DNA from: Mycolicibacter virginiensis
Lineage (GTDB): Bacteria; Actinomycetota; Actinomycetes; Mycobacteriales; Mycobacteriaceae
DNA: 64,000 nt
Assembly (NCBI RefSeq): GCF_022374935.2
Contig: NZ_CP092430.2
Coordinates: 1,984,001-2,048,000 of the forward strand
Direction of reading: 5' to 3'
Positions within the stretch are counted from its first letter, which is position 1, and the number at the start of each line of letters is the position of its first letter. Positions 1 to 64,000 of this stretch are shown here, piece after piece. The notes under the pieces were generated by a model. The model was not told the DNA's origin. It did not search any database and saw nothing but the letters and a program-made list of their open reading frames with translations. The translations under genes and the position numbers were made by a program.

Positions 1-520
1 CGGCCGCTACCGGCGGCGGCTGGCTGCCGGCCACCGTGGCGCCCAGCGTGCTTCCGGGGGCGGCAGGCACCGAGCGCCGGCAGGCCCACACCGCGGCCAC
101 CCGGCCCGCGCAGACCGCGAGCACGATCTGCCCGGCCGCCAGCATCGGGAAGGTCGATGCCTGCAAGCCGATTACCAACACCACCGCGATGACCCCGAAT
201 GGGCCGGTCGACCCCTCGTGCATCACCTGCAGCGCCTGCGGAGCGGGCCGGGCGCACCCCAAGCCATCGGCCGTGTCGGCCACCCCGTCGATGTGCAGGC
301 CACGAGTGGCGGTCAGCAGCGCCGCCACGGCCAGTAGGCCGGTCACCGGGCTGCCCGGGCCGAAGGCGTAGCCACCGGCCCACACCACGGCCGCGGCCAG
401 CGCGCCGAGAGCGGCGCCGACCACCGGGAACGCGGTCATCGCCCCGCGGCCCGGCGGTCGGTCAGTGGGAACGGGAAGAATCGTTCCGAAAGCGAAAGAC
501 GCTGCCAGGGAAGCGATCAC
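1..520 (-). CDS. cobS: Adenosylcobinamide-GDP ribazoletransferase (cobalamin synthase), 3' part off the left edge
   Basis: Integral membrane enzyme joining adenosylcobinamide-GDP to alpha-ribazole in the last stage of cobalamin assembly. About 173 N-terminal residues lie in the window; the rest runs off the left edge. The family hallmark [14 protein letters not shown] is at residues 75-88 (Asp-rich, binds Mg/substrate), flanked by hydrophobic segments around residues 30-50 and 58-72. The GTG start (518-520) overlaps the cobT stop as GTGA, so the two are probably translated together. The preceding cobT makes the precursor of the ribazole substrate, which supports the call. The stretch 1-520 shows no frameshift. 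Confidence 0.9.
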
Positions 521-1575
521 GATGACCGGTCGCTGACGCCGGCCTCGGCGAACGTCGACATGGACGTCAATGCCGCGACCGCGGCGCGCAGGACCGGCAA
601 CGCCACCGCGGCGCCGGTGCCTTCGCCCAACCGCATCTGCAGGTCGAGGATCGGCTGCAGGCCCAGCGCCGCGCAGGCCAGGGCATGGGCCGGCTCTGGC
701 GAACGATGCCCGGCCTGCCACCAGGCCCGGGCTCCAGGAGCCAACCGGTCGGCCACCAGGGCAGCAGCCGTCGACGCCAGGCCGTCGAGCAGCACCGGGG
801 TGCGCCGCACCGCGGCCTGGGCGCAGAACCCCGTCAACGCCGCGAAGTCGGCGCCACCGCAGCAGCGCAGCAGCGCAAGCGGGTCGGCGTGCTGCGGCCG
901 GGACCGAAAGAGGGCGTCGCGCACCGCCGCGGTCTTGCGTGACCAGCCGGCGTCATCGATGCCCGTCCCGTGGCCGACCACGTCGGAAGGTTCGGCGCCG
1001 GTCAGCGCGGCAATCAATGTGGCTGCGACGGTGGTGTTTCCGATCCCCATATCGCCGGGGATGAGCAGATCTGCGCCACCGTCGACTTCCTCGTCGGCGA
1101 TGCGCCGGCCGGCCTCGACCGCGGCCAGGGTCTCCTCGGCGGTCAGGGCGTCCTCGCTTGTGATGTCACCGCTGCCACGCCGAACCTTGTAGGGACCGGC
1201 CGCTGTCGACACCGCGGGGGAGTCGGTCGCACCGTCATCGACGGCCATGTCCACCACCCGTACCCCGGCTCCGCCGATCGCGGCCAGCGCGTTGATGGCC
1301 GCGCCGCCACGGTCGATGTTGGCGACCATCTGGGCCGTCACCTCCGGGGGGTAGGCAGACACCCGTCCCCGGGTTACGCCGTGATCGCCGGCGAACACCA
1401 CAACCCGGACGCGCTCGAACTGTCGTGGCGGACACTGTCCCTGGCAGGCCGCCGCCCACACCGAGAGGGCCTCCAGTCGGCCCAGTGAACCCGCCGGTTT
1501 CGTCAGTGAGTCCTGCCGTGCCCGGGCGGCTGCTGCCGCCGCGGCATCGGGTGGGCTGACCGGTGGGAAATTCAC
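517..1575 (-). CDS. cobT: Nicotinate-nucleotide--dimethylbenzimidazole phosphoribosyltransferase
   Basis: Transfers phosphoribose from nicotinate mononucleotide to dimethylbenzimidazole, giving alpha-ribazole phosphate for the lower ligand of cobalamin. The protein is 352 aa, the family's usual length. It carries the [10 protein letters not shown] segment near the N-terminus, GDMGIGNTT in the middle, and LGEGTGAA near the C-terminus containing the probable catalytic Glu (about residue 318). The frame is open about 62 codons further upstream, but GTG at 1573-1575 matches the N-terminus known in mycobacteria and leaves about 30 bases after the upstream DUF3043 gene. cobS follows with a 4-base overlap, so this is a cobalamin tail operon. 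Confidence 0.93.
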
Positions 1576-1606
1576 GGATTCCAAGGTTGTCGGCCCCGAT
1601 TCGGGC

Positions 1607-2284
1607 TCAGTCGAGGCGTTCGCCGCGCCGCACCTGCGGGCGCGGTGCCCGCATGCGGCGCAGCGTGGATGCGCGGCTGGCGGCGTAGAGCCCCAGCTTC
1701 CAACGGCTTTCGACATTGTCGGGGAACTTGGCGTCGGCCATCCGGCCGGCCTTGCGGGCAACCAACACCCCGTCGACGGCCATCAAGACCATCAGCAGCA
1801 TCATCGCCGGCGAAATGTAGTACTGGACCTGCGGGACCGCCATCATGATGAACATCAGGCCGAGCGCGACCGGCATGAACAGGCCCAACAGGTTGTAGCG
1901 GGCGTCGACGATGTCGCGAACGTACCGGCGCACCGGGCCGCGGTCGCGTTCCAGCAGCGCCGCCTCGTCGCCGGACAGCATCCGTTCCCGGCGGTCGGCC
2001 ATCCGCTCACGGCGCTCGGCCTTTGCGATCCGGCGCTCTTCCTTGCTCAGTTTCGGGCCGGCCAGCGACTTGCGCCGGGCCCGGGCCTCCGCGGAGGTCA
2101 TCGGGGCCGGCGCCACCGGGCCGCGACGCTTGGCCGCAGCGCTGCGCTTCGGGGTCGGCCGGCCTTTGGGAGCGGTGACGCCGCCACGAGCGCCGCCCTC
2201 AGACTCGTCGCCGTCGATAGAGACGGCGGAGACCACGGACTCAGCGGACTGAGTCTCGTCTTTTCTACGCCCCGGCAACTTCAC
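1607..2284 (-). CDS. DUF3043 membrane protein (Rv2206-like)
   Basis: Unknown function. The protein is 225 aa: a long charged Lys/Arg-rich cytoplasmic N-terminal half (residues 1-125, including an [12 protein letters not shown] helix), then two membrane segments at about 131-150 and 155-176, then a basic C-terminal tail. This layout and the N-terminus MKLPGRRK fit the actinobacterial DUF3043 family and the M. tuberculosis neighbour of cobT. It is first in the minus-strand run before cobT-cobS, but nothing links it to cobalamin chemistry except position. Its start is about 70 bases from the divergent glycerate kinase. Confidence 0.85.
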
Positions 2285-2341
2285 GCCCGCCAGATTACTT
2301 GCCCGGTCCGCCCGGCCTGCGTCGCCGTCCGCGCGGCTCTA

Positions 2342-2347
2342 TACGCT
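2342..2347 (+). promoter_or_regulatory. -10 element TACGCT; probable leaderless start of the glycerate kinase
   Basis: TACGCT fits the mycobacterial -10 pattern TANNNT and ends 6 bases before the ATG at 2354. This spacing places the transcript start at or beside the start codon. No Shine-Dalgarno sequence precedes the gene. Inference from spacing only. Confidence 0.45.
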
Positions 2348-2353
2348 GCAGTG

Positions 2354-3481
2354 ATGGCTGATCACCCGGGTTCCGGCGGCTCGGCCGGTCCTCGGGCGCG
2401 GGCGCTTCGGGTGCTGATCGCGCCGGACTGTTTCGGCGAGACTCTGACCGCGGTGCAGGCCGCCGCCGCCATCTCGACCGGCTGGCATCGCAGCCGACCC
2501 CACGACCGGCTGGCGATCGCACCGCAGTCCGACGGCGGCCCGGGCTTCGTCGCGGTGCTGGCCAACGCGCTGGGCACGGTGCAGCAGGCCCGGGTCAGCG
2601 GACCGCTGGATGATCCGGTCGACGCCGAATGGGTCTGGGACTCCGTCGCCAAAACGGCCTATCTGGAATGCGCCCAGGCCTGCGGGTTGGGAATGCTCGG
2701 CGAACCGCCGTCACCGCGCACAGCGCTACTGGCCCACAGCATGGGGGTGGGACAACTCGTCGCCGCCGCGCTGGCGGCCGGGGCGCAGCGAATCGTCATC
2801 GGGCTCGGCGGCAGTGCGTGTACCGACGGTGGTCGCGGCATGGTCGAGGAATTGGGTGGCCTGGCCGCCGGCCGCCGGCGGCTCACGGGGGTCGAATTGG
2901 TAGCCGCCTGTGACGTGGAATATCCGCTACTGGGCCCCTGGGGCTCGGCCCGTGTGTTCGGGCCGCAGAAGGGCGCCGACGCCGCCACGGTCGCGGTACT
3001 CGAAAGCAGGCTGGCTGCCTGGGCGAGCGAACTGGACGCCACCGCCGGGTGGGAGGCCAGCGCCGCGTCGGGCGCCGGGGCAGCCGGCGGCATCGGGGCA
3101 GCCGTGCTGGCGCTGGGCGGCACCATCGAATCCGGTTCCGAGATCGTGGCCCGCCACACCGGTCTGGAGGCCGCCCTCGCCGACACCGACGTCCTGGTCA
3201 CCGGCGAAGGCCACTTCGATCAGCAGTCGCTGCACGGCAAAGTGGTCGGTTCGCTGGCGGCGGCGGCGCGGGCGCGGGAGATGCCGCTGCTGGTCCTGGC
3301 CGGACAGATCAGCCTGGACGAACCCGCACTGCGGTCGGCCGGGGTGCTGGCCGCCCGGGCAATCGCCGACTATGCCGGCTCCGTGCGGCTGGCCCTGATC
3401 GACGCCGCCAACCAGCTGATCGGGCTGACCAGCGTCACAGCGGCGCAGATCGGTGGCCGCGCGGCGGGTTCGTCCAGGTGA
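2354..3481 (+). CDS. Glycerate kinase, GckA/GlxK type (Rv2205c-like)
   Basis: Phosphorylates D-glycerate with ATP, feeding glyoxylate/serine-derived carbon into lower glycolysis. The protein is 375 aa with the family signatures GGSACTDGG at about residues 152-160 and a [19 protein letters not shown] segment in the C-terminal half. ATG at 2354 is preferred, although an overlapping GTG at 2351 is also in frame; a TACGCT -10 element suggests a leaderless message. The stop codon (3479-3481) lies inside the first copy of a tandem repeat, so the gene's last codons are contributed by that repeat. Cytosolic; no sign of damage. Confidence 0.88.
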
Positions 3482-3576
3482 TTCGGCGGTCCAGCTTCGG
3501 CTCTCCTGCGTCGAGTCTCGCTAACCGCCAGGTGATTCGGCGGTCCAGCTTCGGCTCTCCTGCGTCGAGTCTCGCT
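3474..3576. repeat. Tandem repeat, 54-bp period, two copies; member of a dispersed family
   Basis: Copies start at 3474 and 3528. Each carries the 30-base core (3493-3522 and 3547-3576; begins AGCTTCGGCTCTCCTGCGTC). Between the cores lies an inverted repeat ACCGCC (3524-3529) / GGCGGT (3539-3544). The same core, with one to three changes, recurs at 34450-34479 and 45129-45158. The first copy supplies the stop codon of the glycerate kinase gene. Resembles short mycobacterial interspersed repeats; no match to a named family is claimed. Confidence 0.85.
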
Positions 3577-3624
3577 GATATAGATCGAGCTCGCCGCGTC
3601 GATAGGGAACACGTTGGCGCAGGG

Positions 3625-3630
3625 TATCGT
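3625..3630 (+). promoter_or_regulatory. Candidate -10 (TATCGT) for the Fe-S carrier gene
   Basis: TATCGT fits TANNNT and would give a leader of about 66 bases before the ATG at 3704. A near-perfect palindrome (GCCTCGA-G-TCGAGGC, 3650-3664) lies in that leader and could be an operator or hairpin. There is no convincing -35 element. Confidence 0.3.
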
Positions 3631-3703
3631 TGTTGTGGTGGGTTCGAACGCCTCGAGTCGAGGCCGGACCCGCCCCCATGATCAACCGCAATAGGGAGAC
3701 GCA

Positions 3704-4060
3704 ATGACTGTCCAGGATCAGTCGACCACCGAGTCTCACGGCGTGGTCTTGACCGATGAGGCCGCGGCCAAGGTAAAGGCGCTGCTGGAACAGGAGGGTC
3801 GTGACGACCTGACCCTGCGGATCTCGGTCCAGCCGGGCGGCTGCGCCGGCCTGCGCTACAACCTGTTCTTCGACGACCGCAGCCTTGACGGTGACGTGGT
3901 CGCGGAGTTCAACGGCGTCACGCTGACCGTCGACCGGATGAGTGCGCCGTACCTGCAGGGTGCCGAGATCGGCTACGCCGACCAGATCGACAAGCAGGGC
4001 TTCACCATCGAGAACCCCAACGCCGGCGGCTCGTGCTCGTGCGGCGACTCGTTCAACTGA
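3704..4060 (+). CDS. erpA: A-type iron-sulfur carrier/insertion protein (HesB/IscA/ErpA family, Rv2204c-like)
   Basis: Accepts and delivers Fe-S clusters to apo-enzymes in the cytosol. The protein is 118 aa, the usual A-type size. The three conserved cysteines are C47 (in GGCAGLRY) and C111/C113 (CSCG near the C-terminus), spaced as in IscA/ErpA. The SD sequence AGGGAGA lies 5 bases before the ATG. The symbol erpA is by family; the exact client is unknown. The gene lies between glycerate kinase and adenosine kinase, as in M. tuberculosis, except that the small opposite-strand membrane gene (Rv2203) normally found downstream is absent. Confidence 0.9.
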   Translation: MTVQDQSTTESHGVVLTDEAAAKVKALLEQEGRDDLTLRISVQPGGCAGLRYNLFFDDRSLDGDVVAEFNGVTLTVDRMSAPYLQGAEIGYADQIDKQGFTIENPNAGGSCSCGDSFN

Positions 4061-4162
4061 GCACCTGATTTCATCTGAACACCGCGGGTTTTGTGCTGCC
4101 CGGCGGCGAGCAGGTGGCACCGGGCCGCTACCGTGGGTACCCACATCCAGGCCCAATGGTGA

Positions 4163-5158
<996 letters not shown>

Positions 5159-5167
5159 TCTGCCGAG

Positions 5168-5217
5168 CAGACGTAAAAGCCCCCTATTCGTGCCGAATCA
5201 GGGGGCTTTTACGTCTG
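5168..5217. terminator. Perfect bidirectional terminator between convergent adoK and asnB
   Basis: An 18-bp perfect stem (CAGACGTAAAAGCCCCCT pairing with its exact complement at 5200-5217) surrounds a 14-base loop in which ATTCG and CGAAT can pair further. The A-run and T-run inside the stem give U-tracts on both strands. It sits between two convergent stop codons, at 5158 and 5228. Intrinsic terminators this good are uncommon in mycobacteria. Confidence 0.9.
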
Positions 5218-5227
5218 TTCGCGGGGG

Positions 5228-7174
5228 TTAGAGCCGCACGGGATAGTCCGGTTCCCTGATGGTCGGAACCACGGTGTGCTCGACGAAGATCGCGTGCCAC
5301 AGCATGAAGATCAGCACGGTCCACAGTCGACGGCTGTGATCGGCGGTGCCCACGCGGTGCTCGTCGAGCATCGTGCGCACCGCTGCGACGTCGATGAGGT
5401 GATCGGCGCCGGTGGCGTCCACCGTGGCGTAGGCCCACTCCAACAGCTCACCGGCGCGCAGCCAGTGCCGTAGTGGCACCGGGAAGCCGAGCTTGGGGCG
5501 GTGCAGTACATGCGCGGGAATGATCGGCTCCAATGCACGGCGCAGCGCGTACTTGGTGGTGGTGCGGGTGATCTTGGCCGACACCGGCAGGCGCGACGCG
5601 ACCGCGAACACCTCGGGGTCCAGGAACGGTACCCGCAGCTCCAGTGAATTGGCCATCGTCATCTTGTCGGCTTTGACCAGGATGTCGCCGCGCAGCCAGG
5701 TGAACAGATCGATGTGCTGCATTCGGGCCACCGGGTCCCAGCCGGCGGACTCGGCGTACACCGGGGCGGTGACGTCGGTGTGGGTCCAGTCGGGGGAGAA
5801 GCCCGGCAGCACGGCACGCAGCTGCTCGTCGGAGAAACTGCGGGCGTTGCCGTAATAGCGTTCCTGCAGCGTTAGTGACCCGCGGTGCAGCAGGCTCTTG
5901 CCGCGCATGCCCTCGGGCAACGGCCGCGACGCCTTGCCGAGGGATCGGCGCACCGGTGCCGGTAGATAATCGAACGGACGCAGCGACAGCGGCTCTCGGT
6001 AGATCGTGTAGCCGCCGAACAACTCGTCGGCGCCTTCGCCGGAGAGCACCACTTTCACGTGCTTGCGGGCTTCGGCGGCGATGAAGTACAGCGGCACCAA
6101 TGCCGGGTCGGCGACAGGGTCGTCGAGGTACCAGACGATCTCGGGCAGGGCGGCGACGAACTCGGCCGGGCTGACCACCTTGACCACGTGCCGGGCACCG
6201 ATCGCCTCGGCGGACGCAGCGGCGACGTCGACCTCGGAGAAGCCCTCGCGCTCGAACCCGGTGGTGAAGGTGATCAGTTTGGGGTTGTGGCGCATCGCCA
6301 GCGCGGCGATCGCGGTGGAGTCGATCCCGCCGGACAGGAACGCGCCAACGGTGACGTCGGCCCGCATGTGCTTGGCGACTGAATCCTCCAGGACCGCGGT
6401 GATCTCGTCGTAGCGGGCCTGCTCGGTGTCGCGGGTGATCGGGGTGGCGTCGAACCGCGGCCGGAAGTAGCGGGTGGTCTCCGGCTCACCGCCCGGCCGA
6501 ATCCGGGCGTAGCAGCCCGATTCCAGCCGGCGTATGCCGCGGTGCAGCGTCTCCGGTTCCGGCACGTACTGCAGCACCGTGTAGTGCTGGACGGCGCGGG
6601 TGTCGATCGCGGTGTCGAACCCCACCACGTCGGCGAGGTCCAGCAGGCATTTCTTCTCGCTGCCCACCACGGTGCCGCCCGGGCCGGACGCCATGAACAG
6701 CGGCTTGATCCCGAACGGGTCGCGGGCGCAGAACAGCTCGCCGGCCACGGTGTCCCACACCGCGAAGGCGAACATGCCGCGCAGCCGCGACAGCACCTCG
6801 GTGCCCCAGTAGTGGTAGCCCGCGACGATCGCCTCGCCGTCGCCGTCGGTGGCGAATATCGCGCCATGTTCGGCGGCCAGCTCTTCGCGCAGTTCCAGGT
6901 AGTTGTAGATCTCGCCGTTGAACACCAGTTCGTAGCGCTCGGGAGCCTCTGGCGGGCCCCACCGCATGGGCTGGTGCGAATGGGCGATGTCGATGAACGA
7001 CAGCCGGTTGAAGCCGAACACCACGCGATCGCCGGCCCAGATCCCGCCTGGCTCGTCCGGGCCCCGGTGGCGCATCAGGTGGGTGGCGCGCGACACCGCG
7101 CCGGCGACTTCGGCCACATCAGGGCCGGGTGTCGTGCCGGCCGGGGCACACACGAAGGCCAGCAGTCCACACAT
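5228..7174 (-). CDS. asnB: Asparagine synthetase, glutamine-hydrolysing
   Basis: Makes asparagine from aspartate using glutamine amide nitrogen and ATP; related mycobacterial enzymes also amidate cell-wall diaminopimelate, so that role is possible. The protein is 648 aa. The class II glutaminase domain starts with MCGLLAF, leaving Cys2 as the N-terminal nucleophile, and contains FNGEIYNY (85-92). The synthetase domain carries the pyrophosphate loop SGGIDS (281-286). The start was chosen at the Met before Cys2; the frame is open for 81 more codons upstream, but those would bury the nucleophile. Transcribed divergently from ctaC. Confidence 0.95.
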   Translation of the reverse strand: MCGLLAFVCAPAGTTPGPDVAEVAGAVSRATHLMRHRGPDEPGGIWAGDRVVFGFNRLSFIDIAHSHQPMRWGPPEAPERYELVFNGEIYNYLELREELAAEHGAIFATDGDGEAIVAGYHYWGTEVLSRLRGMFAFAVWDTVAGELFCARDPFGIKPLFMASGPGGTVVGSEKKCLLDLADVVGFDTAIDTRAVQHYTVLQYVPEPETLHRGIRRLESGCYARIRPGGEPETTRYFRPRFDATPITRDTEQARYDEITAVLEDSVAKHMRADVTVGAFLSGGIDSTAIAALAMRHNPKLITFTTGFEREGFSEVDVAAASAEAIGARHVVKVVSPAEFVAALPEIVWYLDDPVADPALVPLYFIAAEARKHVKVVLSGEGADELFGGYTIYREPLSLRPFDYLPAPVRRSLGKASRPLPEGMRGKSLLHRGSLTLQERYYGNARSFSDEQLRAVLPGFSPDWTHTDVTAPVYAESAGWDPVARMQHIDLFTWLRGDILVKADKMTMANSLELRVPFLDPEVFAVASRLPVSAKITRTTTKYALRRALEPIIPAHVLHRPKLGFPVPLRHWLRAGELLEWAYATVDATGADHLIDVAAVRTMLDEHRVGTADHSRRLWTVLIFMLWHAIFVEHTVVPTIREPDYPVRL

Positions 7175-7319
7175 CGGGTCCCAGTATGCCGCACCGGTAT
7201 CGGCGTTGAACTGCGAAGGCCCATGTAGGCCTGCGAAGAAGCTGTGGAGCCAGATGAGGTGGTCAACACACCGGGACGGCCAACCGGCAGGTACATCAAA
7301 CCTCGGTGATCCGGGTGGT

Positions 7320-7335
7320 CTACGCTGCGTAGTAT
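7320..7335 (+). promoter_or_regulatory. ctaC promoter candidate with a 13-bp palindrome
   Basis: TAGTAT (7330-7335) is a -10-like hexamer 54 bases before the ctaC start. It overlaps the palindrome CTACGC-T-GCGTAG (7320-7332), which could be an operator. The whole asnB/ctaC divergent gap is about 215 bases and shows nothing else I can assign. Confidence 0.35.
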
Positions 7336-7389
7336 TCGACTGCTCCGCCGGGTCAGTCGGCCCGTTCTGTGACTCGAGGAGGCACCAAC

Positions 7390-8448
7390 GTGACACGTCG
7401 CGGGCAGGGCGTTGCACATCGCCGTCTGCTTCGACCGCTGACCGCGGTCAGCGTGCTCGGACTGCTGGCGGTAACGCTCAGCGGTTGCAGCGTCGACTGG
7501 ACCGATGTGGTCGGTTTCGGCTGGCCCAAGGGCATCACGCCAGAGGCTGAGGCCAACTACCAGCTGTGGATCGGCATGGTCATCGCTTCGGTGGTGATCG
7601 GTGGGCTCGTCTGGGGAATGATCTTCTGGTCGATGATCTTCCACCGCAAGAAGGCGACCGACACCGAGCTGCCGCGCCAGTTCGGCTACAACATGCCGCT
7701 GGAGCTCGGACTCACCGTCGTGCCGTTCCTGGCCGTCGCGGTGATCTTCTACTTCACCGTCGTGGTCCAGGAGAAGATGCTGCACCACGAGCCCAACCCC
7801 GAGGTGGTCGTCGACGTCACCGCCTTCCAGTGGAACTGGAAGTTCGGTTACCAGAAGGTCGACTTCCACGACCACACCCTGAGCTACGACGGTGTGGACC
7901 AAGCCCGCAAGGACGCGATGACGTCCAAGCCCGAAGGCGTGGACGCGCACGGTGAGGAACTGCGGGGGCCGGTCCAGGGCCTCAACACCGAGGACCGCAC
8001 CTACCTGAACTTCGACAAGATCGAGACGGTCGGGACCACCGGAGAGATCCCGGTGCTGGTGCTGCCGAGCGGTAAGCGCATCGAGTTCGTGCTCAACTCG
8101 GCCGACGTCATCCACGCGTTCTGGGTGCCCGAGTTCCTGTTCAAGCGTGACGTCATCGCCTGGCCCGAGCGCAACAACCAGGTGAACACCTTCCAGGTTG
8201 CCGAGATCACCAAGGAGGGCGCGTTCGTCGGCCACTGCGCCGAGATGTGCGGCACCTACCACGCGATGATGAACTTCGAGGTCCGGGTGGTCTCGCCTAA
8301 TGACTTCAAGGCCTATCTGGATCAGCGCATCGCCGGAAAGACCAACGCCGAGGCGCTGGAGGCGATCAAGCAGGAACCGTTGGCGACCACCACGTTCCCG
8401 TTCGACAGCCGCCGTGGCCTGCTAGCCCCGCAAGCCAGCAACAAGTAG
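7390..8448 (+). CDS. ctaC: Cytochrome c oxidase (aa3) subunit II
   Basis: Takes electrons from the cytochrome bc1 complex through the CuA centre of the terminal oxidase. The protein is 352 aa with a lipoprotein-type signal peptide (lipobox LSGC, C33), membrane helices at about 60-81 and 105-128, and a periplasmic cupredoxin domain with CuA ligands H242, C283, C287, H291 and M294. GTG at 7390 is chosen because AGGAGG lies 7 bases upstream; an in-frame GTG at 7369 lacks a ribosome site. ctaF follows after 10 bases. Confidence 0.96.
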
Positions 8449-8458
8449 GGACAACCGC

Positions 8459-8878
8459 ATGCGCATCGAATCCAGGCTGTTCGAGTTCGTCGCCACCTTC
8501 TTCCTGGTGGTCGGCGTGATCTACGCGGTGCTGACCGGCAAGTTCGCCACCGGCGGCGTGGAATGGGCCGGCACTACCGCGCTGTTCCTGACCGGAATGA
8601 TGGCCATGATCGTGGCCACCTTCTTCCGGTTCGTGGCACGCCGGCTGGACACCCGTCCCGAGGACTACGAGGCCGCCGAGGTCAGTGACGGCGCCGGCGA
8701 GTTGGGCTTCTTCAGCCCGCACAGCTGGTGGCCGATCCTGGTCGCGCTGTCCGGCTCGGTGGCTGCCGTGGGGATCGCTCTGTGGCTGCCCTGGCTGATC
8801 GCTGCCGGCGTGGTGTTCGTGTTGTCGAGCGTGGCCGGACTGGTCTTCGAGTACTACATCGGCGCCGAGAAACACTGA
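8459..8878 (+). CDS. ctaF: Cytochrome c oxidase subunit IV
   Basis: Small membrane subunit of the actinobacterial aa3 oxidase in the bc1-aa3 supercomplex. The protein is 139 aa, the same length as the M. tuberculosis protein as I recall it. It has a pair of helices near residues 8-25 and 33-55 and a second pair in the last 55 residues, separated by a polar loop ([15 protein letters not shown]). It immediately follows ctaC and is almost certainly co-transcribed. Confidence 0.93.
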
Positions 8879-9008
8879 CCGGATCTCCGCCGCGGCCGCC
8901 GTGTCGACCCGCTTGGGTAGGGTTGCCGATGCACAATGACCAACGGTGATTGATGTCGACCGCAACCGGTCAGGTCGTGGCGCGGCGGTTTGAAGAGGAT
9001 AGGCGGGA

Positions 9009-9917
9009 ATGAGCGGGCCGAATCCCCCAGAGGCGGGCTCTGGAGACGAGGGCTCCGGCAACGGTCAGCCGGCCCCAGACCTAGCCTCGGCCCCGGACGC
9101 GAGCGCGGGTGGGGAGATTCAGCCGCTGGACGATGTGACGGCCACTCCGGCCACCACGCCGGCCGACAACACCGCGTACTCGCAGGCCTACTCGGCGCCC
9201 GAATCCGAACAGTTTCTGAGCGGTCCCTACGTTCCGGTGGATCCGCGGCTCTACGACTACGACAACTACGACGTGCCCGACGAGCCGGAGCCGGGCGCCA
9301 AGACGCCCCGGTGGCCGTGGGTGGTCGGTGTCACCGTGATCATCGCCGCGGTCTCGCTGGTGGTGTCGGTGGCATTGCTGTTCGCCCGCACCGAAACCCA
9401 CGATCTGGCGACGCCCGCGACCACCAGCAGCACGGTCTCAGTGCCGCCGGTACAGGACGAGATCACCCGGACCAGTACCAGCACCACGGTGCCGCCGCCA
9501 CCGCCGCCCAGCAGCGAGGAGCCGCCGCCTCCGCCGCCCAGCAGCGAGGAGCCGCCGCCGCCCCCGCCGCCGCCGGTCAGCGAGGAGCCGGCACCGGAGC
9601 CATCGACCACGACGCAGGAGACCACCACGACCACGCCGCCGAAGCCGCTGCAGGTGACTTATTCGGTGACGGGCACCAAAGCGCCGTTCGACCAGATCAC
9701 GATCACCTACGTGGACGCCTCCGGGCAACGGCGTACACAACGCAACGCCTACATCCCGTGGTCGTTGACCCTGACCCCGATCTCCCAATCGGAGATCGGT
9801 TCCGTGGAGGCGACCAGCATGCTGCGGCTGAGCAAACTCAACTGCTCGATCACCAGCAGTGACGGTAGGGTGTTGTTCTCCAACAGCAATGACGCACCGG
9901 CGACGAGCTGCGGATGA
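9009..9917 (+). CDS. mmpS3: MmpS3-type membrane protein with proline-rich periplasmic linker
   Basis: MmpS family; its role is not settled, and it has no MmpL partner nearby. The protein is 302 aa: an acidic cytoplasmic segment (1-100), one membrane helix (about 104-126), a Ser/Thr/Pro/Glu linker with repeated [10 protein letters not shown] blocks (about 155-195), and a C-terminal beta-rich MmpS domain (about 210-302). The ATG is preceded by a GA-rich ribosome site. It sits between ctaF and the Rv2197c-like gene, an order conserved with M. tuberculosis, suggesting a link with the respiratory complex or cell envelope. The linker DNA is internally repetitive and could vary in length. Confidence 0.9.
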
Positions 9918-10555
9918 CCGGCGGGAACATGGTGGATCGATTCATTCGACCGGGGCAGTCCCCGGAGGTCACTGACCGCATCCTGCTGGGCGCATGCGCA
10001 GCGATCTGGTTGACCTGGCTGGGCATGAGCGTGGCGGCCACAGTGGCACTCGTGGATCTCGGGCGAGGCTTTCACGAGCCGACCGAGAGTTCGCACAGCG
10101 GCCTGCTCTACATCGTGATCGGCGCTTCGGCGCTGGTCATCCTCGCGGCCATCCCGGTGCTGCTCCGGGCGCGCCAGCCCGGTCCGCCGCGGCCCCCGGG
10201 CTTTCCGCCCCAGGCGCCGGCCAAGCCGCCGCGCCCGAACGCCCAGGACGCTCCGTTGCAGCAGCCCGGATTCGATGCTCCGGGCCGGCGGGCGGCCGGT
10301 ACGCGCCAGGTGCTGCCCAACCAGGCTCAGGTGGACCGGGTGTTGCTGCGTGGCATCACGGTGCTGGCCACCGCGCTGGGCGGCGCGTTGACCTTGGTCG
10401 CGTTGGCCACCTATCTGATGGCCATCGGTAAAGACACCGGGTCGTGGGTCTGGTACGGGTTGGCCGGGGTCGGTGCTGCCGCCATGCCGGTGATTCCGTG
10501 GCTGTACCTGCGCCGGCTGGGTGAGGTACTGGAACTGCCGACTCGTTTCGGCTGA
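9914..10555 (+). CDS. DUF2561-type membrane protein (Rv2197c-like)
   Basis: Unknown function. The protein is 213 aa with about four hydrophobic helices: two in the first 75 residues and two in the last 70. A Pro-rich cytoplasmic stretch lies between them (roughly residues 80-125). The ATG overlaps the mmpS3 stop (ATGA), so it is translationally coupled to mmpS3. Length and position match the M. tuberculosis neighbour. Nothing in the sequence indicates an enzymatic role. Confidence 0.82.
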
Positions 10556-10582
10556 GCGGGCGCCGTTGTCGCGAGTGCCTGG

Positions 10583-11215
10583 CTACGGCCAGAGCAGCGT
10601 CGTTGACCAAGTCGTGTCGTCGTCCCGTTCGTAGCGCAGCCTGCGGTGTCGGCGGCTGGCGTCGGCCTGCCAGAATTCAACGGCGTCGGCCCGCACCGCA
10701 TACGACACCCACTCGGTGGGCACCAGGGTAGGGGAGCGCTCGAGCTCCAGATTCGCCTTGGCCAGCGCCTCGCTGATCTCTGCCGGATCGGCGTAGGGCT
10801 CGCTCTGCCGGCCGGTGAGCACCATCGCCCGGGCGCCTTGCGAGCGGGCCAGGAAGTCGTCGGCGGTCACCGCGGGTGGGTCGGGGAGTGCCATGCCGTC
10901 GACCCTGACCTGACGGCCCAGTGCGGGCCAGTAAAAGGTCAGTGACACAGCGGGATTGCGGGCGAGATCGGCGCCCTTGCGGCTGGCCGAGCTGACTCCG
11001 AAATGCCAACCGGCGGCGTCGACATCTTTGAGGATCAACACCCGAGCCGACGGCCGCGCTCGATCCGTCCCGGTCGCCGTGCCGACCGTCGACAACGTCA
11101 TCGCGTGGGGTTCCACGATGCCGCTGTCGACGGCATGCAGCAGCCATTGGACGAACAGCGCGACCGGATCGGCCGGTGCCTGCGCCGGATCGAATTCCGG
11201 TGCCGCACCAACCAA
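10583..11215 (-). CDS. Pyridoxamine 5'-phosphate oxidase-like flavoprotein
   Basis: FMN-dependent PNPOx-fold oxidase; oxidation of pyridoxamine/pyridoxine phosphate is the likely activity, but related split-barrel enzymes (PhzG-like) act on other substrates. The protein is 210 aa. The FMN-binding half has RPSARVLILKDVD and FGVSSASRKGADL; the C-terminal dimerisation region has VEFWQADASRRHRRLRY and ends in LLWP, as in PdxH. Only a TTG start is available at 11215, 4 bases past a terminator hairpin; the start is uncertain. I do not recall a gene at this position in M. tuberculosis, so it looks like an insertion between the Rv2197c-like gene and qcrB. Confidence 0.8.
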   Translation of the reverse strand: MVGAAPEFDPAQAPADPVALFVQWLLHAVDSGIVEPHAMTLSTVGTATGTDRARPSARVLILKDVDAAGWHFGVSSASRKGADLARNPAVSLTFYWPALGRQVRVDGMALPDPPAVTADDFLARSQGARAMVLTGRQSEPYADPAEISEALAKANLELERSPTLVPTEWVSYAVRADAVEFWQADASRRHRRLRYERDDDTTWSTTLLWP

Positions 11216-11218
11216 AAC

Positions 11219-11252
11219 GGGCAGCCCGCGCAGGAGATTGCGCAGGCTGCCC
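11219..11252 (-). terminator. Terminator downstream of qcrB
   Basis: Reading the minus strand, GGGCAGCC pairs with GGCTGCCC and inner GCGCA pairs with TGCGC, and the stem is followed by GTTTTGG. It lies between the qcrB stop (11274) and the PNPOx-like start (11215) and should end the ctaE-qcrCAB message. Because the next gene starts 4 bases beyond it, read-through or a separate promoter would be needed for that gene. Confidence 0.75.
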
Positions 11253-11273
11253 GATTGTTCGGACCCAGTGGGC

Positions 11274-12899
11274 CTAATGGTGACCGTTGGTGTTACCGCC
11301 TTGGTGCTCGGCCAGCGCGGTCAGCGCACGCCGCTCGCTGGCGTGTGCCGCCTCGGTGAGCGCGGCATCCTCGTCGACCGGGTCGGCCGTCAGGAAGCTA
11401 CCGCTACCGGGAGCACCGCCCGAGCCGAGCTTGTTCATCTTCTTGGGCAGCGGTGCACCGGCGTATTCCAGCGGAATCGGGTGGCCGTGGTCGTCGACCG
11501 GGCCCAGCGGCTGGTGCAGCTCGATGTAGGCACCGTGCGGCAGCCGCTTGATGATGCCGGTCTCGATACCGTGCTCGAGCACGTCACGGTCACTGCGCTG
11601 CAGGCCGATGCACCACCGGTAGGTGATGAAGAAGATAAACGGCGGCAGAACCACCATCCCGATACGGCCGATCCAGGTCGTCGCGTTCAGCGAGATGTGG
11701 AACTTCCACGCGATGATGTCGTTCATCGCAGCCAGGGTCAGCACCATGTAGAAGCTGATCGCCATGGCGCCGATCGCGGTACGGACCGGAGCGTCCCGGG
11801 GACGCTGCAGCAGGTTGTGGTGCGCGTAGTCGCCGGTGAACTTCTTCTCCAGGAACGGGTAGACCATCAGCAGGCCGAAGACGCCACCCATGATCAGTGC
11901 GACACCGACCGGGCCGGGCACGGTGTGGCCCCAGAAGTAGAACTCCCAGGCCGGCCAGAGACGAGCCAGGCCCTCGGTCCACATCATGTAGAAGTCCGGC
12001 TGGCTACCTGCCGACACCTGCGACGGGCGGTAGGGCCCCAGGTTCCAGATCGCATTGATCTGCAGCAACCCGCCCATCAGGCCCAGGATGCCGGTGATCA
12101 TCGCGAAGAACGCGCCCGACTTGATCGCGAAGACCGGCAGCACCCGCACGCCGACGACGTTGGTCTCGGTGCGGCCCGGCCCGGGGAACTGGGTGTGCTT
12201 CTGGAACCACACCAGCGCCATGTGCACGCCGATCAGGGCCAGGATGATGCCCGGAATCAGCAGGATGTGCAGCGCGTAGAGCCGGGGGATCAGGATGGTG
12301 CCCGGGAAGTCGCCGCCGAACAGCGCCCAGTGCAGCCAGGTGCCGATCACCGGCATACCCAGCGTGATCGAGGACAGCGCGGCGCGCAGACCGATACCGG
12401 ACAGCAGGTCGTCAGGCAGCGAGTAACCGAAGTAGCCCTCGAACATGGCCAGGATCAGCAGCAACGACCCGATCACCCAGTTCGCCTCACGCGGCCGACG
12501 GAACGCGCCGGTGAAGAAGATGCGCGCCAGGTGCACCATGATCGACGCCGCGAACATCAGCGCGGCCCAGTGGTGCAGCTGGCGGACGAACAGGCCGCCG
12601 CGCACCTCGAACGAGATGTCCAGCGCCGACTCGTAGGCCCGCGACATCTGCACGCCGTTGAGCGGCTGATAGACGCCGTGATAGATGACCTCGGCCATGG
12701 ACGGGTCGAAGAACAGCGTCAGGTAGACGCCGGACAGCAGCAAGATGATGAAGCTGTACAAGGCGATCTCACCGAGCAGGAACGACCAGTGCGTCGGGAA
12801 GACCTTGTTGAACTGGCGGCGCAGCGCGGCCGCCGGGTGGTAGCGGGTATCGATGTCGTCTGCTTGGCGGGCGAGCAGGTCGCCGATTGCAGGGCTCAT
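11274..12899 (-). CDS. qcrB: Cytochrome bc1 complex cytochrome b subunit
   Basis: Membrane core of the menaquinol:cytochrome c oxidoreductase; binds two b hemes and forms the quinol-oxidation site (the target of imidazopyridine drugs in mycobacteria). The protein is 541 aa with many hydrophobic helices and an extended C-terminal tail typical of actinobacteria. The helix after [17 protein letters not shown] and the later [16 protein letters not shown] helix carry heme-ligand histidines. The ATG start overlaps the qcrA stop by 4 bases. Last gene of the ctaE-qcrC-qcrA-qcrB operon. Confidence 0.96.
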
Positions 12900-14065
12900 G
12901 AGGTGCGCTCCCAGAATGCCGGTCCGACAGGTTCGATGAAGTCGCCATTGGCGACCAGATGACCGTTGGCGTCAATGGTGATCGGCAGCTGTGCCAGCGC
13001 GCGAGCCGCCGGGCCGAAGACCGGCTTGGCGAAGTGCAGCGCGTCGAACTGCGACTGGTGGCACGGGCACAGGATCCGATAGGTCTGCTGCTCGAACAGG
13101 GAAGACGGGCAACCCAGGTGCGAGCAGATCTTGGTGTAGGCGAAGAAGTCGCCGTAGTTGAAGCTCTCCTGGCCTTGGCGCTTGACCACCTTGGGCATGT
13201 CGTCGGGCCGGATGCGGATCAGCATCACGGGGTTACGCACGCCCATCATGATCGCGGTGAGCTTCTCGTTCGATTCCTCGGTGGTGCCGTCGCCGTCGGA
13301 CTCGCGCCACGGGAACACCGTCTCCATACCGCCGGCGTCGAGGTCCTCGGGCCGCATCTTGACGAACGGCGAGTTGGTGCTCTGACCGGTCGCGCGGGCC
13401 AGGTAGATGGTCTCGCCGGGGTAGCGCGGGGTCCATCCGGACGTCCACAGCGCGGCCTTCTTGCCTTCGGCGGTGTCGACGACCGGCTTCCACGGGTTCT
13501 TGATCAGGCCACCGGCGCCGGCCACCAAGGTGCCCAGGCCGAATGCGCCGAATCCGACGCCCAGCGACGCACCCAGCAGCTTGCGCCGCCCGATGGTCGA
13601 GCCCTCGAACGCGTCGGTCAGCTGGGCCGCCACGGTCTTACGGTCGATCTCGGGGGAACTGCCGTCGTGACGGTCCTGGATGGTGATCTCTTCGGGGATG
13701 AACTTCTTGACGAACAGCACCGCGCCGATCGCGATGCACAGCACCGAGAGCCCGAAGGTCAAGCCGTACAGCGGAGTTGCCAGCGAGTAGGCCAAGCCGT
13801 CCGGGGACTCCAGCGGTGCGTACTCCCACGGCCAGAACAGGAAGACCAGCAACAGGGCCAGCCCGAAGCCGCCACCCGCCAGGAACCAAGCCGCGACCCG
13901 GCGCTCGGCGCGCTTCTCGGCCCGAGTGCCCTCGACCGGCCAGCGAGGCTCCTTGAAAACGGTGTTGACACCGTCGATGCTGCCGCCGAGAGCCAGCAGC
14001 TCGTCGTTGCTCATCGTCGCCAGTGCAGCGTCGTCGGGGAGTTCGGTCTTGTCGTTGCTGCTCAT
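12896..14065 (-). CDS. qcrA: Cytochrome bc1 complex Rieske iron-sulfur subunit
   Basis: Carries the [2Fe-2S] cluster that moves electrons from menaquinol to the di-heme cytochrome c. The protein is 389 aa. It has an N-terminal cytoplasmic segment, about three membrane helices (the actinobacterial form), and a C-terminal Rieske domain with CSHLGC and CPCHQSQF holding two Cys and two His ligands. The Met at 14065 is chosen over an upstream in-frame start because it gives the 4-base overlap with the qcrC stop and the known MSSND-type N-terminus. Functions in the bc1-aa3 supercomplex. Confidence 0.95.
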
Positions 14066-14937
14066 GAGCGTGCCCCGATCCACATTGCCGCGGCGATGGC
14101 TGCGACCATGCCGATAATCCAAATCACCATTCCCTCGGGCGCCGGGCCGAACCCGCCGAGCCCGTAGCCGCCCGGATCACGTTCCTCGGTAACGGATTTC
14201 ACGTAGGCGATGATGTCCTTCTTCTCCTCCATGGAGATCTGCCGGTCGGAGAAGCGCGGCATGTTCTGCGGGCCCGACAGCATCGCGGTCAGGATCTGCT
14301 GCTCGCTGGCCGGCGCCAGGTCGGGCGCGTACTTACCCGAGGACAGGGCGCCGCCCCGGCCGGTGAAGTTGTGGCAGGACGCGCAGTTGAGGCGGAAGAG
14401 GTCGCCGCCGCGGCCAAGGTCGTCACCGCGCAGCGAAGCCTGCGCGATGCTGCCATCGGCGTTGCGCACCACGGTGGGTCCGCCGCCGTTGGCCTGGACG
14501 TAGGCGCCCAACGCGTCGATCTGCTTGTCGTCGAAGAACGGGTATGTGCGGGGGGCCTGGGCCTCACCGCGGACCGCGGGCATCCGGCCGCTGGAGACCT
14601 GGAAGTAGACGGCGGCTTCACCGACGCCGATCAGGCTCGGACCACGGCCCACCTCACCCTGCAGGTTGGCGCCGTGGCAGCTCACACACGAGGTGTCGAA
14701 GAGCTGCTTCCCGGTGCGCAGCAGGGCCGAGGCCGACTCGTCGGCCACCGCAACCTGCGGGGTCGGGGTCAGCAGCGCGGCCATTCCACCGGCCAGGGCC
14801 AGGGCGACCAGCAGCAGCAGTCCGCCCGAGGCACGACGGCGCAGGCGCCGGCGGGCAACGGTGTCGTTGTTGCCAGGTCGGGCCCACTTCTTCAGTGTCT
14901 TCAACCGGACACTCCTGTTCATCGGGCGGTTGCTCAT
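14062..14937 (-). CDS. qcrC: Cytochrome bc1 complex di-heme cytochrome c subunit
   Basis: Covalent di-heme cytochrome c that passes electrons directly to CtaC, since mycobacteria lack a soluble cytochrome c. The protein is 291 aa with an N-terminal membrane anchor (about residues 30-50), two CxxCH heme sites (CVSCH, then CASCH) with downstream Met ligands, and a C-terminal membrane helix. The ATG at 14937 overlaps the ctaE stop (ATGA); a second in-frame ATG lies 5 codons later. The frame remains open upstream but runs into ctaE. Confidence 0.95.
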
Positions 14938-15545
14938 CGGATGAAGTAGATCGTGGCGAACAGTGCGATCCACACGATGTCGACGAAGTGCCAGTAGTAG
15001 GACACGACGATCGAAGCGGTGGCCTGAGCCGGGGTGAACTTGCTCATCGTGGTGCGCAGCATCAGGAAGATGAAGGCGACCAACCCACCGATGACGTGCA
15101 GGCCGTGGAACCCGGTGGTCAGGTAGAACACGGTGCCGTACGCGCTCGACGGGATGGTGGTGCCGTGCGCGATCAGGTGGGAGTACTCGTAGGCCTGACC
15201 GCAGACGAAGAACAGCCCCATCAGGAAGGTCAGCAGGTACCACCGGCGCAGCCCGAACACGTCGCCGCGCTCGGCGGCGAACACGCCCATCTGGCAGGTG
15301 AACGATGACGCGATCAGCACCAGCGTCACCGGGACCGCCAGCGCGAGGTTCAACTCCGTTGGCGGTGGTGGCCAGGCACCTCCGGACTGCGCGCGTGCCG
15401 TGAAGTACATCGCGAACAAACCGGCAAAGAACATCAATTCACTGGACAGCCACACGATGGTGCCGACGCTGACCATGTTGGGACGGTTCAGCGAATGCAC
15501 ACGAGAAGTAATGGCAGTACCCGAGGACCCCACAGCGCTCGTCAC
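14934..15545 (-). CDS. ctaE: Cytochrome c oxidase (aa3) subunit III
   Basis: Membrane subunit of the terminal oxidase. The protein is 203 aa with about five helices; segments such as [18 protein letters not shown] and [18 protein letters not shown] are characteristic of subunit III. The GTG start at 15545 opens the minus-strand operon ctaE-qcrC-qcrA-qcrB, whose internal junctions are all 4-base overlaps. It is divergent from trpD; the 171-base gap between them shows no clear -10/-35 pair. Confidence 0.95.
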
Positions 15546-15716
15546 CCCGCAAGTATGACGCTATGTAGTTGTAGAACTCCACCCGGGGCTGGCAATTCGT
15601 TTGAACTGGTGTGGTAGGTGCTGTTACCGGCCCGTTAGCGCTCTGTCTTCCACTTGTTTCGGGCCCTGCTTCCGGGTGGCTTTGGCGTCGCGGAGGCCGC
15701 GTGCGACGATCGGCGC

Positions 15717-16799
15717 GTGGTCGAGCCAGGTAGTGCGGCGCAGCCGAAAGCGCAGATAGTGCAGTGGCGTCAGGTCCTGGGTGGCCTGACGTCCGGGCGA
15801 GACCTGCCCCGGGGGCAGGCGGCCTGGGCGATGGAGCAGATCATGGCCGGCTCCGCCACCTCCGCGCAGATTGCGGCGTTCGGGGTGGCGATGCAGATGA
15901 AGGGCCCGACCGCCGCCGAGGTCGGCGAGCTGGCCGACGTGATGCTGTCTTTCGGACGCAAGGTGCCCACCGACAAGATCGGTACCGACACCGTCGACGT
16001 GGTGGGCACGGGCGGGGACGGCGCCAACACGGTGAACCTGTCCACCATGGCGGCGATCGTGGTGGCGGCTGCCGGCGTGCCGGTGGTCAAACACGGCAAC
16101 CGGTCGGCGAGCTCGCTGTCCGGCGGCGCCGACACCCTGGAGGCGCTGGGGGTGCGCATCGACCTGGGGCCCGACGAGGTAGCGCGCAGCGTCGCCGAGG
16201 TCGGCATCGGATTCTGCTTCGCCCCGCAATTCCAGCCGTCGTATCGCAATGCCTCGGTGGCACGGCGCGAGATCGGCGTCCCGACAGTGTTCAACCTGCT
16301 GGGGCCGCTGACCAACCCGGCGCGGCCGCGGGCCGGGCTGATCGGGTGCGCGTTCGGAGAACTGGCCGAAGTGATGGCCGGTGTGTTCGCGGCGCGGCGG
16401 TCCAGCGTTCTGGTGGTGCACGGTGATGACGGCCTCGACGAACTGACCACCACCACGACCAGCACGATCTGGCGAGTGCAGGCCGGCACCATCGACCGGC
16501 TGACGTTCGACCCGGCCGGTTTCGGGTTCGCCCGCGCAGAGGTGGGCGAGCTGCTCGGCGGTGACGCGCAGGCCAACGCCGAGGAGGCCCGCTCGGTGCT
16601 CGCCGGAACCAAGGGCGCGGTGCGCGACGCTGTGGTGCTCAACGCGGCCGGCGCGATTGTGGCGCACGCGGGGCTATCCAGCAGCGCTGAGTGGCTGCCG
16701 GCCTGGGAAGACGGGCTGACGCGCGCGGTCGAGGCGATCGACAGCGGCGCGGCCGAACAGTTGTTGGCGCGCTGGGTCCGCTTCGGCGCTCAGCTCTGA
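15717..16799 (+). CDS. trpD: Anthranilate phosphoribosyltransferase
   Basis: Second dedicated step of tryptophan synthesis: anthranilate plus PRPP to phosphoribosylanthranilate. The protein is 360 aa from GTG 15717. The PRPP/Mg motif VVGTGGDG and the anthranilate-site segment [20 protein letters not shown] are intact. The frame extends to a TTG at 15654, but that N-terminus (proline/cysteine-rich) does not look like TrpD; no good SD is seen before either start. The last 126 bases overlap, antisense, the end of the nuclease gene on the other strand. Confidence 0.93.
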
Positions 16800-18566
16800 G
16801 GCCAACCGCGCTGAGCGGGCCAGCGCGGCCCACGACGTCCACGGCCCGGCCGAAGCCAGCGGGGAAGTCCACCCGTCGGGTTCGTCGGCCCCGCCGGTCC
16901 CGTCGACGTGCACGATGCGCACCCCGGGAGCTGCCAGCCAGCGCGCGATGAGCATGGTCTCCTCGACCAGAGCACCGGCCAACGGGGCCGGCTCGGGCAG
17001 CACCGTCTCGGCCCCCAGCGTGATCGCATCGACGACGGGCATCGGCGGGACACCGCGCGCAGCGCACCCCGCGGCAGCCAACCGGCCGTGGCGGATCACC
17101 GCGAGCTGCCACCCGCCGGTGCCATCCGGCGCTGCGGCCACCAGCTCGGGCAGGGCCACCAGGGCGCGGGCGCGTTGGCTGCGCCACAGGGCATCGATGG
17201 CTGCCGCGGTGCGATCGCGCAGCCGTGCCGCACTTTCGTAGTGCCCGCGTTCAGCCAGCGCGTTCACCTGCTGCACCGCGGCGGCTAGGGCGGCGTTGTC
17301 GGCACCGTCGAGCAACGCGGCCGCACGCCCGACCGCTTCGGCGTACTCGTCTGCAGTGGTATTCGGCGTCGCCGGGCAGGGGCTGACTTCGGCCGGTGGA
17401 CAGCGGTGCCGACCGGTCCGACCCAATCGCGTTGTGCAGGTTCGGATTCCGGTGAACCGCGAAAACAGGACCGCGGCCTCGGCGGCGTCAGCCCGAGAAC
17501 GGAACGGGCCGATTGCCCGGTCGTGGCGCGGAGTGCGCACCACGGTCAGGCGGGGGAAAGCCTCGCCTGACAGGGTGATCCACCACCACCGCCGGGGAAA
17601 CTTCGAACGTCGGTTGTAGGGCGGAGCGGCCGCGGCTAGCAGTCGTAATTCGCGCACCCCGGCCTCCAGCGGATGCGCGCATTCGACGTGATCGATCCGG
17701 GTGGCCAGCGCCACCATCTCGGCGATGCGACTGCGCCGTTCGGAGCCGTTGAAATACTGCGCGACTCGTCGGCGCAGGTTAGTGGAGGTGCCGATGTAGA
17801 GCATTTCGTCGGACGGGCCGCGGAACAGGTAGACCCCGGGCCGCTCCGGCAGCCCGACGGCCAGGCTGCGCTTGCGGCGCTGGGCCGGTGTCGTGTGCGA
17901 CAGGTAGGCACGCAGGTCGACGAAGGTGTTGACCTGCTGGTTGCCCAGCCGCTCGATCAGCGCGTGCAGGACGTCGACGGTGGCGCGGGCGTCGTCGAGT
18001 GCCCGGTGGGTGGGGGTGGTGCTCACCGCGAACAGTCGGGACAACTCGGCAAGCCGGACACTGGGTGCCTCGTCGCGGCTGAGTACCCGGCGTGCCAGCC
18101 GCACCGTGCACAGCACCGGCGGTCGCGGCCAGGCTAGATCGCAGCGTTGCGCGGCGGCGGTCAAGAACCCGACGTCGAACCCGGCGTTGTGGGCGACCAG
18201 CACCGACCCCCGGTCGAATCCGGCGAACTCGAGGAAGGACGGCAGTACGGCGTCGATCGTGGGCGCCTCATAGACCATGGCGGTGGTGATACCGGTCAGC
18301 CGGACGATCTGCGGCGGAATGCCGCGCTGCGGGTTGATCAGCGTGGCGAACTCACCCTCGACCACGCCACCGCGCACTTTGACCGCGCCGATCTCGGTGA
18401 TGGCGTCCGCCTCGTCTTCCCCCTTTGGCGAGGCCCGCCCGCCGGTGGTCTCCAGGTCCACCACCACGAAGGTGGTGTCGCGCAGGTTGGCCGGGGCGGC
18501 GTCGAATTCGGCTTCGAGCTGGGCTTCGAACGGGGGAAAGCTCAGCTGCTCTGTGCCGGTGGTCAT
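16674..18566 (-). CDS. DnaQ-like exonuclease fused to a GIY-YIG (UvrC/Cho-type) nuclease (Rv2191-like)
   Basis: Probable DNA repair nuclease. The protein is 630 aa. Residues about 30-205 are a DEDDh 3'-5' exonuclease with D37, E39 (DLETTGG), D131, H187 and D192. Residues about 240-320 are a GIY-YIG domain with GVY (244-246) and YIG (257-259), followed by UvrC-like helical sequence. The ATG at 18566 is chosen from the M. tuberculosis-type N-terminus; the frame is open 40 codons more. The gene overlaps the trpD 3' end by 126 bp, and the last ~42 residues encoded there look non-conserved, so the stop may have moved downstream. Confidence 0.85.
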
Positions 18567-18586
18567 GGCCGAACCGTATGCGCCCG

Positions 18587-18623
18587 CACCGACAACAGGA
18601 CATACCGACAACAGGTTGTCGGT
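18587..18623. promoter_or_regulatory. Palindrome with an extra direct half-site in a divergent promoter region
   Basis: ACCGACAAC (18604-18612) and GTTGTCGGT (18615-18623) form a perfect 9-bp inverted repeat with a 2-base spacer. A further direct copy of the left arm, ACCGACAAC, lies at 18588-18596. It is placed between the divergent nuclease gene and the small Cys protein gene, as expected for an operator. Its AACNNGTT centre recalls KstR-type sites, but the flanking T/A positions do not match. Confidence 0.5.
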
Positions 18624-18665
18624 GCCCGGCGTTAGCGTGCCGGCAACTGATCGAGAGGAATCGTC

Positions 18666-18932
18666 ATGGGACAGATCTCGGGACACTCGGATGACCGCGG
18701 CGCGCGGCGGGCGGATTCGGATCCGATGGTGATCGACTGCGATGACTGCGCGGTGCGCGGACCGGCGTGCCGGGACTGTGTGGTCAGCGTGTTGCTGGGT
18801 GTACCCAACGAGCTGCTCGAAGACGAGCGGGCGGCGCTCGATGTGCTTGCCGAGGCCGGGATGGCGCCGCGATTGCGGTTAGTCCCGATTCGCGGCGAGC
18901 GTGGACCGGTGCGCCGCTCGGGTGTGGCCTGA
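18666..18932 (+). CDS. Small conserved cysteine-motif protein, function unknown
   Basis: 88 aa. Two CxxC pairs, CDDC and CRDC, are separated by 7 residues ([14 protein letters not shown] region, about residues 25-38), which could bind zinc or another metal. The rest is a short helix ([19 protein letters not shown]) and a basic tail. The ATG has a good ribosome site (GAGAGGAA). I recognise this as a small family seen widely in actinobacteria but know no function. It is divergent from the nuclease gene, about 180 bases before the peptidoglycan hydrolase gene. Confidence 0.7.
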
Positions 18933-18977
18933 CCAGGGGCGAACCCGGATAACTGGCCTTAGAACTTTCACAATCCT

Positions 18978-19046
18978 GACTGTTACAGTCGGCAATTCGT
19001 GATGGACAACGACGTTGCCATTCCGTAACCTATTCGAGACCTTACG
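18978..19046 (+). promoter_or_regulatory. Inverted-repeat-rich leader of the NlpC/P60 gene
   Basis: GACTG-TTA-CAGTC (18978-18990) and CGTAA (19024-19028) / TTACG (19042-19046) are two small dyads. GTAACA (minus strand) and GTAACC (plus strand) within them resemble half-sites reported for the MtrA response regulator, which controls mycobacterial cell-wall hydrolases. This is weak evidence, pattern only. I looked for a c-di-AMP riboswitch here and saw none. Confidence 0.3.
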
Positions 19047-19115
19047 TTTCGGCGGCGGTACACCCCCTGTGCCTCCCTGGGCAGTGTTAAGGATGCAATC
19101 TTGGAGCTCGAACGT

Positions 19116-20252
19116 ATGCAGTGGCGTCTGCGTGCTTTGAGGCGCCCTGCCATCGGCGCCGCAGCCGGTTTGGTAGTTGGTGTCACGACTCTGAGCAGCG
19201 TGTTGGTTGGAAACGTCCACGCCGACCCCGCCGACGACGCCCTGGCGAAACTCAGCGAACTGTCCCGGCAGGCTGAGCAGACGACCGAGGCCATGCACAC
19301 CGCGCAGCTCAATCTCGATGAGAAGCTCGCCGCGCAGCAGGCCGCAGACAATGCGCACGCCGCTGACCAAGCCGCCCTGGATTCGGCCCGCGACCAGCTG
19401 ACCACCTACCGAGCGGCCGTCAATCGCTTTGCCGCCACCACTTACATGGGTGGCCGAGTCGGTGGCGCGGACGCCATCCTGACCGCCGAGTCGCCGCAAC
19501 AACTGATCGACAAGCTCGGTGTGCAGCGGGTGGTTGCCGGCGACCTGTCGGTGCAGCTGGACCGTTTCCGTGCGGCCAGCGAGCGGGCCGATCAGGCTGA
19601 GCAGGCCTCCGCCAAATCGGCTCACGACGCCCGGACGGCAGCTGAGCAGGCCGCCGCGGTCCGCGCCGAGCTGCAGGCCCGCCAAAGCCGTCTGCAGCTG
19701 CAGATCTCGGTGGTGAAGTCGCAGTACTACGCACTGACGCCCCAGCAGCGCACGGCGATGGCCGGCCCCGGCGCCGGACCCGAAGCCGTTCCGGGCGAGC
19801 CCGGCCCCGACGGCGTGCCGCCGGCACCCGGATTCCCCGGATTCCCGATGCCCGGGTCCGACGCGCCGCCCCCGATGGATGTGGCCGTGGGCGCCTCCGG
19901 TGGCGGAGCCGCCGCGACCGCCGTGCAGGCGGCGCTGACCCAGGTCGGCACGCCGTATGTCTGGGGCGGGGCCGCACCGGGCGGATTCGACTGCTCGGGA
20001 CTGGTGATGTGGGCGTTCCACCAGGCCGGCATCAACCTGCCGCACTCCAGCCAGGCGCAGGCCAACGGCGGGCAGGCGGTGTCGCTGTCCGACCTGCAGC
20101 CCGGTGACGTGCTGACCTTCTACTCGGACGCGTCGCACTCGGGGATCTACGTCGGCGACGGCATGATGATCCACTCGTCCACCTACGGTCAGCCGGTCCG
20201 GGTGGTCCCGATGAACTCTTCCGGCCCGATCCACAACGCCCGCCGTTACTGA
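19116..20252 (+). CDS. ripC: NlpC/P60 peptidoglycan endopeptidase (Rv2190c/RipC-like)
   Basis: Secreted hydrolase that cleaves stem peptides of peptidoglycan, probably during division. The protein is 378 aa from ATG 19116 with an N-terminal hydrophobic export signal ending near NVHADP. An Ala/Gln/Asp-rich coiled coil (about residues 40-205) of the FtsEX-activated type follows, then a Gly/Pro linker (215-260), then the NlpC/P60 domain with C293 (FDCSGL), H341 and H353. A TTG at 19101 is in frame, but GGAG overlapping it serves better as the ribosome site for the ATG. The leader carries dyads. Confidence 0.9.
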   Translation: MQWRLRALRRPAIGAAAGLVVGVTTLSSVLVGNVHADPADDALAKLSELSRQAEQTTEAMHTAQLNLDEKLAAQQAADNAHAADQAALDSARDQLTTYRAAVNRFAATTYMGGRVGGADAILTAESPQQLIDKLGVQRVVAGDLSVQLDRFRAASERADQAEQASAKSAHDARTAAEQAAAVRAELQARQSRLQLQISVVKSQYYALTPQQRTAMAGPGAGPEAVPGEPGPDGVPPAPGFPGFPMPGSDAPPPMDVAVGASGGGAAATAVQAALTQVGTPYVWGGAAPGGFDCSGLVMWAFHQAGINLPHSSQAQANGGQAVSLSDLQPGDVLTFYSDASHSGIYVGDGMMIHSSTYGQPVRVVPMNSSGPIHNARRY

Positions 20253-20316
20253 GCACCGGAAAATCCGCCGCCTGCTCGCGGCGCTGCTGATCGTCGAGCT
20301 GCTCAGCGGTGTCGGG

Positions 20317-21081
20317 TTGCTGGCCGTGGCCGCTCGCCGGCCGGCGGCGGTGGCGCTGATCGTGGGCGATGACCGCACCGTCGTTCTGGAGAACCTCGGC
20401 GGGCAGTCCGGCGAAGAATTGCTGTCGAGGGTGGCCGCAAACATCGGCAGTGCCGTCGACGCGGTCGAAGCGTTCTGGGGGACCGACTGGTCGCACCGCA
20501 TCCAAGTGACGGCCACCGGGTCGGATTGGCAGTTCGTCGAGCTGGCCGGCGGCAGCGTTGGTGACAGCACTGATGTTGCGCAGTGGTCGGATGTCGCCGC
20601 CGTCGCGGTCGCCGACCGGGTGGATCCGGAACGTCGGACAGCAGTTGGTCAGCGGATCGTCTTCGCGCCCGGCGCCGACGCGATGAGTACACCGGCACTG
20701 CGAATCGTGTTGACCCATGAGCTGTTCCACTACGCCGCCCGCACCGACACCGCGTTCGATGCGCCGCGCTGGCTCACCGAGGGGGTGGCCGATTTCGTCG
20801 CACGACCCAGCGGGGATCGGGCGATCGGGCCGACCGGACCGGCGCTGGCGTTGCCTTCGGATGCCGACCTGGATGCTCCCGGACCGCGCCGGGCACAGGC
20901 CTACGACCGGGCATGGGAGTTCGCCCGATTCGTGGCCGAGCGCTTCGGAACCGCGAAGTTGCGTGAGCTCTATCTGACCGCCTGCGGCCCTGGACATGTG
21001 CCGCCGGCGGTGGCGGTGTCGTTGGTGCTCGGGGTGGATCTGCCCGAGCTGCTCGCCGGGTGGCAGCAGTGGCGGGGGTGA
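20317..21081 (+). CDS. Putative membrane-anchored zinc metallopeptidase (Rv2189c-like)
   Basis: Function unknown. HELFH at residues 134-138 with a downstream WLTEGVADF (E155) is the gluzincin pattern: two His plus a Glu ligand about 20 residues later. The protein is 254 aa from the first canonical start, a TTG at 20317. The frame is open to 20209 and encodes a basic hydrophobic stretch just upstream (KIRRLLAALLIVELLSGVG, about 20260-20316) that would complete a signal anchor, yet no ATG, GTG or TTG precedes it. The true start may therefore be non-canonical. The stop lies immediately before a repeat array. Confidence 0.7.
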   Translation: MLAVAARRPAAVALIVGDDRTVVLENLGGQSGEELLSRVAANIGSAVDAVEAFWGTDWSHRIQVTATGSDWQFVELAGGSVGDSTDVAQWSDVAAVAVADRVDPERRTAVGQRIVFAPGADAMSTPALRIVLTHELFHYAARTDTAFDAPRWLTEGVADFVARPSGDRAIGPTGPALALPSDADLDAPGPRRAQAYDRAWEFARFVAERFGTAKLRELYLTACGPGHVPPAVAVSLVLGVDLPELLAGWQQWRG

Positions 21082-21083
21082 GG

Positions 21084-21217
21084 GCCCGCATCGTCAGCCC
21101 GCTGCGCCTGATTGCGGGCTTCCTCAGCGGGCCGCGGGCGGCCCGCATCGTCAGCCCGCTGTGCCTGATTGCGGGCTTCCTCAGCGGGCCGCGGGCGGCC
21201 CGCATCGTCAGCCCGCT
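21084..21217. repeat. 57-bp tandem repeat, 2.4 copies, with interleaved inverted repeats
   Basis: Copies begin at 21084, 21141 and 21198 (the last truncated at about 20 bases). In copy 1, GCCCGCA (21084-21090) pairs with TGCGGGC (21113-21119), and GCCCGCTG (21097-21104) pairs with CAGCGGGC (21125-21132). The arms interleave, so the RNA could form either hairpin or a pseudoknot. The array fills the gap between the metallopeptidase stop and the pimB start. Confidence 0.9.
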
Positions 21218-21222
21218 AGCAT
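21217..21222 (+). promoter_or_regulatory. -10 element TAGCAT before pimB, probable leaderless start
   Basis: TAGCAT fits TANNNT and ends 7 bases before the GTG at 21230. No SD is present. It abuts the end of the 57-bp repeat array, so the array would form the upstream promoter region. Confidence 0.4.
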
Positions 21223-21229
21223 CCCTGCA

Positions 21230-22372
21230 GTGAGCCGGGTCCTGCTGGTAACCAACGATTTTCCGCCGCGCCCCGGCGGCATCCAGTCCTACCTGGAGGA
21301 GTTGGTGCGCCGCATCACCGCGAGCGGGCGCCATGACGTGACGGTGTACGCGCCGCAGTGGAAGGGCGCCGAGGCCTTCGACGACGACGCGAGATCCGCC
21401 GGCTATCACGTGGTGCGCCATCCCGGCACGCTGATGTTGCCGGGCCCGGCGGTCGACTCCCGGATGCGTCGGCTCATCGCCGACGTGGGCGCCCAGACCG
21501 TCTGGTTCGGTGCGGCCGCACCGCTGGCGCTGCTGGCCAACCGGGCGCGCTCCGCCGGTGCCACTCGGGTGGTGGCCAGCACGCACGGTCACGAGGTGGG
21601 CTGGTCGATGCTGCCGGGGGCCCGTTCGGTGCTGCGCCGCATCGGCGACTCCTGCGACACCGTCACGTTCGTCAGCCACTACACCCGCGGCCGGTTCGCC
21701 TCGGCGTTCGGCCCAAACGCCGCGTTGGAGCACCTGCCGCCCGGCGTGGACACCGATCGGTTCCGTCCCGATCCCGCGGCCCGCGCCGAATTACGGGACC
21801 GGCACGGGCTGGGGGAGCGTCCCACCGTCGTCTGCGTATCGCGACTGGTGCCCCGCAAGGGCCAGGACATGCTGATCAGGGCGCTGCCGGCGATCCGGAA
21901 ACGCGTGGACGGGGCCGCGCTGGTGATCGTCGGCGGCGGACCCTACGCCGAGACACTGCACAAGCTGGCCGACGACTGCGGCGTCGCCGATGCGGTGACC
22001 TTCACCGGCGGTGTGCCGGCCACCGAACTACCGGCCTACTACTCGCTCGGTGACGTGTTCGCGATGCCGTGCCGCACTCGCGGGGCCGGGCTCGACGTGG
22101 AAGGCCTGGGCATCGTGTTCCTGGAGGCGTCGGCGGCCGGGGTACCGGTGGTCGCCGGTAACTCAGGTGGTGCCCCCGAAACCGTCCTACACAATCGGAC
22201 CGGGCTGGTGGTCGACGGCCGGGCTGTGGAACAGATCGGTGACGCCGTCGCCGGACTGCTCGCCGACCCCAATCGGGCCGCCGCGATGGCTGCCGCCGGA
22301 CGTGAATGGGCGACGGGGAACTGGCGCTGGGACACGCTGGCCGGACGAATGGCCGATCTGCTGCAAGCCTGA
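21230..22372 (+). CDS. pimB: GDP-mannose-dependent phosphatidylinositol monomannoside mannosyltransferase
   Basis: GT4 glycosyltransferase adding the second mannose to phosphatidylinositol monomannoside on the cytosolic membrane face; its product is the anchor for LM/LAM. The protein is 380 aa (M. tuberculosis Rv2188c is about 385). It has the N-terminal GGIQSYLEEL acceptor loop, HGHEVGW, SRLVPRKGQD, and the GT4 nucleotide-sugar motif around EGLGIVFLEASAAG. The frame is open upstream through the repeat array, but GTG 21230 gives the family N-terminus. Other LAM genes (mptC, mptA) lie downstream in the window. Confidence 0.93.
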   Translation: MSRVLLVTNDFPPRPGGIQSYLEELVRRITASGRHDVTVYAPQWKGAEAFDDDARSAGYHVVRHPGTLMLPGPAVDSRMRRLIADVGAQTVWFGAAAPLALLANRARSAGATRVVASTHGHEVGWSMLPGARSVLRRIGDSCDTVTFVSHYTRGRFASAFGPNAALEHLPPGVDTDRFRPDPAARAELRDRHGLGERPTVVCVSRLVPRKGQDMLIRALPAIRKRVDGAALVIVGGGPYAETLHKLADDCGVADAVTFTGGVPATELPAYYSLGDVFAMPCRTRGAGLDVEGLGIVFLEASAAGVPVVAGNSGGAPETVLHNRTGLVVDGRAVEQIGDAVAGLLADPNRAAAMAAAGREWATGNWRWDTLAGRMADLLQA

Positions 22373-22403
22373 GGCGGGTTCAAGCGGCGGACCAGCCCGC
22401 CGG

Positions 22404-24206
22404 TCAGCCCTTGGCGTAGATCGCCTCGATCGCGTCGGCGAATTTCTCGGCGACCACGTTGCGCTTGACCTTCATCGTGGGGGTCAGCTCGCCGGTGGCC
22501 TCAGTGAAGTCGACCGGCAGGATCTGGAACTTGCGGATCGACTCGGCGTGCGAGACAGCCAGATTGGCCTGCTTGACGGCCGCATCCACCTCGGCGATCA
22601 GATCCGGGTCGGTGGCCAGGTCCGCCGGGGTCGCGGCGCTGGCCTTGCCGTTGCGCTGCTTCCAGCCCTCGATGGCCTCGGGGTCGATGGTGATCAGTGC
22701 GCCGATGAACGGCTTGGCGTCGCCGACGACCATCGCCTGGCTGATCAGCGGGTGCGACCGCAGCTGGTCCTCGAGCACCGCGGGGGCCACGTTCTTGCCG
22801 CCGGCGGTGACGATGATCTCTTTCTTGCGGCCGGTGATCTTCAGGTAGCCCTCGTCATCGATGGCGGCCAGGTCACCGGTGCGGAACCAGCCGTCGGTGA
22901 ACGCGTCGGCGGTGGCCTGCTCGTTCTGCCAGTAGCCGCTGAAGACCACGCCGCCGCGCACGAGCAGCTCGCCGTCCTCGGCGATGCGCATGCTGTTGCC
23001 GGGCACCAGTTTTCCGACGGTCCCGACCTTCATGCCGCCGACCGGGTTGACGGTGATGGCGGCGGTGGTCTCGGTCAGCCCGTAGCCCTCGTAGATGGAC
23101 AGCCCGACGCCGCGGTAGAAGTGGCCCAACCGCTCGCCCAGCGGCGCTCCGCCGGAGACCGAGGCACGGCAGTTGCCGCCCAGCGCGGTACGCAGCTTGT
23201 GGTACACCAGCTTGTCGAACACGGCGTGCTTGACGCGCAGCAACAGGCCGGCGCCGCCGCGGTCGGTGGCCTCGCTCCAGTCCACCGCGGTCTGCGCCGC
23301 CATCTCGAAGATGCGGCCCTTGCCGTCGTTGGCGGCGTTTTGGGCCGCGGTGTTGTACACCTTCTCGAACACCCGCGGCACCGACACCACCACAGTCGGC
23401 TTGAACACCGAGAACATCGGCACCAGGTTCTTGATGTCGCTGGTGAATCCGACCGTGACCTTGTTGGCGAAGCCCGCGATGCTCAAGGCGCGAGCCAACA
23501 CGTGGGCCAGCGGCAGGAAGACCAGCAGACGCTGGCCGGACGTCATCAGGGTCGGCAGCGCGGCCTGGGTGCCGCGGACCTCGTGGATGAGGTTGGAGTG
23601 GGTGAGTTCGCAGCCCTTGGGACGTCCGGTGGTGCCCGAGGTATAGATCAGTGTCGCCGGATCAGTGGCCCGCAGCGCGTCGAGCCGCGCGGTGACCTGC
23701 GCCGGGTCCTGGTCGGCGGCGGCCGCGGCGAGCTCATCGAGTGCCGGGGTGTCCGAGCCGTCGATGGTGAACACCCGCCGCAGCGACGGCAGGTCGCCGG
23801 CGAGTTCGTTGACAATCTGGGCGTGGGCATCGGTTTCGGCGAACGCCACCACCGCGCTGGAGTCCTGCATGACCCAGCGGACCTGCTCGGCCGACGACGT
23901 CTCGTAGATCGGAACCGTCACCGCGCCGATGGACAGGATCGCGTAGTCCAGGATGGCCCACTCGTAGCGGGTTGCCGAGAAGATGACCACCCGATCGCCG
24001 GCCGCCACACCCTGGCTGATCAGGCCCAGTGCGGCCGAACGGATCTGCGCGGCGGCTTCTGCACAGGTGACGTCGGTCCAGGCCCCGTCGACCAACCGCT
24101 GGTAGATGACGAAGTCGGGGTTGTTGCGCTCGTGCTCGAAGACGACCGCGGCGACGTTGTCGTGCTCCTCGACGGTGAACGGCGCGGGAACACTGAACTC
24201 ACGCAT
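22404..24206 (-). CDS. fadD15: Long-chain fatty acid--CoA ligase (FadD15 type)
   Basis: Activates long-chain fatty acids to acyl-CoA through an acyl-adenylate. The protein is 600 aa, equal to the length I recall for M. tuberculosis FadD15. The AMP-binding P-loop [11 protein letters not shown] is at 188-198, followed by GYGLTE and FRTGDLA in the usual order, and a C-terminal lid domain with ITGRKKE. The ATG at 24206 is chosen by family N-terminus ([10 protein letters not shown]); the frame is open 122 codons further but covers the palindrome-containing intergenic region. Convergent with pimB. Confidence 0.93.
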
Positions 24207-24316
24207 TGCGATGACCTCTCTTGCCAACCGGGGTGTCGATTCGCTCCAGCCTAGTCGGCGCCTGATGACGACCGTGACGGTGTTCACGTTGCGGCACGCC
24301 CACCGGGAAAGATGAT

Positions 24317-24342
24317 CTGCGCCGGGCCGCGGCCCGGCGCAG
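24317..24342. promoter_or_regulatory. 26-bp perfect palindrome between fadD15 and the SRPBCC gene
   Basis: CTGCGCCGGGCCG (24317-24329) is followed directly by its exact reverse complement (24330-24342). It lies 111 bases upstream of fadD15 and 49 bases upstream of the divergent SRPBCC gene, a position suited to a shared operator or a cruciform. No family assignment is possible by eye. Confidence 0.55.
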
Positions 24343-24376
24343 AGATAGCGGGCGAAGGTTGCGCAAGCGTGTTCGA

Positions 24377-24382
24377 TACGCT
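24377..24382 (+). promoter_or_regulatory. -10 element TACGCT before the SRPBCC gene
   Basis: TACGCT (TANNNT) ends 8 bases before the ATG at 24391, implying a leader of 0-2 bases. No SD is seen. Confidence 0.4.
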
Positions 24383-24390
24383 TGCGGGCC

Positions 24391-24786
24391 ATGAACAGTA
24401 TCCAGGTCGCCGACGAGACGTTCGTCGCCGCTTCCGGCGAGCAGGTCGGGGCCGCTGTCGCCGATCGTTCGAGTTGGCAGCGATGGTGGCCGGACCTGCA
24501 GCTGCAGGTGGTCGAGGATCGTGCTGACAAGGGCATGCGATGGACGGTGAGCGGGCCACTGACCGGCACCATGGAGGTCTGGCTGGAGCCGATGCTCGAC
24601 GGTGTGCTGCTGCACTACTTTCTGCACGCCGAACCCGCCGGCGTGTCCGGCCGCCAGCTGGCCCGGCTGAACTTGCCGAAGCTCAACCACCGTCGTCGGG
24701 TCGCCGGCAAGCGGATGGCCTTCGAGATCAAGGACCGCCTTGAGCGTTCCCGGCCGGTAGGGGTCTCTCCGATCGCTGTAAGTTGA
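24391..24786 (+). CDS. SRPBCC/polyketide cyclase-like protein (Rv2186c-like)
   Basis: 131 aa, a START/SRPBCC lipid-binding fold inferred from the [15 protein letters not shown] and [19 protein letters not shown] pattern; ligand unknown. ATG 24391 is preferred to an in-frame TTG 9 bases earlier because a -10 element sits at leaderless spacing. It opens a plus-strand run (two SRPBCC proteins, an ArsA-like ATPase, a small zinc-motif protein, an acyltransferase) that keeps the M. tuberculosis order Rv2186c-Rv2182c, next to lipid activation (fadD15) and PIM synthesis genes. Confidence 0.82.
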
Positions 24787-24867
24787 CCCGGCTTCGCCGA
24801 GGTCGGCGAGGTACCGTCTCTGCCGAGGGCCGTGTGGCGCACGCGAGCGAGTTAGGGAAGTAAGTAC

Positions 24868-25305
24868 GTGGCGGATAAGACAGCTCAGACGATCTACATC
24901 GCGGCGGATCCGGACACGGTGATGAACGTGATCGCCGACATCGGCGCTTATCCCGACTGGGTCTCGGAGTACACCGAGGCCGACGTGCTGGAAACCGATG
25001 CCGACGGCTACCCGAAGGTGGCGCGGATGGTGCTCGACGCGGCCGTGCTCAAGGACACCATGGTGCTGGACTACGACTGGTCGGCAGACCGTCGCTCGGT
25101 GCGCTGGTCGTTGGCATCCAGTTCATTGCTGAAAGCTCTCAACGGCGAATATCGCTTGACGCCCAAGGGATCTGGAACCGAGGTCCGCTATGAGTTGTCG
25201 GTGGATCTGATGATCCCGATGATCGGCCTGCTCAAGCGCAAGGCGGAGCGGCGGCTGACCGACACCGCGCTGAAGGACCTGAAGAAGCGAGCAGAGGCTG
25301 AGTGA
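24868..25305 (+). CDS. SRPBCC lipid-binding-like protein (Rv2185c-like)
   Basis: 145 aa. The N-terminal strand TIYIAADPDTVMNVIADIGAYPDW is the classic opening of the polyketide cyclase/dehydrase SRPBCC family; the C-terminus forms the long amphipathic helix (KRKAERRLTDTALKDLKKRAE). The ligand is unknown. GTG start with AGGGAAG upstream. The stop overlaps the ArsA-like ATPase start by 4 bases (GTGA), indicating coupling. A cytosolic lipid carrier role would fit the neighbours but is inference. Confidence 0.85.
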   Translation: MADKTAQTIYIAADPDTVMNVIADIGAYPDWVSEYTEADVLETDADGYPKVARMVLDAAVLKDTMVLDYDWSADRRSVRWSLASSSLLKALNGEYRLTPKGSGTEVRYELSVDLMIPMIGLLKRKAERRLTDTALKDLKKRAEAE

Positions 25306-26597
25306 GGCCGCCTGAGGCAGGAACGCCGACAGCGCTTCCAGTGCCTGCGATCAGTCTGTTCGTCGGCAAGGGCGGCGTAGGCAAGTCCACGTGTGCGGCG
25401 GCGACCGCGGTCTCGTTGGCATGTGCTGGTGACCGGGTGTTGCTGATCTCCACCGACCAGGCCCATTCGGTCGGGGACGTGCTCGGATTGCCGGTGCCTC
25501 CCAGTGACGGCCGGGACCCCATCGCGGTGGACGTCGACTGCGCCGGAGCGAGCGGCTGCTTGGACGTGCTGGCGTTAGACACGCTGGCCCTGCTTGAGCG
25601 GCACTGGGTGGGCGTGGTCGACGTCCTGGCCGCGCGTTTCCCCGAGTCTGACCTGGGAAGCGTTGCACCCGAAGAACTTTCGGCGCTTCCCGGCGTTCAG
25701 GAGGTGCTGGGTCTGCACGAGGTCGGCGAACTTGCAGACAGTGGGCAATGGGACCGCGTCGTCGTCGACTGTGCATCCACCGCCGATGCGATGCGGATGC
25801 TGACGCTGCCTGCGACAGTGGCGCTCTACGCCGAGCGGTCCTGGCCGCGGCACCGTCGGCTCAGTGGAACCGAGGAGCCCCGATCGACCGCACTGGTCGA
25901 GCTGATCGAGCGGATCAGCGGCGCCGCCGAGCGGCTTGCCGAACGGCTGACCGATGAGACGACGGTCGCCGCGCACCTGGTGCTGACCGCCGAGCGGGTC
26001 GTGGCCGCCGAAGCCGTCCGGACCTTGGGCTCGCTGTCGCTGACCGGCGTCCGGGTGGCGGAGCTGATCGTCAATCAGATTTTGTTGCAGGATGATTCGT
26101 ACGTCTACACCAACCTGCCGGCGCACCCGGCGTTCGACTGGTACGCCGAACGGATCAGGGAACAGAGCGGTGTCCTCGACGAGGTCGACCGCGCCATCGG
26201 TGATGTGGCGATGGTGCTGGTCCCGCACCTGGCGGGGGAGCCGATCGGCCCCAAAGCCCTGGGCGATCTGCTGGCGAACAGCCGCCGCCGCGACGGATCG
26301 GCGCCACCCGGTCCGGTGCGGCCAGTGGTCGACCGGGAGTCCGGTTCCGGTCTGGGGGCGGTGTATCGGCTGCGGTTAGAGTTACCCCAGGTCGACTCCG
26401 GTGCGCTGAGCCTGGGGCGATCCGGAGATGATCTGATCATCGGTGCAGGTGGCACCCGACGCCGGGTTCGGTTGGCGTCGGTACTGCGGCGGTGCACGGT
26501 CGTGGACGCAACGCTGCGTGGCAGCGAACTGACGGTGCGTTTCCGGCCGAATCCGGACGTGTGGCCGGTGACTGGCGATGAGGAGGTGCGACGTTGA
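25302..26597 (+). CDS. ArsA/GET3-like P-loop ATPase (Rv2184c-like)
   Basis: 431 aa. Deviant Walker A GKGGVGKS (residues 22-29) with switch-type LLISTDQAHSVGDVLG, as in ArsA/Get3 ATPases. The later VVVDCASTADAMRML corresponds to the Walker B/A-loop region. The C-terminal ~110 residues are beta-rich. It lacks the tandem second ATPase domain of bacterial ArsA, so it likely works as a homodimer. The substrate is unknown; there are no arsenic genes nearby. GTG start overlapping the upstream stop; the downstream gene starts with a TTGA overlap. Confidence 0.85.
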   Translation: MRPPEAGTPTALPVPAISLFVGKGGVGKSTCAAATAVSLACAGDRVLLISTDQAHSVGDVLGLPVPPSDGRDPIAVDVDCAGASGCLDVLALDTLALLERHWVGVVDVLAARFPESDLGSVAPEELSALPGVQEVLGLHEVGELADSGQWDRVVVDCASTADAMRMLTLPATVALYAERSWPRHRRLSGTEEPRSTALVELIERISGAAERLAERLTDETTVAAHLVLTAERVVAAEAVRTLGSLSLTGVRVAELIVNQILLQDDSYVYTNLPAHPAFDWYAERIREQSGVLDEVDRAIGDVAMVLVPHLAGEPIGPKALGDLLANSRRRDGSAPPGPVRPVVDRESGSGLGAVYRLRLELPQVDSGALSLGRSGDDLIIGAGGTRRRVRLASVLRRCTVVDATLRGSELTVRFRPNPDVWPVTGDEEVRR

Positions 26598-26992
26598 ACG
26601 CTGGCGCGCACCCCGATCTGGGTGAGCTCGGTCCCGAGCTGCGCAAGCTCGCCCAGGCGATCCTGGATCGACTTGACCCGGCGGTGCGCGCCGCGGCCCT
26701 GTTGGCGGCCTCGTCGGGTGATGGCCCGGGTAAATGCCAACAGGTGTGGTGCCCGGTCTGCGCGCTGGCGGCGCTGGTGACCGGGGAAGAACATCCGCTG
26801 CTCACGATCGTCGCCGAGCACAGCGTCGCGCTGTATGAGGTGATCCGCGCGGTGGTCGGAGAGGCCGAGCCGAGCGGTGGAGCGCCGCGTCCGCCTGATC
26901 CCGACTCGCCCGGCGGAGGTGGTGGTGGCGACCAGTCGCCGGCCCGGCCCAGCTATGAGCCGATTCCGGTCACCATTGAAACGGAAACCTGA
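26594..26992 (+). CDS. Small conserved protein with CxxxxCxxC motif (Rv2183c-like)
   Basis: 132 aa, function unknown. A helical N-terminal half contains CQQVWCPVC (about residues 49-57), a possible zinc or redox site, and a disordered Gly/Pro-rich C-terminal third (PSGGAPRPPDPDSPGGGGGG region). The start is a TTG overlapping the stop of the ATPase gene (TTGA), so its synthesis is probably coupled to the ATPase and it may be a partner protein. About 125 bases separate it from the acyltransferase. Confidence 0.8.
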   Translation: MNAGAHPDLGELGPELRKLAQAILDRLDPAVRAAALLAASSGDGPGKCQQVWCPVCALAALVTGEEHPLLTIVAEHSVALYEVIRAVVGEAEPSGGAPRPPDPDSPGGGGGGDQSPARPSYEPIPVTIETET

Positions 26993-27117
26993 AAAGCCGA
27001 AAGCTGAGGAATTGCACGGAATCCGCGATGTGACGAATCACCGTGTGGCCCTAGCCACGCGTGGTCGGTAAAGTTGGCGCGAACACGGCCGCCTAGTCGG
27101 GGCAGGAGGGAGGGGCC

Positions 27118-27852
27118 ATGTGGTACTGGCTGGTCAAGTACGTATTCTTCGGGCCTCTGCTGGCCCTGATCGGGCGGCCGAAAGTCGAGGGGCTGGAGAA
27201 CATCCCTGACGACGGTGCGGCCATCCTGGCCAGCAATCACCTCGCCGTCATGGACAGCTTCTACCTGCCGTTGGTGGTGCGCCGCCGGATCACCTTCCTG
27301 GCCAAGTCGGAGTACTTCACCGGCACCGGTATCAAGGGCTGGCTTACCCGCTCGTTCTATACCGCCGTCGGGCAGGTTCCCATCGACCGCAACGACTCTG
27401 ACGCCGCGCAGGCGGCACTGACCACCGCCCAGCGGATCCTGGGGCAGGGCAAGCTGCTCGGTATCTACCCCGAGGGCACCCGCTCACCCGACGGCCGGTT
27501 GTACAAGGGCAAGACCGGCCTGGCGCGGCTCGCGCTGCACACCGGCGTCCCGGTAATCCCGGTCGTCATGGTCGGCACCAACGTCGTCAACCCGCCCGGC
27601 ACCAAGATGCTGCGCTTCGGCCGGGTCACCGTCCGCTTCGGCGAGCCGATGGATTTCTCCCGCTTCGACGGGATGGCCGACAACCGTTTCATCGAACGCG
27701 CCGTCACCGACGAGGTGATCTACGAGTTGATGCGGCTGTCCGGGCAGGAATACGTCGACATCTACGCGGCCAGCGTCAAAAACGGTGTCCCGCAACAGGA
27801 CGGGGCTACGGGTCAGCCGGTCGCCCGGTTTCCGGAGACTGCGGCGGGCTGA
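27118..27852 (+). CDS. plsC: 1-acyl-sn-glycerol-3-phosphate acyltransferase (PlsC family, Rv2182c-like)
   Basis: Adds the second acyl chain to lysophosphatidate on the inner membrane face. The protein is 244 aa. The catalytic HX4D motif is HLAVMD (H41, D46), the substrate motif EGTRSP starts at E119, and a membrane-facing N-terminal hydrophobic segment ([19 protein letters not shown]) is present. A strong SD (AGGAGGGAGG) precedes the ATG. The 3' end overlaps the end of mptC on the other strand by 40 bases. Acyl specificity cannot be read from sequence. Confidence 0.88.
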
Positions 27853-29108
27853 TCCGGACTCGTCCGGGGGCCGGGTCGCAGCGTGGCGCCGGCCGCGATG
27901 ATCACCGCCAGCGCCCACCACACGTAGGACGTACCGGCCAGCTGGCGCCACCAGGCCGCGCCGGCCTCGTGGTGTTCCGGCAGCAACTCGATCGGGCTGC
28001 GCATCATCAGCGCCACCCCGGCCACGCTGAGCACGCCGAGCACGACTGCACGATGCCGGTAGGCCACCACCGCCGTGACCACCACGGCGGGCAGCATCCA
28101 CACCCAGTGGTGTGACCACGACACCGGCGACACCACCAACCCGAACAGTGCCACGCAGACCAACGCCAAGATCGGCTCACCGGCAGCGAGCACCCGGCGG
28201 GCCGCCCACCACATCACCGCGAGCACCAACAGGCACCCCGCCAGCCACAGCACCGAGCGCACCTGGTCGTCCAGCGGCAGCCGGGCCAGGGCGCCGGCCA
28301 GGTTCTGGTTGGTGTTCAGGCTCGCACCGCCGATGCGATCGGTGTCGCTGACGGTGTGTGTCCAGTACTGCCAGGAGTCGCTCCAGGCCGTCACGAAGCC
28401 CACCAGTGTCGCGGCCAGGAACGACACCACGGTGGTGATCGCGGCGCGCCGGTCGCGGCGTAACAGGAAGTAGAGCAAGAAGACCGCCGGGGTCAGCTTG
28501 AGTGCCACCGCGACACCCAGCAGCGCGCCACGCGGCCAGTAGGTGCGCCGCGGCACACAGTCGGCGATCACCAGCGTCATCAGGACCGCATTGACCTGGC
28601 CGAAGTCGAAGTTGGCCCAGATCGGTTCGGCATCCAGCCAAATTGACGCCGCCACGATCGCCACGGCCACCACGCCGCGGTGCCACCAGGCCGGCCCGCA
28701 GTCGGGGCGCCGGTCGAATCGGACCCCCAGACCGCTGAGCACGATGGTGATCGACACCACCAGCAGCAGCGTCGAGAGGACGGTCAGCGCGGCGGTCGCG
28801 GTGCCCAGCGACACCCAAGTGAGGGGAGCGAACATCACCGCGGCGATCGGCGGATAGGTGAACGGCAGAACAGTCCCGTCGATCTGGGTGTGGAACCAGT
28901 CCTCGCCGTAGAGCGGGCGGCCCTCACGCCAGGCCTGGGCCGCCATCCGGTAGACGTCGACGTCGATGTGGTACGGCGTGCTGCCCAGCGCCCGCCATGT
29001 CGTGTAGCCCAGTGCTGCAATCGCCAGCAACGTGAAGATCCACCAAACGGCCCAACCGCTGATGCCCCCGTGCCGACGGCCCGGGTCGGGCGGCCGCGAT
29101 GTAGTCAT
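27813..29108 (-). CDS. mptC: Alpha-(1->2) mannosyltransferase of lipomannan/LAM branching (GT87, Rv2181-like)
   Basis: GT-C polyprenyl-phosphate-mannose-dependent transferase adding single alpha-1,2 mannose branches to the LM/LAM mannan core outside the membrane. The protein is 431 aa with about ten hydrophobic helices. The first periplasmic loop has the acidic [14 protein letters not shown] motif typical of GT87. ATG at 29108 is 3-4 bases after a likely transcript start (TAGGCT). The frame stays open far upstream, but that is an artefact of high GC. Divergent from the Rv2180c-like gene; convergent and overlapping with plsC. Confidence 0.88.
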
Positions 29109-29188
29109 GTCGCAGCACAGCCTATCGGGTAGCGACGTTAAACCGAGCCATACCTGTGGCGATCCCGGCGTGGTGTGCCGCGAGGGCG

Positions 29189-29194
29189 TACGTT
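29189..29194 (+). promoter_or_regulatory. -10 element TACGTT, probable leaderless start
   Basis: TACGTT fits TANNNT and ends 7 bases before the GTG at 29202; no SD. It lies in the 93-base divergent gap with mptC, whose own -10 candidate is TAGGCT on the minus strand. Confidence 0.4.
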
Positions 29195-29201
29195 GCATTA
29201 G

Positions 29202-30223
29202 GTGCTGGAATGGTTCCGCGACGACATCGTCGGCCGTGGCAGACTGCCGTTGCTGGGCTGTCTGCTGGCCTTCCTGGTGACGTTTTTGGTGACCCGTTCC
29301 GTGGTGCGCTACATCCGCAGCCAGGCCGGAAACCCCGGTCCGCCGCGATGGTGGCAGCCCCGCAATCTGCATTTCGGCTCCAAGCACATTCACCACGTGG
29401 TTTTCGGGGTGGTGTTGGTGATGGTCGCCGGAGTGACGCTGGTGGCCGCCGGGCCGAACGCGCACGAGCCGGCGTTCAGCCTGGCTGCGATAGCGTTCGG
29501 GATCGGGGCGGCGCTGGTGCTCGACGAGTACGCGCTGATCCTGCACCTGTCGGACGTGTACTGGGAGGAGGACGGCCGTGCCTCGGTGGACGCCGTCTTC
29601 GCCGCTGCCGCGGTCACCGGACTTTTGGTGCTGGGTTTTCATCCTCTGACGTTTGTGCTGTCGACCTGGCACGACACCTCCTCGCCGTTGATCCACGCGG
29701 GGGTGATCGTCAGCCTGGTGATGGCGTTGCCGTTGGGCGTGATGGTGTTGTTGAAAGGCAAGGTGTGGACCGGGTTGATCGGGATGTTCTTCTTTCCGCT
29801 GCTGGTGGTGGGTGCGGTGCGGCTGTCCCGGCCGCACGCACCGTGGGCGCGGTGGCGCTACCTGCCTGATCGGGCGCGCATGCACCGGGCGCTGGAGCGG
29901 GAGCGCCGGCTGCGCCGGCCGGTGATTGCGGCCAAGCTCTGGTTGCAAGATGCGGTGGCGGGCCGGCCGCAGGTGCCCGATGAGCGCGCCGTCGACGCCG
30001 AGCTCGATCGGGAGGTGCGGGAGGCGTCGGCGCCGACGGTGCAGTTCATGGCCCCCCGGCAGCAGGTTCCTATCGGCAGGCCGCCCGTCAGGCCTCCGGC
30101 CAGGCCGGCGCCCGCCGCGGGTGCGCCCGTCCGCTCGGGGCCCAACCGGGCGGTTTCGGAGGCCTCGGCGCCGACCCGGCCGGTCGCGATTCCGCGGATA
30201 CACCGGCCGGGCAGGCCGTGGCA

Positions 30224-30227
<4 letters not shown>
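29202..30227 (+). CDS. Multi-pass membrane protein, function unknown (Rv2180c-like)
   Basis: 341 aa. About six or seven helices lie in the first 220 residues, with a His-containing segment [12 protein letters not shown] after the first helix and acidic residues in later helices ([21 protein letters not shown]). A basic linker and a disordered Pro/Arg/Ala-rich tail (about 265-341), longer than I recall for M. tuberculosis, follow. The His/Asp/Glu cluster could bind metal or take part in membrane catalysis; this is inference. The stop overlaps the exoribonuclease ATG, so they are coupled. Confidence 0.78.
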
Positions 30228-32132
<1,905 letters not shown>

Positions 32133-32160
32133 CTGGTTCCCGCAGTCGGCGTGGGCACGG

Positions 32161-33363
32161 TTACAGCAACGCGCCGACGTTGTTGCCCAGCGTCCACGCC
32201 AACGCGGCGACCAACGTGGTGGTTGCGAACAGCACGGCGAGCCAGATGACTACCATCCGGCGCGCGTGCTGGCGCTCCAACACGAAGCGGCTCAATTCGA
32301 CACCGCCGAATTGCCCTGTCACCAACTCATATTGGGTATCGGTGTCCTCCACCCAGTCCGCCGGGCCGCGGGTCATGTGCAGTGTCTGATGTTGCGGTGT
32401 CTGCTGATGCGGCGGCGCCGGGTGTTGCGGGGCGCGGCGGGCCGGGGCGGCGGCGTTGTGCTGGGCGGAGTTTCGGGGGGCCGGCACCCGGAACGCCGGC
32501 AGCGCCAGCCGCTCGGTGATCGCATCAACCGCGTGCGCCATCTCGAGCCCGTCGGCGTAGCGCTCCGCCGGTTCGCGGGCGGTCGCCCGGGCCACCAGGT
32601 CGTCGAATTCGGCTGGGACTCCGTCGATAGCCGAACTCGGTGGCGGGACATCGTGGTCCAGCCGCTGGTAGGCCACCGTCAACGACGAATCACCGGAGAA
32701 CGGCGTGTCTCCGGTCAACAGCTCGTAGGTGAGCACCCCGACCCCGTACACGTCGCTGGCGGGGCCGGCGTTGCCGTCCCGGACCTGTTCGGGCGACAGA
32801 TAGGCGGCGGTGCCCAGAATCACGTTGGTGGAGGTGATTCCCGCCGCCGCGATGGCGCGCACCAGCCCGAAGTCGACCACCTTCACGTCGCCGTCGTCGG
32901 AGATCAGGATGTTCTCCGGTTTGACGTCGCGGTGCACCAGCCCGGCCCGATGCGCGATCCCCAGGGCTCCCAGCACCGGCCGCAGCACCGCGGCGACCGC
33001 ATGTGGCGGCATCGGGCCGCGTTCGTTGAGCAGCTCGCGCAGCGTCCCGCCCTCGACGAGTTCCATCACCAGAAACGGCTGCCCGGGGTCGTGCGGGGTG
33101 CCGAAACCCTGGTCGTACACCGCCACCAGACCCGGGTCTTTGAGCCGGGCGACCGCGCGGGCCTCGAGCTGGAATCGGGTCAGGAACTGCTGGTCACCGG
33201 CGTAGCGAAGATCCATCACCTTGACCGCGACCGGGCGGTCCAGGCGCTCGTCCAGGCCGCGGTACACCGCGGAGGTGCCGCCGGTGGCGATCCGGGTGCC
33301 CACCCGGTACCGGCCGTCGAGCAGCGCGCCCTCCAATGCGTCGCCGCCCCACGCTCCAGTCAC
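32161..33363 (-). CDS. pknL: Receptor-type Ser/Thr protein kinase
   Basis: Membrane-anchored eukaryotic-like kinase. The protein is 400 aa. The kinase domain has a Gly loop (ATGGTSAVY), Lys K48 (VAVKV), catalytic HRDVKPEN (D146) and DFG (164-166); SPEQ replaces APE. A Pro/His/Gln-rich juxtamembrane linker (about 290-345) leads to one membrane helix (about 370-391) and a very short outside tail, so there is no sensor domain. GTG start at leaderless distance from TACCAT. Divergent from the Rv2175c-like gene, whose M. tuberculosis product is a known PknL substrate. Confidence 0.95.
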   Translation of the reverse strand: MTGAWGGDALEGALLDGRYRVGTRIATGGTSAVYRGLDERLDRPVAVKVMDLRYAGDQQFLTRFQLEARAVARLKDPGLVAVYDQGFGTPHDPGQPFLVMELVEGGTLRELLNERGPMPPHAVAAVLRPVLGALGIAHRAGLVHRDVKPENILISDDGDVKVVDFGLVRAIAAAGITSTNVILGTAAYLSPEQVRDGNAGPASDVYGVGVLTYELLTGDTPFSGDSSLTVAYQRLDHDVPPPSSAIDGVPAEFDDLVARATAREPAERYADGLEMAHAVDAITERLALPAFRVPAPRNSAQHNAAAPARRAPQHPAPPHQQTPQHQTLHMTRGPADWVEDTDTQYELVTGQFGGVELSRFVLERQHARRMVVIWLAVLFATTTLVAALAWTLGNNVGALL

Positions 33364-33369
33364 CTGGTC

Positions 33370-33375
33370 ATGGTA
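33370..33375 (-). promoter_or_regulatory. -10 element TACCAT (minus strand) for pknL
   Basis: On the minus strand TACCAT is followed by 6 bases and then the pknL GTG at 33363. It sits within the 52-base gap shared with the Rv2175c-like gene. Confidence 0.45.
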
Positions 33376-33403
33376 TGTGTGCAGGTGGCCGGTCCGGCGG
33401 CTT

Positions 33404-33409
33404 TAAACT
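33404..33409 (+). promoter_or_regulatory. -10 element TAAACT for the Rv2175c-like gene
   Basis: TAAACT ends 6 bases before the GTG at 33416, placing +1 at the start codon. The two divergent -10 elements (this and 33370-33375) are only about 28 bases apart, so the promoters must overlap. Confidence 0.5.
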
Positions 33410-33415
33410 TGTGTC

Positions 33416-33820
33416 GTGAGCAGCATTCCGGCCTCCGAAGACGTACTTGAGCCCGACGAACCGACCTTTGACCTGCCGACGGTCGCCGAAATGCTCGGGG
33501 TACCAGTCACCAAAGTGCACCAGTTCCTGCGTGACAACCACTTGGTTGCGGTGCGGCGAGCCGGCGTACTGATGGTCCCGCAGGTGTTTTTCACCGCCGA
33601 GGGGGACGTCGTCAAGAGCCTGCCCGGGCTCCTGGCCGTGCTGCACGACGGTGGCTACCAACAGACCGACATCGTGCGGTGGCTGTTCACCCCGGATTCG
33701 TCGCTGTCGTTGACCCACGACGGCACGCGGGAGTCGATCGACAACGCTCGCCCGATCGATGCGCTGCACGCGCACCAGGCCCGTGAGGTGATGCGCCGGG
33801 CTCAGGCCATGGCGTACTGA
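33416..33820 (+). CDS. Winged-HTH DNA-binding protein, PknL substrate family (Rv2175c-like)
   Basis: 134 aa. FDLPTVAEMLGVPVTKVHQFLRDNHLVAVRR (residues about 18-48) is a MerR/excisionase-like helix-turn-helix; the C-terminal half is helical. In M. tuberculosis the protein is phosphorylated by PknL in its N-terminal tail, which abolishes DNA binding. The N-terminal Ser-rich tail here (MSSIPASED) could serve the same purpose, though the threonine position cannot be matched by eye. Target genes are unknown. The stop is 4 bases from the mptA stop (convergent). Confidence 0.87.
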   Translation: MSSIPASEDVLEPDEPTFDLPTVAEMLGVPVTKVHQFLRDNHLVAVRRAGVLMVPQVFFTAEGDVVKSLPGLLAVLHDGGYQQTDIVRWLFTPDSSLSLTHDGTRESIDNARPIDALHAHQAREVMRRAQAMAY

Positions 33821-33824
33821 CGTT

Positions 33825-35417
33825 TCAAGCGGCGTCGAGGGCAGGCGCTTGTTGTGCCCGCGACAGCCGGTACCAGGCGTACACGGCGCATCCCGTCGCG
33901 CCGATCACATGCAGCCAGGTGTACATGCCGTGCGAGCCGTCGGGTTTGAAGATCACCATGATCCAGGTCGACGCCGCGGCGATCGCGGCGATCGCGGTCG
34001 GTGAACGGACCACGGTGGCCGCCACCGCCAGTGGCCAGGTGTAGTACCAGGGCAAGGCGGCCGGTACGAACAGCACCACCACCAGCATCGCCCAGGCGAT
34101 CCCGGCGACCGCAGCGCGATCGTCGCGCCGCGCCCGCCACCACAGCACCGGCAGCAGCAGTCCGATCACCGCGACCCCGCTGATCCGGGTGATGTGCAGC
34201 ACGGCATAGAAGTTGACCGGGGCGAACAACCCGCCGACGGCGTGGATCAGGTTGGCGGCCGCGGTCGGCACGGTGAGCCAGTTGATGATCTTGACGTTGC
34301 CGGCCAGCAGTGCGGTCAACCAGCCCAGGCTCACTCCGGCCAGGGCCGAGAGCACGGCGAACACCGCGACGATGATCGCCGTGGACACCGCTGCCGCGAT
34401 GGCGAATGCGATCACCGTCGGATAGCCGCGGCGTTCATTTCGCGGTTCCAGCTTCGGCTCTCCTTCGTCGAGCCTCGCTAAACCGCGGCGTTCACCGCGC
34501 GGTTCCCGCAGGCGGCGCATCCAGATCCACACCAGGAACGGCAATGCGATTGCGGCGGTGGCCTTTACCGCCGCTGCCAGCGCTACCAGCGTTATCCCCG
34601 CCAGGTGGCGGCGCTCCAGGGTCAGCGCGATCCCGGCGATCACCAGGCCGACCATCAGCATCTCGTTGTGCACCCCGCCCATCAGGTGGATGATCACCAG
34701 CGGGTTGAGCACGGCCAAATACAGCGCCGCGGGCGCGCTGCCACCGACACGGGCCGCGACCCGGGGTGCGGCCCAGATCAGCAGTGCCAGACCGGGCAGC
34801 ATGCACAAGCGCAGCACCATCGTGCCGGCCACCACGTTGTTGCCCACCAGCATCGTGACGAGCTTGGCGACCAGAATGAACGCCGGGCCGTACGGTGCCG
34901 TCGTCGCTGCCCAGATCGGGCTGACATCCTCGAGCAGGGGATTGGGGTTGTCCACCGGCCCGACCACGTACGGATCGAATCCATCCCGCAGCAGGGCGCC
35001 CTGGGCCAGGTAGGAGTAGGTGTCGCGGCTGAACACCGGGACCGACAGCAGCAGCGGCGCCAGCCAGAAACCGGTGGTGGTGATCAGCGTGTAGGTGCTC
35101 ACGGTGCCCTCGATCACCCGCCGGCCCAAGCCGAGCCAGGCCACCAGCATCACCGCGACCCCAGCCCACAGCAGCACCGACGACAGCACCAGGCCGTGAC
35201 CGAAGCGCAGCCATGACAGGTGCAGGGAATCGAGCACCGGGTCCTGGATGCGGGTGCTGCCGGCGCCCAAGCCGCCCAGGGTGATCAGCAGCGCGCCCAG
35301 GCAGCCGAGCCATGCCGCTCCCGCTTGCTCGCCGGCGGCGAACTGCCGCAGTCGGGACAGGCCGCTGACGGCGTCGCTGGACGCGCGGGGGACCGGTGGG
35401 GTGGTGGGGTTCGACAT
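33825..35417 (-). CDS. mptA: Alpha-(1->6) mannosyltransferase of lipomannan (GT-C)
   Basis: Polyprenyl-phosphomannose-dependent enzyme extending the alpha-1,6 mannan backbone of lipomannan. The protein is 530 aa with about 13 hydrophobic helices and the GT-C acidic motif in the first outer loop (SRDTYSYLAQGALLRDGFDPY). Residues about 305-331 (EPRGERRG, LARLDEGEPKL, EPRNERRG) are encoded by a copy of the dispersed 57-bp repeat, inserted in frame in a basic loop between helices (MRRL...YPTVIAF). The protein is about 14 residues longer than I recall for M. tuberculosis MptA. ATG start. Confidence 0.9.
   Translation of the reverse strand: MSNPTTPPVPRASSDAVSGLSRLRQFAAGEQAGAAWLGCLGALLITLGGLGAGSTRIQDPVLDSLHLSWLRFGHGLVLSSVLLWAGVAVMLVAWLGLGRRVIEGTVSTYTLITTTGFWLAPLLLSVPVFSRDTYSYLAQGALLRDGFDPYVVGPVDNPNPLLEDVSPIWAATTAPYGPAFILVAKLVTMLVGNNVVAGTMVLRLCMLPGLALLIWAAPRVAARVGGSAPAALYLAVLNPLVIIHLMGGVHNEMLMVGLVIAGIALTLERRHLAGITLVALAAAVKATAAIALPFLVWIWMRRLREPRGERRGLARLDEGEPKLEPRNERRGYPTVIAFAIAAAVSTAIIVAVFAVLSALAGVSLGWLTALLAGNVKIINWLTVPTAAANLIHAVGGLFAPVNFYAVLHITRISGVAVIGLLLPVLWWRARRDDRAAVAGIAWAMLVVVLFVPAALPWYYTWPLAVAATVVRSPTAIAAIAAASTWIMVIFKPDGSHGMYTWLHVIGATGCAVYAWYRLSRAQQAPALDAA
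34426..34506. repeat. Dispersed repeat copy inside the mptA coding sequence
   Basis: Two related 24-base blocks (34426-34449 and 34483-34506, offset 57) flank the 30-base family core (34450-34479). The right block has a perfect stem AACCGCG (34481-34487) / CGCGGTT (34498-34504); the left has CCGCG/CGCGG. The blocks differ at a few bases, so the event is not recent. 57 bp is 19 codons, which keeps the mptA frame. Confidence 0.85.
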
Positions 35418-35432
35418 CGGCGCTCCGGGCGA

Positions 35433-37599
<2,167 letters not shown>

Positions 37600-37602
37600 T
37601 CC

Positions 37603-38277
37603 TCAGCCGGCGCTGTCCTCGGGCGAGCTGAACCGCGGTGACCGGTCCCGCCCATACCAGGCGATGGCCGCAACCGCGCCCGCCGCGGCGAGCGTGGACA
37701 GGATCAGCCACAGCGCGGCGTGGGCGAAGGAACGGGTGCTGGGATCGGTGTAGCGGGCTTGGGCGCTCATGGTGCTCACCACGCCCGGCTTGAGCCGCCA
37801 CTGCACCGTGTCGCTGCCGATGCGTTCGCCGTTGGTGGAGGTCACCTCGCCGGGGAACGCGACGCTCAACTCGACGTCGGCCTCCGGGTCGCTCAGTGAG
37901 GTGAGATCCACCCGGCCTTCCAGAATCACCAGGTTGCCGGCGCGACGCAGCGACAGGTCCACCCCGGCCGCGTCGCGGTGCATTTCAGCCAGCTGCGGCA
38001 GTTCGGCGAAGGTCAGGTCGGAGAACACCGCCTGGGAGCCGACGTAGCCGTCCCGGCTGTAGTTGGAGATCGCGACCTTCTGCGGGAACGGCAGGTCGGC
38101 GCTGAGCTTGGGGCCGGTGTCGTTGTCGTTGCGCGGCTTGGCCGCAACGACGATCTGACCGGAGACCTGATCGTTGGGGGAGACGGTGATGTTGGCGCGG
38201 ATGCGCACGCACCCGGCCAACGGCGCCGCGATCAACAGCAGCGCGACCACGGCCACCAGGCGACGGTAGGTGCCCAC
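37603..38277 (-). CDS. lppM: Lipoprotein LppM
   Basis: Surface lipoprotein implicated in M. tuberculosis in interference with phagosome maturation. The protein is 224 aa from GTG 38277, giving a clean signal peptide (basic TYRR, hydrophobic core, lipobox LAGC with C23). A beta-rich extracellular domain (about 25-180) and a C-terminal membrane helix (about 184-206) with a short basic tail follow. An in-frame GTG at 38349 would add 24 Arg/Pro-rich residues and is less likely. The mature domain starts RIRANITVSPNDQVSGQIVV. Confidence 0.87.
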   Translation of the reverse strand: MGTYRRLVAVVALLLIAAPLAGCVRIRANITVSPNDQVSGQIVVAAKPRNDNDTGPKLSADLPFPQKVAISNYSRDGYVGSQAVFSDLTFAELPQLAEMHRDAAGVDLSLRRAGNLVILEGRVDLTSLSDPEADVELSVAFPGEVTSTNGERIGSDTVQWRLKPGVVSTMSAQARYTDPSTRSFAHAALWLILSTLAAAGAVAAIAWYGRDRSPRFSSPEDSAG

Positions 38278-38403
38278 CCGTCGAAACCGGCGCTGAGCGG
38301 GCGCTGGAACGGATCTCCGAGCGGGCTGTAGCGAACGCCGAACATGCACGACGTCATCGTGCCAGACCAGTCGGCTGCTCCGGTGACGACGCGGCGCTTG
38401 GCT

Positions 38404-39021
38404 TTACAACGGCAGGGGCCGGCCCAGGATGGCGAATGGCCGGGGATCGCCGGCGAAGTGGTGACCGCGGATGACGTCGGTGAATCCCAGCCGCCGGTAC
38501 AACCGCCAGGCGCGGTTGCCTTCGCCATTGGTCTCCGGTGTGGACAGCAGCACGTTGGCTTCGGGCCGCCCGGCCAGCAGCCGGCGGGCCAGGGCCTCAC
38601 CCAGGCCGCTGCCCTGCGCGCGCGGTGCGACGTGCAATTCGGTCAGCTCGAAGTAACTGGCCATCAGGCGCGCGATGTCGGGGTGGGGCAGCCCGCGGCG
38701 CTGTAGGCCCAGCACCACCTGCTGCTGCCACCACTGGTCGGGGGCTCCGCAGTAGCCGTAGGCCACGCCCAGCAGCTCGGCGCCGTTCAATCCGGACGGC
38801 GCGGCGTCCGGCTGGCGAATCTCGCCGACGCCGCCGGCTTCGTCGTCGGCGAAGGCGGCCACCGCTCGCCAACCGATTCGGCGGGTGTGATCGAGCCACA
38901 TCGCAGCACGTTGGCTTTCGGTGCCCGGGGGATAGCCCATCGCGGTGACGTAGACGCGCAGTGCCGCACCGAGGTGATCCGCCATTTCGCGCGGCGACAT
39001 GTCGAGGAGGAAGGTCACCAA
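38404..39021 (-). CDS. GNAT-family N-acetyltransferase (Rv2170-like)
   Basis: 205 aa. The acetyl-CoA binding motif A is RAQGSGLGEA (134-143) after the strand ELTELHVAP; motif B is RAWRLYRRLGF, both standard GNAT. The M. tuberculosis homologue has been reported to acetylate isocitrate dehydrogenase; whether this one does is unknown. Start at 39021 (GTG-type); an in-frame ATG lies at codon 8. Transcribed divergently from the DUF3040 gene across a 238-base gap. Confidence 0.85.
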   Translation of the reverse strand: MVTFLLDMSPREMADHLGAALRVYVTAMGYPPGTESQRAAMWLDHTRRIGWRAVAAFADDEAGGVGEIRQPDAAPSGLNGAELLGVAYGYCGAPDQWWQQQVVLGLQRRGLPHPDIARLMASYFELTELHVAPRAQGSGLGEALARRLLAGRPEANVLLSTPETNGEGNRAWRLYRRLGFTDVIRGHHFAGDPRPFAILGRPLPL

Positions 39022-39111
39022 CGTGCAGGTTCCTTTCCCGCAGAAGTGGGAGCGTGCCCGATGCCCGTGGTCCCATTATCCGGATTGGGTCGACGGCGTC
39101 GGCCGTTGTTG

Positions 39112-39139
39112 TTCGACATCGCCGGACCGCCGCTACAAT
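39112..39139 (+). promoter_or_regulatory. Candidate promoter TTCGAC-16-TACAAT for the DUF3040 gene
   Basis: TACAAT (39134-39139) is close to the consensus -10, with TTCGAC 16 bases upstream. A second -10-like TATTAT lies at 39179-39184. Either would give a leader of 70-115 bases. Nothing else is visible in the 39022-39259 gap. Confidence 0.4.
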
Positions 39140-39259
39140 CGGCTGGTGAAGCCTGTGGTACGGCGCAGGCCTACCTCGTATTATCAGTGTTAGTTGCCCG
39201 CACCAGTCCGTATTGCGCCGTGGGCAATGATATGAGCGGCCGTCGGCAAGGAGGGACGA

Positions 39260-39661
39260 ATGCCACTCTCCGATCATGAGCAGCGCATGCTCGACGAGAT
39301 CGAGAGCGCGCTCTACGCCGAGGACCCCAAGTTCGCTTCCAGCGTTCGCGGCGGTGCTCTGCGTACCCCCACCACCCGCCGGCGGGTGCAGGGCATGACA
39401 CTGTTCGTGGTCGGTCTGGTGATGCTGGTATCCGGTATCCCGATCTATGCGACCACCGTCAATTCGGCATTCCTGATTCTGAGCGTGCTGGGATTCGTGG
39501 TCATGTTCGGTGGCGTGGTGTTCGCCATCACCGGCAACCACGCGACCGCCAGCCGCGACGGTGCGGCCAAGCCGGGCGGGAGTTCGCAGCGGCGGGTGAA
39601 GGGTGGCGGCACCTTCGCCAGCCGGATGGAAGACCGTTTCCGCCGCCGATTCGAGCCTTAG
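39260..39661 (+). CDS. DUF3040 membrane protein (Rv2169c-like)
   Basis: 133 aa, unknown function. The N-terminal helix MPLSDHEQRMLDEIESALYAEDPKF is the DUF3040 signature. Two membrane helices lie at about 44-63 and 69-90, then a basic tail. A strong SD (AAGGAGG) precedes the ATG. It is followed by an intrinsic terminator and then the mraZ regulatory region, so it is separately transcribed from the dcw cluster although it neighbours it throughout mycobacteria. Confidence 0.88.
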   Translation: MPLSDHEQRMLDEIESALYAEDPKFASSVRGGALRTPTTRRRVQGMTLFVVGLVMLVSGIPIYATTVNSAFLILSVLGFVVMFGGVVFAITGNHATASRDGAAKPGGSSQRRVKGGGTFASRMEDRFRRRFEP

Positions 39662-39687
39662 GCCGATCCAGCGGCACGTGTGATGTG

Positions 39688-39716
39688 AAAGGGCAGCCGA
39701 TCGGCTGCCCTTTTTT
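39688..39716 (+). terminator. Intrinsic terminator after the DUF3040 gene
   Basis: AAAGGGCAGCC pairs perfectly with GGCTGCCCTTT around a GATC-type loop, followed by a run of T (TTTTTT). It insulates the mraZ promoter region from upstream transcription. Confidence 0.9.
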
Positions 39717-39780
39717 CTTGGCGTTTCGGCGCGCGACAGCTCCGGTGCCGCCTCCCGGGGGCAACGCTTCAGTGCGCGCA

Positions 39781-39807
39781 CCCCACCTCGCCCCACTTTG
39801 CCTCCAC
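39781..39807 (-). promoter_or_regulatory. Second, inverted cluster of MraZ-like GTGGRG boxes
   Basis: On the minus strand GTGGAG (39802-39807), GTGGGG (39791-39796) and GTGGGG (39781-39786) occur with 11- and 10-base periodicity, like the canonical array at 39922-39947 but in the opposite direction and about 140 bases upstream. Function is inference. Confidence 0.4.
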
Positions 39808-39921
39808 CTGCGCTGACCTGGATGTTCGGTGCCCAGTTGCGCCCATTTTCGTATGCCTGGACGGCCCGATGGCCGATCTGGTGGGGCGTAGGGGTGGAAT
39901 CGACCAAAGAAATGGTGCGTA

Positions 39922-39947
39922 GTGGGGGATTGTGGGGTATCGTGGGC
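39922..39947 (+). promoter_or_regulatory. MraZ operator: three GTGGGN boxes with 10-bp period
   Basis: GTGGGG (39922), GTGGGG (39932) and GTGGGC (39942) are exactly 10 bp apart, ending 30 bases before the mraZ ATG. MraZ is known to bind direct TGGGN repeats with 10-bp spacing upstream of its own gene and regulate the dcw operon. The 315-base gap 39662-39976 otherwise holds the terminator and the inverted box cluster. Confidence 0.8.
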
Positions 39948-39976
39948 TGCGAAGTCGACATGGCGGGAGGTGGCCG

Positions 39977-40408
39977 ATGTTCCTCGGCACCTATACGCCC
40001 AAGCTCGACGACAAGGGGCGGCTGACACTGCCCGCGAAGTTTCGCGATGCGCTGGCAGGAGGGTTGATGGTCACCAAGAGTCAGGACCACAGCCTGGCCG
40101 TGTATCCCCGCGCGGAGTTCGAGCAGTTGGCCCGCCGGGCGGCCAAGGCTTCGCGCAGCAACCCGGACGCGCGAGCATTCCTGCGCAACCTGGCCGCCGC
40201 CACAGATGAACAGCACCCCGACGCCCAGGGCCGGATCACCTTGTCGCCCGACCACCGTCGCTACGCCAACCTGTCCAAGGAATGCGTGGTCATCGGGTCG
40301 GTCGATTACCTGGAGATCTGGGACGCGCAGGCCTGGAGTGATTACCAGCAGACACACGAAGAGAACTTCTCCGCGGCCAGCGATGAAGCACTCAGCGACA
40401 TCATCTGA
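39977..40408 (+). CDS. mraZ: Transcriptional regulator MraZ
   Basis: First gene of the dcw cluster; ring-forming DNA-binding protein that controls the cluster through GTGGG boxes. The protein is 143 aa with two SpoVT/AbrB-like swapped-hairpin repeats: [23 protein letters not shown] (1-23) and [18 protein letters not shown] (about 77-94). ATG 39977 is chosen for the invariant [12 protein letters not shown]-terminus; upstream in-frame codons fall within the operator boxes. The SD is GGGAGG. The rsmH reading frame overlaps its 3' end if the longer rsmH start is used. Confidence 0.95.
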
Positions 40409-40589
40409 GGCGCGCGCCCGTGCCTCGTGGCCTCTGTCCGAACCGACCCTGACGTACTTCCCCAACGTCAGGTTCGCGCTGTCGGGCAGGGACCTCGAGG
40501 CAAGGGCCGCCTGCAGCCGGGTCGCACGCCGTGGGGCCCGGAGACCAAGCGATCGTGCAATTCATTGGCCGCAACAGGGAGGTATTGCT

Positions 40590-41597
40590 GTGGCCGAACA
40601 GGGCGAATTCGGACATGTGCCGGTCCTGCTGGACCGTTGCGTGGAGCTGCTGGCTCCGGCGCTGACCAGGCAGTCGCCCGACGGCCAGGGCGCGACCCTG
40701 GTGGACGCCACCCTCGGGGCCGGCGGGCACACCGAGCGGTTCTTGAGCGAGTTCCCCGGCCTGCGGGTCATCGGTTTGGACCGCGATACCACCGCACTCG
40801 ACATCGCCGGGGCCCGGTTGGCCCGCTTCGCCGATCGGCTCCAGACGGTCTGTACCCGATACGACGGGATTCCCGCGGCGCTTGCCGAATCCGGCTTGGC
40901 CGCAACCGGGTCGGTGGCTGCGGTGTTGTTCGACCTCGGGGTGTCCTCGATGCAGCTCGACCGGGTGGAGCGGGGATTCTCCTACGCGCAGGACGCGCCG
41001 CTGGACATGCGAATGGACCCGCAGGCCGAACTCACCGCCGCAGACATCGTGAACACCTACGACGCGGCCGCGCTGACCGACATTCTGCGCCGCTTCGGCG
41101 AGGAGCGTTTCGCATCGCGGATCGCCTCGTACATCGTGCGCCGCCGGGCCCAGACCCCATTCACCTCGACCGGGGAACTGACGGCGCTGCTCTACGAGGC
41201 GATTCCGGCGCCGGCGCGACGCACCGGGGGACACCCGGCCAAGCGGACATTTCAGGCGCTGCGCATCGCGGTCAACGGCGAATTGGACTCACTGCGAGAC
41301 GCATTGCCGGCGGCGCTGGATGCGTTGGCGGTGGGTGGACGCGTGGCGGTGATGTCCTACCAGTCGCTGGAGGACCGCATCGTCAAGCAGCAGTTCGCCG
41401 CGGCCACCGCGTCTCGCACCCCGGTCGGGCTGCCGGTCGAATTGCCCGGGGACGAACCGAAGTTCACGACGTTGACGCGGGGCGCCGAAAAGGCCGAGGC
41501 GGATGAGGTCGAGCGCAACCCACGAGCGGGCTCAGTCCGGCTACGTGCGGTTGAGCGGGTCCAGGCCGGCCCGATCGTGGCATCGAGGGGGAAGTGA
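40590..41597 (+). CDS. rsmH: 16S rRNA (cytosine(1402)-N(4))-methyltransferase
   Basis: Methylates C1402 in the ribosomal P-site using S-adenosylmethionine. The protein is 335 aa from GTG 40590, which has AGGGAGG 8 bases upstream and starts just before the conserved [11 protein letters not shown]. The SAM motif is [15 protein letters not shown], followed by [11 protein letters not shown] and [15 protein letters not shown]. The same frame is open to an ATG at 40383 (404 aa, overlapping mraZ by 26 bases), and the extra N-terminal stretch ([18 protein letters not shown]) resembles the annotated M. tuberculosis N-terminus. Which start is used is open. The stop is joined to ftsL as TGATG. Confidence 0.92.
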
Positions 41598-42709
41598 TGG
41601 CGACCAAGCGCAAGCCCGCGGCACGGCAGGGCGGCCGTCGCCGTAACCCCGAGAACGCAACCCGCGCGGGCGCGCGGCGGGTCACCGAGCAAACGCAGGC
41701 CCGGGGCCCACGGCGGCAGCGTGGAATCACGCCCGCAGCGGGTCTCCAGTCGCGGCCGCGCACCGGCCCGCAGAAGGCGGCGTCGCTTCGCCCGGACCCC
41801 AGGCCGGTGCCGCCGAAGAACACCAAGCAGGCCAAGGCGCGGGCGAAGGCCCGTAAGGCCAAGGCGCCCAAGGTTGTACGCGTCCCGCTGCGCGAACGTC
41901 TGATTGCTCGGCTGGCCTCGGTCGACCTGCGGCCGCGCACGCTGGCGGCCAAGGTTCCGTTCGTCGTGCTGATCATCGGCGCGCTCGGCATCGGGCTGGG
42001 AATCACCCTGTGGTTGTCGACGGACGCCGCCGAGCGGTCCTACCAGTTGGGCAACATCCGGGAGCGCAACCGGGTGCTCATGCAGCAGAAAGAAGCGCTC
42101 GAGCGTGACGTGCTCACCGCCGAATCCGCACCCGCGCTTGCCGAGGCGGCCCGCGAACTGGGCATGATCCCCAGCCGCGACACCGCGCATCTGGTGCAGG
42201 ACCCGATCGGCAACTGGGTGGTCGTCGGGACCCCGAAGCCCGCCGAGGGTGCGCCGCCGCCGCCGCTGAACACCAAGCTGCCCGACGATGTGGCACCACC
42301 TGCCGAGGTGCCGGTTCGGGTGCCGCCGGCCGGGCCGAAGCTCGACAGCCGTCACCTGCCCGCCGCAGTCCCGTCGGCTCCGGGCGTGCCCGGTGCGCCG
42401 CTGACCATTCCGGGCCTGCCGGGCGTTCCCGGATTGCCGCTGGCCGGTCCGTTGCCTGGGCCTGGCGCGCAAGACATCCCGCCGCTGGCGACCCCCCCGG
42501 CCATCCCGTCTGATAGCTTGCCGCCCGTCGCTTTGCCGCCCGGGTCGGTAGTGCCGCCCGAGACGGTGCTGCCGGTGGGCGGAACCCCTCCGCCGGCGTC
42601 GGTCCTGCCTCCGGCCGCGGTGCTGCCGCCCGAGGCCGTCCTGCCTCCGCAATCCCCGCTGCCGCCGGAAGTCCTGGCGACGCCGGTGGCCGGGGGAGTC
42701 GCGCGATGA
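41597..42709 (+). CDS. ftsL: FtsL-like septal membrane protein with proline-rich tail (Rv2164c-like)
   Basis: Divisome scaffold protein between rsmH and the septal transpeptidase. The protein is 370 aa: a very basic cytoplasmic region (1-118), one membrane helix (about 121-141), a short coiled coil (about 145-190; ERNRVLMQQKEALERDV) as in FtsL/FtsB, then a ~160-residue Pro/Leu/Val-rich periplasmic tail with repeated LPP units. ATG 41597 shares its A with the rsmH stop; an overlapping GTG at 41594 is also possible. [12 protein letters not shown]. The symbol is by position and topology. Confidence 0.85.
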   Translation: MATKRKPAARQGGRRRNPENATRAGARRVTEQTQARGPRRQRGITPAAGLQSRPRTGPQKAASLRPDPRPVPPKNTKQAKARAKARKAKAPKVVRVPLRERLIARLASVDLRPRTLAAKVPFVVLIIGALGIGLGITLWLSTDAAERSYQLGNIRERNRVLMQQKEALERDVLTAESAPALAEAARELGMIPSRDTAHLVQDPIGNWVVVGTPKPAEGAPPPPLNTKLPDDVAPPAEVPVRVPPAGPKLDSRHLPAAVPSAPGVPGAPLTIPGLPGVPGLPLAGPLPGPGAQDIPPLATPPAIPSDSLPPVALPPGSVVPPETVLPVGGTPPPASVLPPAAVLPPEAVLPPQSPLPPEVLATPVAGGVAR

Positions 42710-44712
42710 GACGGCCCGCGCGGGGAACCGGCCCGGCACGTCGTGCCGACGGCTCGACCGCAGCTGCCTCGCGAAAGACCCGCCGATCCGCCACCTCGCC
42801 GGCGAAGCCGGCCAAAGCCGCCAAGCCCGCTAAGGCGCCGAAAGCGACCACCACAACCGGACATTCGGCGCGCGAGCGTCGTACCCGCCAAGCCACCGAG
42901 GTGGGCCTGCGTAGCGCGTCGTTCGTCTTCCGGCACCGCACCGGCAACGCGGTCATCTTCCTGGTGCTGGCCTTGTCGGCTGCTCAGTTGTTCTACCTGC
43001 AGGTGCCGCGGGCCTCCGGGCTACGGGCTGAAGCCGCCGGACAACTCAAGGTCACCGACGTCCAGCAGGCGATGCGCGGCGACATCATCGACCGCACCGG
43101 GGACAAGCTCGCCTTCACCATCGAGGCCCGGGCGCTGTCCTTCCAGCCGGTCAAGATCGGCAAGCAGCTTGCCGACGCCAAAAAGAAGGATCCGTCGGCA
43201 CCCGATCCGCAGCTGCGGCTGCAGCAGATCGCCAAGGAGATCTCCACACGCCTCGGCAACAAGCCGGACTCCGCAGCCCTGTTGAAGAAGCTGCGCAGCA
43301 ACGAGACGTTCGTCTATCTCGCCCGTGCCGTTGACCCCGCGGTGGCCGAGGTGATCACCGAGAAATGCCCTGAGGTCGGTAGCGAGCGGCAGGATCTGCG
43401 CCAGTATCCGGGCGGGTCGCTGGCGGCCAACATCATCGGCGGCATCGACTGGGACGGCCACGGTCTGTTGGGTCTGGAGGACTCGATGGACGCAGTGCTG
43501 GCCGGAACGGACGGGTCGGTCACCTACGACCGCGGCTCGGACGGCGTGGTCATCCCGGGCAGCTACCGCAACCGGCACAAGGCCGTCAACGGGTCGACGA
43601 TCCAGCTCACCCTCGACGACGACATTCAGTTCTACGTCCAGCAGCAGGTGCAGCAGGCCAAGAACGTTACTGGCGCACACGATGTCACGGCAGTGGTGCT
43701 GGACGCCAAGAGCGGTGAGGTGCTGGCGATGGCCGGCGACAACACGTTCGACCCCTCCCAGGACGTCGGGCGCCAGGAGGACCGCCAGCTCGGCAATCTG
43801 GCGGTGTCCTCGCCGTTCGAGCCGGGCTCGGTGAACAAGATCATCACCGCCGCCTCGGTCATCGAATACGGCCTCGGGCATCCCGACGACGTCCTGCAGG
43901 TACCCGGATCGATCAACGTCGCCGACGTCACCGTCAGCGACGCCTGGGAGCACGGCGTCGCGCCGTACACCATCACCGGGATCTTCGGAAAATCCTCCAA
44001 CGTCGGCACCCTGATGCTGGCGCAACGAGTGGGCCCCGAGCGCTGGTTCGACATGGTGGAGAAGTTCGGGCTCGGCCAGCGCACCGGTGTCGCGCTACCC
44101 GGTGAGAGCGCCGGGCTGGTGCCTCCGGTGGACCAATGGTCCGGCAGCTCCTTCGCCAACCTGCCCATCGGCCAGGGTCTTTCGATGACGCTGCTGCAGA
44201 TGGCCGGGATGTACCAGGCCATCGCCAACGACGGGCTGCGGATTCCGCCGCGGATCATCAAGGCGACCATTTCCCCCGACGGCAGCCGCGCTGAGGAGCC
44301 TCGGCCCGAAGGAGTCCGGGTGGTCTCGGAGCAGACCGCGGCGACCGTGCGCAACATGCTGCGCTCGGTGGTGCAGCGTGATCCAACCGGTGTTCAGCAG
44401 GGCACCGGATGGCAGGCCGCCGTCGACGGCTACCAGATCGCCGGCAAGACCGGTACCGCACAGCAGATCAACCCGGCCTGCGGTTGCTACTACGACGACG
44501 TCTACTGGATCACCTTCGCGGGAATAGCGCCGGCGGACAATCCGCGCTACGTCATCGGCCTGATGATGAACAACCCCCACCGCGCCGCGGACGGGTCGCC
44601 GGGCACCTCGGCGGCACCGCTGTTCCACAACATCGCCGGGTGGTTGTTGCAGCGTCACAATGTGCCGCTGTCGCCGGACCCGGGACCGCCACTGGTCCTG
44701 CAGGCGATGTAG
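42706..44712 (+). CDS. pbpB: Septal peptidoglycan transpeptidase (PBP3/FtsI class)
   Basis: Class B penicillin-binding protein cross-linking septal peptidoglycan with FtsW. The protein is 668 aa. A basic N-terminus (1-80) precedes one membrane helix (about 82-100), then a PBP dimer domain, then a transpeptidase domain with SVNK (S375 nucleophile, K378), SSN (430-432) and KTGT (581-584). The ATG overlaps the ftsL stop (ATGA). In M. tuberculosis four or more genes separate pbpB from murE; here only a small secreted protein gene does. Confidence 0.95.
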   Translation: MRRPARGTGPARRADGSTAAASRKTRRSATSPAKPAKAAKPAKAPKATTTTGHSARERRTRQATEVGLRSASFVFRHRTGNAVIFLVLALSAAQLFYLQVPRASGLRAEAAGQLKVTDVQQAMRGDIIDRTGDKLAFTIEARALSFQPVKIGKQLADAKKKDPSAPDPQLRLQQIAKEISTRLGNKPDSAALLKKLRSNETFVYLARAVDPAVAEVITEKCPEVGSERQDLRQYPGGSLAANIIGGIDWDGHGLLGLEDSMDAVLAGTDGSVTYDRGSDGVVIPGSYRNRHKAVNGSTIQLTLDDDIQFYVQQQVQQAKNVTGAHDVTAVVLDAKSGEVLAMAGDNTFDPSQDVGRQEDRQLGNLAVSSPFEPGSVNKIITAASVIEYGLGHPDDVLQVPGSINVADVTVSDAWEHGVAPYTITGIFGKSSNVGTLMLAQRVGPERWFDMVEKFGLGQRTGVALPGESAGLVPPVDQWSGSSFANLPIGQGLSMTLLQMAGMYQAIANDGLRIPPRIIKATISPDGSRAEEPRPEGVRVVSEQTAATVRNMLRSVVQRDPTGVQQGTGWQAAVDGYQIAGKTGTAQQINPACGCYYDDVYWITFAGIAPADNPRYVIGLMMNNPHRAADGSPGTSAAPLFHNIAGWLLQRHNVPLSPDPGPPLVLQAM

Positions 44713-44854
44713 TCCCACGACCCGCTGCAGCAGATCCGTCGACTCGCGTCCGTAAAAAACGACGTGATTCCGCAGTCTTGGTGATGGTCGGGTGGTTATC
44801 GTTCGGGCAACGCGGTGACAAAGGGGGTTCCGCGCCGAAGAGAAGGGGTCGATC

Positions 44855-45103
44855 ATGGCCCGAAAAACCATTGCGATCAGTTACGCAATTCCGGGGGTTC
44901 TCGCCACGGCGGCGGGCATCGTCGCGGCGGGGCTGCTCGGCACACCCATCGCAAGTGACCACCAGGCCAGCGGCTGTTTCATGACCAAGGATGGAAACTG
45001 CGAGGACGTGCCGGACCCGACCCAGTACGGATGTGCGCCCGGGGACTTCCAATGCATGTTCGACAAGAAACTCAAGCAGCCGCCGCCGCCTTCTGACGGC
45101 TGA
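44855..45103 (+). CDS. Small exported four-cysteine protein, unknown
   Basis: 82 aa, not recognised. The N-terminal hydrophobic segment (about residues 8-32, after MARK) is a signal peptide or anchor. The mature part has four cysteines (C41, C49, C60, C67), probably two disulfides, and ends in a Pro run (KQPPPPSDG). A GA-rich SD (AGAAGGGG) precedes the ATG. It stands between pbpB and murE, where M. tuberculosis has unrelated genes (Rv2159c-Rv2162c). The stop codon is the first TGA of a dispersed repeat copy. Confidence 0.7.
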   Translation: MARKTIAISYAIPGVLATAAGIVAAGLLGTPIASDHQASGCFMTKDGNCEDVPDPTQYGCAPGDFQCMFDKKLKQPPPPSDG

Positions 45104-45185
45104 ACCGCCGGGCCTATGCGGCGGTCCCAGTTTCGGCTCTCCTTCGTCGAGCCTCGCTGAACCGCCGGGCCTATGCGGCGGTCCC
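45100..45185. repeat. Dispersed repeat copy between the small secreted protein gene and murE
   Basis: Two identical ~28-base hairpin blocks (45100-45127 and 45157-45184, offset 57) flank the 30-base family core (45129-45158). Each block has a perfect stem ACCGCCG / CGGCGGT (45104-45110 with 45119-45125; 45161-45167 with 45176-45182). The core itself can pair GGCTC with GAGCC. Confidence 0.88.
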
Positions 45186-45245
45186 CACCACGACCCGCCG
45201 TCGGCCAAGCCGGATCGCCTGCGCTGTGGACACGGACAGCCTAGG

Positions 45246-45251
45246 TAGTCT
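45246..45251 (+). promoter_or_regulatory. Candidate -10 (TAGTCT) for murE
   Basis: TAGTCT fits TANNNT, 32 bases before the first murE start candidate, just downstream of the dispersed repeat. There is no clear -35. If real, the mur genes have their own promoter apart from Pmra. Confidence 0.3.
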
Positions 45252-45283
45252 CAGGGCCGATCCGGACGACCCGGCCGCAGCGG

Positions 45284-46846
45284 ATGGAGGTGATGGTGGT
45301 GCCTGCTGCTCTGCGCCCCGACGTCGGTGCAGGCACGTCGCTGCGGGTGCTCGCCGCCCAGATCGGGGCGGTCGCGGTAGCCGGCGAAGCGGTTCCGGAT
45401 CTGCCGATCACCGGGTTGACCCTGCGCGCCCAGGATGTCCGACCCGGTGACCTGTTCGCGGCGCTGCCCGGGGCGACCACCCACGGTGCACGCTTCGCGG
45501 CCGACGCGGTCGCCCGGGGTGCGGTCGCGGTGCTCTCCGACGGAGCCGGGGCCACCGAGATCGCCCACGGCGCAGCGCTACCCGGCATCCCTGTGCTGGT
45601 TCATCCCGAGCCCCGCGCCGCGTTGGGTGAACTCGCGGCGCAGGTCTACGGGCATCCGTGCGATCGGGTCACCGTCATCGGCATCACAGGGACGTCGGGC
45701 AAGACCACCACCACCTATCTGGTCGAGGCCGGTCTGCGGGCTGCGGGCCGCACCGCCGGACTGATCGGCACGGTCGGTGTGCGCATCGACGGCGTCGACC
45801 TGCCCAGCGCCTTGACCACCCCCGAGGCGCCGGCGCTGCAGGCGCTGCTGGCCGCGATGGCGCAGCGCGGGGTGGACACCGCGGTCATGGAGGTGTCCAG
45901 CCATGCCCTGACGTTGGGCCGGGTCGACGGCACCCGGTTCGCGGTGGGCGCCTTCACCAACCTGTCCCGCGATCATCTCGACTTCCACCCGACGATGGCC
46001 GACTACTTCGAGGCCAAGGCCCGCCTGTTCGATCCGGCGTCGCCGCTGCACGCCGCCCGCTCGGTGGTCTGTGTTGACGACGATGCCGGCGCGGCAATGG
46101 CGGCGCGGGCGAGCGCGCCGGTCACCGTCAGCGCGACGGGCCGCCCCGCGGACTGGCATGTGGAACGGGTGAGCGCGGGGGGATCCCAGGGGAGAGAGTT
46201 CATCGCCGTCGACCCCGCCGGTGTGCACCACCCCGTCGGTATCGGCTTGCCCGGCGACTACAACGTGGCCAATTGTCTTGTGGCGCTGGCCATTCTTGAC
46301 GCAGTCGGAGTGTCTCCGGAGCAGGCGGCCCCCGGCCTGCGTGAGGCGCGGGTGCCGGGACGGATGGAGTCGATCGATCGTGGCCAGGGCTTCCTGGCGC
46401 TGGTCGACTACGCGCACAAGCCCGGGGCGCTGGAAGCGGTGCTGGCGACCCTGCGCCAAGAGCTGCGCGACACCACCGGGCGCTTGGCCGTGGTTTTCGG
46501 CGCCGGCGGCGACCGCGACCACGGCAAACGCGAACCGATGGGCCGGATCGCCGGCCAGGCCGCCGACCTGGTCGTGGTCACCGACGACAACCCGCGGGGG
46601 GAAGACCCCGCCGACATCCGACGCGCCGTGTTGGCCGGTGCCGCGGCGGGAAGTGCCCAGGTGGTCGAGATCGGTGACCGGCGAGCCGCGATCGAGCACG
46701 CGGTGGCCTGGGCCCAGCCCGGGGATGTGGTGCTGATCGCGGGCAAGGGACACGAGACCGGGCAGACCGCCGCCGGGCACACCCAGCCTTTCGATGATCG
46801 GCTGGTGCTGGCCCAGGCGCTGGAAGCGCGCGAGGGGCACCGATGA
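45284..46846 (+). CDS. murE: UDP-MurNAc-L-Ala-D-Glu:meso-diaminopimelate ligase
   Basis: Adds meso-DAP to the peptidoglycan precursor. The protein is 520 aa from ATG 45284. The P-loop [10 protein letters not shown] (K140) and the DAP-specificity motif DNPR (435-438) are both present, so the substrate is meso-DAP rather than lysine. The exact start is ambiguous: ATG 45284, ATG 45293, GTG 45296 and GTG 45299 are all in frame, and GGAGG at 45286-45290 would best serve GTG 45299. Overlaps murF (ATGA). Cytosolic. Confidence 0.95.
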
Positions 46847-48342
46847 TCTCGCTGACCGTCGCGCAGATCGCCGAGATCGTCGGCGGCCGGCTGGCCGACA
46901 TCACCCCGGAGCAGGCCGAGCGCACCGTCGTCACCGGCACCGTGGAATTCGACTCCCGCCGGATCGCCCCGGGCGCACTGTTTCTGGCGCTGCCCGGCGC
47001 CCGGGCCGACGGCCACGACCATGCGGTGTCGGCGGTCGATGCCGGCGCGGTGGCGGTGCTGGCAGCCCGCCCGGTCGGGGTCCCGGCCATCGTTGTGGAG
47101 CCCGTCGCATCCGACAGTCGATCCGGTGCGCTCGAGCACGACGACGAGGCCGGATCCGGTGCCGCGGTGCTGGCCGCATTGGCCAAACTGGCCGCCGCGG
47201 TGGCCGCCGCCCTGGTTGCCAAGGGGCTCACGATCGTCGGCGTCACCGGATCGTCGGGCAAGACCTCCACCAAGGACCTGATCGCCGCGGTGCTGGCGCC
47301 GCTGGGGGAGGTGATCGCCCCGCCTGGATCGTTCAACAACGAGCTGGGCCACCCGTGGACGGTGCTGCGGGCCGACGAGAACACCGACTATCTGGTCCTG
47401 GAGCTGTCTGCCCGGCATCGCGGCAACATCGCCGCGCTGGCGGCGATCGCCCCGCCGCAGATCGCGGTGGTACTCAACGTCGGGACCGCGCACCTGGGCG
47501 AGTTCGGCTCCCGCGAGGCGATCGCCGAGACCAAAGCCGAGCTGGCACAAGCCGTTCCGGCATCCGGCGTGGTGATCCTCAATGTCGATGACTCGGCGGT
47601 GGCCGCGATGGCCGACAAGACCGTCGCACGAGTGCTGCGGGTCAGCCGCTCCGCTCCCGCCGACGTGTGGGCCGGGCCGGTGGTGCTCGACGAACTGGCC
47701 CGCCCGCGGTTCACCCTGCACGCGGGCGCAGGCGAATCCGAGGTCCGGCTGGGCGTGTCCGGCGATCACCAGGTGGGCAACGCACTGTGCGCCGCCGCCG
47801 TGGCCTTGGAGTGCGGTGCCACCCCGCAACAGGTGGCCGACGCGCTGGCCGGTGCCGGACCGGCCTCGGGGCACCGGATGCACGTCAGCACCCGCGCCGA
47901 CGGCGTGACCGTGATCGACGACTCCTACAACGCCAACCCCGACTCGATGCGGGCGGCGCTGCAGGCGCTGGCCTGGATCGCCCGCGGGGAGAATCCGGGG
48001 GAGAAGCGCCACAGCTGGGCGGTGCTGGGGGAGATGGCCGAACTCGGCGAGGACGCGATATCTGAGCATGACCGCATCGGCCGGCTCGCGGTGCGCTTAG
48101 ATGTGTCTCGTCTCATTGTCGTCGGAGTAGGGAGATCGATGGGCGCGATGCTGCACGGCGCAGTGATGGAGGGATCCTGGGGCGCCGAAGCCACCGCAGT
48201 GCCCGACGTCGATGCCGCCCTGGCCCTGTTGCGCGCCGAACTGCAGGCGGGGGACGTGGTACTGGTCAAGGCGTCGAACTCCGCGGGTCTGACCGCGTTG
48301 GCTGACGCGCTGAGCAGCGAAGACCCAGGAGATCGCCGATGA
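46843..48342 (+). CDS. murF: UDP-MurNAc-tripeptide:D-alanyl-D-alanine ligase
   Basis: Adds D-Ala-D-Ala to complete the UDP-MurNAc-pentapeptide. The protein is 499 aa. The P-loop GSSGKTSTK (K140), the [10 protein letters not shown] segment typical of MurF, and the C-terminal [10 protein letters not shown] motif are all in order. ATG start overlapping the murE stop and stop overlapping the mraY start (both ATGA), so murE-murF-mraY are translationally chained. Confidence 0.95.
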
Positions 48343-49418
48343 TAATGATCCTCATCGCTGCCGGAGTCGCGCTGCTGGTCGCGATCCTGCTGACCCCCGT
48401 GCTGATCCGGGTGTTCACCAAGCAGGGATTCGGCCAGGAGATCCGCGAGGACGGACCGGCCAGTCACCAGAGCAAACGGGGCACCCCGTCGATGGGCGGC
48501 GTGGCCATCGTGGCCGGGATCTGGGCGGGCTACCTGGCCGCTGAACTGGCGGGCCTGGTCTTCTACGGCACCGGGCCGACGGCCTCGGGCCTGCTGGTCC
48601 TGGGGCTGGCCACCGCGCTGGGCGGCGTCGGCTTCCTCGACGACTTGATCAAGATCCGGCGGTCGCGCAACCTCGGTCTGAACAAGACCGCCAAGACCGT
48701 CGGGCAGGTCACCGCAGCCACCCTGTTCGGTCTGCTGGTGCTGTGCTTCCGCAACAGCTCCGGTCTGACCCCGGGCAGCCTGCAGCTGTCCTATGTGCGC
48801 GACATCGCCACCGTCACGCTGCCCGCGGCGGTGTTCGTGCTGTTTGTGATCCTGATCGTCAGCGCCTGGTCGAACGCGGTCAATTTCACCGACGGCCTCG
48901 ACGGCCTGGCCGCCGGCTCCATGGCGATGGTCAGCGCGGCCTATGTGCTGATCACCGTGATGCAGCACCGCAACGCCTGCGCGATCGCACCCGGACTGGG
49001 CTGCTACAACGTGCGCGACCCGCTGGACCTGGCGCTGATCGCCGCAGCGACCGCGGGCGCCTGCATCGGATTCCTGTGGTGGAACGCCGCGCCGGCGAAG
49101 ATCTTCATGGGCGACACCGGCTCGCTGGCACTGGGCGGCGTGATCGCCGGCATGTCGATCACCACCCGCACCGAGATCCTCGCGGTGGTGCTCGGCGGGC
49201 TGTTCGTCGCCGAGATCACCTCGGTGGTCGTACAGATCCTGGCGTTCCGCAGCACCGGCCGCCGAGTGTTCCGGATGGCCCCGTTCCATCACCACTTCGA
49301 GTTGGCCGGCTGGGCTGAGACCACCGTGATCATCCGCTTCTGGCTGCTCACCGCCATCGCCTGTGGCTTGGGCGTCTCCATGTTCTACGGCGAGTGGTTC
49401 ACCGCCGTAGGCGGCTGA
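48339..49418 (+). CDS. mraY: Phospho-MurNAc-pentapeptide-transferase (lipid I synthase)
   Basis: Transfers phospho-MurNAc-pentapeptide to decaprenyl phosphate (also called murX in mycobacteria). The protein is 359 aa with about ten membrane helices. Catalytic Asp motifs are FLDDLIKIR and [10 protein letters not shown], and the cytosolic HHHFE loop ([11 protein letters not shown]) near the C-terminus is intact. ATG overlapping the murF stop; murD begins 1 base after the stop. Confidence 0.96.
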
Positions 49419-49419
49419 G

Positions 49420-50907
49420 ATGACGCCCGAACCGGGGTTGGGCGCGCTGTCCGCCGGCGCGCGGGTGCTCGTCGCGGGGGCCGGGATCACCGGCCGTGCC
49501 ATCGTGAAGGCGTTGACGCCCTTCGGGCTGGACGTGACGCTGTGCGACGACAACGCGGCCGCGCTGGGCGCCTATTCCGAGGTCACGACCTGCAGCCCGA
49601 CGGAAGCCGCGGCGCAGATCGGCGGCTACACGCTGGTGATCACCAGCCCCGGATTCGGCCCGGACACACCGGTACTGGCCGCCGCCGCGGCGGCCGGGGT
49701 GCCGATCTGGGGTGATGTGGAGCTGGCCTGGCGGCTCGACGTCGCGGGCCACTACGGGCCGGCGCGTCGCTGGCTGGTGGTGACCGGCACCAACGGCAAG
49801 ACCACCACCACGTCGATGCTGTACGCCATGCTGTCCGCCGCGGGCCGGCGTGCCCAGTTGTGCGGCAACATCGGCAGTCCCGTGCTGGACGTGCTGGGAC
49901 CGCCGCATGAATCCGAACTGCTGGCCGTCGAGCTGTCCAGCTTCCAGCTGCACTGGGCCCCGTCGTTGCGGCCGGAGGCCGGCGCGGTGCTCAACATCGC
50001 CGAGGACCACCTGGACTGGCACGGCAGCATGGCCGCCTACACCGCCGACAAGGCCCGCGCGCTGGCCGGCCGGGTGGCGGTGGTCGGGATGGACGACGCC
50101 CCTGCCGCGGCCCTGCGCGACACCGCGCCCGCCCCGGTCAAGGTGGGTTTCCGGCTCGGCGAACCGGCGCCCGGTGAGCTTGGCGTGATCGACGGCATGC
50201 TGGTGGACCGGGCCTTTGTGGCCGAGGGGGTCGACGAGGTCGCGCTGGCCCCGGCGGCGTCGATACCGGTGCCCGGCCCGGTCGGGATTCTGGATGCGCT
50301 GGCGGCCGCCGCGCTGGCCCGCAGTGTCGACGTGCCCCCGCAAGCGATCGCCGAGGCGCTGGCATCGTTCCAGGTCGGGCGGCATCGCGCCGAGCTGGTC
50401 GTGGTCGACGGCGGGATCAGCTACGTCGACGACTCCAAGGCCACCAACCCGCATGCGGCCGAAGCGTCGGTGCTGGCCCATCAGCGGGTGATCTGGGTGG
50501 CCGGCGGACTGCTCAAGGGCGCCTCGATCGAGCCGACCGTCGCCAGAATCGCCCCTCACCTGGCCGGGGCCGTGCTGATCGGCCGAGATCGCGGCGAGGT
50601 TGCCAAGGCGTTATCACGACACGCACCGGATGTCCCCGTCGTCCACGTTGTGACGGGCGAGGATATTGATATGGGTGATACTGCTGTGTCTCCAGTTACT
50701 CATGTGAAGCGAGTAGCTGATGGGGCCGATGAGACGCTGGGGTCACGGGTGATGACAGCGGTGGTGGCCGCCGCTCGCGACCTGGCCCGGCCCGGTGACA
50801 CGGTGCTGCTGGCTCCGGCGGGGGCATCCTTCGACCAGTTCGCCGGCTACGGCGCCCGGGGCGACGCGTTCGCCGCCGCCGCACGTTCCGCGGCAGGATC
50901 GGTGTGA
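49420..50907 (+). CDS. murD: UDP-MurNAc-L-alanine:D-glutamate ligase
   Basis: Adds D-Glu to UDP-MurNAc-L-Ala. The protein is 495 aa. The N-terminal Rossmann-like domain starts [14 protein letters not shown]; the ATP P-loop is GTNGKTTTT (K127); the C-terminal domain has [12 protein letters not shown], the MurD-type substrate motif. ATG 1 base past the mraY stop. The stop overlaps ftsW as GTGTGA. Confidence 0.95.
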
Positions 50908-52445
50908 TCGGCATCCTGGCCCGGCTGCGGCGGGATGCCGGGGCCCCAGAAGCCGCTGCCGCCTCCTCCGAAGAAGCCGCGGACAAGGCCGCCAAGGCCG
51001 AGCCGCGCACCCGGTTCGGCGCCTGGCTGGGCCGGCCGATGACGTCGTTTCATCTGATCGTGGCGGTGGCCGCGCTGTTGACCACGCTCGGCTTGATCAT
51101 GGTGCTGTCGGCATCCGGGGTGGAGTCCTACGGCACCGACGGGTCCGCGTGGCGGATCTTCGGCAAGCAGGTGCTGTGGACCGTGATCGGGCTGATCGGC
51201 TGTTATGTGGCGTTGCGCATGCCGGTCCGGTTCATGCGCCGCATGGCTTTTGCCGGTTTCGCTTTCACCATCGTGCTGCTGGTGCTGGTGCTGATCCCGG
51301 GCATCGGCACGCTCTCCAACGGTTCCCGCGGCTGGTTCGTCATCGCCGGCTTCTCCATGCAGCCCTCCGAGCTGGCCAAGATCGCCTTCGTCATCTGGGG
51401 AGCACACCTGTTGGCGAGCCGGCGCATGGAGCGGGCGACGCTGGCTGAAATGCTCGTCCCGCTGGTGCCGGCCGCCGTGGTCGCACTGGTGCTGATCGTC
51501 GCCCAGCCCGACCTCGGGCAGACGGTCTCGCTGGGCATCATCCTGCTGTCGCTGTTGTGGTACGCCGGTCTGCCGTTGCGGGTGTTCCTCACTTCGCTGG
51601 CGGCCATCGTCGCCGCCGCCGCGATCATGGCGGTGACCGAGGGCTACCGCTCCGACCGGGTGCGGTCCTGGCTGGACCCCGACGCCGACCTGCAGGGCGC
51701 CGGGTACCAGGCGCGACAGGCGAAGTTCGCGCTGGCCAACGGCGGCATCTTCGGCGACGGCCTGGGGCAGGGCACCGCGAAATGGAACTACCTGCCCAAT
51801 GCGCACAACGACTTCATCTTCGCCATCATCGGCGAGGAGCTCGGCTTCATCGGCGGTTTTGGGCTGCTGGCGCTGTTCGGGCTGTTCGCCTACACCGGCA
51901 TGCGGATCGCCAAGCGCTCGGCGGACCCGTTCCTGCGGCTGCTGACCGCCGCCACCACGATGTGGGTGATCGGCCAGTCGTTCATCAATGTCGGCTACGT
52001 GATCGGGCTGTTGCCGGTCACCGGAATCCAGCTGCCGCTCATTTCCGCGGGCGGAACCTCCACGGCGACAACGCTGTTCATGGTCGGCATCATGGCCAAC
52101 GCGGCCCGGCACGAGCCGGAGGCGGTGGCGGCGCTGCGCGCCGGCCAGGACGACCGGATGAACCGGATTCTGCGGTTGCCGCTGCCCGAGCCGTATTCGC
52201 CGACCCGTCTGGAGGCCCTGCGCGACCGGTTGCGGTCGCGCCCGCAGCCGGCCGCACGGCAACGAACGGCCCAGACGACTCGACCGGCTCCGGCCCGGTC
52301 GGGTCGGCAGCGCGCCGCAGCGCAGGCTCCGGCCCGGGCAGCCGGTCGAGGCGCCGGGCGCGCAGGGCAAAATGGAGGCGGCCGGCGTCACGCCGGGGCG
52401 CGTCCGACTGGCGGACGCGTACGCGCATTGGAAGGTCAGCGATAG
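50904..52445 (+). CDS. ftsW: Septal peptidoglycan polymerase FtsW (SEDS family)
   Basis: Glycosyltransferase partner of PbpB in septum synthesis. The protein is 513 aa with ten predicted helices between about residues 50 and 410; SEDS hallmarks include QPDLGQT and [13 protein letters not shown]. The C-terminal ~110 residues are a basic, Ala/Arg/Gly-rich cytosolic tail, longer than in other bacteria; the mycobacterial tail is known to contact FtsZ. GTG start overlapping the murD stop; murG follows after 3 bases. Confidence 0.95.
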
Positions 52446-52448
52446 GCG

Positions 52449-53594
52449 GTGAACGACTCGGTCATCTCATCGGACCGCGGTGCGTCGTTATCGGTAGTCC
52501 TCGCCGGCGGGGGCACTGCCGGCCATGTCGAACCTGCGATGGCGGTCGCCGATGCGCTCCGTGCCCTGGACGCCGACGTCCGGATCACCGCGTTGGGCAC
52601 CGCCCGAGGTCTGGAGACCCGGTTGGTGCCGGCCCGCGGTTACGACCTGGAGTTGATCACCCCGGTGCCGTTGCCCCGCAAGATCAATGCCGACCTGGCC
52701 CGGCTCCCGTTGCGGGTGCTGCGGGCGGTTCGGGAGACCCGGGCGGTACTGCGCGACGTGCAGGCCGATGTGGTGATCGGCTTCGGCGGCTATGTGGCGC
52801 TGCCGGCATATCTGGCCGCACGCGGTCTCGGTGCCAAGCGGGTGCCGGTGGTGATCCACGAGGCCAATGCCCGCGCCGGCCTGGCCAATCGGGTCGGCGC
52901 CCGGGGCGCGCGGCGGGTGCTGTCGGCCGTTCCTGATTGCGGCCTGGCCGACCCCGAGGTGGTCGGGGTGCCGGTGCGGGCGGCGATCACCAACTTGGAC
53001 CGGGCTGCGCTGCGAGCGGAGGCCCGCGCCGAATTCGGCTTCGCCGATGACGCCCGGGTGCTGCTGGTCTTCGGCGGATCGCAGGGCGCCCGCTCGATCA
53101 ACCAGGCGGTGGCCGGTGCGGCCAAACATCTTGCCGCTGCGGGCGTTTCGGTGTTACACGCGCACGGACCGAAGAACACCCTAGACCTGCCGCCGGCCGG
53201 CGCAGGTGATCCGCCCTACGTCGCGGTGCCCTATCTGGACCGGATGGACCTGGCGTATGCGGCTGCGGACCTGGCGATCTGCCGTTCGGGGGCGATGACG
53301 GTTGCCGAAGTGTCGGCGGTCGGTCTGCCCGCGGTGTACGTGCCGCTGCCGATCGGCAACGGCGAACAGCGCCTTAACGCGCTTCCGGTGGTCAACGCCG
53401 GGGGCGGAATCCTGGTCGACGACGCGCAGCTGACCCCGGATTTCGTGGCCGACACCGTCGCCGGGCTGCTCACCGACACCGCGCGGCTGGCCGCGATGAC
53501 CAGCGCCGCGGTCCTGGCCGGGCACCCGGAGGCGGCACGACGGGTGGCTTCCGTCGCACTGGACGTCGCGAGCGCAGCGAGGGACGGCCAGTGA
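52449..53594 (+). CDS. murG: UDP-GlcNAc:lipid I N-acetylglucosaminyltransferase
   Basis: Converts lipid I to lipid II on the inner membrane face. The protein is 381 aa. The N-terminal acceptor loop is GGGTAGH (20-26, H26), followed by [36 protein letters not shown] and the donor motif [16 protein letters not shown] start 3 bases past ftsW. The last ~14 codons ([13 protein letters not shown]) belong to the 56-bp repeat array, so the natural C-terminus has been replaced or extended by repeat-encoded residues. Confidence 0.95.
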
Positions 53595-53702
53595 GCGGCA
53601 TGAGCAGGGTCGCACTGGACGTCGCGAGCGCAGCGAGGGAGGGCCAGTGAGCGGCATGAGCAGGGTCGCACTGGAAGTCGCGAGCGCAGCGAGGGGCGGC
53701 CA
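53553..53702. repeat. 56-bp MIRU-like tandem array between murG and murC
   Basis: A partial copy (53553-53590) inside the end of murG is followed by two full copies (53591-53646 and 53647-53702) with only a few differences. Each full copy starts with GTGAGCGGCATGAGCAGG and ends so that GTGA joins it to the next. The architecture matches the MIRU class described in the senX3-regX3 operon: a short ORF whose start and stop overlap its neighbours. Sequence identity to MIRU is not claimed. Confidence 0.9.
53591..53650 (+). CDS. Repeat-encoded 19-codon mini-ORF 1
   Basis: GTG to TGA, product [19 protein letters not shown] (first residue formyl-Met if translated). The start overlaps the murG stop and the stop overlaps mini-ORF 2, both as GTGA. 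Probably keeps ribosomes moving from murG to murC rather than making a functional peptide. Detected from the repeat periodicity. Confidence 0.5.
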
Positions 53703-53706
53703 GTGA
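53647..53706 (+). CDS. Repeat-encoded 19-codon mini-ORF 2
   Basis: GTG to TGA, product [19 protein letters not shown]. The start overlaps mini-ORF 1 and the stop overlaps the murC GTG, again as GTGA. A 56-bp unit shifts the frame by one per copy, which is exactly what lets each copy end where the next begins. Confidence 0.5.
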
Positions 53707-55187
53707 GCGCCGACCAGCTGCCGCCGGAGCTGAGCCGGGTACACATGGTCGGCATCGGGGGAGCGGGCATGTCCGGAATCGCCCGCATCCTGCTGGACCG
53801 CGGGGGGCTCGTCTCGGGCTCGGATGCCAAGGAGTCCCGCGGGATTCACGCGCTGCGCGCCCGGGGCGCGCAGGTGCGCATCGGACACGACGCGTCGGCC
53901 CTGGATCTGCTGCCCGGTGGGGTCACCACGGTGGTCACCACCCACGCGGCGATTCCCAAGACCAACCCCGAGCTCGTCGAGGCCCGTCGGCGCGGCATCC
54001 CGGTGGTGTTGCGACCGGCGGTGCTGGCGAAGCTGATGGCCGGGCGCACCACGCTGATGGTCACCGGCACCCACGGCAAGACCACCACCACATCGATGCT
54101 GGTGGTCGCGTTGCAGCACTGTGGACTCGATCCGTCGTTCGCGGTCGGTGGCGAATTGGGTTCTGCCGGTGCAGAAGCCGGCACCAACGCCCATCACGGC
54201 AGCGGGCCGCTGTTCGTCGCCGAGGCCGACGAGAGCGACGGATCGCTGTTGGAGTACACCCCCAACGTCGCGGTGGTGACCAACATCGAGGCGGACCACC
54301 TCGACTTCTTCGGCAGTGCCGAGGCCTACACGCAGGTGTTCGACGCGTTCGTCGAGCGCATTGCGCCGGGTGGGGCAGTGGTGGTGTGCGTCGATGACCC
54401 CGGCGGCGCCGAGCTGGCCGAGCGCACTGCGGCGCAGGGCATCCGGGTGCTGCGTTACGGCACCGAACGCCCTGGGACGACGGCGCTCGACGGTGAGCTG
54501 GTCGCCTGGGAGCAACAGGGCACCGGTGCGGTCGCCGAGATCATGCTGGCCGGAACGGGCGAGCGCAGGGCGATGCGACTGTCGGTGCCCGGACGCCACA
54601 TGGCACTTAATGCGCTCGGCGCGCTGCTGGCGGCGGTCGAGGTCGGCGCGCCGCTGGATGCGGTGCTCGACGGCCTGGCCGGGTTCGACGGGGTGCGCCG
54701 CCGATTCGAGCTGGTCGGCTCGGCGGGCGTCACGGGATCGGTGCGGGTCTTCGACGACTACGCACACCATCCCACCGAGATCGCCGCGACCTTGACCGCG
54801 GTTCGGGCCTTGCTGGACGAGCGTGGAACCGGGCGCAGCCTGGTGGTGTTCCAGCCGCATCTGTATTCGCGGACAAAGGAGTTCGCCGCCGAGTTCGGCC
54901 GGTCGCTGAACGGCGCCGACGAGGTTTTCGTCCTCGACGTCTACGGTGCGCGCGAGCAGCCGTTGCCTGGGGTGAGCGGCGCCAGTGTCGCCGAACATGT
55001 CAGTGTGCCGGTGCATTACCTCCCGGACTTCTCGGCGGTGCCCGAGGCGGTGGCGGCGGCCGCCGGTCCGGGTGACGTGATCATCACCATGGGCGCCGGC
55101 GACGTCACCATGCTGGGCCCGGAGATCGTCACCGCGCTGCGGGCACGCACCGATCGCACCCCTCCCGGCAGCCGGGGCGTGCTGTGA
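53703..55187 (+). CDS. murC: UDP-MurNAc:L-alanine ligase
   Basis: First amino acid addition to UDP-MurNAc. The protein is 494 aa, matching M. tuberculosis MurC as I recall it. The N-terminal motif [13 protein letters not shown]-loop GTHGKTTTT (K126), [12 protein letters not shown] and [10 protein letters not shown] are all intact. The GTG start overlaps mini-ORF 2 of the repeat array (GTGA), so its translation probably depends on ribosomes arriving from murG through the repeat. The stop overlaps the ftsQ start (GTGA). Confidence 0.96.
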
Positions 55188-56179
55188 CCGTGCCGCCCGA
55201 AACCCCGGCCGTTCCACCGGAGGACCCGGACGACGCCGCGGACGTCCCCGAAAGCGAAGCCGCCGAAGCCGCCGAGCCCGACCCGGATGTTGTCCCGCAG
55301 GGCGAAGCCGGCGCAGTCGCCTCGGAGGACCCAGAGGCCGAAGCCGCCGACGAGCCCGCCGAAGTGGAGGGACCGCGGCGCCGGGCCCGCCGAGAACGCG
55401 CGGAGCGGCGCGCCGCGCAGGCACGTGCCGAGGCGATCGAACAGGCCCGCCGCGAGGCGAAGCGGCGACTGCGCACGGGTTCTGCCGAGCCGGCGAAAGG
55501 CGTTCCCCGCGGCACCATTCGGGGCCTGAAGATGGTGTTGGCGGTCTTCCTGGCGGCGGTGCTCGTGGTCGGGCTCGGGTTGATCTTGTACTTCACCCCG
55601 TTGATGTCGGTGCGCGAGATCGAGGTCAGCGGTATCGCGACGGTGACCCGTGAGGAAGTGCTGGACGTGGCGCGGGTGCAGCTGGGAACGCCATTGCTGC
55701 AGATCGACACCGGCAGTGTGGCCGATCGGGTCGCGACGATCCGACGGGTGGCCAGCACCCGGGTGCAGCGGCAGTATCCCTCGGTGCTGGGGATCGCGGT
55801 GGTTGAGCGAGTACCGGTGGTCTACAAGGACTTTCCCGACGGCCCGCACCTGTTCGACCGGGACGGCGTCGACTTCGCGACCGGTGCGCCGCCGAGGATG
55901 CTGCCGTTCTTCGACGTGGACAATCCCGGCCCGGCGGACCCGTCCACCCTGGCCGCCCTGCAGGTGATGACCTCGCTGGCGCCCGAGGTGGCCGGGCAGA
56001 TCAGCCGGGTGGCCGCCCCGTCGGTGGCGTCGATCACCCTGACGCTGGCCGATGGCCGGGTGGTGGTCTGGGGCAACACCGACCGCACCGCGGAGAAGGC
56101 CCAGAAGCTGGCGGCGTTGTTGACCCAGCCCGGCCACACCTATGACGTGTCGAGTCCGGACCTGCCGACCGTCCGGTAG
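55184..56179 (+). CDS. ftsQ: Cell division protein FtsQ
   Basis: Divisome membrane protein linking the Z-ring to septal synthesis enzymes. The protein is 331 aa: an acidic/Pro/Ala-rich then basic cytoplasmic region (1-112), one helix (about 114-136), a POTRA domain beginning [14 protein letters not shown] (about 141-210), and a beta domain to the end. GTG start overlapping murC; a second in-frame GTG lies two codons later. Longer at the N-terminus than the M. tuberculosis protein. Last gene before the ftsZ promoter region. Confidence 0.93.
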
Positions 56180-56195
56180 CGCCGTCCACCACCCC

Positions 56196-56258
56196 CGCCG
56201 AGCGTGAAGATAGCTTCACGCTCGAGGGTTCAACGTGAGGCCACCTTCACGCTCGGCG
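56196..56258 (+). promoter_or_regulatory. Mutually exclusive hairpins upstream of ftsZ
   Basis: GAGCGTGAAG (56200-56209) pairs with CTTCACGCTC (56214-56223) across ATAG. A second right arm, CTTCACGCTCGGCG (56245-56258), pairs with the longer left arm CGCCGAGCGTGAAG (56196-56209). Only one can form at a time. It sits between ftsQ and ftsZ; it could be a terminator, a processing site or an attenuator. No T-run follows either form. Confidence 0.55.
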
Positions 56259-56371
56259 GACGAGGGTCAACGGGAAGACCCGTCCTACAGGAAAATTCGC
56301 CGGGCGTGTCTCGGCGCGTCGGCGCCGATGACGGCGCAGGCGGCCCTACTGTGGCGGTTGCGCGGAACAAC

Positions 56372-56377
56372 TTGACA
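56372..56377 (+). promoter_or_regulatory. TTGACA -35-like element before ftsZ
   Basis: TTGACA matches the consensus -35, 115 bases before the ftsZ ATG. No clean TANNNT lies 16-18 bases later; the region downstream is a GGTTGAGG/GGTTTTG-type repeat. The 312-base gap 56180-56491 is otherwise non-coding. Confidence 0.35.
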
Positions 56378-56491
56378 TAACTCTAAGCCTTTGGTTGAGG
56401 TTGAGGGTTTTGTTGAAGACAGAATCGGGGAGTTCCGCGTCAAGCCCGGCCCGAGAGAGGACTCCAATCCCACCAGGGAGGAAGACGAACG

Positions 56492-57655
56492 ATGACCCCA
56501 CCGCACAACTATCTGGCCGTCATCAAAGTCGTGGGTATCGGTGGTGGCGGTGTCAATGCCGTCAACCGGATGATCGAGCAGGGCCTCAAGGGCGTTGAGT
56601 TCATCGCGATCAACACCGACGCGCAGGCATTGCTGATGAGCGACGCCGACGTCAAACTCGACGTCGGCCGTGACTCCACCCGCGGCCTCGGTGCCGGCGC
56701 CGACCCCGAGGTGGGTCGTCGGGCCGCCGAAGACGCCAAGGATGAGATCGAGGAGCTGCTGCGCGGCGCCGACATGGTGTTCGTCACCGCCGGCGAGGGT
56801 GGCGGCACCGGCACCGGCGGTGCCCCGGTGGTCGCGACCATCGCCCGCAAGCTCGGCGCACTAACCGTCGGCGTGGTCACCCGGCCGTTCTCGTTCGAGG
56901 GCAAGCGGCGCAGTAACCAGGCCGAGAACGGCATCACCGCACTGCGGGAGAGCTGCGACACCCTGATCGTGATCCCCAATGACCGGCTGCTGCAGATGGG
57001 CGACGCCCAGGTCTCGCTGATGGACGCGTTCCGCAGCGCCGACGAGGTGCTGCTCAACGGTGTTCAGGGCATCACCGACCTGATCACCACCCCCGGCCTG
57101 ATCAACGTGGACTTCGCCGACGTCAAGGGCATCATGAGCGGCGCCGGCACCGCACTGATGGGCATCGGATCGGCCCGCGGTGACGGCCGAGCGCTCAAGG
57201 CCGCCGAGATCGCGATCAACTCGCCGCTGCTGGAAGCCTCGATGGAAGGCGCCCAGGGCGTGCTGATGTCGGTCGCCGGCGGCAGCGACCTGGGGCTGTT
57301 CGAGATCAACGAGGCGGCATCGCTGGTGCAGGACGCCGCGCACCCCGAGGCCAACATCATCTTCGGCACCGTGATCGACGACTCCCTCGGCGACGAGGTG
57401 CGGGTCACGGTGATCGCGGCCGGCTTCGACTCGGCGGGCTCCGGCCGTAAGCCGGTGACCGGTACCGCCGGTGCGGCCCGGCACGCGATGGCGCCCGGAC
57501 AGGCCGGCAAGGTCACCTCGTCGCTGTTCGACCCGGTGGATGCGGTCAGTGTGCCGGCTCCCACCAACGGTGCGACGGTCAGCGTCGGCGGGCGCAATGG
57601 CGACGACGGCTGCGACGACGACGACGTCGACGTGCCGCCGTTCATGCGGCACTGA
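56492..57655 (+). CDS. ftsZ: Cell division GTPase FtsZ
   Basis: Tubulin-like GTPase forming the Z-ring. The protein is 387 aa. Nucleotide motifs [13 protein letters not shown] (16-28) and GGGTGTG (103-109), and the T7 loop [11 protein letters not shown], are intact. A variable linker with a Gly/Asp-rich stretch leads to the C-terminal peptide [13 protein letters not shown], the docking site for FtsW/SepF in mycobacteria. SD GGGAGG before the ATG. Has its own upstream region, so is likely transcribed independently of murC-ftsQ as well. Confidence 0.97.
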
Positions 57656-57707
57656 ATGGATGGCGCTGGCCCGCTTCGCCCGGCTCCGCCGCGCTCGCGA
57701 CCACCGC

Positions 57708-57713
57708 TAGCCT
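57708..57713 (+). promoter_or_regulatory. -10 element TAGCCT before yfiH, probable leaderless start
   Basis: TAGCCT fits TANNNT and ends 7 bases before the ATG at 57721. No SD is present. Confidence 0.4.
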
Positions 57714-57720
57714 CGAACGC

Positions 57721-58428
57721 ATGACTTTTCGCATCCGGCGGGTGACGACCACCCGCTCCGGTGGTGTGTCGAAGGCTCCGTTCGACAGCTTCAATCTCGG
57801 CGACCACGTCGGCGATGACCCGGCCGCGGTGGCGGCCAATCGCGCGCGGTTGGCCAAGGCGACCGGCCTCGGTCCCGATCGGCTGGTGTGGATGAACCAG
57901 GTCCACGGCGATCATGTGGTGGTTGTCGACGGCCCGCGCGACACCCCGATCGACGCCACCGATGCTTTGGTGACTACCGTGCCCCGGCTGGCGATGGTGG
58001 TGGTGACCGCCGACTGCGTCCCGGTGCTGATGGCCGACGCCCGGGCCGGAGTGGTCGCCGCGGTCCATGCCGGCCGGGTCGGCGCGCAGCATGGTGTGGT
58101 CGCTCGCGCGCTGGAGTCCATGCTGGCGGCCGGGGCACGGGCCGGCGACGTTTCGGTTTTGCTGGGCCCGGCCGTCAGTGGGCTGCACTACGAGGTCCCC
58201 GCAGAGATGGCCGACGAGGTCGAGGCGGCACTGCCGGGCAGTCGCACGGTCACCTCGGCGGGCACTGTCGGACTGGATCTGCGGGCCGGAATCGCGCGTC
58301 AACTAAGGGGATTGGGCGTGCAGGCCATCGACGCCGACCCGCGTTGTACGGCCGCGGACCCGAAACTGTTCAGTCATCGACGCGACGGACTCACCGGTCG
58401 GCTGGCGTCTTTGGTGTGGCTGGGATGA
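57721..58428 (+). CDS. yfiH: YfiH/YlmD-family protein (copper oxidase / purine nucleoside-acting family, Rv2149c-like)
   Basis: Family members have been described as multicopper polyphenol oxidases and as adenosine deaminase/phosphorylase enzymes (LACC1-like); in E. coli YfiH edits peptidoglycan precursors, which would fit this cluster. The protein is 235 aa. The metal site residues are H62 (QVHGD), C99 (TADCVPV) and H116 (AVHAG). After AVHAG the sequence reads RVGAQ where most homologues have WRG, an unusual change. ATG start, leaderless-type promoter. In M. tuberculosis yggS follows; here it is missing. Confidence 0.85.
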   Translation: MTFRIRRVTTTRSGGVSKAPFDSFNLGDHVGDDPAAVAANRARLAKATGLGPDRLVWMNQVHGDHVVVVDGPRDTPIDATDALVTTVPRLAMVVVTADCVPVLMADARAGVVAAVHAGRVGAQHGVVARALESMLAAGARAGDVSVLLGPAVSGLHYEVPAEMADEVEAALPGSRTVTSAGTVGLDLRAGIARQLRGLGVQAIDADPRCTAADPKLFSHRRDGLTGRLASLVWLG

Positions 58429-58519
58429 GTGCGCGGTAGAGGTCGCTGGAGGGGGTGGGTGAAACCGGTGGGAGCTGTCCGCGTGTCGGTGCCGCGCCAA
58501 CGCGCTCGCTGCCGTTACC

Positions 58520-58563
58520 GTCACCGTTATTAGTCACTTCAGTCACACCTTCATCACAGTCAT
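58520..58563 (+). promoter_or_regulatory. GTCAC direct repeats upstream of sepF
   Basis: GTCAC at 58520, 58533 and 58542 plus GTCAT at 58559. GTCACTTCA followed directly by GTCACACCT (58533-58550) makes two adjacent 9-mers like the GTCACAgcg-type direct repeats bound by MtrA in M. tuberculosis. A regulatory role is inference. The yfiH-sepF gap (155 bases) holds no coding remnant of yggS that I can see. Confidence 0.4.
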
Positions 58564-58583
58564 CAGCCTAGAAGGGTCCAAGG

Positions 58584-59252
58584 ATGAGCACACTCCACAA
58601 GGTCAAGGCCTACTTCGGGATGGCTCCTATGGAGGACTACGACGACGACTACTACGACGACGGCGATGACCGCGCCGGGTCGCGTGACTACGCGCCTCGG
58701 GCGGAGCGATTCGGCGAGGACGTTTTCGACCGCGTCGGCGGCCGTTCGGAGGGCCGCTACGACGACCGCTTCGAGGACCGCGACTACGACGACGCGCCCG
58801 CCGGCTACCGGGGCGGCTACGACGACGATGCCCGCGACCCGCGCTACCGCGCGCGTGAGTTCGATCGTCCCCGTGACTTCGAGCGCCGGTTCTCCTCGCT
58901 GCGCGGCTCGACCCGCGGCGCCCTGGCGATGGAGCCCCGCCGGATGGCGCAGATGTTCGACGAGAGCAGCCCGCTGTCGAAGATCACCACGCTGCGGCCT
59001 AAGGACTACAGCGAAGCTCGCACCATCGGCGAGCGGTTCCGCGACGGCACCCCGGTCATCATGGACCTGGTGTCGATGGACAACGCCGACGCCAAGCGGC
59101 TGGTCGACTTCGCGGCAGGCCTCGCCTTCGCCCTGCGCGGCTCCTTCGACAAGGTTGCGACCAAGGTCTTTCTGCTGTCGCCGGCCGACGTCGACGTCTC
59201 CCCGGAGGAGCGTCGCCGCATCGCCGAGACCGGTTTCTACGCCTATCGGTAG
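58584..59252 (+). CDS. sepF: Cell division protein SepF
   Basis: Z-ring membrane anchor and bundling protein; in mycobacteria it binds FtsZ and MurG. The protein is 222 aa. An N-terminal amphipathic membrane helix ([13 protein letters not shown]) precedes a long Asp/Tyr/Arg-rich disordered linker (about 18-108), then the folded SepF domain (about 125-215) with the conserved [31 protein letters not shown] dimer core. SD AAGGGTCCAAGG before the ATG. Confidence 0.95.
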
Positions 59253-59322
59253 GCTGGAACGGCAGTCGAGCCGGTCAGCACTGCTGATGCGGGCACACCC
59301 TCGTCAGTAAGGTCGCATTCCG

Positions 59323-59613
59323 TTGGCGCTGTTCTTCACGATCCTTGGTATCGCGCTATTTGTCTTCTGGCTGTTGCTGATCGCCCGGATCGTCATCGAG
59401 TTCATCCGCTCGTTCAGCCGTGACTGGCACCCGACCGGTGCCACCGTGGTGATCCTGGAGCTGATCATGAGCATCACCGATCCGCCGGTGAAGCTGTTGC
59501 GACGGCTCATCCCGCAGTTGACCATCGGCGCGGTGCGCATCGATCTCTCGATCATGGTGCTGCTGCTGATCGCGTTCGTCGGCATGGAACTGGCCCTGCA
59601 GCACGCCGCGTGA
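59323..59613 (+). CDS. yggT: YggT-family membrane protein (Rv2146c-like)
   Basis: 96 aa, the same length as the M. tuberculosis protein as I recall it. Two hydrophobic helices (about residues 2-22 and 72-94) flank a conserved polar middle (FIRSFSRDWHPTG and SITDPPVKLLRRLIP). The function is unknown; YggT proteins neighbour sepF and divIVA across Gram-positives and are linked to osmotic tolerance or division. The start is TTG at 59323; no better start is in frame. It is followed, convergently, by a DUF2249 gene that interrupts the usual yggT-wag31 order. Confidence 0.87.
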   Translation: MALFFTILGIALFVFWLLLIARIVIEFIRSFSRDWHPTGATVVILELIMSITDPPVKLLRRLIPQLTIGAVRIDLSIMVLLLIAFVGMELALQHAA

Positions 59614-59632
59614 CGGCGGCGGCCCGGAGAAC

Positions 59633-60430
59633 TCAGACCCGGGTCAGCCGCAACCGCCACGCCTCCGGCCCACGCTCCTCGTAGCCGACCGCCAGCCGAC
59701 CACCGCTGCGCTCAGCGAGCTGGCGCAGCAGCGGAATCGGGTCGTGCGGGGCCACCAGTAGCAGCGATCCGCCCACCGGAACCGCGTCGAACGCACCGAA
59801 CACCGTCGCATGCCTGATGGCGTGCGGAACCTCCCGCACGTCGAGCTCGGGGATCTCGTCGTCCTCCTCGCCGCAGCCGCACCCGGTGTGGCCGTCGTGC
59901 CTGTGGGGCGCGGGGCTGGGCTGGGCCGTGGGAGCCGGCCCGGAGGCGATGTCATCCAGGCCGGGCAGTTGGGCGGCCAGTGCGGCCAGCGAGACGCCGC
60001 TGGTCTGGGCGAGCGCGGGCAGCAGCAGGTCGGCGACCTTGCCCAGCACGGCCTCCAGCAGTACACGCAGGACCTCGGTGTGCGCGAGCACCTGCACCCG
60101 GTCGGTGCCATGGGCGATGCGCGCCGCCACTTGCTCGATCAGCTGGATGTCACCGAGCAGGCCTTCGACCAGCAGCCGCGAGCGCTCGACACCGGCCAGG
60201 GCCGGGAATATCAGCCCCACCGCGGCCTGTAACTGCGGTCGTACTACCTGGTCGATGGACGCCTGCACGGCCCGGTGAGCCTCGTCGAAGGCCGGCCCGG
60301 CGACTGCGGCCAACAACGCCGCACCCAGGGCGGCCTGGCGGCCGAGGAGTTCGGCGTAGCGAGATCGGATGTCGTCGACGGCTGCCGAGTCCGCTGCGCT
60401 GGTCGCCATGACCACGTCATTGGTTGTCAT
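59633..60430 (-). CDS. DUF2249 protein with a helical, hemerythrin-like N-terminal region
   Basis: 265 aa. The C-terminal ~75 residues (LDVREVPHAIRHATVFGAFDAV to the end) are a DUF2249/TusA-like domain. The N-terminal ~150 residues are all-helical with IFPAL and LLLPAL blocks spaced like hemerythrin repeats, but the expected His/Glu iron ligands before them are mostly absent. A His/Cys-rich linker HRHDGHTGCGCGEEDDE joins the two and could bind metal. DUF2249 proteins often occur with nitrogen-oxide stress genes. Inserted between yggT and wag31; its own AT-rich upstream region suggests separate regulation. Function unproven. Confidence 0.75.
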   Translation of the reverse strand: MTTNDVVMATSAADSAAVDDIRSRYAELLGRQAALGAALLAAVAGPAFDEAHRAVQASIDQVVRPQLQAAVGLIFPALAGVERSRLLVEGLLGDIQLIEQVAARIAHGTDRVQVLAHTEVLRVLLEAVLGKVADLLLPALAQTSGVSLAALAAQLPGLDDIASGPAPTAQPSPAPHRHDGHTGCGCGEEDDEIPELDVREVPHAIRHATVFGAFDAVPVGGSLLLVAPHDPIPLLRQLAERSGGRLAVGYEERGPEAWRLRLTRV

Positions 60431-60948
60431 TCCCGAGTGTCCCTCCGGTCGGTCCCGCGCGGTTCGACCTCGTCATGAATATTTACGGGTCGCGATTGTG
60501 AATAATACGGTGCAGGTGGCCGCACCGGTACCCCTGCCGGTTGGGAGCGGTCCGTGGAGCGGCGGGCGACACGTTTGGACGCGTAGCGAAATAGATCACA
60601 TTTCGCTGGTGGGGCGCCTAAGCACTTTGCTGCCCGCGGCTGGAACGACAGGGCCACACCGGGCTGCCGGCGGTAGCGCGAGGCCCAGTTCCCGGCGGTT
60701 TTGGTCTTGCCGCGGCGGCCTGCCGGCACCGCTCACCGGCCGGGATCGCCGATCGCCCTCAGAGGTTCCGTTTGCCAAAGCGTGATTTCTGTGGCAGCAA
60801 TTTGAAATTCACTCTTAATATCGTTCACATTGCCGAGCGCAGCGGCGGATGTGACAGGATGGACGGCAGTTACACACGGCGAGCGTTTTCCCGGTCGACT
60901 ATCGTGCCCGATCGGCGCTACCTACTACCTGACTCGAGGGGGCAGACG
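60431..60948. promoter_or_regulatory. Long intergenic region between the DUF2249 gene and wag31
   Basis: 518 bases with no convincing gene. It holds: two direct repeats of TGAATA (60476 and 60499) in an AT-rich island next to the DUF2249 start, with TATTAT on the minus strand as a possible -10; an inverted repeat AGCGAAAT (60585-60592) / ATTTCGCT (60600-60607); and TAATAT (60816-60821), a good -10 candidate for wag31 that would give a leader of about 120 bases. Confidence 0.5.
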
Positions 60949-61752
60949 ATGCCACTAACACCGGCCGACGTACATAACGTCGCGTTCAGCAAACCGCCGA
61001 TTGGGAAACGCGGCTACAACGAGGACGAGGTCGACGCCTTCCTTGACTTGGTGGAGACCGAGCTGACGCGCCTCATCGAGGAGAACGCCGACCTGCGTCA
61101 GCGGGTGAGCGAGCTCGACCAGGACCTGGCCGCGGCCCGTGCCGGTGGCGGCGCCCAGTCGATTCCGTCGATCCCGGCCTACGAGCCCGCGCCGGAGCCG
61201 GTGGCACCGCCGCAGCCCGTGGTCGCCGCGCCGGCAGCCGAAGTGCCTTCCGAGGAGCAGCACCTCAAGGCCGCGCGCGTGCTGAGCCTGGCCCAGGACA
61301 CCGCCGACCGGTTGACCGGCACCGCCCGGGCCGAGTCGGAGAAGATGATGGCCGACGCCCGCGCCAACGCCGACCAGATCCTCACCGAGGCACGCCAAAC
61401 CGCGGAGACGACGGTCGCCGAAGCCCGCCAGCGCGCCGACGCCATGCTGTCGGACGCCCAGACCCGTTCGGAGACCCAGCTGCGCCAGGCTCAGGAGAAG
61501 GCCGACGCGCTGCAGGCCGACGCGGAGCGCAAGCACTCCGAGATCATGGGCACCATCAACCAGCAGCGCACCGTGCTGGAAGGTCGCCTCGAACAACTGC
61601 GCACCTTCGAGCGCGAGTACCGCACCCGGCTCAAGACCTACCTGGAATCCCAGCTCGAGGAGCTGGGCCAGCGCGGCTCGGCTGCACCGGTCGACAGCAG
61701 CGCCACCGGCGACGGCGGCGGGTTCAACCATTTCAACCGCGGCACCAACTGA
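60949..61752 (+). CDS. wag31: Polar growth scaffold Wag31 (DivIVA)
   Basis: Coiled-coil protein marking cell poles and recruiting the elongation machinery; essential in mycobacteria and phosphorylated by PknA/PknB. The protein is 267 aa. The N-terminal DivIVA domain ([33 protein letters not shown] region, 1-65) is followed by a Pro-rich linker (about 75-105), then a long coiled coil (about 105-235). ATG 60949 with SD GAGGGGG; the frame is open 59 codons upstream into the promoter region. Confidence 0.96.
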
Positions 61753-61796
61753 CCGTCGGAGTCGAGTAGTTCGCCCGTCGGACTGGAGGTGATTCG

Positions 61797-62141
61797 ATGC
61801 TGGTCATCGCGTTGGTATTGGCGGTAATCGGCCTGGCCGCATTGGTGTTCGCCGTCGTCACCAGCAATGCGCTGGTGGCGTGGGTCTGCATCGGCGCGAG
61901 CGTGCTGGGCGTGCTGCTGCTGATCGTGGACGCCTTGCGGGAGCGGCGCGCGAATGCCCCAGTGATCGAGGCCCCCGTGGCTGCCGGGGACGCCGTCGAT
62001 GAGGATGAGTTTCCCGCCGACGATGACGACAGTGTTGACATCGAGAACTCCGACGCCGCTGAGGTGGCGGACTTCGACGCTGAGGCCGCCGAGGCGGCCG
62101 AAGAAGCCGCCGACGATATCGCCGCGCACCCGGCCGATTAG
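61797..62141 (+). CDS. Small two-helix membrane protein with acidic tail (Rv2144c-like)
   Basis: 114 aa, unknown function. Two adjacent membrane helices (about 2-22 and 27-48) are followed by a cytosolic tail very rich in Asp/Glu/Ala (about 55-114). The strong SD GGAGGTGATT precedes the ATG. It follows wag31 as in M. tuberculosis and may be co-transcribed. An IS element inserted exactly at its stop codon: TAG (62139-62141) lies in the left target-site duplication, so the protein is unchanged. Confidence 0.85.
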   Translation: MLVIALVLAVIGLAALVFAVVTSNALVAWVCIGASVLGVLLLIVDALRERRANAPVIEAPVAAGDAVDEDEFPADDDDSVDIENSDAAEVADFDAEAAEAAEEAADDIAAHPAD

Positions 62142-62142
62142 C
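62137..62142. repeat. Target-site duplication ATTAGC, left copy
   Basis: ATTAGC immediately before the left inverted repeat; the identical hexamer follows the right inverted repeat (63252-63257). It contains the TAG stop of the Rv2144c-like gene and matches the NCTAGN-like preference known for IS481-family elements, with T for C. Confidence 0.9.
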
Positions 62143-63251
62143 TGTGATGTCCAGGGAGGTTGTCCCGTTCGGTATCGGTGAGCCTGTGTGACAGGTGAAG
62201 GCCTCCGGTTGTGAAGTGGAGCTGTCTAAGAACCGCTTCACCAACCAGGAGGCCTTCGTGTCCCACGCTAACGCGGCGTTGACCCCGCGCGCTCGACTGC
62301 GTCTCGCCAAACTGATCGTCGAACAAGGCTGGACGTACGCTGCAGCGGCCAAAATGTTCATGGTCTGCGCCAAGACAGCCAAGAAATGGGCCGACCGCTA
62401 CCGTGCCGAAGGCCCAGCCGGCATGGTCGACCGCAGCTCCCGACCGCACGTCAGCCCGACCAAGACCCCAACGGCCACGGTGCGCCGCATCGTGGCACTA
62501 CGGTGGCGCCAGCGACTGGGCCCGCTGCAGATCGCCGGCCAGATCGGGATACCGGCCTCGACGGTGCATGCGGTGCTGACACGGTGTCGGATCAACCGGC
62601 TCTCACGCATCGATCGGGTTACCGGCGAACCGTTGCGCCGCTACGAGCACCCGTATCCCGGCTCGTTGATCCATGTCGATGTCACCAAGTTCGCCAACAT
62701 CCCCGACGGCGGCGGACACAAATTCCTCAGCCAGCAACAGAGCAAGATCAATGCCCGAGCGACCGCTCGACGTACCGGTGAACGCGGCAACAGATACCGC
62801 CCGAGGATCGGAATCGCATTCCTGCACACCGTGATCGACGACTACTCCCGAATTGCCTACGCCGAAGTCTGCACCGACGAGAAGGCAGCCACCGCGATCG
62901 GTGTACTCGAACGAGCCACCTCGTGGTTTGCCAAGCACGGTGTCGTCGTCGAGCGGGTGCTGTCTGACAATGGATCGGCCTACCGGTCCTACGCCTGGCG
63001 CGATGCCTGCCGAGCTTTGAACATCACACCTAAACGAACCCGGCCCTACCGGCCCCAGACCAACGGCAAAATCGAGAGATTCCACCGCACCCTGGCCGAC
63101 GGCTGGGCCTACGCCCAACTCTACGAATCCACCACCGAACGCAACACAGCACTACCAGGATGGCTGCACTTCTACAATCATCATCGAGCCCACTCCGCCC
63201 TCGGAGGCCAGCCACCGGTCACCCGACTGACCAACCTCCCTGGACATCACA
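62143..63251 (+). mobile_element. Complete IS481-family insertion sequence
   Basis: 1109 bp bounded by 20-bp perfect inverted repeats (left 62143-62162 TGTGATGTCCAGGGAGGTTG; right 63232-63251, its exact complement). It is flanked by a 6-bp direct repeat ATTAGC and carries one intact DDE transposase gene. The preserved repeats and duplication suggest recent insertion. It lies between two convergent genes and breaks neither. Confidence 0.96.
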
Positions 63252-63256
63252 ATTAG
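62258..63256 (+). CDS. IS481-family transposase
   Basis: 332 aa, intact. The N-terminal HTH region (SHANAALTPRARLRLAKLIVEQGW) is typical of IS481/IS3-type elements. The DDE core has D141 (HVDVTKF), D237 (SDNGSAY) and E273 (NGKIERFHRTL). GTG 62258 is chosen as the family start (VSHANA); an in-frame upstream start at 62195 is less likely. The reading frame runs through the right inverted repeat, and its stop TAG (63254-63256) lies in the flanking target duplication, outside the element. Confidence 0.94.
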   Translation: MSHANAALTPRARLRLAKLIVEQGWTYAAAAKMFMVCAKTAKKWADRYRAEGPAGMVDRSSRPHVSPTKTPTATVRRIVALRWRQRLGPLQIAGQIGIPASTVHAVLTRCRINRLSRIDRVTGEPLRRYEHPYPGSLIHVDVTKFANIPDGGGHKFLSQQQSKINARATARRTGERGNRYRPRIGIAFLHTVIDDYSRIAYAEVCTDEKAATAIGVLERATSWFAKHGVVVERVLSDNGSAYRSYAWRDACRALNITPKRTRPYRPQTNGKIERFHRTLADGWAYAQLYESTTERNTALPGWLHFYNHHRAHSALGGQPPVTRLTNLPGHHN

Positions 63257-63257
63257 C
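63252..63257. repeat. Target-site duplication ATTAGC, right copy
   Basis: Identical to 62137-62142. It supplies the transposase stop (TAG, plus strand) and contains the stop of the convergent phosphoribosyltransferase (TTA on plus, read as TAA on minus, 63253-63255). Confidence 0.9.
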
Positions 63258-63966
63258 CGGCTGCTCGGCCGGTAGTCGGCGCGGCCAGCAGATCGCGGAC
63301 TTCGTCGTCGTCGGTCTGGTCGAAGTCGCGATAGACCTGTCCCACGGCATCGAATGCGTCGGGGGTCGTGACGCACACGATGTCGTCGGCTTCCTGGGCG
63401 ATCTTGCGGGATGCCGAGCGTGGGGCCACCGGCACGGCGACGATGATCGACGCCGGCTCGGCCGCCTGGACCGCCCGTACCGCCGCCAGCACACTCGCAC
63501 CGGTGGCGATGCCGTCATCGACCAAGATCACCACCCGGCCGCGCAGATCGGCCGCCGGCCGGTCGCCACGGTAGGCACGCTCGCGGCGGCGTAGTTCGGT
63601 GGTCTCGCGCTCGATCACCGACTGCACCTCGTCGTCGTCGATACCGAGGCTGCGGACCACCTCGTCGTTCATCACCACCTGGCCGCCGGCCAGCGCGCCC
63701 ATCGCCAACTCGGGCTGCTGCGGCACACCGAGCTTGCGGACCAGGAACACGTCCAGTGGCACGCGCAGGGCGGCGGCGACCTCCCAGGCGACCGGCACTC
63801 CGCCGCGGGCCAATCCCAGCACCACCACGCCCTGGGCGCCCGCTACGCCGGACAGGTAGTCGGACAGATAGCCCCTCAAAAGCTCAGCCAAGGCCCGGCC
63901 GGCGTCGTGGCGATCGCGAAAGGTGCGTGGCGCCGGCTGGCGAAGGTACGCGCCTGGACGAGTCAT
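63253..63966 (-). CDS. Phosphoribosyltransferase-fold protein (Rv2143-like)
   Basis: 237 aa. The type I PRTase PRPP loop is VVILVDDGIATGAS (about 145-158, D150/D151). An N-terminal hood includes FRDRHDAGRALAELL and GLARGGVPVAWEVA, a layout common in actinobacterial stress-associated PRTases; the substrate is unknown. The ATG at 63966 is preceded by a GGGGAG motif at unusually short spacing. Before the IS insertion its stop codon overlapped that of the Rv2144c-like gene (convergent); the target duplication restores the stop exactly. The remaining 34 bases to the window end show only a TAGGCT -10 candidate on the minus strand. Confidence 0.85.
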   Translation of the reverse strand: MTRPGAYLRQPAPRTFRDRHDAGRALAELLRGYLSDYLSGVAGAQGVVVLGLARGGVPVAWEVAAALRVPLDVFLVRKLGVPQQPELAMGALAGGQVVMNDEVVRSLGIDDDEVQSVIERETTELRRRERAYRGDRPAADLRGRVVILVDDGIATGASVLAAVRAVQAAEPASIIVAVPVAPRSASRKIAQEADDIVCVTTPDAFDAVGQVYRDFDQTDDDEVRDLLAAPTTGRAAG

Positions 63967-64000
63967 CTCCCCATCGAGCCTACGACGGTTGGGGCTTCAG

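Follow-up and report, generated by a model that had tools for sequence, protein, structure and literature searches.

A 57-bp interspersed repeat of Mycolicibacter with a proposed route of integration

Related repeats and the loci in the window

MIRU (mycobacterial interspersed repetitive units, M. tuberculosis complex) are said to enter DTGA stop/start sites, and tyrosine-recombinase core sites of the loxP/dif type consist of inverted arms around approximately 8 bp, with strand exchange limited to an overlap of 6–8 bp. According to the available text of PMC3914561, the MIRU of H37Rv are repeats of 46–101 bp at 41 loci, 12 of which are variable. The senX3-regX3 intergenic MIRU has units of 77 and 53 bp, and the MIRU described in the available part of that source are confined to M. 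leprae and the tuberculosis complex (PMC4213456). In Staphylococcus aureus, STAR combines a conserved motif with spacers whose sequence is similar inside one locus but changes from locus to locus; its loci expand and contract, one precise presence/absence site is given, and its function and origin are stated to be unknown in the text available from PMC3532100. Rickettsia palindromic elements (RPE) are palindromic and non-autonomous and lie in frame within genes, as far as described in extracts of PMC2229807 and PMC10969869. Also according to PMC2229807, bacterial miniature inverted-repeat transposons (MITEs) such as Correia/NEMIS, ERIC and RUP mostly have TA ends and target-site duplications.

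The repeat of Mycolicibacter virginiensis described here shares with MIRU, by description, the short units, the tens of loci, the tandem arrangement and the strain-variable number, but it enters GCCGGGTT-like targets, and this stretch rather than DTGA is what the ten targets compared have in common. A second Mycolicibacter family (L071/L076/L077) is presumably closer to MIRU. With STAR it shares a conserved motif, locus-specific and internally similar spacers and a variable number, whereas STAR has a 14-bp motif and a spacer of 40+ bp, is intergenic and has another sequence (PMC3532100, available text). The repeat resembles RPE in forming an in-frame palindrome inside a gene, here an mptA-like one; RPE differ in their 105–146 bp, and their target-site duplication is marked '?' in the table seen of PMC2229807. 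Correia/NEMIS, ERIC and RUP likewise have a short core between terminal inverted repeats, but the flanks of the 57-bp repeat look like reciprocal recombinants. To our knowledge, RPE do not occur in tandem. Inverted arms and an exchange that seems mostly confined to approximately 8 bp, with site B as an exception, may recall loxP/dif sites, although the target of the repeat resembles one arm plus the centre only.

The window, i.e. the whole 64-kb stretch of DNA analysed, contains three loci, with the following features:

3474–3492, + strand: tail and left arm of the first unit of locus 1, CCAGGTGATTCGGCGGTCC, overlapping the TGA stop of ORF 2351–3481
3493–3522, + strand: core of locus 1, copy one
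3523–3546, + strand: junction block of locus 1 between both cores, AACCGCCAGGTGATTCGGCGGTCC (AACCGCC..GGCGGT), period 54
3547–3576, + strand: core of locus 1, copy two, with the right arm absent after it
33825–35417, − strand: mptA-like gene (530 aa) that contains locus 2, with the unit inserted in frame
34425–34449, + strand: junction of locus 2, left copy, GCCGCGGCGTTCATTTCGCGGTTCC
34450–34479, + strand: core of locus 2
34480–34506, + strand: junction of locus 2, right copy, AAACCGCGGCGTTCACCGCGCGGTTCC (AACCGCG..CGCGGTT)
45102–45128, + strand: junction block of locus 3, left copy, GAACCGCCGGGCCTATGCGGCGGTCCC (AACCGCCG..CGGCGGT), a direct repeat
45129–45158, + strand: core of locus 3, with one mismatch within its first 15 bases
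45159–45185, + strand: junction block of locus 3, right copy, with the same sequence as the left

All four cores and the direct-repeat spacings of 54, 57 and 57 at loci 1, 2 and 3 agree with the preliminary description. The hairpin blocks that it placed around the core are present too, but the left block of locus 2 pairs less well. The first 15 bases of the core have five matches in the window at ≤3 mismatches (shuffles: mean 1.41, five reached in 2/100); the four known cores match with 0–1 mismatch and the fifth match, at 58882, with 3. Rfam matched mraW alone within the window, blastn of locus 3 against plasmids and against phages gave no matches, and viral contigs contained no exact-pattern match to the repeat. 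The family is not named in titles or abstract openings among the literature matches listed; the earlier view that no named family has this layout is therefore fair for the sequence, but not for the kind, as MIRU-like mycobacterial repeats are known. As a whole, and including the integration route proposed below, the repeat is probably best explained as a non-coding interspersed element of Mycolicibacter of approximately 57 bp, MIRU-like in general kind.

Copy number, unit architecture and folding

At ≤3 mismatches, 139 copies of the 30-base core are found in the 4.98-Mb genome of M. virginiensis (94 on the + and 45 on the − strand), compared to 0 for the reversed pattern, and 156 once two positions are left free. 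The core is thus not restricted to the three loci, and the dispersed family that was suspected is borne out, also in other mycobacteria: all 17 named Mycolicibacter genomes searched carry it, as do further genomes of the same GTDB genus, with 10–121 copies per carrier genome (≤1 mismatch). At the thresholds used, it is absent from 57/60 genus genomes and 147/150 order genomes sampled. The 54 sampled loci of M. virginiensis hold 96 cores, and 25 of these loci are arrays. By a heuristic, eight of the 54 have a copy in frame within a gene. No clear replication-strand bias was seen by eye at these loci, with the contig start assumed to be near the origin.

Across the sampled loci, the unit is 57 bp long and consists of a tail GGGTTCATG, an arm CGGCGGTCCC, the core and an arm GAACCGCC. 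The arms, CGGCGGT/ACCGCCG, are inverted repeats around the core, as are the terminal inverted repeats of a MITE. The single hairpin, which needs no coding capacity, would also suit a REP/RAYT-type palindrome that depends on a Y1 (IS200/IS605-like) transposase for its movement. However, the copies are often tandem direct repeats, and Y1_Tnp (PF01797) had no match in 11/12 genomes searched, M. virginiensis included, which largely rules out this highly improbable explanation. Locus-specific variants are common to left and right copies (54 loci of the own genome), and blocks are alike inside one array and unlike between loci. In a CRISPR, spacers inside an array should differ, unlike these blocks.

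Folded as DNA, arm-core-arm gives z-scores of −2.9 and −2.1 for the two strands at locus 3, −4.1 at L003 and −3.4 at L049; 3528–3576 folded alone, without the right arm, gives +0.47. Based on 187 contexts, stem cells are paired in 93.6% against 90.1% when shuffled. Five compensatory stem variants are present, but one-sided changes are common as well (GGCGAT/ACCGCC, n=12; GGCGGT/ACCACC, n=9), and the inner core pair 8-24 is C-C in 48/105 first cores. Strict covariation is partial at best; stems that change between loci with pairing kept, as first proposed, hold for some loci only. Four of the six reading frames of the consensus unit are open and 57 bp adds 19 codons, so the repeat can be tolerated within genes.

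These stems, with some variants compensatory, might also indicate a conserved regulatory hairpin, a terminator or mRNA-stability element held in place by selection. At shared sites, core divergence is 0.049 against 0.119 in the flanks (56/80 pairs; a crude measure with ungapped flanks, pairs with a flank difference ≥0.4 being dropped). PMC2734929 links expression to a MIRU-VNTR that lies upstream of fpg1 in M. tuberculosis. Nevertheless, presence and unit number differ among relatives and some copies lie in frame inside genes, making this explanation unlikely by itself; a regulatory role and mobility can be compatible.

Unit number and junctions at orthologous sites

The number of units at an orthologous site ranges from 0 to 3 among relatives. 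At sites C, L003 and mptA, flank-to-flank distances of 83, 140, 197 and 254 correspond to 0–3 units of 57. Other distances also occur at orthologous sites, from indels. The product of 33825–35417, which we take to be a mannosyltransferase MptA-like protein, has 0–3 units in frame among its orthologues, comparable to RPE. At site C, the genomes G022 and G063 differ by 0 vs 1 unit; their identity is 96.7–99.5% in five of six stretch pairs, while the sixth, which contains this site, has many gaps and an identity of 94.5%. Exact 57n empty counterparts were found at 10/18 distinct element sites with orthologous flanks, while the other eight were left out owing to indels, decay or occupied orthologues. 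Locus 2 is the only one of the three window loci in this comparison. At the ten sites, filled minus empty length equals whole 57-bp units; the empties at sites A, S1 and S4 are doubtful and may be losses.

The empty targets already resemble the unit's own junction, GAACCGCCGGGTT. Taking the most distant empty of each of the ten sites, targets match the junction consensus at 9.00/17 bases. Over 52 other registers, the mean is 4.61 with an sd of 0.56, and the highest value is 5.60. The value is 8.70/17 with other empties for site A and, leaving out sites A, S1 and S4, 7.86/17 against 4.64±0.64 (maximum 6.00) at other registers. At L003, targets match at just 5–7/17. The likeness lies in columns 0–12, i.e. 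the left arm plus the loop of the block, whereas in the right arm (columns 17–26) targets are at background (3.37 vs 3.17±0.51). Among 56 mycobacteria outside the family, the mptA site matches at 7.8/17 on average in a fixed register (range 4–11). However, this part of the gene is conserved and another of its registers reaches an average of 8.0, which makes the similarity already present at mptA weak evidence on its own.

Next, informative positions of the flanking copies were scored against the nearest empty of each site. In the left copy, letters of target, element and neither number 18, 2 and 3 in columns 0–4, 2, 22 and 3 in columns 13–16, and 0, 32 and 4 in columns 17–22. The corresponding numbers for the right copy are 0, 22 and 1, then 21, 2 and 4, and finally 27, 5 and 4. 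Columns 5–12 are mixed in both copies, and the switch between target and element falls mostly inside these ~8 bp, GCCGGGTT, with site B as an exception. Judged from these letters, the flanking copies look reciprocal, the left running from target to element and the right from element to target. Therefore, the hairpin block appears to be a junction at which target and element have recombined, and not simply a target-site duplication, although some sites point towards the latter.

These sites bear on another candidate, a classical MITE that an IS transposase would move and that would leave a long target-site duplication. Site B has target letters throughout the overlap on both sides, as expected of such a duplication, and S1, C and mptA partly do; at B and S1 the pattern resembles a duplication of ~10 bp or longer. 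The inverted-repeat arms and the variants shared by flanking copies also fit. A duplication of fixed length was not found, however, as the flanks are reciprocal at most informative positions outside columns 5–12 and some sites are mixed. Half-elements at the sampled loci examined lead to no longer insert, nor did these loci reveal a parent IS sharing the ends of the repeat. Taken together, a MITE of this type is quite unlikely. The preliminary description had offered either tandem duplication of a unit or a mobile core that duplicates a hairpin target. Both are partly right in that units are mobile and tandem, but no pre-existing hairpin is duplicated: with the right arm at background in the ten empties and recombinant flanks, that form of the proposal was rejected.

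Proposed integration and its significance

We consider it fairly probable that units integrate singly, by short-homology or a putative site-specific exchange, and then expand or shrink in place. Insertion would be a Campbell-type or template-switching exchange between target and unit, with the unit supplied by a tiny circle, by a single-stranded copy or by an array elsewhere that serves as template. Slippage between flanking copies may then give rise to arrays and to precise losses, and recognition may act on arm-core-arm, which is able to fold as a single imperfect hairpin. A double-stranded circle of 57 bp is physically awkward, which was counted against the proposal.

A tentative alternative, less probable than this, is replication template switching with no dedicated enzyme, in which a fork at a junction-like target crosses to an element elsewhere, copies one unit there and returns through the short similarity by which it left. 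It predicts the identical reciprocal junctions and whole-unit insert lengths, and switch points do differ from site to site. Slippage typically makes tandem arrays grow and shrink, which fits as well. On the other hand, the target similarity is scattered (~9/17) and often lacks a long contiguous run, which is weak for annealing alone, and the switch is mostly confined to ~8 bp. Moreover, high-copy carriers stand against mostly copy-free other genomes, suggesting a lineage-specific activity.

Returning to single-unit integration, two further families with units of 55–56 bp appear, by eye and at one site each, to follow this pattern of insertion too. A broader and rather doubtful reading is that several 55–57-bp Mycolicibacter families and MIRU form one class of minimal gene-less mobile DNA. 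Such an element would consist of a ~17-bp junction site and a ~40-bp hairpin without a gene, one exact unit entering by reciprocal site-specific exchange over ~8 bp at a genomic target that resembles its own junction, driven by a putative recombination activity. Arrays would form because each unit brings new targets of its own.

What is new is the proposed integration rule; repeats of this kind are already known. The spread of gene-less repeats, among them MIRU, STAR and ERIC, still awaits an explanation, and PMC3532100 states that the propagation mechanism of STAR is unknown. Here, a quantitative insertion rule is proposed: a junction-like target, an exchange mostly within ~8 bp, and whole units. 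With tens of copies per genome and approximately 17 related named genomes having filled and empty sites, the question of spread becomes testable. The rule also suggests why mycobacterial tandem-repeat loci arise where they are found.

Distribution and anatomy of the repeat

The four cores of the window were found where the preliminary description had placed them (3493 and 3547 at locus 1, 34450 at locus 2 and 45129 at locus 3), and its spacings of 54 and 57 were confirmed. The dispersed family it proposed extends well beyond these three loci, with 139 copies of the core AGCTTCGGCTCTCCTKCGTCGAGYCTCGCT in the M. virginiensis genome (one contig, 4,980,142 bases) at up to three mismatches (94 on the + strand, 45 on the - strand; reversed control, 0). 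A looser core pattern gives 121 copies at up to one mismatch, and a core with two free positions 156 at up to three. Among 18 genomes reached via named loci, a count that leaves out stretch L083, 17 carry 15 to 105 core copies each at up to one mismatch, with M. fragae as the sole genome with zero. The core occurs in 3 of 60 genomes of the GTDB genus sample, namely M. virginiensis, G022 (69 copies) and G016 (10). In the order sample, it occurs in 3 of 150, M. virginiensis included and all from one genus; by coordinates, the two other carriers look like genomes already in the 18-genome set. An exact-pattern search of IMG/VR viral contigs gave no core match, and locus 3 had no blastn match in plasmids or phage records. 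The host gene of locus 2, the mptA-like gene (33825-35417, - strand), encodes a protein 87-95% identical to its five best named relatives, from M. icosiumassiliensis, M. heraklionensis (two records), Mycobacterium sp. UM_WGJ and M. arupensis. These relatives assign the window to Mycolicibacter, a lineage of the M. terrae complex.

Stretches sampled around many of the listed places among the 139 cores contain 96 cores in 54 loci. One core is present in 29 loci and 2-5 in the other 25, with decayed extra units at some 'single'-core loci. Neighbouring cores are spaced by 57 in 26 of 42 cases and by 56 in seven. Since conservation drops at the tail on the left side and past GAACCGCCG on the right, the unit is defined as GGGTTCATG-CGGCGGTCCC-core-GAACCGCC, 57 bp in length. 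Arm, core and arm form a three-part stem. At locus 3, the DNA strands fold with z-scores of -2.89 and -2.05; L003 scores -4.06 and L049 -3.43, and RNA folds give -3.39 and -3.18. The locus 1 stretch without the right arm scores +0.47 (DNA). The proposal that pairing is kept while the stem changes holds in part: compensatory types exist, but one-sided changes are common too. Of the six-pair stem cells, 93.6% are paired vs 90.1% (sd 0.27) after shuffling, for 187 distinct contexts which are not independent events.

Stem types of the arms, with number of contexts
CGCGGT/ACCGCG, compensatory, 14
GGTGGT/ACCACC, compensatory, 5
AGCGGT/ACCGCT, compensatory, 2
GGCAGT/ACTGCC, compensatory, 2
GCCGAT/ATCGGC, compensatory, 1
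GGCGAT/ACCGCC, one-sided, 12
GGCGGT/ACCACC, one-sided, 9

Empty sites, target and junctions

Presence and absence between relatives, as envisaged in the preliminary description, is seen at the mptA-like site of locus 2, where 0-3 units lie at the same place, in frame. This is the sole window locus testable in this way, as no orthologue is available for locus 1 and no clean empty site for locus 3. A decayed element piece remains at the mptA site in L071. In L068 and L077, the otherwise empty site has 12 extra bases, scar-like, as from inexact loss. Flank-to-flank lengths at orthologous sites are often 83, 140, 197 or 254, with other values where indels are present. Among 83 clusters spread over 181 loci, 18 distinct sites have orthologous flanks, and at ten the empties are shorter by exactly 57n. 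The eight dropped sites are L072:7633, L084:19885, window 45129, L209:785, L209:10389 (with L250:1513), L211:1211, the L189/L192/L194 site and L190:1515. At site B, L220 carries an element copy with most of the core deleted, and a genome close to this one is empty there.

Scored on the most distant exact empty of each of the ten sites, the target matches the consensus GAACCGCCGGGTTCATG of the junction (the unit's own joint) at 9.00 of 17 positions on average (10, 7, 9, 12, 13, 10, 8, 9, 5 and 7), or 9.17 when all empties are averaged, vs 4.61±0.56 (maximum 5.60) for 52 other registers. Swapping in other empties for site A gives a mean of 8.70. With sites A, S1 and S4 left out, whose empties may be secondary losses, the score is 7.86 vs 4.64±0.64 (maximum 6.00). 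The weakest target is site L003, with 5-7 of 17. The similarity falls in columns 0-12, peaking at CGG in columns 7-9 (0.77, 0.72, 0.82), and is at background in the right arm (columns 17-26). As an outgroup for mptA, loci from mycobacteria other than Mycolicibacter were compared, 56 of 61 of which could be anchored. Their fixed register averages 7.80 of 17 (range 4-11) vs 4.62 over all other registers; since the stretch is conserved and a single alternative register has a mean of 8.00, this control is only weakly in favour of the target rule.

Origin of junction letters in the copies flanking filled sites, at columns where nearest empty and consensus disagree
Columns 0-4: left copy target 18, element 2, neither 3; right copy target 0, element 22, neither 1
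Columns 5-8: left copy target 6, element 7; right copy target 4, element 9
Columns 9-12: left copy target 5, element 10, neither 2; right copy target 9, element 4, neither 4
Columns 13-16: left copy target 2, element 22, neither 3; right copy target 21, element 2, neither 4
Columns 17-22: left copy target 0, element 32, neither 4; right copy target 27, element 5, neither 4

Judged from these letters, the flanking copies read as a reciprocal exchange of target and element, mostly within about 8 bp. An exception is site B, with target letters up to column 14 in the left copy and from column 5 on in the right; sites S1, C and mptA show this pattern in part, with target letters carried through the overlap in both copies. 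Locus-specific variants are common to left and right copies in the 54 loci: columns 3-16 of the 29 single-core loci match at 227 of 406 positions vs 195.5±5.7 after shuffling, a value inflated by a few loci with a second full block. Integration might be driven by an enzyme (site-specific recombination) or by replication (template switching).

Gain, loss and gene context

Six stretch pairs were compared between genomes G022 and G063, and five of them show 96.7-99.5% identity. The sixth, at 94.5% with 163 gap positions, contains site C, empty in G022 (L220) and with one unit in G063 (L225, L243). Diagnostic core bases are mostly common to orthologous copies. Cores differ by 0.049 vs 0.119 for the flanks, compared ungapped. 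These values cover 6 sites and 56 of 80 pairs, the 24 pairs with a flank difference of at least 0.4 being dropped. In a tree comparison, mptA units are present in G065, G066, G067 and the M. virginiensis clade and absent from their sisters, which may reflect either an old insertion that was precisely lost more than once or recurrent gain at a single position. Using a GC-frame heuristic, 8 of the 54 loci, all single-core, are in frame inside a gene, and the others lie at gene edges or are not assignable. The tandem consensus of the unit is open in 4 of 6 frames. One Y1 (IS200/IS605-like) transposase match, in L207 (G065), was the only one among 12 genomes searched.

Other repeat families and known kinds

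A tandem-repeat search of the analysed loci, relatives included, gave 60 arrays of period 48-62, of which 55 belong to the 57-bp core family and 5 are others. A 56-bp repeat, presumably resembling MIRU, is inserted at GCCGGTGATCACC, with one unit in L071 and two each in L076 (14575-14700) and L077, and is absent from the 17 other orthologues listed, window included; its site contains GTGATCA. A second family has three units at L208:4397 and one in L217, inserted at CCCAGC/TGTGCGAT (slash marking the insertion point) as judged from L235. L233 carries part of this insertion, and the other orthologues listed differ variously. The second family counts 51 copies in the M. virginiensis genome at up to three mismatches (reversed control, 0), with arm variants including CAGTGG/CCACTG and CGGTGA/TCACCG. 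For both families, the resemblance of the target to the unit's own joint is suggestive, by eye and at one site each.

Further elements in the window
57667-57701, - strand: second-family copy (GTCGCGAGCGCGGCGGAGCCGGGCGAAGCGGGCCA); neighbouring genome copies about 53-56 bp apart
53553-53709: 56-bp tandem array, 2.8 copies; by-eye resemblance to the second family, with arms CACTGG/CCAGTG
21083-21217: 57-bp tandem array of a third sequence, 2.4 copies
40412-40515: mraW RNA element (Rfam RF01746, 79 bits)

The site of the third-sequence array has 58 bases between flanks in L190 vs 151 in the window. Diverged 57-bp units laid out as in the core family are seen on the - strand of L250 (reverse-complement offsets about 2156-2330) and may be a protein-coding repeat.

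No such family is named for Mycolicibacter among the literature matches listed, which are open-licence papers only. Short interspersed tandem repeats are a known kind of element, represented in published work by MIRU (PMC3914561, PMC4213456, PMC2734929), STAR elements (PMC3532100), and RPE and MITEs (PMC2229807, PMC10969869). The apparent novelty lies in the integration rule measured here.
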